Positions 1-38,923 of a stretch of 38,923 nucleotides of DNA are shown here, one piece after another. Below the pieces are notes generated by a model that was not told where the DNA came from, made no database searches, and saw nothing but the letters and a program-made list of their open reading frames with translations. The first letter of the stretch is position 1. The number at the start of each line of letters is the position of its first letter. The position numbers were made by a program, and so were the translations under genes. Source of the DNA: Eubacteriales bacterium (GTDB lineage: Bacteria; Bacillota; Clostridia; Lachnospirales; Lachnospiraceae); the NCBI GenBank assembly GCA_030524585.1, contig JAUNGJ010000015.1, forward strand, positions 12,108 to 51,030, read 5' to 3'.

Positions 1-2
1 AC

Positions 3-1079
3 CGTGTGGGAGACACCTACACCCTCAGCGCTGCCACACTGAATAATTCCAATGGTCAGCAGGATACCATTAGCGATCTGCAGTATTTCTTTAACCCTTC
101 GCCAATCAAAGGGAAGACACATACGGATATTCTGACCAATAATTTCTGGCCTATGGATCAGGCGGCGGGTAAAACAGATGCTCTGTGGGGTGAATATGGT
201 AATACTGGAAAGTTTCAGGGGTTTGCAGAGAGTAACAATGGAAGTTGGGAACATCTTGCGGTTAATTTTCCGCCTAGCGATGATGGTAACGCCCATAACT
301 GGTTCTTTGGAATGAATTTCTCTCTCAGTTTTAGCCTGACAGAGGATTATCTGGGACCGCTGGAGTATTATTTCTTTGGTGATGATGATCTGTGGGTATT
401 TTTGGATGGTCAGCTTGTATGTGACATCGGCGGCGTTCACAGCTCGGTTGGCGAGTATGTGAATCTGCGGGATTATCTGCCGGAGGGCTCCTCCGGGGAG
501 CATACCCTGTCCTTCTTCTATACAGAACGCGGCGCGTCAGGCTCCACATGCTATATGAGCTTTACCCTGCCTTCCGTATCCAGTGCAACGACTGCGCGGG
601 ATACCGGCAGCCTGCAGCTTTCGAAAAAGCTGAATAATACAGGAGATACGGATTACAGTGAAGTGGGATACCAGTTCAAGGTGGAATTACTGAAAGAGGA
701 GAATGGCGAACCGCTGACACAGACCTATAGCTATATGCGCAGTGACAATACCTACGGAACCATCCGCAGCGGCAATACTATTACGCTGCGCCAGAATGAG
801 AGCATTACTATTCGGGGGATTCCGGCGGGAACCTATTATCGTGTAACAGAGCTTACCACAGAAGGATATCAGACTACGGCAAACAGTGTGAAGGGGTATA
901 TCGCCAGCGGCACGATTGAAACTGGCGGAACAAAGCCGGCCGCGTTTGTAAATACTCCGTATCATGAGCTGCCGGGAACCGGCGGTTCGGGAACCTTATG
1001 GTATACGTTTGGCGGAATTGCCCTAATGGCAGGAGCGCTGATGTATGATATAAACCGACGGAGAAAAAGGGGAATATAG
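3..1079 (+). CDS. Fibro-slime domain, LPXTG-anchored surface protein (5' end outside window), probable pilus tip adhesin
   Basis: The reading frame is open to the left edge, so the signal peptide and N-terminus are missing. About 357 residues are visible from a GTG at 6, which is probably internal. Around residue 125 is the fibro-slime signature GDDDLWVFLDGQ followed by DIGGVH, and then a TERGASGS-like strand, as in PA14-like fibro-slime domains that bind carbohydrate or calcium. Residues about 200-315 resemble a Cna-B-type stalk domain (GIPAGTYYRVTE motif). The C-terminus has LPGTG at 322-326, a hydrophobic stretch and an RRRKR tail, so it is a sortase substrate exported and covalently anchored. 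It sits immediately upstream of the backbone pilin and sortases, so the role as ancillary or tip pilin is inferred from context. Confidence 0.85.
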   Translation, partial: RVGDTYTLSAATLNNSNGQQDTISDLQYFFNPSPIKGKTHTDILTNNFWPMDQAAGKTDALWGEYGNTGKFQGFAESNNGSWEHLAVNFPPSDDGNAHNWFFGMNFSLSFSLTEDYLGPLEYYFFGDDDLWVFLDGQLVCDIGGVHSSVGEYVNLRDYLPEGSSGEHTLSFFYTERGASGSTCYMSFTLPSVSSATTARDTGSLQLSKKLNNTGDTDYSEVGYQFKVELLKEENGEPLTQTYSYMRSDNTYGTIRSGNTITLRQNESITIRGIPAGTYYRVTELTTEGYQTTANSVKGYIASGTIETGGTKPAAFVNTPYHELPGTGGSGTLWYTFGGIALMAGALMYDINRRRKRGI

Positions 1080-1132
1080 GCAGATCCTTTTATTCGCGGA
1101 CAAAATATTTTATAAAGAAAGGAAAAGAGTAT

Positions 1133-2815
1133 ATGAAACGAACAAAGAAACTTGTCAGCCTTCTGCTGACACTGATCATGGTTCTTGCAATGGGAACCAG
1201 TGCTTTCGCAGCAGGTGAGACGGGAAGCATTACTATTAAGGATTCATCGACAGTTTCTGTGGCGGGAAAGACCTTTAACGCGTACAAGATTCTGGATGTG
1301 AAGCTCGTTGGCGATGGATATGTCTATACCGTACCGGCTGATATGAAAGGATTTTATGCAAATCGTTATGGCTTGACCGGTAATGAAGGCGATTTTGACG
1401 CACAGGTAGCTACAAAGATTAATGAGGAAGAAGATTTGTTTGCCTTTGCTGCGGCTGCACTGGCAGCTGCCAAGAACGCAGGGATTACTCCGAGCACAGC
1501 TAATGCTGACGCAGGTGCTGAATCTGTAACTATCAGCGGGCTGCCGCTTGGCTACTATGTAGTGGAGGATGCAGGCGCTGCTACTCCGATCTCTGCGCTG
1601 ATTCTGGATACGACAAATCCGGATGTTGCCATCGAGATCAAGGCCGATAAGCCTGGCGTTGATAAGAAGATTGACGGGGACAAGGACACGGATGAGGGAA
1701 CAACAGGCGATGTGCAGTATAACAACGCTGCTGTAGGCGATAAGGTTCCTTACAAAGTGACCTCTAAGGTTCCGGATATGACCGGTTATACCAAGTATTA
1801 CTTTGTAGTGAATGATACCCTGTCCAAGGGCCTGACCTTCAATGATGATGCTGCCATTACTGTGGGAGAGAAGACATTAGTGAAAGATACCGACTACACG
1901 GTAACTTCTACTGAGAATGCCGATGGCACCACCTCTGTGGAGATCGTGTTTACGGACTTTATTCAGTATAAGGATCAGACAAATGATGCTATCACCATCA
2001 CCTACTCTGCTACTGTAAATGAGAATGCCGTGATTGGCACGGAAGGCAATCCTAACAAGGTTACGCTGACTTATTCTAATAATCCGAACGTGAAGGATAA
2101 TGGTGATCCGGAGAATCCGGACAAGCCAAAACCAGACAGCCCGGTAGGCGAGACTCCTGAGAGCGAGACCCGTACTTATGTAACAGATGTTGAACTGATC
2201 AAGGTTGATCCGCAGGGCAACCGCCTGACAGGCGCTGAGTTCAAGCTGGAAGGAACAAAGCTGAACACAGTACTTGTTCGCAGCGACGTCTATACTGAGG
2301 ACGCGGATGGAGCATACTGGAAACTGAAGGATGGTTCGTACACAACCGACGATCCAAATACTGAAGGTATGGATCAGACAAAGTACGAGAGCACAACTAC
2401 CAAATACACCAAGTCTGTTGAGACTACAACCATTGAAAAGGCAGAGAATGTGACCTATACAGGTACGGTTGGCGCTGACGGCGTGCTTCGTTTTGAAGGT
2501 CTGGCTGCAGGTACTTACACCATCACTGAGATTAAGGCGCCAGACGGATACAATCTGTTGAAAGATCCTATTACTGTTACGATCGGATTCACCGCTCCTG
2601 CAAGCGGCAGTACGGAGTGTACCTGGACCTATACAGGAACTGACGTTGTAAATGGAACGAACACCAATCATGTGACCATTACCAACAAGGCTGGTTCTGA
2701 GCTGCCTTCTACCGGCGGCATGGGTACTACCCTGTTCTATGTCATTGGCGGTATCCTGGTAATCGGCGCAGCCGTTCTGCTGATTACAAAGAAGCGTATG
2801 AGTGCAGAGAAATAG
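1133..2815 (+). CDS. Major (backbone) pilin with LPXTG sorting signal
   Basis: A 560-residue secreted protein. It has an N-terminal signal peptide (residues 1-27, ending SAFA), then a D1-type pilin domain and a fimbrial isopeptide-forming domain around 185-320 (KVPYKVTSKVPD, then ITYSATVNENA). A SpaA/Cna-B domain follows around 350-515, with the E-box-like TITEIKAPDGYN. It ends in LPSTG (524-528), a hydrophobic helix and a KKR tail. Sortase C polymerises such proteins into pili on the cell surface. The start has a purine-rich RBS (aaaggaaaag) a few bases upstream. A classical WxxxVxVYPK pilin motif is not obvious, so the linking lysine cannot be assigned. It lies between the tip-like protein and the class C sortase. 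Confidence 0.9.
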   Translation: MKRTKKLVSLLLTLIMVLAMGTSAFAAGETGSITIKDSSTVSVAGKTFNAYKILDVKLVGDGYVYTVPADMKGFYANRYGLTGNEGDFDAQVATKINEEEDLFAFAAAALAAAKNAGITPSTANADAGAESVTISGLPLGYYVVEDAGAATPISALILDTTNPDVAIEIKADKPGVDKKIDGDKDTDEGTTGDVQYNNAAVGDKVPYKVTSKVPDMTGYTKYYFVVNDTLSKGLTFNDDAAITVGEKTLVKDTDYTVTSTENADGTTSVEIVFTDFIQYKDQTNDAITITYSATVNENAVIGTEGNPNKVTLTYSNNPNVKDNGDPENPDKPKPDSPVGETPESETRTYVTDVELIKVDPQGNRLTGAEFKLEGTKLNTVLVRSDVYTEDADGAYWKLKDGSYTTDDPNTEGMDQTKYESTTTKYTKSVETTTIEKAENVTYTGTVGADGVLRFEGLAAGTYTITEIKAPDGYNLLKDPITVTIGFTAPASGSTECTWTYTGTDVVNGTNTNHVTITNKAGSELPSTGGMGTTLFYVIGGILVIGAAVLLITKKRMSAEK

Positions 2816-2860
2816 ATCTTTTGCTCTATTCATTGACACAATAAACAGACTGTACATATA

Positions 2861-2887
2861 CCGGGAAGGGTGCCTATCCCTTCCCGG
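2861..2887 (+). promoter_or_regulatory. Strong hairpin between pilin and sortase genes
   Basis: A 10-bp perfect stem (ccgggaaggg with cccttcccgg) encloses a 7-nt loop and is not followed by a T run. It lies between the highly expressed structural gene and the enzyme gene. It could act as an mRNA stabiliser or partial attenuator that keeps pilin in excess over sortase; that role is inferred. Confidence 0.55.
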
Positions 2888-2920
2888 ATAACAGTATGAC
2901 AGTGGTAAGGAGAATCCTGC

Positions 2921-3742
2921 ATGAAAAGAAAGAACTTGTCAACGGTAATTTTAATACTGATTTTTCTTGTAGGACTGTCCTTGCTGCTGTACCCGACGGT
3001 CAGCGATTATTGGAACTCCTTTCATCAGTCCAAAGCCATAGCCGAATATACCGAGCAGGTGGCTGAGCTGGATAATGAGACCTATGAACGGCTCTGGAAG
3101 GACGCCCAGGATTACAACCGGACACTGATAGGCAAAGCTGGCCGCTATGATATGACAGAGGAAGAACAGGAAGAGTATGAAAGCCTGCTGAATGTCTCCG
3201 GGAACGGGATCATCGGCTATATTGAGATTCCCAGTATCCGGTGCAGCCTGCCTATCTACCACGGAGTGGACGAGGCGGTACTTCAGATTGCGGTGGGACA
3301 TATCGCGGGTTCTTCCCTTCCGGTAGGAGGAAAAGGCACCCACTGTGTCCTGTCCGGCCACCGGGGCCTGCCGAGCGCCAAGCTGTTCACCAATCTGGAT
3401 CAGCTGACGGAGGGCGATACGTTCATCCTGCGGGTGCTGGATGAGACCCTGACCTATGAGGTGGATCAGATTCTGATTGTGGAACCCCACGAAATGGATG
3501 CGCTGGAGATCGAGGAAGGGAAGGACTACTGTACCCTTGTTACCTGTACTCCATACGGCATCAACACTCACCGGCTGCTGGTGCGGGGCCATCGGGTGGC
3601 AAATCAGGATGAGGCCGATGAGGCGCGCGTTACTGCGGATGCACTTCAGATTGAGCCTGTGATTGTAGCACCGGTCATGGCAGTACCGATGCTGCTGATA
3701 CTGTTGATCGTGCTGCTGGTGAAAACCCGCAGAAAGAGATAA
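2921..3742 (+). CDS. Class C (pilin-polymerising) sortase
   Basis: A 273-residue membrane protein with an N-terminal transmembrane segment (about 7-25) and a second hydrophobic helix at the C-terminus (about 248-267), which is the usual class C topology. Catalytic residues are visible: His147 in LSGHRGLPSAKLF, Cys209 in TLVTCTPYG and Arg218 in NTHRLLVRGHR. The reaction cleaves LPXTG between Thr and Gly and joins it to a lysine of the next pilin subunit. It lies downstream of the backbone pilin and 12 bases before the minor pilin, so it probably shares their transcript. Confidence 0.93.
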   Translation: MKRKNLSTVILILIFLVGLSLLLYPTVSDYWNSFHQSKAIAEYTEQVAELDNETYERLWKDAQDYNRTLIGKAGRYDMTEEEQEEYESLLNVSGNGIIGYIEIPSIRCSLPIYHGVDEAVLQIAVGHIAGSSLPVGGKGTHCVLSGHRGLPSAKLFTNLDQLTEGDTFILRVLDETLTYEVDQILIVEPHEMDALEIEEGKDYCTLVTCTPYGINTHRLLVRGHRVANQDEADEARVTADALQIEPVIVAPVMAVPMLLILLIVLLVKTRRKR

Positions 3743-3754
3743 GGAGGAAAATCT

Positions 3755-4435
3755 ATGCCGATACGAAAAAGATTGTTTGCACTGCTTGCTGCGGCAGTGA
3801 TGATATGTGCCATGGGCGCAGATGCTTTGGCCCATGATGTACCGGACACATCCCGGAACGGTTCCATACAGATCAGCATGCACATGGGAGAGACGGCGGT
3901 TGGCGGAGGAACGCTTGCGCTGTACCGGATTGGCGACGCCTGGGAGAATGACGGAAATTATGACTTTGTATTAACCGAAGCGTTTGCTGACAGTGGGGTA
4001 TCGCTTGCGGATATCCAGTCTTCCGGGACAGCGAAAGAGCTTGCGGACTATGCTGCAGACCACGGCCTTGCGGGTGTGACAGGAGAGATTGGAAGTGACG
4101 GGCAGGTGTCCTTTGACGGATTGGAGCTGGGGCTGTACCTTCTGGTGCAGGAAGAAGCGGCCTTGGGCTATAATAAGGCAGAGCCGTTTCTGGTGAGCGT
4201 TCCCATGATGGAAGACGGAAGCTACATTTACAGCGTGGATGCAAGCCCCAAGGTGGAGCTTACAAAGGTGTCTGAACCGGAGAAACCAAAGCCGGAGAAA
4301 CCGACCGGTTCCAAGCTCCCACAGACCGGACAGCTGAACTGGCCGGTGTTTGTTCTGGCAGTGTCGGGAGTGCTCCTGTTTTCTATGGGTTGGATGCTGC
4401 GGTTTGGAAAGAGAAGAGACGGCTATGAGAAATAG
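3755..4435 (+). CDS. Minor (probably basal) pilin, LPXTG-anchored
   Basis: A 226-residue secreted protein with a signal peptide (residues 1-26, ending ADALA). It has one Cna-B-like domain (residues about 33-165, with the LELGLYLLVQEEA strand) and a Pro/Lys-rich linker (EKPKPEKPTG). A sorting signal LPQTG at 188-192 is followed by a hydrophobic helix and a basic tail. The single short domain fits a basal pilin that is finally linked to peptidoglycan. The start has an ideal RBS (aaggagg). The gene overlaps the next sortase by 11 bases, which points to translational coupling. Confidence 0.85.
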   Translation: MPIRKRLFALLAAAVMICAMGADALAHDVPDTSRNGSIQISMHMGETAVGGGTLALYRIGDAWENDGNYDFVLTEAFADSGVSLADIQSSGTAKELADYAADHGLAGVTGEIGSDGQVSFDGLELGLYLLVQEEAALGYNKAEPFLVSVPMMEDGSYIYSVDASPKVELTKVSEPEKPKPEKPTGSKLPQTGQLNWPVFVLAVSGVLLFSMGWMLRFGKRRDGYEK

Positions 4436-5033
4436 AATCGGAACGACATGTATGGTACTGGGGGCGGTGCTGCTGCTGGCGGCGCTGTCTCTTTTTGGAT
4501 GGAATCAGCTGGAAGCGAAAAAAGCAGGGGACGCATCGGGAAAAGCGCTGACAGAAATCCTGGCGCAGATAGAGAACCAGCTGCCGGACGGGATACCGGA
4601 TCCCTATGACACGGCCATGACGGAGAAAATCATAGACGGATATGGCTATGTAGGCTATCTGGATATTCCAGCGCTGAACCTACAGCTTCCGGTCATGTCG
4701 GAATGGGATTATGAAAGGCTTAGGATTGCGCCCTGCAGGTACAGCGGCTCGGTGAAGTCGGATGATATGGTGATTGCCGGTCATAACTATCGGCAGCATT
4801 TTGGAAGTCTGCAGAGGCTGTCGGTTGGAGATGCTGTTATTTTTACAGATATGGATGGGGTGATTCATTCCTATGAGGTGGCGGCGGTGGATGTTCTGTC
4901 ACCGACAGCTATAGAGGAAATGACAGCGGGAGAGTATGATCTGAGCCTATTTACCTGTACATACGGAGGAAAGAGCCGTGTCACGGTGCGCTGTGACCGT
5001 GTGAGTACAGAGAAAAAATCATATATGGATTAA
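4425..5033 (+). CDS. Second sortase (class D/B-like)
   Basis: A 202-residue protein with one N-terminal membrane helix (about 8-26). Catalytic residues are His120 (VIAGHNYRQHFG), Cys178 (LFTCTYGG) and Arg185 (SRVTVRC). It lacks the C-terminal membrane helix of the class C enzyme, so it more likely attaches the finished pilus or other LPXTG proteins to the wall. I chose the ATG at 4425 rather than the upstream in-frame start at 4350. The added residues (Trp/Cys-rich) do not look like sortase and lie inside the previous gene, whereas 4425 begins directly with a signal-anchor. A terminator follows at once, so this is the last gene of the pilus operon. Confidence 0.9.
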   Translation: MRNRIGTTCMVLGAVLLLAALSLFGWNQLEAKKAGDASGKALTEILAQIENQLPDGIPDPYDTAMTEKIIDGYGYVGYLDIPALNLQLPVMSEWDYERLRIAPCRYSGSVKSDDMVIAGHNYRQHFGSLQRLSVGDAVIFTDMDGVIHSYEVAAVDVLSPTAIEEMTAGEYDLSLFTCTYGGKSRVTVRCDRVSTEKKSYMD

Positions 5034-5041
5034 GATAACAA

Positions 5042-5073
5042 AAAGAGACGTTCTGCTGTCGGAACGTCTCTTT
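5042..5073 (+). terminator. Rho-independent terminator of the pilus operon (possibly bidirectional)
   Basis: The stem aaagagacgttc/gaacgtctcttt is a 12-bp perfect pairing with an 8-nt loop, with A-rich and T-rich flanks. It lies 9 bases after the sortase stop. Because the next gene converges on it from the other strand, it can serve both. Confidence 0.85.
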
Positions 5074-5091
5074 CCCGTTGATTAAGTGCGC

Positions 5092-6774
5092 TTATAAATA
5101 CATCCTTGGAGAATCTGGAAATTCTATTAGAAGATTGTCGTCTTCTGCATCATCGGAGTCATCCGACGATACTGGTGATAAGTAAGGGGTGGGATCAACC
5201 GCAACACCATTTTCCTCTACCTGGAAATGCAGATGAATACCGGTAGAATTGCCGGTGGTGCCGGTAAGACCAATCTGCTGTCCTTTTTCCACATGCTGTC
5301 CTTCCGTTACAAACATCTTACTGTGGTGCATGTATTTGGTGACGAGTCCGTTGCCATGGTCAATGATAATCCAGTTGCCCGCAGATTCGTTCCAGCCGAC
5401 CGTAATAACTGTGCCGGCTTCAGCGGCATAAGTAGGAATAACGGCGCCGTTTGTGCCTAAGTCTATGCCTTTGTGGAATTTATTATCAAAGGTGCGGTAG
5501 CCAAAGCTGCTGGTGATGTAAGAACCGGGGCAGGGATCTGCAAATCGCCCAATCATATCGCCAAATTCCTTCAGGGTCATCCTGTCCAATCTATATAAAT
5601 CGTACTGTTCCATCTGGCTGATCAGATGCTGCGCATACTGCAGGCTGGTTGCCCAGCGGGAACCGATTTTCACTGCAAAGGTGTTGGCATCGGTTACATT
5701 GGCGGTAAGGTCACTGTAGACCTCCTTCAGTATCCTGGTACGGTCCTCGATACATTCTGTGTAGGTATTATACACCCGAAAACCGGCGGTAATTGTGTAG
5801 TATTCTCCGGAAGCAGCCTGCTCTCCGGTACGCATATCAACAGTTCCGGCAGTTCCCACGCCTTTGATTCCGAACAGATTACAGTACTGGAATGCAAGGT
5901 AGGAAAGGCCCTGATGCTGTTCGCCGCCCGGTCCGTATTTGCCAAAGCCGGATTCCTGGATAATCTGAGCAATTGTCACGGAAGCCGGATAGCCGGTCTC
6001 ATCCTGACACTTTAATGCTCCGATAATCATTTCCTGGGTAATAAAAGAAGGAATATTATCAATCGGAAGAGCGGCATTGTATTTAATCTTATCTTCCTGA
6101 TTCAAAAACAGTTCTGATGGGTTATACGATGGCTGTACATAGACAGCATCCGGACTCTCATCATAGGTGTGGCTGTTCGGATTAACAGAAACTGTACTGT
6201 CAGAGCTGCTGCTATTATCTGGCTGAGCCAGGGGTCCAGAGCTGCTATCAGAAGAATTCGTATCTGTGGAAGCATCATTCGAAGCATCGGTATCCGAATT
6301 ACTGTCATCCGGAGTCTCTGTATTCGAAGGATCATCATCTGACGGATCGGTATCTGTAACATCGCCATCGGAAGGCGTTACATCTTCGGTGCTGTCATTT
6401 GAAGTATCCGTATCTGAAATACCGTCATTCGAAGTGTCCGGATCAGTGGTATCATGATCAGAGGTACTGCCCTCGGAAGAATCGGTATCTGTGTTATCGC
6501 TTAGATCTTCTCCGGAATTATCGGCAGGTTCCGGGGTGACGATTGTATCACCGGAAGAGCCCGTATCGTAAGAAGCATCATCGGATGGAGTCAGGACTTC
6601 GGTACCGGAAGAAACGGCAGGTTCTGGGGCTGCGAGATCATCCGTACTGTTTTCAGTTGAAATATCCACTTCTTCTGTCAGCGCTGAGGAACTGTGGAAA
6701 GATGCAGACAGCATTGCGAGAGATACAGCCGCAACTACTGCAATTCGTTTACAAGTTTGTGTGACTTTTTTCAA
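5092..6774 (-). CDS. Secreted peptidoglycan hydrolase: glucosaminidase plus M23 metallopeptidase
   Basis: A 560-residue exported protein. A signal peptide (1-31) is followed by a long Asp/Ser/Thr-rich low-complexity linker (about 40-200). A glucosaminidase domain spans about 245-395, with probable catalytic Glu274 in IIQESGFG and the NLFGIKG motif. An M23 domain spans about 418-531. The M23 zinc ligands are visible as His434/Asp438 (HKGIDLG) and His516 in HLHF. It should cut both the glycan chain and peptide cross-links, in cell separation or wall turnover. The start is TTG (rc of 6772-6774), supported by a GGAGG-type RBS. It has no LPXTG or membrane anchor, so it is probably released or held by the wall. 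It is convergent with the pilus operon and not linked to the cassettes. Confidence 0.9.
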   Translation of the reverse strand: MKKVTQTCKRIAVVAAVSLAMLSASFHSSSALTEEVDISTENSTDDLAAPEPAVSSGTEVLTPSDDASYDTGSSGDTIVTPEPADNSGEDLSDNTDTDSSEGSTSDHDTTDPDTSNDGISDTDTSNDSTEDVTPSDGDVTDTDPSDDDPSNTETPDDSNSDTDASNDASTDTNSSDSSSGPLAQPDNSSSSDSTVSVNPNSHTYDESPDAVYVQPSYNPSELFLNQEDKIKYNAALPIDNIPSFITQEMIIGALKCQDETGYPASVTIAQIIQESGFGKYGPGGEQHQGLSYLAFQYCNLFGIKGVGTAGTVDMRTGEQAASGEYYTITAGFRVYNTYTECIEDRTRILKEVYSDLTANVTDANTFAVKIGSRWATSLQYAQHLISQMEQYDLYRLDRMTLKEFGDMIGRFADPCPGSYITSSFGYRTFDNKFHKGIDLGTNGAVIPTYAAEAGTVITVGWNESAGNWIIIDHGNGLVTKYMHHSKMFVTEGQHVEKGQQIGLTGTTGNSTGIHLHFQVEENGVAVDPTPYLSPVSSDDSDDAEDDNLLIEFPDSPRMYL

Positions 6775-6918
6775 CTTACACTCCTCCTGTCAATTAGTAT
6801 ACATATATAATATATCATAACATATGAAATACCTGCTTGGCAAGAATAGAGGGATTAAACAGGCTAAATTTGTGTAATAGATTAAAGCAGCTGAATTTGC
6901 GAAGCAGTTTTTGTCTGG

Positions 6919-6948
6919 TTGACAACCTGTTCAAAATTGATATATAGT
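6919..6948 (+). promoter_or_regulatory. Sigma-A-type promoter for cassette 1 regulator genes
   Basis: TTGACA at 6919-6924, an 18-nt spacer, then TATAGT at 6943-6948, about 60 bases before the PqqD start. The surrounding 6775-7005 region is very AT-rich and contains no gene. It must also hold the divergent promoter of the hydrolase. Confidence 0.65.
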
Positions 6949-7005
6949 ATAAATAGGTAGATAAAGTCACCGCATATCAATAATGTAATAGAAGGATATG
7001 AGAAT

Positions 7006-7302
7006 ATGAAAGTGGATAAAGAGTTTGTTTTGAGGGAAATTGCCGGAGATTATATTATTATTCCGACAGGTAAAACAGTACTGGAATTTAATGGGCTGAT
7101 TACTGTAAATGAAGTGGGGGTATCCCTGTGGAATATGCTTCAGAATGAGACTACACTGGAGGAACTTGTACAGGGAATACTGGATGAGTATGATGTAGAG
7201 GAAGAGGTTGCAAGAGAGGATATACAGGAATTTTTGGATACGCTTGTATCTGGTGGAATTCTAGCAAAGGATATACAGAATGCAGATGAAGAATCAATAT
7301 GA
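7006..7302 (+). CDS. PqqD-family peptide-recognition protein (cassette 1)
   Basis: A 98-residue acidic protein matching the PqqD fold (winged-helix RiPP recognition element). Features are EFVLREIAGDYIIIPTG, a beta hairpin around FNGLITVNEVG, then helices ending in an EEEVAREDIQEFLDTL segment. PqqD proteins bind the leader of a precursor peptide and present it to a radical SAM enzyme. Its 3' end overlaps the regulator gene by 23 bases. The paralogue at 34314 is clearly related (FVLREIAG versus FILREIAG). Its peptide client is probably precursor 1 or a shared leader, as inferred from context. Confidence 0.88.
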   Translation: MKVDKEFVLREIAGDYIIIPTGKTVLEFNGLITVNEVGVSLWNMLQNETTLEELVQGILDEYDVEEEVAREDIQEFLDTLVSGGILAKDIQNADEESI

Positions 7303-9739
7303 GCCTTTAACGCAGGGTCAGCAGTATATAGATAAGACAGAAGCATTGGAGAAGGGAATCGAAGTATTCCCTTCTATTTATATTGAAGGAGCGGCAGCAT
7401 TGGGGAAGACAACGGCGGTAAGAATGCTGCTTGCAAAGCATCCGGAAGTGGCGCCTGCCGTTTTCTGGATGGATGAAGAGATGGAGAATCCGTCAGGATT
7501 TGTGAAGAGTCTTCGGGAATTGAAAAACAAAATTGCGGGAGAGCAATTGTTGGAAATAAAAAGTTGGGTGATTTTTGAAAATATAAACAGGAAAATCACC
7601 GGGGAAATGATAACAGAGATTATAAAATTTCTGCAAAAAATGCCTGCCGGTAATAGGGCGATATTAATTGGCAGAGAAAGACCTGCAGAAGAATTTTTGG
7701 AATTGTACTGGAAGAGGATGATGGAATTTATTTCCATAGAAACATTTTTGTTTTCTCGCGAAGAAGTGTTCTGTATGGCGGAGAGAGCAAAAAGCAGGAT
7801 TGATCCGGGGAAAATATATGCAGAGACCGGAGGCTGGGCAGGATGTGTAGACATTATGCTCCGCATGTCTGCAAGGAATACGGAATGGACAGAACAGGAG
7901 CTGCGCAGCAGCTATGAGATGAATACATATATTTACAATACGATACTGGGTGTATTATCGGAAGAGGAACAGGAGCTGATGGAACGGGCGGCGTTCTGTC
8001 CGTGGATTAACGAAGAGCTTTGCAGAGAAGTATGGGATTTGCCGGATTCTGTGGATGTATTGGAGAGACTTGTAAGAAAAGGAATGCTAGTTCATGACAG
8101 AAACAAAAATAGGTGGAAAATTGTCCCTCTTTTCCGGGCAAATTATCAAAAAGATGGGAAAATACATGGATTACGGCAGACGAAAAAATTTGGGGAGCTT
8201 TTAAGCGAGTGGTATGAAAGGCATGGTTATATTAAGGAAGCACTGGGATGTCTGAAGGAATCTGGCGCTGAAGAAAAGTATCGCCGATGTATGGTAAAGT
8301 ATTATGATAAAGTGCCATTTTTAGGCATTTCTTATAAGGAGGCTGTCGGATGGCGGGACTCTTCTCCGCAAATGATTTATCTGCGGGGAATGTATGCGTA
8401 TTTTCACCAGAATCGTGAGCGGTTTCGGAAGGAAATCAGGCGATTGGAAAAGGCAGAAGGAAAGGACAGATGCAGCAGAGAGGTTTATCTGAATCTGATG
8501 TATATAAATCCAGAGAAGTCGTTGGATAACTGGCTTACTTTATTGGAAGAGATGTCGAAGGACGGAGAATCTTTCCGACTATATGGAATGCTGGGTGGAT
8601 CGGTTACTTTTTTATGCGGATTCAGAGATCTTTCCGGCCTATTTGCCTGTACACGAAAAGAGGAAAATCATAGAGCACGTATTTGGAAAGAATGTCTGGG
8701 CGAAAAGGAATGGATGGCATATCAACTGGCCAGGATAGACTATTATATGGAGACGGATCGTCTCAAATCATTGAAAGAAGAGGATAAGAAATTAATAGAT
8801 CGTTTCATGGGAGAATTTAATGCACAGAATCTGGCATATGGGCAGCTTTCCTGGCAGATTCGACTGGCAGGTTTACATTTATTATGTAAAAGACAGGCAA
8901 TGGAATCTGAATTGGAGCTGAATGAGAATATCGGGCAATTAGAGCAGATGCTGTGCAAGGAAGAGAATGTGATCTGTGTGAGAAATGCGGAGGCAGTTAG
9001 CAGCATGTATGCATCATGGCGTAAAGAGTCGGAGAAGCTGACACGCTGGCTGCGCCGCGCAGAGCAGGAGCGGAATATAGAGGTGGAAGAAGGTAATTAC
9101 TATTATCTCTGCTGTCAGGCAAAAGGATATTTGCTGCTCGGTCAGTATGAAAAGGCCGAGAAAATATTGCGGGGAATAATCCCTTATCTTCGAAATAACA
9201 GACGTTACCGGTATTTGGCAGAGATTCTGTTCGAGCAGGCGCTGATTAACTGGGAAGCAGGAAGACATAGTCAGGCACTGCAGAGCATCATAGAATCCTT
9301 CCTGGTCAATGGAGATTCCAGATATGTGGCGATATATACAAGCTATGGCAAGCGGGGGAAGAATGTATTAGATGCGTATATAGAATGGCAGCGCGCGAAT
9401 GCCCCGGAAGGTTGGCATAGAAAGAAAAAATATAATTACGGCAATGTGCTTCGGATGCCAATGGAAGATTATTTGGAAGTGATCCTGCGCTGTATTAGGC
9501 GTGAGTCCAGAAATAATCAGATATTTCTTGAGGAAATGCCGGAAGAGCGGCTGACTATGATGGAGACTATTATTCTTCAGGATATCGGGAGAGGACTTAC
9601 CAATGCGGAGATATGTGCGGAGCTGAACCTGAAGCTCCCGACGGTAAAAAGCCATATCTATAGTCTGTATAAGAAGCTGGGTGTGAACAGCAGGGTACAG
9701 GCAATAATTAAAGGGAAGGAAAAAGGGATCCTGGATTAG
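7280..9739 (+). CDS. MalT-like ATP-dependent LuxR-family transcriptional regulator
   Basis: An 819-residue STAND-type regulator. The N-terminal NTPase has a Walker A motif around 37-45 (EGAAALGKTT) and a DEEM segment after it. A long alpha-helical TPR-like region spans about 330-700. A C-terminal LuxR helix-turn-helix lies around 755-815 (IGRGLTNAEICAELNL, then TVKSHIYSLYKKLGV). Such proteins sense a ligand and activate transcription as oligomers. It overlaps the PqqD gene, so it is very likely the regulator of the peptide system. In-frame starts at 7280 and 7286 are both possible. A terminator follows at 9775. Its ligand is unknown; carbohydrate or peptide are both plausible. Confidence 0.9.
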   Translation: MQMKNQYEPLTQGQQYIDKTEALEKGIEVFPSIYIEGAAALGKTTAVRMLLAKHPEVAPAVFWMDEEMENPSGFVKSLRELKNKIAGEQLLEIKSWVIFENINRKITGEMITEIIKFLQKMPAGNRAILIGRERPAEEFLELYWKRMMEFISIETFLFSREEVFCMAERAKSRIDPGKIYAETGGWAGCVDIMLRMSARNTEWTEQELRSSYEMNTYIYNTILGVLSEEEQELMERAAFCPWINEELCREVWDLPDSVDVLERLVRKGMLVHDRNKNRWKIVPLFRANYQKDGKIHGLRQTKKFGELLSEWYERHGYIKEALGCLKESGAEEKYRRCMVKYYDKVPFLGISYKEAVGWRDSSPQMIYLRGMYAYFHQNRERFRKEIRRLEKAEGKDRCSREVYLNLMYINPEKSLDNWLTLLEEMSKDGESFRLYGMLGGSVTFLCGFRDLSGLFACTRKEENHRARIWKECLGEKEWMAYQLARIDYYMETDRLKSLKEEDKKLIDRFMGEFNAQNLAYGQLSWQIRLAGLHLLCKRQAMESELELNENIGQLEQMLCKEENVICVRNAEAVSSMYASWRKESEKLTRWLRRAEQERNIEVEEGNYYYLCCQAKGYLLLGQYEKAEKILRGIIPYLRNNRRYRYLAEILFEQALINWEAGRHSQALQSIIESFLVNGDSRYVAIYTSYGKRGKNVLDAYIEWQRANAPEGWHRKKKYNYGNVLRMPMEDYLEVILRCIRRESRNNQIFLEEMPEERLTMMETIILQDIGRGLTNAEICAELNLKLPTVKSHIYSLYKKLGVNSRVQAIIKGKEKGILD

Positions 9740-9741
9740 GT

Positions 9742-9875
9742 AAATTGCCATTTATGAACTTGAATATGTGAGGTGAAAAAAGCTCTGAACGGGCCGGAAA
9801 TGGCGTGTTTTAGGGCTTTTTTGTGTGCAGAGAAATTGGGAGTGGGTGGATGAAAAGAAAAGTAAATCGGAATTT
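9742..9875 (+). repeat. 134-bp direct repeat, left copy
   Basis: Identical over 134 bases to 29194-29327, and alignable a few bases further with a single-T indel. It contains a terminator hairpin and begins just after the end of a gene in both places. No transposase or inverted ends are seen in it. The stretch 9740-9918 holds only this repeat and the start region of the next gene. Confidence 0.95.
9775..9822 (+). terminator. Terminator after the LuxR regulator (inside the direct repeat)
   Basis: gaaaaaagctct pairs with agggctttttt (one G-T wobble) around a GC-containing loop and ends in six Ts. It separates the pqqD-regulator transcript from the genes starting at 9919. Confidence 0.6.
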
Positions 9876-9918
9876 ACCGTTAATATAACAGGTCAAAGAT
9901 GGAAAAGAGGGGAAGGTA

Positions 9919-10686
9919 TTGGCTGCAAGAAGAAAATACAAGAGAAGAGGACGAAGAAAGAAGCAAAAAAGGAGCATTAAATGGCTTTGGGGATTATTGG
10001 CTGTCATTATTATAATGCTGATCGTTGTAATTGGATGGAATATATATAAAAAAAGTACAGAAAATCAGATGACAGAAGAAAAGCAGGAAGCAGAAGACAT
10101 GTCAGAAGATAAAGGGTTTGATTTCCCATATGATTTGGAAGATGGAAAATTGGAAGTAAATTCTTTGTTTCAGTTTACTGGAACAAATCCGGACTACGGG
10201 GATGAAGAAGGCGAAGATATTGCGTCCCTTGAGGTGATCAACAAATCTGACCAGCATTTGGCGTCTGCAGAAATCAAGGTGAGTCTCGGAGCTGGGACAG
10301 AGTTAACCTTCGAGATCACAGATGTTCCGGCAGGACAATCCGTGATGGTGTTTGAAAAAAATAATACGAGTTATGACACTTCTGATAAGTGTATCGCTGT
10401 AGAAGATACAGCGGAGTTTGAAGAGACAACTGCACTGATGGAGGACAAGCTTATCGTGGATGTGCAGGAAACGACAGTTACTTTGACGAATACAACAGGT
10501 GAAGACCTGATAAATCTGCTTCTCCACTGCCATTGTCTTGTGGATGATACATACTTTGGCGGTTTAGTATACAGTTACCCGATAGAAATGATTCCGGCAG
10601 GTCAGAGTGTTACTGTCCAGGCGGATGAATGTTATATGGGAACAGCATCAGTTGTCCGAGTAAGCCAGGACAATGGAGAGGAATAG
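9919..10686 (+). CDS. Single-pass membrane protein with Ig-like (FxLYD-like) extracellular domain
   Basis: A 255-residue protein. It has a strongly basic N-terminus (residues 1-21), a transmembrane helix (about 22-41), an acidic linker and then a beta-rich extracellular part. Two similar halves can be seen, each ending in a PAGQSV motif (VPAGQSVMV and IPAGQSVTV), suggesting two tandem Ig-like/FxLYD-type domains. Start is TTG at 9919 with a ggggaagg RBS. It is the first gene after the terminator and runs in the direction of precursor 1, so it is probably co-transcribed with it. I do not recognise a specific function; a surface receptor or assembly factor for the cassette product is a guess. 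Confidence 0.75.
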   Translation: MAARRKYKRRGRRKKQKRSIKWLWGLLAVIIIMLIVVIGWNIYKKSTENQMTEEKQEAEDMSEDKGFDFPYDLEDGKLEVNSLFQFTGTNPDYGDEEGEDIASLEVINKSDQHLASAEIKVSLGAGTELTFEITDVPAGQSVMVFEKNNTSYDTSDKCIAVEDTAEFEETTALMEDKLIVDVQETTVTLTNTTGEDLINLLLHCHCLVDDTYFGGLVYSYPIEMIPAGQSVTVQADECYMGTASVVRVSQDNGEE

Positions 10687-10727
10687 TACAGGCAGAGAGT
10701 GCCTGGGAAAGGGAGGAGTGAAGAAAA

Positions 10728-10976
10728 ATGAAGGTTTACGAAAAACCGAGGGTTTCATTTGAAAGGTTTGAACTGTCTCAGCATGTGGCTGACTGCGGCT
10801 GGGAATTACAATCAAACGATGTGAATAACTGTTATGCAACCGGCGATCCAGAATGGTGCTATCCGACTGATGTAAAGGCATTTACGCCAGGGGTTACTGT
10901 ATCGGGCTGTGATGTAGAACCGGAAGGCTACTGCTATACAGTAGGTTCCGGCGGTATCGGTTTGTTTAAATCCTGA
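10728..10976 (+). CDS. Putative modified-peptide precursor 1
   Basis: An 82-residue protein with strong RBS (gggagg). The leader-like N-terminus shows Tyr4, Pro7, Glu12, Val20-Ala21 and Cys23, with the same spacing as in the two other putative precursors in this window. The rest contains Cys35, Cys44, Cys61 and Cys69, several Tyr/Trp, and ends GIGLFKS with a C-terminal serine. There is no hydrophobic signal peptide. It sits 2 bases before the HPr-kinase-like gene and is followed by a radical SAM/SPASM gene. That is the layout expected of a RiPP substrate. The family has no function I know; the precursor role is inferred from size, position and pattern. Confidence 0.7.
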   Translation: MKVYEKPRVSFERFELSQHVADCGWELQSNDVNNCYATGDPEWCYPTDVKAFTPGVTVSGCDVEPEGYCYTVGSGGIGLFKS

Positions 10977-10978
10977 TT

Positions 10979-11851
10979 ATGGAGAGTAAACATATTAAAA
11001 TATCTTTTTCTGGCATCACTTTTAATATAGATTATGCATGCCCGGTAGTGGTTACAAAGCACTTTATTCCATTTCTGGAAGGCGATACGGAGATACAGTA
11101 TAATGTAGAATTCCGGGAGATAGAGACGCTTCCTGTTATAGAGGGAGATGTATTAGCGCATAAGCTGGAATATCAGGTGTTCCGAACGCCGGAAGGAATT
11201 GTCCGGCAGTTTCATGATCCGGTCAATGGTGACAGGCCGTATGCGGTTACGACCTGTGATTGGCCCAATAGAAGAATTCTTGTTCAGTACATAAGAGGTG
11301 CAGAGGAATTTATCTGTGAGACAGGAAATAGTTTCTTCCATGTAGGGTGGGAGAAGGTCTTGTTAAGAGAAGCGAGAATGATTCTCCATGCAGCCTGCGT
11401 GGACACTGCTTACGGCGGAATCCTATTCTCGGGCCCATCGGGAGCAGGAAAATCGACACAGGCGGATTTGTGGTGTCAATATGCTGACGCGGTGCTGGTG
11501 AATGGAGACCGCCCGGTTCTTGGAAAGAAAAAGGACGGGTGGCGGGCTTACGGCTCACCTTACGCGGGATCTTCAAGGTGTCATAAGAACATAGATTGCG
11601 GAATTCAGGCGGTAGTTGAGGTAAAGAAATCTCAATATTGCCGGATACGGAAGCTAAGCGTAAAAGAAGCATTTCGGAAAATATATGCAGAGGCTACGGT
11701 AAATAGCTGGGACGCGGAGTTCGTGTCAGAGATCAGTAATCTGATCATGGAATTCGTATCAGAGATTTCAGTTTATGAAATGGAATGTACGCCGGATATT
11801 CAGGCAGTAGAATTGCTGAAGAAAATATTATCAGGGGAGGATGGGATTTGA
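10979..11851 (+). CDS. HPr-kinase-like (PadeK-type) peptide kinase, cassette 1
   Basis: A 290-residue protein with a C-terminal HprK-like ATPase core: P-loop GPSGAGKST at 152-160, conserved LHAACV before it, NGDRPV at 175-180 and a GSPYAGSS segment. It is only distantly like true HPr kinase/phosphorylase: the N-terminal half is unrelated. It resembles the truncated kinases found in lasso-peptide clusters, which phosphorylate the C-terminal serine of the peptide. The start lies 2 bases after the precursor stop, so translation is coupled. Its 3' end overlaps the radical SAM gene by 4 bases. Substrate assignment to precursor 1 is inferred. Confidence 0.82.
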   Translation: MESKHIKISFSGITFNIDYACPVVVTKHFIPFLEGDTEIQYNVEFREIETLPVIEGDVLAHKLEYQVFRTPEGIVRQFHDPVNGDRPYAVTTCDWPNRRILVQYIRGAEEFICETGNSFFHVGWEKVLLREARMILHAACVDTAYGGILFSGPSGAGKSTQADLWCQYADAVLVNGDRPVLGKKKDGWRAYGSPYAGSSRCHKNIDCGIQAVVEVKKSQYCRIRKLSVKEAFRKIYAEATVNSWDAEFVSEISNLIMEFVSEISVYEMECTPDIQAVELLKKILSGEDGI

Positions 11852-13023
11852 AAGACGTAGACAGAAATATAGAACCTCAGCTTACAAAGATTTTATTTTC
11901 AAAAGCAAGCGGAGCCAGAATACCTCTTAGCGGGACGTTTGAATTGTCTCCGGTGTGTAATTTTTCGTGCAGGATGTGTTATGTTCGAAAAAGCATGAAA
12001 GAGGTACAGGAACATAACAGAAAAATGTTGACAAAGGATCAGTGGATCGAGATTGCAAAGCAGGCCCGGAAAGAAGGGATGTTATATCTGCTGCTGACTG
12101 GTGGAGAGCCATTTCTGTGGCCGGATTTCTGGGAATTGTACGAAGCGCTGAACCGGATGGGATTTGTAATTACAATTAACACAAACGGTTCGCTGATTGA
12201 CGAGACTGCGGTTCGAAGATTAACAGAAATGCCGCCAACGAGGATCAACATTACGCTCTATGGAGCGAGTGATGAGACTTATGAGTCAATGTGCCAGGTG
12301 AAAGGCGTCTTTTCGAAGGTGGATGAGGCGATTCACAGGTTGAGAAGCGCAGGAATCGTTGTAAAACTGAATGGTTCACTGACGCCGCAGAATGTGGGAG
12401 ACTTGAAAGCCTGCGCGGAATATGCTGAACAGCATAATCTGATCTATGAGACGAATACGTATATGTTCCCGCCGCTTCGACGGGATTCGGGTTCTATAGG
12501 AGTAAATCAGCGTTTTACTCCGGAGGAAGCTGCAAGGTACAATGCAGAAAGCTATCGGCTGCTATACGGAGACAAGTTCTACTGGAAACGGATGGAAGCG
12601 ATTGTAAAGGGCGCGATTCCACCGCCGGGATTGGATGAAGGATGTATTGACCCTTTGGACGGAAAAGTAAGGTGCCGGGCGGGAAAAGCCTCGTTCTGGA
12701 TCACTTGGGACGGATGGATGACTCCGTGCGGGATGATGCCTGAACCGAAAATTGATATAACAAAAGGAACCTTTCGGGAGAATTGGGAATCCCTGACAAA
12801 AGTCAGCGGAGAACTAAAGGTTTCGGGCGTATGCGAGAAATGCCCAAACCAAAAACTGTGCCATTCCTGTGCTGCGATGGCGTTGACAGAGACAGGAAGT
12901 ACAGAAAAAATACCAACTTATTTGTGTGAGATGGTAAAAGAAATGAAAAAATATGCTGTCAGAGAACTGTCAGCAAAAAATATAATATCTAAAGGAGGTA
13001 AAACAGAAAATGAAAACGCTTAA
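11848..13023 (+). CDS. Radical SAM/SPASM peptide-modifying enzyme, cassette 1
   Basis: A 391-residue enzyme. The radical SAM cluster motif CX3CX2C is at Cys37/Cys41/Cys44 (VCNFSCRMCYVR), followed by the LLLTGGEPF and NTNGSLID motifs. A C-terminal SPASM domain has Cys residues in VRCRAGKA, TPCGMM, CEKCP and LCHSCAAM, enough for auxiliary iron-sulfur clusters. Such enzymes install thioether, C-C or epimer modifications on peptides. I chose TTG at 11848 (TTGA overlap with the kinase stop) because a ggggagg RBS lies 7 bases upstream; the longer frame from 11785 lies within the kinase gene. The 3' end overlaps the GH20-like gene by 14 bases. Confidence 0.9.
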   Translation: MKDVDRNIEPQLTKILFSKASGARIPLSGTFELSPVCNFSCRMCYVRKSMKEVQEHNRKMLTKDQWIEIAKQARKEGMLYLLLTGGEPFLWPDFWELYEALNRMGFVITINTNGSLIDETAVRRLTEMPPTRINITLYGASDETYESMCQVKGVFSKVDEAIHRLRSAGIVVKLNGSLTPQNVGDLKACAEYAEQHNLIYETNTYMFPPLRRDSGSIGVNQRFTPEEAARYNAESYRLLYGDKFYWKRMEAIVKGAIPPPGLDEGCIDPLDGKVRCRAGKASFWITWDGWMTPCGMMPEPKIDITKGTFRENWESLTKVSGELKVSGVCEKCPNQKLCHSCAAMALTETGSTEKIPTYLCEMVKEMKKYAVRELSAKNIISKGGKTENENA

Positions 13024-16000
13024 AAAAGCGCTATCGCTTTTACTTGTGTTATGCATGGTATTGGGAATGACTTCTTTCATACCATCAACAGAAGTCGAAG
13101 CGGCAGAGGACGATGGCTTTTATAAAATCGTTCATCTGGATTGCGGACGAAAGTATTTCACCGTAGGATGGGTGAAAAGTCTGATTGATGAGATGGAAAA
13201 AGACGGCTATACCCATCTGGAACTGGCATTTGGTAATGATGGGCTTCGATTCCTGCTGGATGATATGTCCGTTACTGTTGATGGTACCACTTATAGCAGT
13301 GATGATGTAAAAGTTGGTATTCAGGCCGGAAATAAGGCATATTATGATGCTGGTACAAACAATGAATGGTCTGAAGCCGAGATGGGTGAGATCATTACAT
13401 ACGCAAATGCGAATGGAATTGAAATTATTCCATTACTGAATACACCAGGGCATATGGATGCGATTATCGATGCAATGGAATCTGTTAGTATTTTAAATCC
13501 GGCATTCACAGCGGGGAATTATGGAACATCAGCACGTACAGTTGATTTGGAAAATGATGCAGCTGTTGCATTTACGCAGGCATTAGTTCAAAAATATATC
13601 AAATATTTTGCCGGCAAGGGATGTAGCCTTTTTAATCTCGGTACTGATGAGTATGCGAATGATATTCTAATCAATTATTCAGGTATGGGATTTGGCTATC
13701 TTCAGGGACAGGACCAATATGGAAACTTTGTTAACTATGTAAATACTCTGGCTGCTGCGGTTACGAACGCTGGAATGACACCAATGGCATTTAACGATGG
13801 TATTTATTATGGCAGTGATACATCTTCTGGTATATTTAATAAGGATATCATGATCACCTACTGGTCAAACGGCTGGGGAAATTATAAACCTGCATCTGCG
13901 GATTTTTTAGCTAATCAGGGACATAATCTTATTAATACGCATGGTGACTTCTATTATGTATTAGGCAAGAGTGATAACTTTGATAATGGATCTATTTATG
14001 CAAGTAATTGGAACAATAAGGCCTTCCCTGGAACTACTTTTACGGAAGAACAGGCGGGCGCTATGTTCTGTATCTGGTGCGATTATCCGAATGCTGAAAC
14101 GGAAGATCAAATTACTGGAAAAGTGATTAATACCGGAGTATTATCCGCTATGAGCACAGCTATGGGATATAATGATGATACCGACGACGGTTCAGACTCT
14201 GGCGATGAAAATACCGGAGATGAAGTTAAAGTAACTAACAATGAAACGATAACTGTCACAGTTGGAGAGAAAGCTACTGCAACAATTGATAATGCTAATT
14301 ATGCAGGCACTTATACAACAGATGATTCTTCCATTGCAACTGTATCAGTTACTGGCGAAGATGCCATTGAAGCGACAGTAAAATATGAGAGTGCTTCACC
14401 AAGATGTAGTAATTTGATTAGCAACAATAGTACTTCTTGGAAGGAAACAAGATATTATTATCAGGCAAGTGATGGAAATTATTATCCGGTGTATGTAAAG
14501 CGTAGCAGTAGTTGGAGTTGGGGAACGACGACTTATACTTACACTTGGGGGTACTCTGCAACAGATTCTGTTGATAATGTGACTCAGATAAGGACTCAAT
14601 CTGTAACCAATACGAATACACCCGTCAATATTACTGTTTATACAAAGTCCGGTACAGAGGCAGTTCCAGCATCTACAACTGTTACATTTACCGGCGTAGC
14701 AGTTGGTACGACTTATGTGACAGTAGGAAATACGAAATATACGATCAATGTAATTGCAGAAGATTTAAGTAAGGTTACTCCTTTAACCGTTGAATACTGG
14801 ATTACAAACCGTCAGGTAACCGCAAATGGAGCAACCAGCGGAACAATTGCAGCAACTGCTTCAGGTGTGTACAGTGAGTCAGGCGCATTATTTAGCAGCT
14901 TAGTTCCGGAAACAGGTACTCAGGATAGCAACACAATGGTGTTCTGGAAAGGAACCTGTTTGGATAGTAGTCATAAGCAGACAGCAACATCTGGCGTCGA
15001 TATGACGACGTCTGGTAGTGACTTCACATATATTCGTTATTGGAATGGATCATGGGCATATTCCGCAGATCGTGAGACATGGACTATTGTGGAGAACGAC
15101 GATCAGATTGTAGCCTACTATCTTCAGAAGACAGAAGTTACAGATGAAGTAACAACAGAAGTTGTAGATTGGGGTGTAGTTCCGTCCACAAGTTATAATA
15201 GTACTAATTATGTTCTGATTGATTTTGCAGTAAAGTATGAATCGGGTGAGCGCACTCCGGATTCTTTCCCTGTTAGTAACAAGACAATGGCATTCCATTG
15301 CGATCCAAATGATTCTACAACCGTTCATCAATATAACAATGGAAACCGTTATAGCTGGTCTGATAATTACCGTGATATCGGTATGATTAAAGCAGAAGAA
15401 ACGGACGAGTATGAAGTATATATGATTACGGTAACACCGACAAGTGATAGTCAAACAACACAGGTTGCTGGTAATGCAAATAGTGCTACTAGTTATACAT
15501 ATGATGGTACGGAAAAGGTAGTATGGGTAGATGACGAGGCAAATCTCGGTGATTTCGCTGATGAAAGCTCACATTATACAAGTATATCTGGAGATATTAA
15601 TTATTCTGTAGGCGGGGAAGCAATTGTCCCAGGCCTGGAGATATTTAACCGCCATGGTATGCTGGTAACATATTATGTACGGGCGAAAGTAACAGAGGAT
15701 TCGTTGGCAGTTCATTACATTGATAAGGCTGCAAATCAGGAATTCTATAATTACAATATTGCAGTACGAAAGGGCACGACATTTGATGCAAGTATTGCCC
15801 TTGCTGATTCATGGAAGGGCGATCTGAAAAACGGAAACGTTACGAATTTACAAGATAAAACACAGACAGTTTCTGCAGACTTGTCTACCATGCCTGCTAT
15901 CGGTGCGCAGTATCGATATAGTGATTATACTTGTGTGGAGGTAGTACGTAGTGAAAATGGTAAGAATGTATATCTGTACTACACATTTAATAATGCACAT

Positions 16001-17665
16001 AGCTTTGTAGTTGACTTCGGACTACCGTTAAATATTTCTAAAGAGGATTTGGGTATTTCGGGTGACTGGTCTTCAGTGAGTGTAACTGGGGCAAAATATG
16101 GCACCGTATCAACTAGTGTAGGTGAAGGTATTACTTATACACCAGATAAAGTATTCCGAGGAGTTGAGAGACTTCAGTTAACATTAACAGGAAACGCTGG
16201 TTCTACAACACAGCAGATATACATCTATCCAGCGACCACCGTATACTACGAGGAAGGCTTTGCAGAATACTCAGGGAATTGGGGAGAAAATATAAGTAAA
16301 GGAACGGCAATCCAGGCAACAGAAGCTGTTGAAGGTAAAAAGAATGTATATGGCTATGACACGGCATATGCTGGCAATGTAGGCGCAAGCGCTAACTCTC
16401 AGGCAACAAGCAGCGCTTACGGCGACAAAGCGACATTTACTTTCACGGGTACTGGCGTTGGTATCTATGCAAATTGTACGACAGGTACAGGACGTCTTAT
16501 GATTCAGGTGAAGAATGCCGATACAAACAAACTGGTACAGGTTGAGACTGCATTACTGAATGGCAATACGGAAAATCTTACAATTGAACAAGACGTGACA
16601 GGTTACAATGTTCCGGTAACTGTATTTAAGGATTTGGCTTATGATACTTATACCGTTACGATTTCACATATTAAGACAGGCATTGCATCTGTAGCAGGTG
16701 AAGAAGTTGTAAATCTGGATGGCTTCCGTGTATATAATACACTTGGAAATACAGCAGAAGATACATATATTCAAGATGAGGAAGATAAGGTCTCATTTAC
16801 AGAGGTGCGTGATCTTGTATTGAGTGCAGTTAATTTGAGTGGTTATGACGGGCAATATGGTTCTGGCGAAGAGATTATCTCTCAGGTATTCAGTAAGATT
16901 GATACTGGAGCAGAGGGAGCAGAGGCAACAGGTGCAGTACTGAACGGAAATAGTTGGTATTCTGGAAACCTTCAGGATCTGATTGATAACGGACCGAAGA
17001 ATGAAGTATATTTATTTAATAATCAGACTTTGTTGTTGAATGTAAAAACAAACCGTGAGATTCAGATTGGTTTGAAAGCATTGAATGAAGCAACCACTTA
17101 CACTGTAAATGCTGGCGAATCACAGACCTTAAACTCCAGCACAGACATGTTCTATAAAGTTGAAAAGCTTAATGATGGCACTATTACCATCACGAACACC
17201 GGTAGCGGAATCCTGTCAGTGACTATGCTAAAGATCTGTGATGCGCCGGCTGATGCAATCCAGCCAATCACAGAGGATAATGTAAAAGATGCTTTGACTC
17301 TTCTGGGTTATGTTGAGCCAGAGGCAAGTTACGCAGATGCAGCCCTGAATATTACATTGAAGGATGTAAAGGGTAATGAGCTTGCTTCTACAGCGCTTAC
17401 AGCAAATGGCACAGTTGGAGAGACTACTGTATTTTCTGCGGAAGCAATTGAAGAAGCAGCGGCAGGAATTCTCCCGGAGGGTTATGAGTTAACAGATGCT
17501 TCTTACAGCGACGTGGAGGTTGCTTACGGCGAATCTGCTGATGTAAGTTTTTCAGCTTCTGAGAAAACTACAACATCGGAAGAAATTCCGAGTCAGCCAG
17601 CTAATATTTTGAAACAGATTGTTACTTTGGTAAAAAACTTCTTCGGAAAATTGTTTGGACATTAA
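13010..17665 (+). CDS. Giant secreted GH20 hexosaminidase-like multidomain protein
   Basis: A 1551-residue exported protein. Signal peptide 1-31; GH20 catalytic domain about 38-370 with LLNTPGHMD (142-150) and the catalytic Asp213-Glu214 pair in LGTDEY. Then a Big2-like domain (about 405-580), several beta-rich repeats, and a C-terminal module from about 995 that is shared with the protein at 21436. The protein ends in an amphipathic basic/aromatic tail (NFFGKLFGH) instead of LPXTG. GH20 enzymes remove terminal GlcNAc/GalNAc or lacto-N-biose from glycans such as mucin or milk oligosaccharides. A very strong RBS (aaaggagg) lies inside the end of the radical SAM gene. The surface role is inferred from the architecture. 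Confidence 0.85.
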   Translation: MKTLKKALSLLLVLCMVLGMTSFIPSTEVEAAEDDGFYKIVHLDCGRKYFTVGWVKSLIDEMEKDGYTHLELAFGNDGLRFLLDDMSVTVDGTTYSSDDVKVGIQAGNKAYYDAGTNNEWSEAEMGEIITYANANGIEIIPLLNTPGHMDAIIDAMESVSILNPAFTAGNYGTSARTVDLENDAAVAFTQALVQKYIKYFAGKGCSLFNLGTDEYANDILINYSGMGFGYLQGQDQYGNFVNYVNTLAAAVTNAGMTPMAFNDGIYYGSDTSSGIFNKDIMITYWSNGWGNYKPASADFLANQGHNLINTHGDFYYVLGKSDNFDNGSIYASNWNNKAFPGTTFTEEQAGAMFCIWCDYPNAETEDQITGKVINTGVLSAMSTAMGYNDDTDDGSDSGDENTGDEVKVTNNETITVTVGEKATATIDNANYAGTYTTDDSSIATVSVTGEDAIEATVKYESASPRCSNLISNNSTSWKETRYYYQASDGNYYPVYVKRSSSWSWGTTTYTYTWGYSATDSVDNVTQIRTQSVTNTNTPVNITVYTKSGTEAVPASTTVTFTGVAVGTTYVTVGNTKYTINVIAEDLSKVTPLTVEYWITNRQVTANGATSGTIAATASGVYSESGALFSSLVPETGTQDSNTMVFWKGTCLDSSHKQTATSGVDMTTSGSDFTYIRYWNGSWAYSADRETWTIVENDDQIVAYYLQKTEVTDEVTTEVVDWGVVPSTSYNSTNYVLIDFAVKYESGERTPDSFPVSNKTMAFHCDPNDSTTVHQYNNGNRYSWSDNYRDIGMIKAEETDEYEVYMITVTPTSDSQTTQVAGNANSATSYTYDGTEKVVWVDDEANLGDFADESSHYTSISGDINYSVGGEAIVPGLEIFNRHGMLVTYYVRAKVTEDSLAVHYIDKAANQEFYNYNIAVRKGTTFDASIALADSWKGDLKNGNVTNLQDKTQTVSADLSTMPAIGAQYRYSDYTCVEVVRSENGKNVYLYYTFNNAHSFVVDFGLPLNISKEDLGISGDWSSVSVTGAKYGTVSTSVGEGITYTPDKVFRGVERLQLTLTGNAGSTTQQIYIYPATTVYYEEGFAEYSGNWGENISKGTAIQATEAVEGKKNVYGYDTAYAGNVGASANSQATSSAYGDKATFTFTGTGVGIYANCTTGTGRLMIQVKNADTNKLVQVETALLNGNTENLTIEQDVTGYNVPVTVFKDLAYDTYTVTISHIKTGIASVAGEEVVNLDGFRVYNTLGNTAEDTYIQDEEDKVSFTEVRDLVLSAVNLSGYDGQYGSGEEIISQVFSKIDTGAEGAEATGAVLNGNSWYSGNLQDLIDNGPKNEVYLFNNQTLLLNVKTNREIQIGLKALNEATTYTVNAGESQTLNSSTDMFYKVEKLNDGTITITNTGSGILSVTMLKICDAPADAIQPITEDNVKDALTLLGYVEPEASYADAALNITLKDVKGNELASTALTANGTVGETTVFSAEAIEEAAAGILPEGYELTDASYSDVEVAYGESADVSFSASEKTTTSEEIPSQPANILKQIVTLVKNFFGKLFGH

Positions 17666-17690
17666 TTTATCCATATTTATGCAGCTAAGA

Positions 17691-17729
17691 AAAATGAGGT
17701 CATCCCTATGAAAGGGGTGGCCTCATTTT
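17691..17729 (+). terminator. Terminator of the cassette 1 operon
   Basis: aaaatgaggtcatccc pairs with ggggtggcctcatttt (G-T wobbles) around a 7-nt loop, ending in Ts, 26 bases after the giant gene. Confidence 0.85.
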
Positions 17730-17760
17730 CTGGATATTGCTATATCGTGAAGGAGCATTA

Positions 17761-17880
17761 ATGAGCAGAGATGTTTTGATTTATGTATATAGCAAAGATA
17801 AGATTGGAGGCAGGGCTTGCGCCTCTTTTTCAAACGTAGTAAAATTGAAATACGTTGGAAGGGAGGCGTTTGAAGCATGA
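17761..17880 (+). CDS. Possible 39-aa small protein upstream of the AAA gene
   Basis: ATG at 17761 follows a good RBS (aaggag, 5-nt spacing). The frame runs 39 codons to a TGA that overlaps the AAA-gene ATG (ATGA). The product begins MSRDVLIYVYSKDK and contains ACASFSNVVKLKY. The same bases also form a promoter-like element repeated elsewhere, so this may not be a real protein. The frame is open but has no start in the second copy at 27520. Confidence 0.3.
   Translation: MSRDVLIYVYSKDKIGGRACASFSNVVKLKYVGREAFEA
17817..17845 (+). promoter_or_regulatory. Recurring promoter-like element, copy 1
   Basis: TTGCGC (17817-17822), 17-nt spacer, TAAAAT (17840-17845). The spacer end and downstream bases (gtagtaaaattga) are the same as in two other copies at 27520 and 34238. 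It lies about 30 bases before the AAA/PD-(D/E)XK gene. Confidence 0.55.
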
Positions 17881-19475
17881 CAAAAAGTTTTAATGTAAAT
17901 GGTTTGTGTTATCCGACAAGACATTACATGGTGAATCTGCAGGAGCGGTTGGCACAGGTAAAACAATTGGTTGATAATGGAGACTATTTTATCATTAACC
18001 GTGCACGACAGTACGGAAAAACAACATTATTGCGTGCGTTGCGCCAGTATCTGCAAAAAGAGTATATGGTTGTTTCTTTGGATTTTCAGAAGCTGAGTTC
18101 ATCTGATTTTGAGGATGAATATCGTTTTGCTTCGATATTTGCGGATGCTTTTCTGGAAGACATACTTACATTGGAAGAAGTTAATGACCAACTATCTGAC
18201 GGAATTGAAGGTTTAAAATCAATTGTCCGTAATGCTGCAAAGAGTGTTGGATTAACGGAACTGTTTCGTGGATTGAGAAAACTATGTTCCGTTTCTCCAA
18301 AACCACTGGTACTTATGATTGATGAGGTGGATAGTGCCACAAATAACCAGGTCTTTCTTGACTTCCTTGCACAGCTGCGGGCTTTTTATCTTGAGAGAGA
18401 GGATAAGCCGACGTTTCAGTCAGTTATTCTAGCCGGGGTATATGATGTTAAAAATTTAAAACATAAGATCCGGCCGGAAGATGGACATCGCTATAATAGT
18501 CCGTGGAATATTGCGGCTGATTTTAATGTTGATATGAGTTTTTCGGTGTCTGATATTGAAAGTATGCTGCTGGAATATGAGCAGGATGTTAAGACTGGCA
18601 TGGATATTCAGAGTGTAGCATCAGCTGTTTATGATTATACTTCTGGATATCCGTATCTAGTTTCGCGTATCTGTAAATTGCTGGCAGAACAGATTGTTGG
18701 AACAGAAGGATTTGAAAATCTGGCATCTGTATGGACAAAAGAGGGAGTTGTAGAAGCTGTAAAGGAGATCCTGAAAGAATCGAATACCTTATTCGATGAT
18801 ATGCGTAAGAAACTCTTCGATTACCCGGAACTTCGGAATATGCTATATGCAATCCTTTTTAATGGAAATAGTTTTCCTTTTAATCCCGATAATTATGCAA
18901 TTGATATTGGTGTTATGTTTGGGTTCGTAAAAGAGAAAAACGGAATTGTTGCGGTTACTAACCGTATATTTGAGACTAGGCTTTACAATTTATTTATGTC
19001 CGAAGAGATAATGAACAGTGCATCTTATCAGGCCGGAGTACTAGATAAAAATCAATTCATTCAGGCCGGAGAACTGAATATGGATTTGATTATGCGGAAA
19101 TTTACAGAACATTTTACGGAAGTTTATGCGGATTGTGATGCGAGATTTGTGGAAGAGAATGGACGCCGGATCTTTCTTTTATATCTGAAGCCTATTATCA
19201 ACGGAACAGGTAATTATTATATCGAAGCGAGAACACGCGATATGCGTCGTACAGATGTAATTGTTGACTATCGAGGAAAACAGTATGTTATCGAGATGAA
19301 ACTATGGCGGGGAAATGAGTATAATAAACGTGGTGAGAAGCAATTAGCCGGATATCTGGATAACTATAAACTATCCAAAGGATATTTGCTGAGCTTTAAT
19401 TTTAATAAAAATAAGGAAGTCGGTGTAAAGACCATTATATGTGACGGCAAAACGATTGTGGAAGCAGTTGTCTAA
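17877..19475 (+). CDS. AAA-ATPase-like protein with C-terminal PD-(D/E)XK nuclease-like domain, copy 1
   Basis: A 532-residue cytosolic protein. The N-terminal P-loop ATPase has NRARQYGKTT (Walker A around 41-50) and LMIDEVD as Walker B. The C-terminal PD-(D/E)XK-like core has Asp460/Asp464, Glu473 and Lys475 in the VIEMKLW strand, followed by the NKRGEKQL helix. This family (AAA-ATPase_like plus PDDEXK_9) is abundant in gut anaerobes; its function is not established. It is very similar to the gene at 27579. Codon use is AT-rich compared with the pilus genes. It has its own promoter-like element and lies between two terminators, so it is probably an independent unit inserted between cassettes. 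Confidence 0.87.
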   Translation: MTKSFNVNGLCYPTRHYMVNLQERLAQVKQLVDNGDYFIINRARQYGKTTLLRALRQYLQKEYMVVSLDFQKLSSSDFEDEYRFASIFADAFLEDILTLEEVNDQLSDGIEGLKSIVRNAAKSVGLTELFRGLRKLCSVSPKPLVLMIDEVDSATNNQVFLDFLAQLRAFYLEREDKPTFQSVILAGVYDVKNLKHKIRPEDGHRYNSPWNIAADFNVDMSFSVSDIESMLLEYEQDVKTGMDIQSVASAVYDYTSGYPYLVSRICKLLAEQIVGTEGFENLASVWTKEGVVEAVKEILKESNTLFDDMRKKLFDYPELRNMLYAILFNGNSFPFNPDNYAIDIGVMFGFVKEKNGIVAVTNRIFETRLYNLFMSEEIMNSASYQAGVLDKNQFIQAGELNMDLIMRKFTEHFTEVYADCDARFVEENGRRIFLLYLKPIINGTGNYYIEARTRDMRRTDVIVDYRGKQYVIEMKLWRGNEYNKRGEKQLAGYLDNYKLSKGYLLSFNFNKNKEVGVKTIICDGKTIVEAVV

Positions 19476-19573
19476 TGATGCGATCTGCTGGGATTAGGTA
19501 AATTGCGGCAACCGTCTTTACGAAGAACGGTACTGCAGGTGAGTCGGCAGTTTTTAAGTTATAGGTCATGATT

Positions 19574-19621
19574 AAAAAGACCGGACGTTAACAGGGAATT
19601 CTGTTAATGTCCGGTCTTTTT
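19574..19621 (+). terminator. Strong bidirectional terminator beside the invertible element
   Basis: aaaaagaccggac, then gttaacag, pairs with ctgttaat, then gtccggtcttttt: a stem of about 20 bp with A-run and T-run flanks. It ends 25 bases before the left inverted repeat. It can stop the recombinase transcript from the right and the AAA transcript from the left. The rest of 19476-19695 holds a weaker hairpin (actgc/gcagt with Ts near 19535-19555) and the left inverted repeat. Confidence 0.88.
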
Positions 19622-19645
19622 CGTCTATTATATAGGTATATTAGA

Positions 19646-19663
19646 ATCGTTTAACTTTCTATT
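19646..19663 (+). repeat. Left inverted repeat (IRL) of the invertible element
   Basis: atcgtttaactttctatt, 18 bases, exactly the reverse complement of 20828-20845. It lies 32 bases downstream of the recombinase stop codon. Confidence 0.92.
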
Positions 19664-19695
19664 AAATGATATGAATCTTGTTAAAATTCTCTATT

Positions 19696-20718
19696 TTACA
19701 CCCTATATACGGCTTCCAGTTTTTCCATTGCCTCATATTTATGTTCATATAACGAATGTGCATAGATATTCATAGTAATAGATGCATTCGAATGGCCTAA
19801 TAATTCGCTTAGCGTCTTCGGATCTACCCCTTCTTCCAAAGCACGGGTTGCAAACGTATGCCTAAGGCAATGAAAATTAGCATTTCCAACCCCCGCCCTG
19901 TTTAGGACCGTCTGAAAATATTTCTGATACACTCTGGGCTCAATGGGATTGCCAGACTTTCCGCTGATAAAGGAGTCATCGCATGCTGCATCCGGCTTAT
20001 ATTGATCCCTATATTCCTGAAGCAGCAGCACAAGAAAACCCGGAAGCGGAATATCCCGGATTGAGGAATGAGATTTGGGGCGTCCTTCATAGAGCATCGT
20101 TTTCCTCCCGGTATTCTCCAAACACTTGATTCTCTCCAATGTACGCTGAACATGGAGTACCCGCTGACAAATATCCACATCTCCAATATGCAGGGCACAT
20201 AGCTCACCGATTCGGATTCCGGTATAGAGACAGAGTATAATGCCGATTCCATTGGGATTCTTAGAATGTATAGCTGCGTACTCAATCTTCTTCTGCTCTT
20301 CCTTAGTAAATACCCGTACCTTTTTCCACTCTCTCTTAGGTAATCGGATATCTTTGCAATAATTTCTTTCAAGAATCCCATTGCTTTCCGCATAATTAAG
20401 AGCTGAATTCAGAATGGTACACATACTGCTGATTGTCTGATAGGACAAGCCTCCGGTTCTGTCGATCCTTCCATTCTCATATTGCTGGTTAAAGAATGCC
20501 TGCAGGAGAAATAAATTCAGATCTGATAATCGGTATTTCCCTAATTTCGGTACAATGTGCCGATATATCAGATCATAGAATGTAGCTGCTGTCGAGGGCT
20601 TCACCGTATTCTTCTCCACCTGATAGAACCAGTACGTAAGGAAATCCTCCAGGCAGGGATTCTCCCATGATTGACTACCGCTTTCCATAACATGCATTGC
20701 TCCATAGTTTCTTTCCAT
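19696..20718 (-). CDS. Tyrosine recombinase/integrase (probable DNA invertase)
   Basis: A 340-residue recombinase with an N-terminal SAM-like core-binding domain (about 22-115) and a C-terminal catalytic domain. All catalytic residues are present: Arg169 (TGIRIGEL), Lys215 (GRPKSHSS), His283 and Arg286 (HCLRHTFA), His309 (LLGHSN) and the nucleophile Tyr319 (NIYAHS). It should cut and exchange the 18-bp inverted repeats that flank it. The start is supported by a GGAGG RBS on the minus strand. Its transcript would end at the terminator at 19574-19621. It is orientation-linked to the promoter it moves, so inversion would also change what lies downstream of it. Confidence 0.9.
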   Translation of the reverse strand: MERNYGAMHVMESGSQSWENPCLEDFLTYWFYQVEKNTVKPSTAATFYDLIYRHIVPKLGKYRLSDLNLFLLQAFFNQQYENGRIDRTGGLSYQTISSMCTILNSALNYAESNGILERNYCKDIRLPKREWKKVRVFTKEEQKKIEYAAIHSKNPNGIGIILCLYTGIRIGELCALHIGDVDICQRVLHVQRTLERIKCLENTGRKTMLYEGRPKSHSSIRDIPLPGFLVLLLQEYRDQYKPDAACDDSFISGKSGNPIEPRVYQKYFQTVLNRAGVGNANFHCLRHTFATRALEEGVDPKTLSELLGHSNASITMNIYAHSLYEHKYEAMEKLEAVYRV

Positions 20719-20785
20719 AAAAACACCTCCGCTGAATCAATAATTAGAATTTTTTGGAATTTGATTGTATCGTTTGTTTTAAGCG

Positions 20786-20814
20786 TTGACACCCAAAAAT
20801 GGCTGTGCTATGAT
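20786..20814 (+). promoter_or_regulatory. Outward-facing consensus promoter inside the invertible element
   Basis: TTGACA (20786-20791), 17-nt spacer, TATGAT (20809-20814): the best promoter match in this window. Transcription would start near 20821 and cross the right inverted repeat toward 20932. Confidence 0.8.
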
Positions 20815-20827
20815 ATTTGTGACGTAA

Positions 20828-20845
20828 AATAGAAAGTTAAACGAT
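20828..20845 (-). repeat. Right inverted repeat (IRR) of the invertible element
   Basis: aatagaaagttaaacgat, the exact reverse complement of the left repeat. It lies just after the -10 box, in the predicted 5' untranslated region of the cassette 2 operon. Confidence 0.92.
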
Positions 20846-20931
20846 ATATTTACTATTTACAAGGATGCACAATTGTGGGTGAAATATACCGACAATCTAT
20901 TTTTGTCTGGTGAAAAAATGAGGAAATGTTA

Positions 20932-21405
20932 ATGCAGATGCTGGTATCAGAAGGAAACGAAGAAATAGAGACCGTAGAAAATTTGATATTTGGCAAGACC
21001 TTGGAAATGCTTCAGAGATATGAAGATACACTGAAGCAAATAGGACTGCATGTACTGCTCTCTATGGAAGGGTGGTGTCAGGAACAAAGAAGAATCATCA
21101 AAGTAGGACAGGCTTCTATCTTATCGGGAGATAAATATGAAGGCGTTATTGCGCTGTATCCGGTAGAAGATAATTTTGTGCTTCGGAACGAACGGACAAG
21201 AGAGATCCCGTGTGCGGCAGTAGTATGCTGCCGAAGAGAGCGCGCAGGAGACGTCTGGGAAATATCAGAAGACAAAGACAGCGTTCGGAAATTGCAGGGA
21301 CAATTAGAGGAACTTATGGAAGAGATCAAGTATGGCGGATATGTACAGGATGAGAACGAGACAAAAAAGATAAGACAGGATGCAAAGAAAATTCAGATAT
21401 ATTAA
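20932..21405 (+). CDS. Uncharacterised cytosolic protein, first gene of cassette 2 operon
   Basis: 157 residues from the ATG at 20932, preferred over 20926 because gagg then lies 8 bases upstream. No signal peptide or membrane helix. The sequence is charged, starts with a helical region (NLIFGKTLEMLQRYEDTLKQ), has a middle stretch with Cys (IPCAAVVCCRRE) and ends in a Lys/Glu-rich helix. I recognise no family. It is the first gene behind the invertible promoter and 30 bases before the giant surface protein, so a regulatory or chaperone role for that operon is possible but unsupported. Confidence 0.65.
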   Translation: MQMLVSEGNEEIETVENLIFGKTLEMLQRYEDTLKQIGLHVLLSMEGWCQEQRRIIKVGQASILSGDKYEGVIALYPVEDNFVLRNERTREIPCAAVVCCRRERAGDVWEISEDKDSVRKLQGQLEELMEEIKYGGYVQDENETKKIRQDAKKIQIY

Positions 21406-21435
21406 GACTCATTTGTCAAAGAAGGAGGAGAAGAC

Positions 21436-24400
21436 ATGAAACGAGGAATGAGAATCTTGGCGCTCGCAATTGCGTTGGCATTGACAGTTTCTTATATGCC
21501 GGTAAATGCAGCGCCGAAAAACAGCACTTCTTATTCCAGCGCATTTTCACTGAAGAGTTGGTGGGGAAGCATCTGGGACAAGATTACTGGCAATGAAGAT
21601 AATGGCGGCACAGATGCTGATTCTGATGCAGAGGCGGAGGATGGGACAGATCTGACACTTGTGGAAGATGAAAGCACTGTAGAAGAAGGAACGATGCTGC
21701 GGGCGTCTACCTATGCATTGGCGGCTGGTACACCGAGTGCACAGGCAAATACGACAATGCTTAAGTATTTCCCGGTGACTCTGTACGATTATGACACGAC
21801 TACGATCAATGATGCCACGCATCAGGTGGAAGTAAATAATGGTCTGGGAAGTACATGGAATGGTATTTATTTCAGCAATGGTTCACCGGCGGCAGAAAGT
21901 TATACGTATTCCACAACGGGAGGCTATACCTATTCTTCCACAACCGTAAACTATTCGAATAATAATAATTACAGCACTTATACGAATGGCAGCTATTATG
22001 TGGATGTTAATGGCACGAAGTACGTGGTAACTAACATTACCTGTACCAGAACCAGCAGCGGCTGGTGGGGATCATCCTATACATACAGCTGGACGATTAC
22101 TTACAACGGCGGTTCTACCACATCCAGCAATTCCAGCATTACGTTATATACCCGTAAGGCCAGCAATACGACAACGACCAGTAAGCTGTCATACGCTGCA
22201 TGGAACTGGTGGAATAAGAACACAAATAGCAACAACAATGGACAGTATACATACAGCGGCTTGGTAAACAGTACACTGGATGCAAATAAGAATATCTCCT
22301 TTACAAAGCCGGACGGCGGTATCTTCAATTCAGACGCTGCTGTAAAGAGCATTTATACAAATGTTGATATGCCGTTTGTATATGAAAATGGTACATACAC
22401 ATTTGACGCCAGCCAGAATGGCGTGTATTTCAGTGCAAACAGCAGCCAGGGTTCTACCGCTGCACAGTCCAATGGACGGCTGTATTTTAACGAAGGCAAA
22501 CCACAGTCTAATGGAGGATCTTACGGCGACGGCAGTTCGACAGTATGGATGCCGTTCAACAGTACACAGAGTATCAGCGGCGAAAGCAATTGTAACTATC
22601 ACTTTGGTATGGCAGCCACCATTCCATTTACAATGACTGCAAATGGTAAGATGAATCAGAACGATGAGAACTCGGAAGATATTACCTTCAGCTTCTCCGG
22701 TGATGATGATGTGTGGGTATTCATTGACGGACAGTTGGTTCTCGACATCGGCGGTATCCATAACCGTCTGGATGCGACGATTAATTTTGCAGAGAATACC
22801 TGGTCTCTGTCAAAGAGTAATACGGTAAATGTTGCAGTTGCGGATTATAACGGCGCTGCGATCAGCGGCAAGTTATTTAATGATGATAACGGAACAGGCA
22901 CACTGAATCAGACGCGCGAGACCTTCGCGGCTACAGATAGTCACGAACTGACGATCTTCTATCTGGAGCGCGGGGCTGGTTCTTCTAACTGTAAGATTCA
23001 GTTTAACCTGCCGATGAAGGATACCGTATCTGTTACAAAGCGTGCGACACAGTCTATCGCAAGTGACGGAACAGTTTCACCTTTGACGGCTGCAGAGCAG
23101 GCGGTTGTTGATAATATCGATTTTGGATTTACATTGACGAAAAATGGCACACCTGTCGCCAATACCAATTATAATCTGATGAATGCAAACGGACAGGTGA
23201 TCTCTACACCTTCTACAGATGCAAATGGACATTTTACTTTAAGAAATGGACAGACTGCAAGGTTCGTAGGTGAGATTGCCACGAACGGCGCAGAATACCA
23301 GGTGGTTGAGGATGCGGTAGAAGCGAAGGGCTTCAAGTTGCCGACTTACACATACGGCGGAACGGCAGCAGGCGGTTTCGCGGTTAGCAGCACTTCCTAT
23401 ACAAAGGGAAGCGATATTCCGTCCACGACTCAGAACTTAACCAGCGCGGCAGTTACTGCAAAGGGAAGTGACGAGGCAGAAGATTCCCTGAGTTTCGTTT
23501 GTGAGAACTATTTCGATGCGAACCTGCCGAATCCAAGCTCACGTCCGGTAGATGATCAGATTGTTGTCGATTATGGTCTGCCGGTAGTGATTGACGTTCT
23601 GGCTAACGATGTATACCGTGGTGATTCTATTGAGATTACAGATGTAACAGGCGCTCAGTATGGTACCGCCACTATTGAGAATGGCAAGATTACCTATCAG
23701 CTGACAAAACAGCTCACCGGCGTTGAGGTATTAACTTATACGGCGAAGGTTACTGGTTCTGGTAATTCCGGCAGTACAACAACGACAGATTCAGAATCTA
23801 ATACCGCAAAGGTTTATATTATTCCGGCAACCAGCATGTACTATGAAGAGAACTTCAGTGATCTGGTGACCTTTACAGACAGTTGGTCTGACGTAGGTAC
23901 CGCGCAGATTGATCCGCAGGAACCGGGAGTCGTAGGAACTGTAGGCGACAGCCCATATGGTTCAGATGCAGCGTATCTGAATGACGGCGGGGACAGTAAT
24001 GGAAGCAGTAAATATGTCGATACCACGAGTGGAGCGGCTCAGTTTAGTTATACTTTCACCGGAACAGGAACCTCTTTCTTTGCAAGAACAAGCGGAACGG
24101 CAGCTTACATGAAAGTGGTGATTACAGATAAGGACGGTAATACAGTATATAACGGATACCGGAATAATATTTACAAATCAGTAGAAGGCACAGACGTAGG
24201 TACTCTTTATAATGTCCCTGTATTTACTTACGAGGCAGATAACTATGGAGCATATACAGTCACAGTAAGTATTGCAAAACCAAATGAGAATTTGAAGTAT
24301 GGAAAAGATTTCTATCTGGATGGTATCCGTGTGATAAATCCATTGGACAGCAGCGATGCAAATGCAAGTATTGCAAATGCAGCTTATGCGACCGACGGTG

Positions 24401-25065
24401 AGGCCAATATGACGGTTGCTACTCTGCGTGAGAAACTGATTGGTGAAGCACAGCTTAATGAGGATAATACCATTTCTTGGAACGAGGGTGATAACTTTGT
24501 GCTGTTCACGGACAGTAACGGAGCGATTACAGCAGCAGAAGAATACCGGAGCAACGGTCCGAAGGAAGAAGTATATCTGAATAACGGACAAAGTGTAACC
24601 TTCTCATTGAAGGATTGGGATGCTAATACAAATAAGATTTATCTCGGTATAAAAGCTCCGCTGGGCAGCGGCAGTGTCAGCATCAATGGCAATACATTGA
24701 ATCTCAGTAATGCGGCGGATTGTTATTATGAGATTTCAAATTATGCCAATATCACAACAGGTGAAGAGGGCGTAAAGATTGCGACCTTTGAAATCAAAGC
24801 AACCAGCAGTTTGGTCTCTGTAACTAATATCAAAGTCACTGGAAATGCTGAGTTTGTGATTGTGAATCAGGAAGATATAACTGTAGATGCAGATGACGAT
24901 GACACAGATATATCAGAACTTAGCGAAGCAGCAGCGGCTTCCGTAGTATTGGAAGACAGTGAGGCAGCAGCGGTTTCCGGAGTACCGGAAGAAAGCAAAG
25001 CCGGAGAAGAGGAAACTGAAAATCCAGAGGGAAGTGAAAATACAGAAGGGGAAGGAGTGGAATAA
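21436..25065 (+). CDS. Giant secreted fibro-slime domain surface protein (cassette 2)
   Basis: A 1209-residue exported protein with a signal peptide (1-25, ending NAA). It has a Tyr/Ser/Thr-rich N-terminal region and a fibro-slime domain with GDDDVWVFIDGQ and LDIGGIH around 420-445, ending near IFYLERGAGSSNCKI. A Cna-B-like part (about 535-690) follows. From about 700 it has the C-terminal module shared with the GH20-like protein (VVDYGLPVVIDV, VTGAQYGT, IIPATSMYYEE). It ends in an acidic tail, without LPXTG or an amphipathic tail, so anchoring is unclear. RBS aaggagg. The stop is 3 bases before precursor 2, so the two are co-translated. A carbohydrate-binding adhesin role is inferred from the fibro-slime domain. 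Confidence 0.85.
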   Translation: MKRGMRILALAIALALTVSYMPVNAAPKNSTSYSSAFSLKSWWGSIWDKITGNEDNGGTDADSDAEAEDGTDLTLVEDESTVEEGTMLRASTYALAAGTPSAQANTTMLKYFPVTLYDYDTTTINDATHQVEVNNGLGSTWNGIYFSNGSPAAESYTYSTTGGYTYSSTTVNYSNNNNYSTYTNGSYYVDVNGTKYVVTNITCTRTSSGWWGSSYTYSWTITYNGGSTTSSNSSITLYTRKASNTTTTSKLSYAAWNWWNKNTNSNNNGQYTYSGLVNSTLDANKNISFTKPDGGIFNSDAAVKSIYTNVDMPFVYENGTYTFDASQNGVYFSANSSQGSTAAQSNGRLYFNEGKPQSNGGSYGDGSSTVWMPFNSTQSISGESNCNYHFGMAATIPFTMTANGKMNQNDENSEDITFSFSGDDDVWVFIDGQLVLDIGGIHNRLDATINFAENTWSLSKSNTVNVAVADYNGAAISGKLFNDDNGTGTLNQTRETFAATDSHELTIFYLERGAGSSNCKIQFNLPMKDTVSVTKRATQSIASDGTVSPLTAAEQAVVDNIDFGFTLTKNGTPVANTNYNLMNANGQVISTPSTDANGHFTLRNGQTARFVGEIATNGAEYQVVEDAVEAKGFKLPTYTYGGTAAGGFAVSSTSYTKGSDIPSTTQNLTSAAVTAKGSDEAEDSLSFVCENYFDANLPNPSSRPVDDQIVVDYGLPVVIDVLANDVYRGDSIEITDVTGAQYGTATIENGKITYQLTKQLTGVEVLTYTAKVTGSGNSGSTTTTDSESNTAKVYIIPATSMYYEENFSDLVTFTDSWSDVGTAQIDPQEPGVVGTVGDSPYGSDAAYLNDGGDSNGSSKYVDTTSGAAQFSYTFTGTGTSFFARTSGTAAYMKVVITDKDGNTVYNGYRNNIYKSVEGTDVGTLYNVPVFTYEADNYGAYTVTVSIAKPNENLKYGKDFYLDGIRVINPLDSSDANASIANAAYATDGEANMTVATLREKLIGEAQLNEDNTISWNEGDNFVLFTDSNGAITAAEEYRSNGPKEEVYLNNGQSVTFSLKDWDANTNKIYLGIKAPLGSGSVSINGNTLNLSNAADCYYEISNYANITTGEEGVKIATFEIKATSSLVSVTNIKVTGNAEFVIVNQEDITVDADDDDTDISELSEAAAASVVLEDSEAAAVSGVPEESKAGEEETENPEGSENTEGEGVE

Positions 25066-25068
25066 TAC

Positions 25069-25326
25069 ATGAAAAAAGTATATGTTGCTCCAACTGTGGA
25101 GATAGAACTATACGAATTAAATGCCAGCATAGCCAGCAACTGTGCAGTAGTGGTTTCAAATGGACCTGCTGTTGGAAATCATGAACAGTGTGACGATTAT
25201 GAAGATCCGTTTGCTATGAGTACATACAGCATGCAAAGAAGTGGTCCTTATAATGTTCAGTTTTATGAGGATACGAATTGTGATTGCTATTATTCTTCCA
25301 GCGATTATGGTTACTGGACGTCATAA
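25069..25326 (+). CDS. Putative modified-peptide precursor 2
   Basis: An 85-residue protein. The leader pattern has Tyr5, Pro8, Glu13, Ile21-Ala22 and Cys25 with the spacing seen in precursors 1 and 3. The remainder is rich in Tyr, Asp, Ser and Asn, with Cys41 and a Cys71-x-Cys73 pair, and ends DYGYWTS, again a C-terminal serine. There is no export signal. It is placed 3 bases after the giant fibro-slime gene and ahead of kinase and radical SAM genes. The substrate role is inferred. Confidence 0.7.
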   Translation: MKKVYVAPTVEIELYELNASIASNCAVVVSNGPAVGNHEQCDDYEDPFAMSTYSMQRSGPYNVQFYEDTNCDCYYSSSDYGYWTS

Positions 25327-25360
25327 TAAGGCATAGTAAAAGAATCAATGGTAACTTTGT

Positions 25361-25384
25361 AGGCCGGCAGGCATCTGCCGGCCT
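25361..25384 (+). promoter_or_regulatory. Very stable hairpin between precursor 2 and kinase gene
   Basis: A 10-bp perfect GC-rich stem (aggccggcag/ctgccggcct) with a GCAT loop and no T run. It would allow the upstream structural genes to be made in excess of the enzymes, by attenuation or mRNA stabilisation; that role is inferred. Confidence 0.65.
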
Positions 25385-25406
25385 TATAGTAGTTAAGGAG
25401 AACTTT

Positions 25407-26273
25407 ATGGAAATAAAACTGCGGTTGGGCGGCATTTTGTTTTCGTTTTTGACAGATTCGGTTTTTATCGTTAACAGAGAATTACTTCCTTTTTTGGAAG
25501 AACATGAAGGGAAGGCTGACATCACTGTTCAGCTTTCCAGAGATTGGGAAAGCGTCAAGCTGCCGGTCACAGAACCTACAGGGGAGGACGCGCTCCTAAA
25601 ATATTACGCGGAGGGTGACGTCAGGTTTTGCATTACCAAAGGCGGCCCGAAAGGTCCAGTGGCGTGCACCTGTTATACCTCTGACTTCCGGAAGGTAAGG
25701 TGTACCTTGAATGACGAGCCTTTTTTGATGCCGCCAAAAACATTAGGAAGTGTTCTGCGAATGCTTCCCATGAGAGAGATTTTTCTGCATTTCCATATTT
25801 TATTTTTGCACGGTTCTCAGATCGCGGTCCGGCAAAAAGGCATTGTATTTTCTGCCCCTTCCGGGGGAGGGAAAAGTACGCAGGCAATGCTGTGGAAAAC
25901 GTACCGGGATGCAAAAATCATATGCAACGATCGTACTTTGCTTCAGAAGGACAAGGGGCAATGGTACACCCATGGATATCCGCTGGATGGTTCGGCGCCG
26001 GTGTGCAGCGGACAGGTATTTGGTCTTGGCAGTGTTGTTTTATTGGAGCAGGGAGTCACAAATGAGGTACAGCGTCTGAAAGCAAGATCTGCGGTTGCAA
26101 GATTAATGCACCAGGTTGTGATGGACGCCTGGAGCAGTGAGTCCAGAAACCGGACGTTAGAGCTGTTGCTGGAGCTTATGAATGATATTCCGGTCTATCT
26201 GCTTACCTGTACTGCAGATGAAAGGGCGGTAGAAATATTGGAAGCAAAATTGATGGAAGTAGGTGTTCTCTAA
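25407..26273 (+). CDS. HPr-kinase-like (PadeK-type) peptide kinase, cassette 2
   Basis: 288 residues from the ATG at 25407, which has a taaggag RBS. The longer frame from 25284 would run through the hairpin and lacks an RBS. The P-loop is SAPSGGGKST at 149-158, preceded by the LFLHGSQ strand and followed by ICNDRTLL (Asn174-Asp175) and GYPLDGSAP, the same order as in the two paralogues. Here NGD is replaced by CND, keeping the acidic residue. The stop overlaps the next gene by one base (TAATG). It is predicted to phosphorylate precursor 2, as inferred from position and family. Confidence 0.82.
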   Translation: MEIKLRLGGILFSFLTDSVFIVNRELLPFLEEHEGKADITVQLSRDWESVKLPVTEPTGEDALLKYYAEGDVRFCITKGGPKGPVACTCYTSDFRKVRCTLNDEPFLMPPKTLGSVLRMLPMREIFLHFHILFLHGSQIAVRQKGIVFSAPSGGGKSTQAMLWKTYRDAKIICNDRTLLQKDKGQWYTHGYPLDGSAPVCSGQVFGLGSVVLLEQGVTNEVQRLKARSAVARLMHQVVMDAWSSESRNRTLELLLELMNDIPVYLLTCTADERAVEILEAKLMEVGVL

Positions 26274-27409
26274 TGGGAAAGGTATCAGATCAGCTTTGGA
26301 ATAAGGCGGGGAAAATGCGCATTCCCCTGACAGGGGCGTTTGAGCTCCTGCCGGTTTGTAATTTTCAGTGCAAAATGTGCTACGTACGGAAGACCATGAA
26401 GGAAGTTGGTCAAGAAGGCGGGTTATTATCTGCCGGAGAATGGCTGGATTTTGCCAGGCAGGCGCGGGATGAAGGATTGCTCTATCCGCTTTTGACAGGG
26501 GGAGAACCCTTTGTACGTGATGACTTTCAGGAAATTATGGCAAAAATGGGAGAGATGGGACTACAGATCAGCATAAATACAAATGCATCATTGATAGATG
26601 AGGCGCAGGCGAAGTGGCTGGGGCAGCATCTGCCGACCCGGATCAATATTACATTGTATGGCGCCAGTGAAGAGACGTACCAGAATTTATGCGGCAATGG
26701 GGAGGCGTACGCACGTGTGCGCCGTGCAGTAGATTATTTGAAACAATATGGCGTAACGGTAAAATTCAACACGAGTATTACGCCTGAAAATGTAGGAGAT
26801 CTGGAAGCAATGATGGCGTATGCGGATCGGATGAATATACCGATCCAGGTGGCTTCCTACATGTTCCCGCCGATACGCCGGGATGAAAATATGACAGGAC
26901 AAAATCATAGACTCTCTCCGGAAGAAGCGGCATGGGCACGGGTTAAATCGGATCTGCTGCAAAGGGATTCCCGATGGTTTCAAATCCAGGTGCAAAGATG
27001 GAATCACTTTGTGCCGTTAACTGCTGAGATGCTGAGAGAACAATCCGGCGGTAAAAGCTGCGGGATGAGCTGCCGGGCGGGACGCTGTTCTTTCTGGCTG
27101 GATTGGCAGGGGAACCTGGGTAACTGCGGAATGTATACTTCTGCGAAATTTCCGCTGAAAGGAAGCAGTTTCGCAAAAGCATGGGAACAGGTGGCAGAGG
27201 AGACGGATCGGATTCGGTTCTCGCCTGCCTGCACCAATTGTCCTAATTTCCGTCTTTGCCATTCCTGCATAGCTATGGTGTATAACGAATGCGGCGATAT
27301 GAATGGCTGTCCGGAATATCTCTGCCTTATGAATCAGGCTTCGGCAAGATATTACCGGCTGTGTGCTCAGGCGATTGCAGAAGGCAAAGATCCTCTGAAG
27401 CTCGAATGA
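26273..27409 (+). CDS. Radical SAM/SPASM peptide-modifying enzyme, cassette 2
   Basis: A 378-residue enzyme with Cys29/Cys33/Cys36 (VCNFQCKMCYVR), PLLTGGEPF and INTNASLID. A SPASM region has Cys in CRAGRCSF, GNCGMY, CTNCPNFRLCHSC and CPEYLCLM. It is clearly paralogous to the enzymes at 11848 and 37229; all three keep the same preface (IPLTG..ELLPVCN type). It is translationally coupled to the kinase by a 1-base overlap. It is the last gene of the cassette 2 operon. The modification made is unknown. Confidence 0.9.
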   Translation: MGKVSDQLWNKAGKMRIPLTGAFELLPVCNFQCKMCYVRKTMKEVGQEGGLLSAGEWLDFARQARDEGLLYPLLTGGEPFVRDDFQEIMAKMGEMGLQISINTNASLIDEAQAKWLGQHLPTRINITLYGASEETYQNLCGNGEAYARVRRAVDYLKQYGVTVKFNTSITPENVGDLEAMMAYADRMNIPIQVASYMFPPIRRDENMTGQNHRLSPEEAAWARVKSDLLQRDSRWFQIQVQRWNHFVPLTAEMLREQSGGKSCGMSCRAGRCSFWLDWQGNLGNCGMYTSAKFPLKGSSFAKAWEQVAEETDRIRFSPACTNCPNFRLCHSCIAMVYNECGDMNGCPEYLCLMNQASARYYRLCAQAIAEGKDPLKLE

Positions 27410-27421
27410 TGGCGGAGTGCA

Positions 27422-27471
27422 GAGATTATTTTGTCATGAATCGCGCCAGACAATTCGGCAGTAAGCTTCCT
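27422..27471 (+). pseudogene. Short fragment of an AAA/PD-(D/E)XK gene
   Basis: The first 34 bases are identical to 27682-27715 inside the intact gene that follows, and encode RDYFVMNRARQFG up to the start of the P-loop. The match then ends in unrelated bases and a stop. It is a small broken copy between the radical SAM gene and the intact AAA gene. Confidence 0.8.
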
Positions 27472-27519
27472 ATATAGGAACCCATTGCAATATACTTACT
27501 TTATTGACATTGGAATATC

Positions 27520-27548
27520 TTGCGCCTCTTTTTCAAAAGTAGTAAAAT
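27520..27548 (+). promoter_or_regulatory. Recurring promoter-like element, copy 2
   Basis: TTGCGC (27520-27525), 17-nt spacer, TAAAAT (27543-27548). It matches copy 1 with a single substitution across about 37 bases, and lies about 30 bases before the AAA start. Confidence 0.6.
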
Positions 27549-27578
27549 TGAAATACTTTAAGATGGGAGGTGCTTCTT

Positions 27579-29174
27579 ATGGGAAAGTATTTTAATACAT
27601 CGGGTGTGTGTATCAGGGAACGGCATTATATGGCAGATACCACAAGGCTGCTCTGCTCTATTCGGACAATGGTAGAGCGTGGAGATTATTTTGTCATGAA
27701 TCGCGCCAGACAATTTGGAAAGACAACTGCTCTAAGAAGCTTTACTCAGGCATTGCGTCGAGAATATGCGATTTTTTCTATTAGTCTCGAAGGAATAGGA
27801 GAGGCTGTTTATAAAAATGAGTTTTCATTTTGCAGAGGTATATGTAGGTTGCTTTATACTGCACTAAAGTATGGTGAAGTAGAGGCTCTTGCGCCTGAAT
27901 CTGCAGAAGCTCTTAAGAATATTAGTCAGAATAGAGAAAAACAGATGGATTTTATGGCCATGTCTGAACTTTTCTCTGAGATATGCAGTATGGCACATAA
28001 GCCGGTTGTTCTCATTATAGATGAAGTGGATCAGGCCAGTGGCTATAGAGTATTTCTGGATTTTCTTGGCATGCTGAGAAATAAGTATCTTCAGCGTGCC
28101 GAAAGGCCAACGTTTCAATCAGTTATTTTGGCGGGAGTTCATGATATCAAGAATCCGAAATTGAAAATACGTCACGGTGAGGAGCACAAATATAATAGCC
28201 CGTGGAACGTGGCTGCTGATTTTAATATAGATATGAGCTTTAGACCAAGCGAAATTGCTGTAATGCTGAAGGAATATGAGAAAGATTATGCAACAGGAAT
28301 GGATATAGAAAAAATGAGTCATCTGCTGTATGATTATACGTCCGGCTATCCGTTCCTGGTTTCAAGATTGTGTCAGATTATGGCAGAGAAGGATGAGGAA
28401 TGCATAGGTTCTAATGAAAAAAATAAAATGTGGAATCGGGAATTGTTTCAGGAAGCAGTAAGAGTTCTGCTGAAATCCCCCAACACATTATTTGATGATA
28501 TGGTAAAAAAACTGTCAGACTATCCGGAACTTAAAAAAATGCTCCGGGAGATGTTGTTTACAGGTCGGAAATACTCATATGAAACAGAAAACTATCTGAT
28601 AAATATCGGAGAAATGTTCGGATTCCTAAAGGAAAATGAGGGAATGGTGTGTATTTCCAATCGCATATTTGAGATGAAATTATATAATTTGTTTATTTCA
28701 GAAGAAGAAACGGATAGCAGGATATTCGCGTTTTCGGCGATGGAAAGAAATCTGTTTATTGCAGGTGGCATGCTTCAGATGGATTTAGTCATGAAAAAAT
28801 TTTACGAATATTTTGAAGAAATATATGCGGACGCAGAGGATAAATTTATAGAGGACAATGGAAGACGCATTTTTTTATTGTATCTGAAGCCAATTATCAA
28901 TGGAAGTGGAAACTATTATGTTGAGGCAAGAACCAGAGATATGAAGAGAACAGATATTATCATAGATTACAAAGGAATTCAAAATATAGTAGAACTTAAA
29001 ATATGGCATGGACAGGAGTACAATAAAAGAGGAGAGCAGCAGCTGTTTGAATATTTGGAGTATTATCATAAGGATAAAGGTTATCTGCTGAGTTTTAATT
29101 TTAATAAGAATAAGGAAACAGGAATGAAAGAGATTGATTATCAAGGGAAGAAAATCCTGGAGATAGTTGTCTGA
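27579..29174 (+). CDS. AAA-ATPase-like protein with C-terminal PD-(D/E)XK nuclease-like domain, copy 2
   Basis: 531 residues from the ATG at 27579 (gggagg RBS 8 bases upstream; a GTG at 27570 is inside the RBS). Walker A is in NRARQFGKTTAL and Walker B in VLIIDEVDQ. The C-terminal nuclease-like core has IIIDYKGIQNIVELKIW with Asp, Glu and Lys in the expected positions and then NKRGEQQL. Length and sequence are closely parallel to the gene at 17877. The function of the family is not established. It lies between cassette 2 and the right copy of the 134-bp repeat. Confidence 0.87.
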   Translation: MGKYFNTSGVCIRERHYMADTTRLLCSIRTMVERGDYFVMNRARQFGKTTALRSFTQALRREYAIFSISLEGIGEAVYKNEFSFCRGICRLLYTALKYGEVEALAPESAEALKNISQNREKQMDFMAMSELFSEICSMAHKPVVLIIDEVDQASGYRVFLDFLGMLRNKYLQRAERPTFQSVILAGVHDIKNPKLKIRHGEEHKYNSPWNVAADFNIDMSFRPSEIAVMLKEYEKDYATGMDIEKMSHLLYDYTSGYPFLVSRLCQIMAEKDEECIGSNEKNKMWNRELFQEAVRVLLKSPNTLFDDMVKKLSDYPELKKMLREMLFTGRKYSYETENYLINIGEMFGFLKENEGMVCISNRIFEMKLYNLFISEEETDSRIFAFSAMERNLFIAGGMLQMDLVMKKFYEYFEEIYADAEDKFIEDNGRRIFLLYLKPIINGSGNYYVEARTRDMKRTDIIIDYKGIQNIVELKIWHGQEYNKRGEQQLFEYLEYYHKDKGYLLSFNFNKNKETGMKEIDYQGKKILEIVV

Positions 29175-29193
29175 GGCAGGCTTTGATTTAGAC

Positions 29194-29327
29194 AAATTGC
29201 CATTTATGAACTTGAATATGTGAGGTGAAAAAAGCTCTGAACGGGCCGGAAATGGCGTGTTTTAGGGCTTTTTTGTGTGCAGAGAAATTGGGAGTGGGTG
29301 GATGAAAAGAAAAGTAAATCGGAATTT
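29194..29327 (+). repeat. 134-bp direct repeat, right copy
   Basis: Identical to 9742-9875, offset 19,452 bases. Here it follows an AAA gene instead of the LuxR regulator, and is followed by an orphan C-terminal tail. The gap 29175-29596 holds this repeat, the tail remnant, two terminators and a promoter. Confidence 0.95.
29227..29274 (+). terminator. Terminator inside the right copy of the direct repeat
   Basis: Same hairpin as at 9775-9822; it ends transcription from the AAA gene. Confidence 0.6.
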
Positions 29328-29366
29328 TACCGAAAAAATATCCTATGGAAGGAAGTATCAAATGAA

Positions 29367-29450
29367 ATAATTTTAAGGAAGATCGTAAGTATTATAAAGA
29401 CAGTTGTTTCTTCTATTGTAAAATTCATTGGAAGAATATTTGGCTGGTAA
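29367..29450 (+). pseudogene. Orphan C-terminal tail of a surface protein
   Basis: The 27 codons before TAA read as an amphipathic basic/hydrophobic helix ending KFIGRIFGW. This resembles the end of the GH20-like giant protein (NFFGKLFGH). The frame is open upstream to the repeat, where only a weak GTG (29298) is available. It is followed by a terminator, as a gene end would be. It is most simply the last piece of a deleted cassette gene; a real 50-aa peptide is the alternative. Confidence 0.55.
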
Positions 29451-29464
29451 ATAAAATATATTGT

Positions 29465-29505
29465 AAAAAGAGTGGAGTGTGCAGAATGCATACTTCACTC
29501 TTTTT
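29465..29505 (+). terminator. Terminator downstream of the orphan tail
   Basis: An 18-bp stem (left arm 29465-29482, right arm 29488-29505, two G-T wobbles), 5-nt loop, ending in five Ts. Confidence 0.85.
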
Positions 29506-29522
29506 GGCTTTTGGCGAAATTC

Positions 29523-29551
29523 TTGTATCTTTGAGTGTTTTTTGCTATAGT
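29523..29551 (+). promoter_or_regulatory. Probable promoter of the cassette 3 (+) operon
   Basis: TTGTAT (29523-29528), 17-nt spacer, TATAGT (29546-29551), about 45 bases before the TTG start at 29597. Confidence 0.55.
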
Positions 29552-29596
29552 AAAAAGGGTTATTTCGTAATGGAGCCCATGTGAGGAGAAATTAGA

Positions 29597-30475
29597 TTGA
29601 GAAGAAGAACGCATATCAATGTAAAAAGAGCAGTTCTGATTACAATTTTTTTAATTGTGTTTATTCTGGCGGCTGAGGTGTGGTTATCTTACCACTGGCT
29701 GAAGGTGAATTTTTATGAGACTTCTTCTGATAGAATAAGCGATCCGGTGCGGCTGGTAGTCCTGTCAGATCTTCATGATCATGAGTTCCTGGGGGCAAAT
29801 AAGCGGCTTGCAGACAAGGTGTCCGCACAGGAGCCTGATCTTATTCTGCTGGATGGAGACTTCCTGAATGAGGATTCAAGGGATGCACATGTGCCATTAG
29901 AGCTGGTATCACAGCTGAAGGAGATCGCGCCAGTGTACTATGCGCTCGGTAACCATGAGCTGTCTTATATAGAAGCGGGACACGAGGATCTCTGTGATGA
30001 ACTGGAGAGGGCAGGAGCAGTAGTATTGGAAGAGGGCTACAGAGATGTGGAAGTTGGGGATACAAGGCTGCGTCTGGGAGGAATGTATGATTATGCATTT
30101 GCCCTGGATGGAAATAATTCGGCCGAGAATCTGACGGGAGCTGTAAGAGAGTTTTTGGAGGAATTTCAGGATACGTCGAATTATAAGATTATGTTATCCC
30201 ACCGGCCGGACAGCTTTGTGTTCGGCAGCGCTTCAGAATACTGGGATATTGATTTTGTAATCAGTGGACATGACCATGGGGGTCAGGTTGTGGTTCCCTT
30301 CAGGGGAGGCTTATATGGAGGAGATCAGGGGTGGTTTCCTAAGTATATTCACGGTATGTATGAGCTTGGAAATATGAAACTGTTTGTAACCAGTGGCCTG
30401 GGAAGCGAGCATCAGGCGCTGCCCAGATGGAACAACCCGCCGGAGATAGCAGTGGTTGATCTGTGTCCGCAATAA
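29597..30475 (+). CDS. Membrane-anchored metallophosphoesterase
   Basis: A 292-residue protein with a basic N-terminus and one transmembrane helix (about 11-31), then a calcineurin-type phosphoesterase domain facing outside. Metal-binding motifs are visible: LSDLH (Asp58, His60), DGDF (Asp88), GNHE (119-121) and SGHDHGGQ near 225. It resembles YkuE-type phosphodiesterases. Start is TTG with gaggag 8 bases upstream. It heads an operon with an Ig-like protein and the Wzz/kinase pair. Substrate unknown; a link to removal of phosphate from a modified peptide or glycan is speculative. Confidence 0.88.
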   Translation: MRRRTHINVKRAVLITIFLIVFILAAEVWLSYHWLKVNFYETSSDRISDPVRLVVLSDLHDHEFLGANKRLADKVSAQEPDLILLDGDFLNEDSRDAHVPLELVSQLKEIAPVYYALGNHELSYIEAGHEDLCDELERAGAVVLEEGYRDVEVGDTRLRLGGMYDYAFALDGNNSAENLTGAVREFLEEFQDTSNYKIMLSHRPDSFVFGSASEYWDIDFVISGHDHGGQVVVPFRGGLYGGDQGWFPKYIHGMYELGNMKLFVTSGLGSEHQALPRWNNPPEIAVVDLCPQ

Positions 30476-30496
30476 GATAGAGTAGAGGTATATTTG

Positions 30497-31300
30497 ATGA
30501 GGAAATTGAAAATATTCAGTGTACTGCTGCTGTTAGTATCAGCAGGTGCTTTTATAGCATTTCAGGCATATATGAAAGTGGTGCAGGATGATACTCCGCC
30601 GGTTGTTATCTGTGACAGTAAAGAGCTTACCGTTACGGTAGCGGCAACAGACGAGGAGCTGCTGGAAGGAGTCAGCGCTAAGGACCGGCGTTCCGGAGAT
30701 GTGACAGATACCCTGGTGATTGAAAGTCTTTCTGCATTTACAGAAGATGGCACAAGGATTATAACCTATGCTGCGGTAGATGAGAGCATGAATGTGGGAA
30801 GATGTGAGAGAACACTGATTTATGAAGATTATGAGCCGCCAGTTTTCCATATGAGCGAACCTCTTTGTTATATGGTTGGGTCTGATGTGGATATACTTTC
30901 CGCTATATCGGCGGACAGTACGCTGGACGGTTCGCTTACTTCAAATATTAAATATTCGTTAGAGAAGACGGTGAATACCATGACGGCAGGAAACTATCCT
31001 ATAGAATTTCGGGTTATGGACAGTGGCGGGAAGACGGTCTATCTGGATACGCAGATTGAGATTTATGATCGTACATATGCAGGGATTGAGGTAAATCTGA
31101 CGGATTACCTGGTCTATGTGAAGCAGGGGCAGGAATTTGACCCACAGAACTATTATGCCGGAGCGGACAGAGAAGGAGAGCTTACTATTCAATCTAACGT
31201 AAATACGAGCGAAGCAGGAACCTATTATGTGGATTATATTGTAAATGGAATCTCTGTCAGTGGTAAGAGCCGTCTGGTAGTTGTGGTTCAGGAAGGATAG
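30497..31300 (+). CDS. Membrane-anchored protein with bacterial Ig-like (DUF5011/HYR-type) repeats
   Basis: 267 residues from the ATG at 30497 (an adjacent TTG at 30494 is possible). One N-terminal hydrophobic helix (about 6-22) is followed by three beta-sandwich units marked by the patterns DDTPPVVIC, DYEPPVFHM and TYAGIEVNLTDYLVYV. Each resembles DUF5011-like surface domains (conserved RSGDVT and DGSLTSN turns). It lies 21 bases after the phosphoesterase and 5 before the kinase fusion. It is probably a structural surface protein; a specific role cannot be read from it. Confidence 0.75.
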   Translation: MRKLKIFSVLLLLVSAGAFIAFQAYMKVVQDDTPPVVICDSKELTVTVAATDEELLEGVSAKDRRSGDVTDTLVIESLSAFTEDGTRIITYAAVDESMNVGRCERTLIYEDYEPPVFHMSEPLCYMVGSDVDILSAISADSTLDGSLTSNIKYSLEKTVNTMTAGNYPIEFRVMDSGGKTVYLDTQIEIYDRTYAGIEVNLTDYLVYVKQGQEFDPQNYYAGADREGELTIQSNVNTSEAGTYYVDYIVNGISVSGKSRLVVVVQEG

Positions 31301-31305
31301 GAGAT

Positions 31306-32817
31306 ATGGAAAAAGAAACGCAGCAGAAGCAGATGCAGGATATATATAACATTTTCCGGGATGTTCTGAAGAACTGGTGGGTGGTGCTTTGCATTGCTTT
31401 GTCGGCATCATTTCTGGCATATATTGCAGCGGCCGTGCTGTATCATCCGAGCTATACGTCCGCAACAACATTTGTGGTATCGGCAAAGAGCAGCAGTACC
31501 GGAGCTTATGCAAATCAAAGCAGCGCTCAGAAGCTGACGGATACATTCCAATCCGTGATGGACAGCCAGATATTGAAGAAGAAGGTGGCGGATGCGCTGG
31601 AAATGGATTCTTTTCCAGGAACGGTGAAGATTTCTGTCGTGCCGGAGACAAATCTTCTTACGGTATCTGTGACAAGCAGTTCGCCGGATACTGCATTCAA
31701 ATTATTGGACGGCATGCTGGAGAATTACCCGGAGGTATCGAAGAATGTGCTGGGGGAGGTTGTTCTGGAGGTATTTGAAGACCCGAACTTTCCGTCTGTT
31801 CCGGATACAATATTCCAAGGGCGGGATATTATGAAAAAGGCATTTCTGCTGGGAGCGGCGGTAATGATTGCGCTGCTGGCCGTACTCTCCTACATGAAGG
31901 ACAGTGTGAAGACCGAAGAGGATATAAGCGAAAAGCTGGATACCACATTGTTTGGAGTGCTGAATCATGAACCGGCTTATCGAAATCTGAAGTCTCGGAT
32001 CAAGCGTCAGAAGAAACGGATGTTAATGAATGAGCCGGCGGTTAGCTTTGGATTTGCGGAGACAGTGAAGAAAATGCGCACCAAGCTGCTCTATCAGAGC
32101 AAAAAGGATAATTGTAAGGTGCTGCTTGTTACCAGCACCGCCAAAAAAGAAGGAAAATCTACGGTTGCGGCAAATCTTGCGATAGCAATGGCACAGAGAG
32201 GCAAGAATGTGCTTTTGATAGAAGGAGATCTGCGGAAAACCGGTATGGCAGAACTGCTGGGCGTAGAGATTCCTCGAGGGGCAGGAATGGGGGAACAGAT
32301 CGGCAGACAGGATAATCTGTGGTCGTTGGTATTTCGGATGGAGGAAATGCCCCTGTACCTTCTGGTAAATACCGCAGTGCAGACAAGGTCAACGGAGTTC
32401 TTGGGATCAAGGAAATTTGAGAATTTCCTGAAAATGATGAGAGAGAAAATGGACTTTGTCATCATTGACGGACCGTCGGCAAAGGGCAGGGCGGATGCCG
32501 AGGTATTGGCGAGAATGGCAGACTTTTCCCTTCTGGTAGTAAAGCAGAATCAGACGAAAGTTCCCTTTATTAATGATACGATCGATATGCTGAACAGCTA
32601 TGGAAAGGGAGTGGCTGGCTGCATATTTAATGATGTATACACAGGCGGAGCAGTTTTGAGTTCTGGCTATGGATACGGATATGGATACGGCTATGGCTAT
32701 GGATATGGCAGGTATCGTTATGGCAAATATTACGGCTATGGCAAATATCAATCCTATTATCACAGGGCAGATACAGATCAGGATAAGAAAAAGGGAACCG
32801 AGAGCAAAGAGGAGTAG
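31306..32817 (+). CDS. Wzz chain-length domain fused to bacterial tyrosine kinase, with Tyr-rich tail
   Basis: 503 residues. Wzz domain with TM1 (25-46), a periplasm-like loop and TM2 (about 178-196). The cytosolic BY-kinase domain has Walker A TSTAKKEGKSTV (276-287), Walker A' LLIEGDLR (302-309, Glu instead of the common Asp at one position) and DFVIIDGPSA around 383-392. The C-terminal autophosphorylation cluster (455-485) is an unusual run of alternating Gly-Tyr followed by more Tyr. Such kinases usually control capsule polymerisation, but no glycosyltransferase, flippase or polymerase gene is nearby. It is followed 3 bases later by a second, tail-less paralogue. Confidence 0.9.
   Translation: MEKETQQKQMQDIYNIFRDVLKNWWVVLCIALSASFLAYIAAAVLYHPSYTSATTFVVSAKSSSTGAYANQSSAQKLTDTFQSVMDSQILKKKVADALEMDSFPGTVKISVVPETNLLTVSVTSSSPDTAFKLLDGMLENYPEVSKNVLGEVVLEVFEDPNFPSVPDTIFQGRDIMKKAFLLGAAVMIALLAVLSYMKDSVKTEEDISEKLDTTLFGVLNHEPAYRNLKSRIKRQKKRMLMNEPAVSFGFAETVKKMRTKLLYQSKKDNCKVLLVTSTAKKEGKSTVAANLAIAMAQRGKNVLLIEGDLRKTGMAELLGVEIPRGAGMGEQIGRQDNLWSLVFRMEEMPLYLLVNTAVQTRSTEFLGSRKFENFLKMMREKMDFVIIDGPSAKGRADAEVLARMADFSLLVVKQNQTKVPFINDTIDMLNSYGKGVAGCIFNDVYTGGAVLSSGYGYGYGYGYGYGYGRYRYGKYYGYGKYQSYYHRADTDQDKKKGTESKEE
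32665..32706 (+). repeat. Tandem GGN-TAY hexanucleotide repeat in the kinase tail
   Basis: Seven consecutive 6-base units (ggctat, ggatac, ggatat variants) encode seven Gly-Tyr pairs. Such a repeat could gain or lose units by slippage without breaking the frame. Confidence 0.85.
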
Positions 32818-32820
32818 AAG

Positions 32821-34203
32821 ATGGATAATCGGGAGAATGAGAAGAGCCAGGAAACAGGGCTTATTGACATTACAGAATTACTGATGGATTATTTGAGAAT
32901 ATTCCGCAGAATGTGGGCGTGGGTTCTGATACTTACGCTGCTGGGAACCGGAATCTTCTATATCAGAGCAAGAATACATTATACACCGATGTATACCGCT
33001 TCAGCTACATTTACCATTAATATCCAGAAAGATCAGCAGGGGCTGGGAGAGTCTTCGGGAACAGCAACATACTTCAATAATTCTACAGCGGAACAGATGG
33101 CGACAACATTTCCCTATATATTGACCAGTGGCGTGCTTCGGAGAAAAATTGCCAAGGATATGGGCACAGAAGCGGTGACGGGAAATATTAAGGCAACGGT
33201 TGCGGAAAATACGAATCTTTTGACATTATCTGTGACAGATCAGGATGCCGGAAGAGCGTATGCAATTCTTCAATCGGTTATCGAGAATTATCCATCTATA
33301 TCTGAGGTGATTGTGGGAAAGACTAATATGGAAATGCTGGATGAAACGGGGATTCCATCCATGCCGGACAACCCAAAGAATTTCAAGAGGAATGCTGTAA
33401 AGGGCGCGGCTGTAGGATTCTTTGCTGCAGCTCTTTGGGCCGGTATTCTGGTGATTACCCGGAGGACGGTACGAAAGGAAGCGGATATTCATAAATGGAT
33501 GCATACCCGCTGCCTGGGAACGATTCCGCAGATAAATATTAAACGGCGCTCTCGGGAGACGCAGCAGAGATTACTCTTGACAGAGCCGAAGACGGAAGAG
33601 GCTTTGCAGGAATCTTTAAGGATCATTCGCAACAAGGTGGAATATAATGCACGCGAATATCATCTTAAGACGTTTCTGATCACCAGCGCTCTTGCCGGAG
33701 AGGGAAAAAGCACGGTAGCGGTAAATCTGGCATTGTCTCTTGCTCAGACGGGGCATCGGGTGGCGCTGATCGACTGCGACCTGCGACATCCGTCTGACCG
33801 GCAGATTCTGGGAATGGAAGAAGGAGTCGGCCTGGGTGAGGTGCTCGAAAAGAAAGCAAAATTACAGGAATGTCTCAAGAGAGCAGAAGACATGGGATTG
33901 GACCGGGAGTTACGGATCGTGTTTCTTCCCGGTGGAGCAGTGCTGAATGATGGATCGGAGCTTCTTGGAACAGAACGCATGAAGGTGATCATTGAGAAGA
34001 TCGGAGAGCTGGTGGATTATGTGATTTTGGACAGCGCGCCGGCGGGGCTTTTGACGGACTCGGTCGTACTCGCTCAGCATGCCGACGCTGCGATTTTTGT
34101 AGTGCGTAAGGATTTCGCAAGAGTCGACTTTATTATGGATGGAATGGAACATCTTGCCGAGAGCAGGATTCAGATTATCGGCGGGGTGCTGAACGGAGTG
34201 TAA
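32821..34203 (+). CDS. Second Wzz/BY-kinase-like fusion, lacking the Tyr cluster
   Basis: 460 residues. TM1 about 32-47, outside loop, TM2 about 194-213, then a P-loop domain with Walker A LAGEGKSTVA (291-300), Walker A' ALIDCDLRHP (315-324) and VDYVILDSAPAG. It ends abruptly at GGVLNGV, with no tyrosine-rich tail. It may pair with the upstream tailed protein, or act only as an ATPase/chain-length co-regulator. It is the last gene before a fresh promoter-like element at 34238. Confidence 0.88.
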   Translation: MDNRENEKSQETGLIDITELLMDYLRIFRRMWAWVLILTLLGTGIFYIRARIHYTPMYTASATFTINIQKDQQGLGESSGTATYFNNSTAEQMATTFPYILTSGVLRRKIAKDMGTEAVTGNIKATVAENTNLLTLSVTDQDAGRAYAILQSVIENYPSISEVIVGKTNMEMLDETGIPSMPDNPKNFKRNAVKGAAVGFFAAALWAGILVITRRTVRKEADIHKWMHTRCLGTIPQINIKRRSRETQQRLLLTEPKTEEALQESLRIIRNKVEYNAREYHLKTFLITSALAGEGKSTVAVNLALSLAQTGHRVALIDCDLRHPSDRQILGMEEGVGLGEVLEKKAKLQECLKRAEDMGLDRELRIVFLPGGAVLNDGSELLGTERMKVIIEKIGELVDYVILDSAPAGLLTDSVVLAQHADAAIFVVRKDFARVDFIMDGMEHLAESRIQIIGGVLNGV

Positions 34204-34237
34204 TATAAGCAAGGTTTATGAGACGGTTTGGCAGGAC

Positions 34238-34266
34238 TTGCGTCTGTTTCCAAGACGTAGTAAAAT
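34238..34266 (+). promoter_or_regulatory. Recurring promoter-like element, copy 3
   Basis: TTGCGT (34238-34243), 17-nt spacer, TAAAAT (34261-34266). The core acgtagtaaaattgaa is shared with copy 1. Within this copy cgtct and agacg form a small inverted repeat, a possible operator. It precedes the second PqqD gene by about 48 bases. Confidence 0.55.
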
Positions 34267-34313
34267 TGAAGTGGAATAAAGCTGTATATAATGAAGAAAA
34301 GGCGGAAAGAGGA

Positions 34314-34601
34314 ATGAGGATTGCAAAAGAATTTATATTAAGAGAGATCGCCGGGGAGTGTATACTTGTTCCTACAGGGGCAACGACACAGGAATTTAAC
34401 GGTATGCTTACAATGAGTGAGACCGCCAGGTTTATCTGGGAGAATCTGGAGAAAGCTGATAGTTTGGAAGAGATGATACAGATGATTCTGGATGAATATG
34501 AGATTGATGAAGAGACCGCAAGGCGGGATGCAGTAGGATTCATCTCACAGCTCGTAGGAAATGGATTCGTGGAGTGTACAAAAGAGGACAGGACCTGGTA
34601 G
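34314..34601 (+). CDS. PqqD-family peptide-recognition protein (cassette 3)
   Basis: 95 residues from the ATG at 34314; the frame extends to 34218 but that part covers the promoter-like element. AKEFILREIAGE, then ILVPTGATTQEFNGMLTMSE and a helical end match the PqqD fold and its paralogue at 7006. It would bind the leader of the precursor peptides and bring them to the radical SAM enzyme. It leads a compact gene set: PqqD, kinase, nucleotidyltransferase, peptidase. Confidence 0.87.
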   Translation: MRIAKEFILREIAGECILVPTGATTQEFNGMLTMSETARFIWENLEKADSLEEMIQMILDEYEIDEETARRDAVGFISQLVGNGFVECTKEDRTW

Positions 34602-34625
34602 GATAGCAGAGCGGGAGAAGGAATC

Positions 34626-35489
34626 GTGAGAAAACAGTATCAATTTGGCCGTGTACAGATAGAATTACAGATGCCGGACGGGATGTCCATGCCAAAGAAT
34701 ATGGGAATGTTTGAATGTGAGGGCGCAGATGCGGATATGCTCTTCCAATTAGAATATACGTCAGATCTTATGGCGGTTGAGCGGCAATTTCGCAGGGAGC
34801 ATGTGAAGATTCAGGAGATCCGCAGAGAGAATATGCGAATCCTTATAGCGGGAAATAGAGAGTGCAGGATTCTCAGTTTTCATGGAAATGCCGCACCGTA
34901 CGCTGTCAGTGTGGAAGAGAATGAGAAGAAGAATCATGTGTGGGTTGCAGAAGAAGTGGCGTCTTTGTTAAGTCACGATACGATATTTGTCTCGCTGCTG
35001 TCATTGGAAAAGCTGATGATTAAAAACAATGCATTAATTCTGCATTCTGCATATATGTGCAGAGAAGATAGAGCGGTACTGTTTTCTGCTCCGTCGGAGA
35101 CAGGAAAATCGACGCAGGCAGACTTGTGGGAGAAGTATAGACAGACCAGGACTATTAATGGTGATCGTTCACTGCTGATTCGGGAACCGGATGGGTGGTA
35201 TGCATATGGATGGCCGGTGTGTGGAAGTTCTGAAATCTGTCATAATGAGACCTATCCCATACATGCAATTGTGATGCTTCATCAGGCAGAAGATAATGAA
35301 GTGATTCGGTTGAATGGATTTTCAATAATTCAAAGGCTCATGGCACAGATTACGATTAATATGTGGAATGCAGAGTTTCAGACAAGGGCACTGGATCTTA
35401 TTGAGCAGATTGCCCTGGAGATTCCTGTCTATGAGCTTGGATGTAATATTTCAGAGGAGGCAGTGCAATGCCTGGAGAGAGTACTGTGA
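34626..35489 (+). CDS. HPr-kinase-like (PadeK-type) peptide kinase, cassette 3
   Basis: 287 residues from a GTG at 34626. P-loop SAPSETGKST at 154-163, preceded by ALILHSAYM; NGDRSLL at 178-184; YGWPVCGSS follows. The N-terminal half diverges from the other two kinases while the ATPase half keeps their motif order. It overlaps the nucleotidyltransferase gene by 22 bases. A likely client is precursor 3, encoded 3 kb away on the other strand. That pairing is inferred by elimination. Confidence 0.82.
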   Translation: MRKQYQFGRVQIELQMPDGMSMPKNMGMFECEGADADMLFQLEYTSDLMAVERQFRREHVKIQEIRRENMRILIAGNRECRILSFHGNAAPYAVSVEENEKKNHVWVAEEVASLLSHDTIFVSLLSLEKLMIKNNALILHSAYMCREDRAVLFSAPSETGKSTQADLWEKYRQTRTINGDRSLLIREPDGWYAYGWPVCGSSEICHNETYPIHAIVMLHQAEDNEVIRLNGFSIIQRLMAQITINMWNAEFQTRALDLIEQIALEIPVYELGCNISEEAVQCLERVL

Positions 35490-36730
35490 AAAATGAATTG
35501 ACGAAAACGCAGGAAGAGTTTTTGAAGATACTGGAAAGTTTTATGCATGATAAAGCATATCAGCTGCCGGAACAATTCACACAGATAAGAGAATTATATC
35601 ATTTGGCAGCAGAGCATAAAATGGTGGCGGCCGTTTATGAGCAGCTTCAGAGAGAAGAATTGCTTGGCAGAGAAGAATATAAAGATATAGCCAGGATCCT
35701 GAAGAATACTACGATCCGGGAAGTTGTCATGCAGGCACAGAGGGCAGACGGCTTTCTGCGTGTATATAAAAAAATTATTGATCGGGGAATTTGCCCATTG
35801 GTTGTTAAGGGAATGATCTGCAGGAATCTATATACAAAATCGGATTACCGTGTATCGGGCGATGAAGATATACTGCTGAAGAAAGAAGAATTTGCACTGT
35901 GTGATGAAATTCTTCTGGAAGAAGGTTTCCAGAGAGAAGAACTGGATATGGAGAATCTTCCATACGAGATACCGTATATGCATATACAGAATGGAGTTTA
36001 TATCGAACTGCATTTTTCGTTATTCCCGGAAGAATCGGGCGCGTATGGGCACCTGAATCAGGAATTTATCCATGCATTTGATACGTGTATAGCAGAAACA
36101 ATTCAGGGGGTAAGCGTATGGACACTAGAACCAACGCTGCATCTGTTTTACTTGATCTGCCATGGCCTGAAGCATTTCCTTCACAGTGGATTTGGAATCC
36201 GCCAGGTGTGCGATATGATGATGATGGCGGAGAATTATGGCGGACAGATTGATTGGAAGTACATTGAAGAACGGCTAAGAGCCCTTCGTATGGAGGAATT
36301 TTGGAACGGTCTGGTGGATATTGGCAGGAAATATCTGGGATTCTCCACAGAGAAAGCAAATTATCCAAAGCATATGCAGGAATATCAGACAGACTGCAGA
36401 AATCTTTTGAAAGATTTGCTGGACAGCGGTGTGTACGGTGACAGCAGTATGGAACGAAAACACAGTTCCAATGTTACTCTTGCGGCAGCGGAGAGTGGAA
36501 AAAAGGATGTGGCGGCCTCGCTAAAAGCATCTTTATTCCCGAATATGGATTACATGAAAAAAGGTTTCCCATGGCTGAAAAAATATCCGTGGCTGATACC
36601 GGCAGCGTGGATCATGCGAATTGTGCAGTATGCGAAATCACCTCAGAGAAAAAAAGGAGAAGAACCTGACAGCATGACGATTGGCATGAGCAGGGTAGAA
36701 TTACTAAGGGAGTATCACATTATTGATTGA
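35468..36730 (+). CDS. Nucleotidyltransferase-fold protein (NTP_transf_5 type)
   Basis: 420 residues. The core shows VVKGMICRN (Lys114-Gly115), then YRVSGDEDILL with Asp132 and Asp134 as the metal-binding DxD pair, and YIELHFSLFPE. This family occurs in lasso-peptide and capsule-like clusters, where it is thought to add a sugar or nucleotide group to a phosphorylated C-terminus. The C-terminal part is helical. Strong aggagg RBS lies inside the kinase gene. The position after the kinase agrees with acting on its product. Confidence 0.8.
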   Translation: MPGESTVKNELTKTQEEFLKILESFMHDKAYQLPEQFTQIRELYHLAAEHKMVAAVYEQLQREELLGREEYKDIARILKNTTIREVVMQAQRADGFLRVYKKIIDRGICPLVVKGMICRNLYTKSDYRVSGDEDILLKKEEFALCDEILLEEGFQREELDMENLPYEIPYMHIQNGVYIELHFSLFPEESGAYGHLNQEFIHAFDTCIAETIQGVSVWTLEPTLHLFYLICHGLKHFLHSGFGIRQVCDMMMMAENYGGQIDWKYIEERLRALRMEEFWNGLVDIGRKYLGFSTEKANYPKHMQEYQTDCRNLLKDLLDSGVYGDSSMERKHSSNVTLAAAESGKKDVAASLKASLFPNMDYMKKGFPWLKKYPWLIPAAWIMRIVQYAKSPQRKKGEEPDSMTIGMSRVELLREYHIID

Positions 36731-36751
36731 TATTGATAGACGGAGGTATGA

Positions 36752-37201
36752 ATGAAGGTTGTAGATACACGGGAATATGTATCCATGCTGAGAGAATTGG
36801 TGGAGGATGGCAAGGAAGTAAGTATGCTGATTTCCGGCAGCAGCATGGCGCCGTTTCTGATTCATGAAAGGGATTCCATATGTTTCAAAAAGCCGGACAG
36901 GGAGCTTAAGAAGGGTGACATGGTATTCTATCAGAGAGCAACCGGTCAATATGTTATGCACCGGATTTGTAAGATAAAGCCGGAAGGATATTATATGATA
37001 GGAGATGCACAGAAGGAGATCGAAGGTCCTCTTGAAAGAGGGCAGATATTTGCCTTAATTACAAAGGTCAGGCGCAAAGGAAAATGGATGGGACCGGGAG
37101 ATTTCTGGTGGGATTTTTTTGAGCATGTGTGGATTCGGATCATACCAATAAGAAGGTTTGTGGTAAAGGCTTACAGCATTATAAGCAGGAGCAGGAAATA
37201 G
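36752..37201 (+). CDS. S24/S26-type peptidase (signal-peptidase-like, Ser-His type)
   Basis: 149 residues. SGSSMAPFL holds the catalytic Ser31. KKGDMVFYQR and YVMHRICKI (His70) occupy the place where bacterial signal peptidases have Lys, and MIGDAQ (Asp85) follows. This Ser-His-Asp pattern resembles the archaeal/ER (S26B, SipW) kind. No clear transmembrane helix is present, although the C-terminus is hydrophobic/basic (WIRIIPIRRFVVKAY). A leader peptidase for the peptide products is the natural inference from its position after PqqD, kinase and nucleotidyltransferase. Confidence 0.8.
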   Translation: MKVVDTREYVSMLRELVEDGKEVSMLISGSSMAPFLIHERDSICFKKPDRELKKGDMVFYQRATGQYVMHRICKIKPEGYYMIGDAQKEIEGPLERGQIFALITKVRRKGKWMGPGDFWWDFFEHVWIRIIPIRRFVVKAYSIISRSRK

Positions 37202-37222
37202 TTAGTCCTGCTCCCATTTTTT
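37188..37222 (+). terminator. Terminator of the cassette 3 (+) operon
   Basis: ggagcagga pairs perfectly with tcctgctcc, loop of 9, followed by catttttt. The stem overlaps the peptidase stop codon. The converging radical SAM gene ends at 37229. Confidence 0.85.
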
Positions 37223-37228
37223 GCGGAG

Positions 37229-38347
37229 TTATTCCTTGATATTTGTGGATGCTTCTAAGCGCAGCAGGCGCAGGGATTCCTCCGTATACTGACACATGTA
37301 TTCAGGTAATGCATCATGGCTTCCTGCTTCCAGCAAGGCACAGGCCGCGCAGGTGCGGCATAGAGAACGCATCGAACAGGCGCTGCATTTGGAATTGAGC
37401 AGAATCTTGTCGGTCTCTTCTGTAATATATTTCCATGCGGCATCAAAGCCAATTTCAAATACGGATGCGGCTGGTTTGGTTAATATAACACAGGGACGCA
37501 TCTCCCCTTGCCAGTTAATTGTAAAGGAACATTTTCCAGCCAGGCAGGACATATGACCAGGAGCTTCTTCTGCCGGAGGCATGTTATCTATCTGGGAAAG
37601 AGTCTGCTGAATGTATTGCTCGAATAATTCAGGTCCCATTTCGGCCTTTAAGCACTGAATTCTTGCCTGCGCCGCACGGATTGGCTCCAGACGGGACTGC
37701 TGATTGTAAGGTTTGCTGCGCTCTCTTGTGGCAGGCATCATATAGGTGTCAATTCTAACGGGAATGCCTAATTCATCTCCAACGTTTATAAGCTTGAGAG
37801 CATCATGTTCATTGGCTTTCGTAAGACTTCCGCCGATTTTTACGTCTACATCATGCTGGCGCAAAAGTTCAATACCGCGGATCGTTTTCTTAAAACCATC
37901 AGGGTAGTGGCATAGATCCCGATAAGCATTATCATCAGAGCCGTAAAGGGTAATGTTGACACGCCTTGGCTTGTTCTGCCCCAGAAATTCCGCCAGATCT
38001 TCATCTATTAATGTACCGTTCGTGTTAATGGTCAGAATCATACCCAGTTCTTTCAGACCGAGATAGAGCCTGCGAAATTCAGGGTAAAGAAAAGGTTCCC
38101 CGCCGGTAAGCAGCAAAAACAAGACGCCGGCATCTTTCATCTGTCTGCCGATTTCCAGCCATTCGTCAGCAGTGCGAAGGCGGCCCTGCGCTTCCATTTC
38201 TTTGCGGCTAAGTCGGACATAGCACATATCACAGTTCATGTTGCATAGAGGAAGTAATTCTATGCTGCCGTTCATGGGAATTTTCTTTTGCCCGGCTTCT
38301 GCAAGAAGCATCCGTTCTATGGTTGTATTGTTCTCAGTAAGATCCAT
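37229..38347 (-). CDS. Radical SAM/SPASM peptide-modifying enzyme, cassette 3
   Basis: 372 residues from the ATG at 38347 (minus strand). The upstream GTG at 38365 is rejected because its codons contain the AGGAG RBS that fits 38347. Cluster motif Cys35/Cys39/Cys42 (LCNMNCDMCYVR), then LLLTGGEPF, INTNGTLID and a SPASM region with CLAGKCSF, RPCVIL, CSACSMRSLCRTC and YMCQY. Same family as the enzymes at 11848 and 26273. It lies downstream of precursor 3 on the same strand with a terminator between them. Confidence 0.9.
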   Translation of the reverse strand: MDLTENNTTIERMLLAEAGQKKIPMNGSIELLPLCNMNCDMCYVRLSRKEMEAQGRLRTADEWLEIGRQMKDAGVLFLLLTGGEPFLYPEFRRLYLGLKELGMILTINTNGTLIDEDLAEFLGQNKPRRVNITLYGSDDNAYRDLCHYPDGFKKTIRGIELLRQHDVDVKIGGSLTKANEHDALKLINVGDELGIPVRIDTYMMPATRERSKPYNQQSRLEPIRAAQARIQCLKAEMGPELFEQYIQQTLSQIDNMPPAEEAPGHMSCLAGKCSFTINWQGEMRPCVILTKPAASVFEIGFDAAWKYITEETDKILLNSKCSACSMRSLCRTCAACALLEAGSHDALPEYMCQYTEESLRLLRLEASTNIKE

Positions 38348-38460
38348 AATAAGCTCCTTTTTCACTCATTGCAGTGATTAAATGCTATGTATATTATAAA
38401 GAATAAGGGATGGGGATTCAAGGGGAATGTGAGGATACCGATATGCGCTAAAAAGAGAAC

Positions 38461-38505
38461 AAAAAAGTGCCGCATCATCAACAATTTTGTTGAATTTGCG
38501 ACACC
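38461..38505 (-). terminator. Terminator between precursor 3 and its radical SAM gene
   Basis: Read on the minus strand: gtgtcgca pairs with tgcggcac (one wobble), with an inner caac/gttg stem, followed by six Ts. It would make most transcripts stop after the precursor, giving excess substrate. The remaining bases of 38348-38536 are AT-rich with no gene. Confidence 0.75.
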
Positions 38506-38536
38506 ATTTCTTCATATGTTTATGCAGCTTTATATA

Positions 38537-38920
38537 TTATGATTTGGCGGTTTCCCATGTAGACATATCTAAATTAGTAGTGCAATGAACATCTGTACCG
38601 CCATCTGTCCAAATGATAACAGGAATGGCTTTGTAGCCCTGAGTTTTATCATTTCCGCCATTCGCAAAAAAGTACCCTTCTATGAAATCGTCATTCGATT
38701 CAGCCTCATGTGTTGTGCCACATGCATGATAGTAGTTCGTCACCATCCACGAATCTTCTGTTAGATTCCTTCCGTCTTTTGTAAACACGTCACCCCTAGT
38801 GCCACCACCTGCGTTACACTCAAACTTATAAACTGTGCCGCTGTCTCCGCAGGCTGCTACATACTCGTTTGGTAAAAATCTCTCCCCTACCATTCTTGGT
38901 GTTACATACTCTTTTTTCAT
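38537..38920 (-). CDS. Putative modified-peptide precursor 3
   Basis: A 127-residue protein. The N-terminus has Tyr5, Pro8, Glu13, the stretch NEYVAAC (Val21, Ala22, Cys24) and matches the leader pattern of precursors 1 and 2. Further cysteines are Cys35, Cys67 and Cys113. The body is rich in Gly, Asp, Asn and Thr, and ends WETAKS, a third C-terminal serine. No signal peptide. It is the longest of the three and may be folded rather than a short peptide. The RBS lies beyond the window edge. The gene is followed by its own terminator and then the radical SAM gene. Confidence 0.68.
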   Translation of the reverse strand: MKKEYVTPRMVGERFLPNEYVAACGDSGTVYKFECNAGGGTRGDVFTKDGRNLTEDSWMVTNYYHACGTTHEAESNDDFIEGYFFANGGNDKTQGYKAIPVIIWTDGGTDVHCTTNLDMSTWETAKS

Positions 38921-38923
38921 TTC

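Follow-up and report, generated by a model that had tools for sequence, protein, structure and literature searches.

Cassettes of precursor peptide, HprK-like kinase and radical SAM genes in Lachnospiraceae are best read as a RiPP family without a name of its own

Two groups of phosphorylated peptides are close to the locus described here. In the lasso peptide systems covered by PMC9266682, the kinases PadeK, ThcoK and SyanK are described as phosphorylating a conserved C-terminal Ser, to which PsmN is said to attach hexoses. The linear polyphosphorylated peptides (LPP; Popov et al. 2026, PMC13381572) are described as phosphorylated at core Ser3; their YxxP leader is bound by a discrete RRE and cleaved by a peptidase of SpI-like type. 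The main text of that paper makes no mention of radical SAM enzymes, and it asks which function phosphorylated RiPPs have when they occur near capsule genes.

We examined a window of 38,923 nt, the whole stretch of DNA that was analysed, from a Eubacteriales bacterium of the family Lachnospiraceae (assembly GCA_030524585.1, contig JAUNGJ010000015.1, positions 12,108 to 51,030). A preliminary description had listed three small ORFs (A1 to A3), three HprK-like P-loop proteins (K1 to K3), three SPASM radical SAM enzymes (rSAM1 to rSAM3), two PqqD-like proteins, a nucleotidyltransferase and an S26-like peptidase. All of these are present, the peptidase being recognised by a signal-peptidase model of NCBIfam with a score below cut-off only.

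Features of the analysed window, with positions counted from its first nucleotide
Feature	Position	Strand	Evidence and remarks
PqqD-type RRE 1	7006..7302	+	Pfam PqqD 2e-17; NCBIfam lasso_PqqD_Bac 1e-9, below cut-off; overlaps regulator gene
MalT/LuxR-type regulator	7280..9739	+	Pfam GerE 3e-12
Conserved protein, N-terminal hydrophobic stretch	9919..10686	+	no Pfam match over cut-off; recurs beside many cassettes
Precursor A1 (type II)	10728..10976	+	YEKP leader, five Cys, C-terminal Ser (..GLFKS)
HprK-like kinase K1	10979..11851	+	His137, Walker A Lys158, Asp177
SPASM radical SAM enzyme 1	11848..13023	+	Pfam Radical_SAM 1.1e-26; TTG start behind GGGGAGG; frame open from 11785
Giant secreted GH20-domain protein	13010..17665	+	Pfam GH20 7.6e-23; cassette-associated module ~16004-17236
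Protein in front of fibro-slime gene	20926..21405	+	no Pfam match
Giant secreted fibro-slime protein	21436..25065	+	NCBIfam Fibro_Slime 6e-15; cassette-associated module ~23560-24837
Precursor A2 (type II)	25069..25326	+	YVAP leader, four Cys, C-terminal Ser (..GYWTS)
HprK-like kinase K2	25407..26273	+	frame open from 25284
SPASM radical SAM enzyme 2	26273..27409	+	Pfam Radical_SAM 8.7e-23
Calcineurin-like phosphoesterase	29597..30475	+	Pfam Metallophos; recurrent neighbour
Surface Ig-like protein of polysaccharide locus	30494..31300	+	Pfam Bact_surface_Ig-like
Two Wzz/tyrosine-kinase-type polysaccharide co-polymerase genes	31306-32817, 32821-34203	+	Pfam Wzz, AAA_31
PqqD-type RRE 2	34218..34601	+	Pfam PqqD 1.4e-16; start at 34314 likelier
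HprK-like kinase K3	34626..35489	+	NCBIfam ScmC 2e-8, below cut-off
NTP_transf_5 nucleotidyltransferase	35468..36730	+	Pfam 2.1e-42; LppN/PsmN-like by family and context
Archaeal-type signal-peptidase-like protein, putative leader peptidase	36752..37201	+	NCBIfam TIGR02228 4.6e-6, below cut-off; putative catalytic residues Ser31, His70, Asp85, picked by eye
SPASM radical SAM enzyme 3	37229..38365	-	Pfam Radical_SAM 1.1e-24
Precursor A3 (type I)	38537..38920	-	YVTP leader, conserved core, C-terminal ..WETAKS

The junctions within the first two cassettes are as previously described: A1 and K1 are 2 nt apart, K1 and rSAM1 overlap by 4 nt, and K2 and rSAM2 overlap by 1 nt (TAATG); to these we add a gap of 80 nt between A2 and K2. 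The third set lacks the cassette order, with the genes for K3, PqqD, the nucleotidyltransferase and the peptidase on the plus strand and those for rSAM3 and A3 on the minus strand. A3 starts only 3 nt from the end of the contig (C78), which lies upstream of the start. A fourth set, on contig C103 of the same genome, consists of A4, K4, rSAM4, PqqD, an ABC exporter and CpsB/Ig/Wzz genes. The window itself encodes no exporter; the one beside the fourth cassette (10106-11908 of locus L011, Pfam ABC_membrane and ABC_tran) is MsbA-like, and an exporter is also present in some of the related loci. The neighboring PqqD and MalT genes are seen again in some related loci. An integrase is encoded at 19696-20718 of the window.

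Because the set occurs a fourth time in the genome and again in related genomes, we regard it as more than a chance assembly. Of 106 related rSAM genes in the listed Clostridia loci (E<1e-90, 118 loci, 3 duplicates removed), 95 have a kinase gene in the same orientation no more than 1.5 kb away. These loci were chosen by rSAM likeness (79 of them come from the best 80 of at least 554 relatives), so that the number does not carry over to SPASM enzymes at large. PqqD is found within 4 kb of 66 of the 106 rSAM genes and is missing there for 40, many contigs being short. In a sample of 150 family genomes with one genome for each genus, the rSAM (E<=1e-45) occurs in 23, every one of which also encodes the kinase (E<=1e-15); overall, the kinase is present in 39 of the 150. 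Related sets at E<=1e-80 are found in 11 of 391 genomes of the class and 5 of 398 of the phylum (own genome counted in both), and those in other families, which mostly have other precursor types (14 loci), disfavor a single-family artefact. When homologous loci were checked for small ORFs that are missing or not linked to the enzymes, which would have spoken against the preliminary description, its inference stood: we found a leader-bearing small ORF near 75 of 93 rSAM and kinase pairs and recognised none in 18; the order precursor-kinase-rSAM is present in 67 of the 93. Distance matrices agree for rSAM and kinase (r 0.80, n=93) and for rSAM and precursor and kinase and precursor (0.73 and 0.66, n=75), and none of 2000 permutations equalled this agreement; such matrices cannot separate function from linkage because they partly reflect linkage and species history. 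The idea that the cassettes are cargo of mobile elements was rejected, since a search of plasmids and phages at E 1e-20 gave no match to rSAM2 and plasmids gave just two partial matches to the kinase.

The precursors have in common a YxxP leader, mostly four Cys and a C-terminal Ser, and A1 to A3 have no Pfam match over cut-off. The leader consensus of type II is Y.KP....E.F.Lsq.IA..C; of the type II precursors 51 of 63 have four Cys, and of the type I precursors 8 of 9. The conserved Cys fit a Cys-to-carbon thioether, as in sactipeptides and ranthipeptides, but could form disulfides. The C-terminal Ser is found in 73 of the 78 leader-bearing small ORFs near rSAMs, which were identified with no use of the C-terminus; among other genes in these loci it is found in 32 of 705, or 32 of 669 once genes at locus ends are left out. 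The other five have Ser as the last but one residue, so that all 78 have Ser at one of the last two positions. A further ten small ORFs close to an rSAM, one of them ending in Ser, do not have the leader pattern and were left out before this count; with them, 74 of all 88 candidates end in Ser. A3 and the precursors of loci L047 and L061, all three ending in Ser, are also outside the 78, the latter two having been found by eye and A3 because the contig end leaves no Shine-Dalgarno sequence readable before it. Five of 28 candidates that fit the leader pattern more than 4 kb from an rSAM end in Ser, and some of these far candidates look like further precursors. Neither a YxxP leader nor a terminal Ser is seen in any of eight precursors picked by eye in a clade of related rSAM and kinase pairs (L062-L074), and four further YxxP/WxxP candidates (L064, two in L066, L071) do not end in Ser; the rule therefore fails in this clade and is not general to all rSAM and kinase pairs. 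Where it is conserved, the C-terminal Ser, an unexpected feature absent from the preliminary description, would give the kinase a specific target.

Kinases K1 to K3 have no Pfam match over cut-off, and in NCBIfam the kinases match HprK-related and ScmC models, all below cut-off. A profile of the kinases compared with solved structures matches HPr kinases best, with His, P-loop and Asp-Arg aligned, although weakly (E 0.003-0.02). In 49 aligned kinases the His, the P-loop Lys and the second Asp are each present in all 49, but the first Asp of the lasso-kinase catalytic pair (given as D186/D187 for BsfK in PMC10368454) is present in none, with Gly in 43 and Asn in 6. The incomplete pair and the weakness of the structure matches count against the reading preferred below, and because half of the pair is missing the HprK-like protein might be an ATPase, a chaperone or some other transferase acting on the C-terminal Ser. 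We consider this unlikely, given the three residues retained throughout and the DD form in relatives beside similar rSAMs of other families (L163, L167-L169, L172, L174), from which it follows that the first-Asp position varies within one functional setting. Kinases with the [G/N]DR signature have a C-terminal Ser partner in 72 of 79 cases and other kinases in 3 of 21 (25 rows hand-entered). In locus L071, kinase and rSAM are encoded in one 628-codon frame.

The CX3CX2C motif and seven further Cys of the SPASM region, ten in all, are invariant in 20 of 20 rSAMs. The Pfam SPASM model matches the rSAMs of the window below cut-off, and no named NCBIfam rSAM equivalog among the best 25 families per protein scores above 98 bits, versus a cut-off of 500. 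The rSAM profile matches structures of the SPASM peptide maturases SkfB (6efn), 5v1q (listed as Radical SAM, which we take to be SuiB) and PqqE (6c8v); it also matches structures of anaerobic sulfatase-maturating enzymes.

By sequence, the cassettes are linked to polysaccharide genes and to a giant protein with an unnamed module of ~430 residues, which in this genome occurs only beside short-precursor (type II) cassettes. Giant ORFs adjoin 63 of 89 cassettes versus 27 of 128 control windows, and many carry this cassette-specific module. Together with the match to sulfatase-maturating enzymes, this would fit a system in which the giant secreted protein is the substrate of the rSAM, as a large protein is for sulfatase-maturating enzymes, and the small ORFs do not encode secreted peptides. 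This seems very unlikely to us: the leader motif and the RRE and peptidase genes are of the peptide-maturation type, and a search for the module, as distinct from large ORFs generally, found no match in five genomes of the family with a close rSAM clade, where the precursors are of type I (G032, G118, G025) or of other kinds (G135, G103).

What the sequences show, namely the conserved set of genes, the motif in the leader, the Cys pattern, the C-terminal Ser and the link to polysaccharide genes and the giant-protein module, supports a RiPP-like system joining radical chemistry with phosphorylation, as the preliminary description had proposed; the chemistry of each step and the biological role of the cassettes are inferred. 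Since paeninodin-type lasso kinases act on a C-terminal Ser, C-terminal phosphorylation with radical core modification is the best reading, and we think it likely that several ribosomal peptides are made by this one shared logic. The PqqD-type RRE would bind the N-terminal YxxP leader of the precursor, the paired SPASM radical SAM enzyme would modify the Cys-containing core (probably by a Cys thioether or carbon-carbon crosslink), and the paired HprK-like kinase would phosphorylate the C-terminal Ser, perhaps repeatedly. The NTP_transf_5 protein could add a sugar or nucleotide to the C-terminal phosphate, the signal-peptidase-like enzyme would take off the leader, and the MsbA-like pump encoded with the fourth set would export the product to the cell surface. 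There it would work with exopolysaccharide and, for type II cassettes, also with the adjoining giant secreted protein; the final peptide is probably tied to the sugar coat of the cell and to giant secreted proteins. It is conceivable, if rather doubtful, that the peptide is a coupling, its radical-crosslinked, Cys-rich body docking on, or being crosslinked to, the giant protein by way of the cassette-specific module, and its phosphorylated, glycosylated C-terminal Ser joining it to the exopolysaccharide. Each type II cassette would then serve to fix one giant protein, itself without a sortase motif, on the sugar coat by a RiPP-based principle of surface anchoring distinct from sortase.

If the shared logic is right, the cassettes represent a widespread RiPP family of gut Clostridia, absent from the papers searched, that combines radical SAM chemistry with C-terminal (poly)phosphorylation without a lasso fold. 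The kinase and nucleotidyltransferase pair would gain a defined target, and RiPPs would be tied to capsule loci and giant secreted proteins, which bears on the role of phosphorylated RiPPs near capsule genes.

Among known systems, the paeninodin-type lasso peptides (PadeK, ThcoK, PsmK/PsmN) share the HprK-like kinase, the C-terminal Ser, the NTP transferase and the RRE. However, a radical SAM enzyme stands here in place of B2 protease and cyclase near the cassettes, the precursors are long and contain Cys, and the His-Lys-Asp-Asp set is incomplete, lacking the first Asp. A decayed lasso system, to which the kinase, PqqD and nucleotidyltransferase common in lasso clusters could point, is extremely improbable, because a B2 protease is missing and the cassettes have no cyclase nearby, in line with the preliminary description: PF13471 has no match in the genome (92% complete), and PF00733 (Asn_synthase) has one partial match over cut-off (positions 12-125 of 354, E 1.2e-8), on contig C26, away from the cassettes. 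The precursor features and the presence of the set in many genomes also argue against decay.

The SynChlorMet cassette (NCBIfam TIGR04248-04251) consists of ScmC, the PqqD-like ScmD and the rSAMs ScmE and ScmF, a combination similar to the PqqD, kinase and SPASM proteins of the window. The best scores of window proteins are below cut-off for all four models (ScmC 33.9/125 bits, ScmD 25.4/100, ScmE 85.7/400, ScmF 80.8/400). To our knowledge its two rSAM genes are adjacent and no precursor is known for it, and we found no paper naming it among open-licence PMC papers. SkfB, 5v1q and PqqE resemble the present enzymes as SPASM proteins by profile and in having Cys-containing substrates, and PqqE also in its PqqD partner. 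We know of no class of SPASM peptide maturases that includes an HprK-like kinase or whose precursors follow a C-terminal Ser rule, and recognised no open-licence PMC paper joining such a kinase with a radical SAM peptide maturase.

The nearest published system is LPP (PMC13381572, as far as described there). It shares the HprK-like kinase, discrete RRE, archaeal-type SpI leader peptidase and NTP transferase, with the qualification that peptidase and kinase rest on matches below cut-off and that not all four are in every related locus; it also shares the YxxP leader and the polysaccharide-locus setting, and its MsbA-like exporter has a counterpart beside the fourth set and in some related loci, though none in the window. 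These likenesses, and the fact that several kinases including K3 score best against ScmC, though below cut-off, would suit an LPP family or SynChlorMet cassette with a tailoring rSAM, in which the phosphate is near the core N-terminus, as at Ser3 of LppA, and the C-terminal Ser is a coincidence of descent. We judge this improbable. The LPP leader, YxxPxVLxHQxIxFETxxS, is matched by the present precursors in its YxxP part alone, for which reason simple membership in LPP was rejected; the conserved residue here is the C-terminal Ser, kept across divergent cores, rather than core Ser3; and the rSAM, absent from the LPP main text, is a core gene of the cassettes. The earlier claim that no named class has this composition needs qualifying because SynChlorMet models and the LPP family, with the same set minus the rSAM, exist. 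On the present comparison, the cassettes are best read as a family within RiPPs without a name of its own, with LPP as its nearest published relative.

The window (C78, 12108-51030) runs up to the right end of its contig, which is 51 kb long and belongs to a 2.8-Mb draft genome that is 92% complete. Using ORF, Pfam and NCBIfam checks, we found every feature listed in the preliminary description at its place, including three sets of precursor (A), HprK-like kinase (K) and SPASM radical SAM (rSAM) genes, hereafter cassettes. The description is refined at two points: the A2-K2 gap is 80 nt, and the most likely start of rSAM1 is a TTG at 11848. The genes of the third set are likewise present but cassette order is absent: the + strand carries RRE2 (a PqqD-type protein), K3, an NTP_transf_5 gene and a peptidase gene, 3' of two polysaccharide co-polymerase genes, and the - strand carries A3 and rSAM3, running from the contig end. 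A fourth set, itself complete, lies on contig C103 of the same genome. It reads A4-K4-rSAM4-PqqD-ABC exporter, and Pfam places genes for CpsB/CapC, a surface Ig-like protein and Wzz behind it; the exporter has no counterpart in the window and is supplied by C103. The two contigs end 3 nt (window 38920-38923) and 95 nt (C103) 5' of precursor starts, as if repeats at these places had interrupted the assembly. Among the neighbouring genes, the tyrosine recombinase possibly marks an inserted block.

Neighbouring features of the cassettes (window numbering)
Feature	Position	Strand	Location and remarks
Sortase-pilus operon	6-5033		just upstream of cassettes; LPXTG proteins, pilin backbone (PF16569), two sortases
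Pair of similar AAA-ATPase / PD-(D/E)XK-type proteins	17877-19475 and 27570-29174		3' of cassette 1 giant gene; 3' of cassette 2
Tyrosine recombinase	19696-20718	-	Pfam Phage_integrase; between cassettes 1 and 2

We searched 150 genomes from the family, each representing a different genus, with thresholds of E<=1e-45 for the radical SAM enzyme and E<=1e-15 for the kinase. The enzyme is present in 23 genomes and the kinase in 39, including all 23 of the former. Loci were extracted from this sample (40) and from the best 80 of at least 554 relatives in named records (79); adding the window and the fourth-set locus gave 121, and three duplicates were dropped. The 79 loci from those best 80 relatives belong mostly to MAGs whose record titles give Clostridia, Clostridiales, Lachnospiraceae or Oscillospiraceae, with a few from Erysipelotrichaceae and Christensenellaceae; cultured strains among them are Hominisplanchenecus faecis, Faecalicatena contorta, Intestinibacter bartlettii, Anaeromassilibacillus senegalensis, Fusibacillus kribbianus and Mediterraneibacter catenae. 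Together, the 118 loci retained contain 106 rSAM genes at E<1e-90, of which 95 have a same-strand kinase within 1.5 kb and 66 a PqqD gene within 4 kb. The order is precursor-kinase-rSAM in 67 of the 93 usable rSAM and kinase pairs and precursor(s)-rSAM-kinase in eight; no precursor was recognised in the other 18. In locus L071 (674-2557) the matches to both enzymes, kinase and rSAM, fall within a single 628-codon open frame, a fusion which argues that kinase and radical SAM enzyme serve one pathway. A second clade of such pairs (L062-L074) places precursors between the kinase and rSAM genes; among eight chosen by eye, seven carry a GFTGxGW-like motif and none ends in Ser. More distant sets from other families (L163-L176) include several with precursors of 40-60 aa between rSAM and kinase, often with LRxEERxAGS, and several with DD-type kinases.

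Small ORFs were identified by a Shine-Dalgarno-like sequence and an N-terminal-proximal YxxP or WxxP, then by the leader pattern; the C-terminus was not a selection criterion. Discrete RREs of lasso systems and of linear polyphosphorylated peptides (LPP) are described as binding a YxxP leader (PMC13381572). A C-terminal Ser is found in 73 of the 78 leader-bearing small ORFs near rSAM genes, as compared with 32 of 705 other profile-matched genes in the same loci, and the remaining five (..FSST, ..SSSW, ..FSSN, ..FGSY, ..PFSA) have Ser at the last-but-one place. We aligned 81 precursors, namely these 78, A3, and those of L047 and L061, the last two spotted by eye. In type I precursors (n=9, including A3; 127-138 aa) the core is strongly conserved and the tail reads W[ES]T[AT]KS. 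In type II (n=63, including A1 and A2; 71-99 aa) conservation is limited to the leader, Cys and tail: 51 have exactly four Cys (A1 has five), and among the 61 type II members of the set of 78, 46 have an F-x-S tail. Nine precursors are of mixed type.

The three radical-SAM Cys and seven more in the SPASM region are kept in all 20 rSAMs compared. By profile comparison, their closest solved structures are SkfB (6efn) and 5v1q, presumably SuiB, with PqqE ranking lower; none of the NCBIfam rSAM models listed for the window enzymes exceeded its curated cut-off. The best solved-structure matches of the kinases are HPr kinases, and these are weak; His137, the P-loop and Asp177-Arg178 line up with their HprK counterparts. 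His, Lys and Asp177 are invariant across 49 aligned kinases, where the residue preceding this Asp is Gly or Asn and never Asp. Both Asp are reported to be required in lasso kinases (PMC10368454; reviewed in PMC9266682), and the DD form is present in kinases of related sets from other families. Precursors end in Ser in 72 of 79 cases with [G/N]DR kinases versus 3 of 21 with other forms, a count that includes 25 hand-entered rows and non-independent relatives. We interpret [G/N]DR as a probable substrate-specificity signature rather than a sign of lost activity.

ORFs of at least 700 codons lie on the same strand within 1.5 kb of 63 of 89 cassettes, versus 27 of 128 control windows in which either strand was counted. 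None of the 71 entries for these giant neighbours (70 distinct) has an LPXTG-like end. The window encodes two giant secreted proteins of this kind, one with a GH20 domain (13010-17665) and one of the fibro-slime type (21436-25065). They have a common C-terminal module (30% identity over 464 columns), unnamed, about 430 aa long and confined to these two proteins in their genome. Its profile, rebuilt once from its own matches, recognises 51 of 70 giant neighbours versus 4 of 94 other large ORFs of the loci. Ten genomes of the 150-genome sample match the module at E<=1e-5, and six have strong matches (E<1e-20), all six being among the 11 genomes with the close rSAM clade (hypergeometric 3e-8, with the clade cut of E<=1e-94 picked after viewing the list). 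In nine of 11 strong-match proteins the distance from the module to a cassette kinase is at most 4.3 kb; the remaining two are encoded on other contigs of one genome, G007. Of the five close-clade genomes lacking it, G032, G118 and G025 have type I precursors and G135 and G103 other precursors. Across genomes, the module thus goes with type II cassettes.

What is directly observed of the maturation route is confined to its gene set, the motifs and the linkages. On the favoured reading, the RRE would guide precursor maturation, with radical modification of the core and phosphorylation of the C-terminal Ser; the NTP_transf_5 protein would then decorate the phosphate, as reported for PsmN (PMC9266682), and the SpI-like peptidase would remove the leader, as shown for LppS in LPP (PMC13381572), before export and putative action at the cell surface. 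The type of radical product, the step order and the function are inferred.

The nearest published system is LPP (2026; PMC13381572), the main text of which makes no mention of a radical enzyme. Phosphorylated lasso peptide clusters of the paeninodin type have the C-terminal Ser rule in common with our loci but not the remainder. The SynChlorMet cassette models of NCBIfam, for which the open-access literature searched yielded no describing paper, represent the same enzyme mix, but scores are below cut-off. On the basis of this comparison, we assign the loci to a RiPP family, as yet unnamed, in which SPASM radical chemistry is joined to what is most likely a phosphorylation at the C-terminus.
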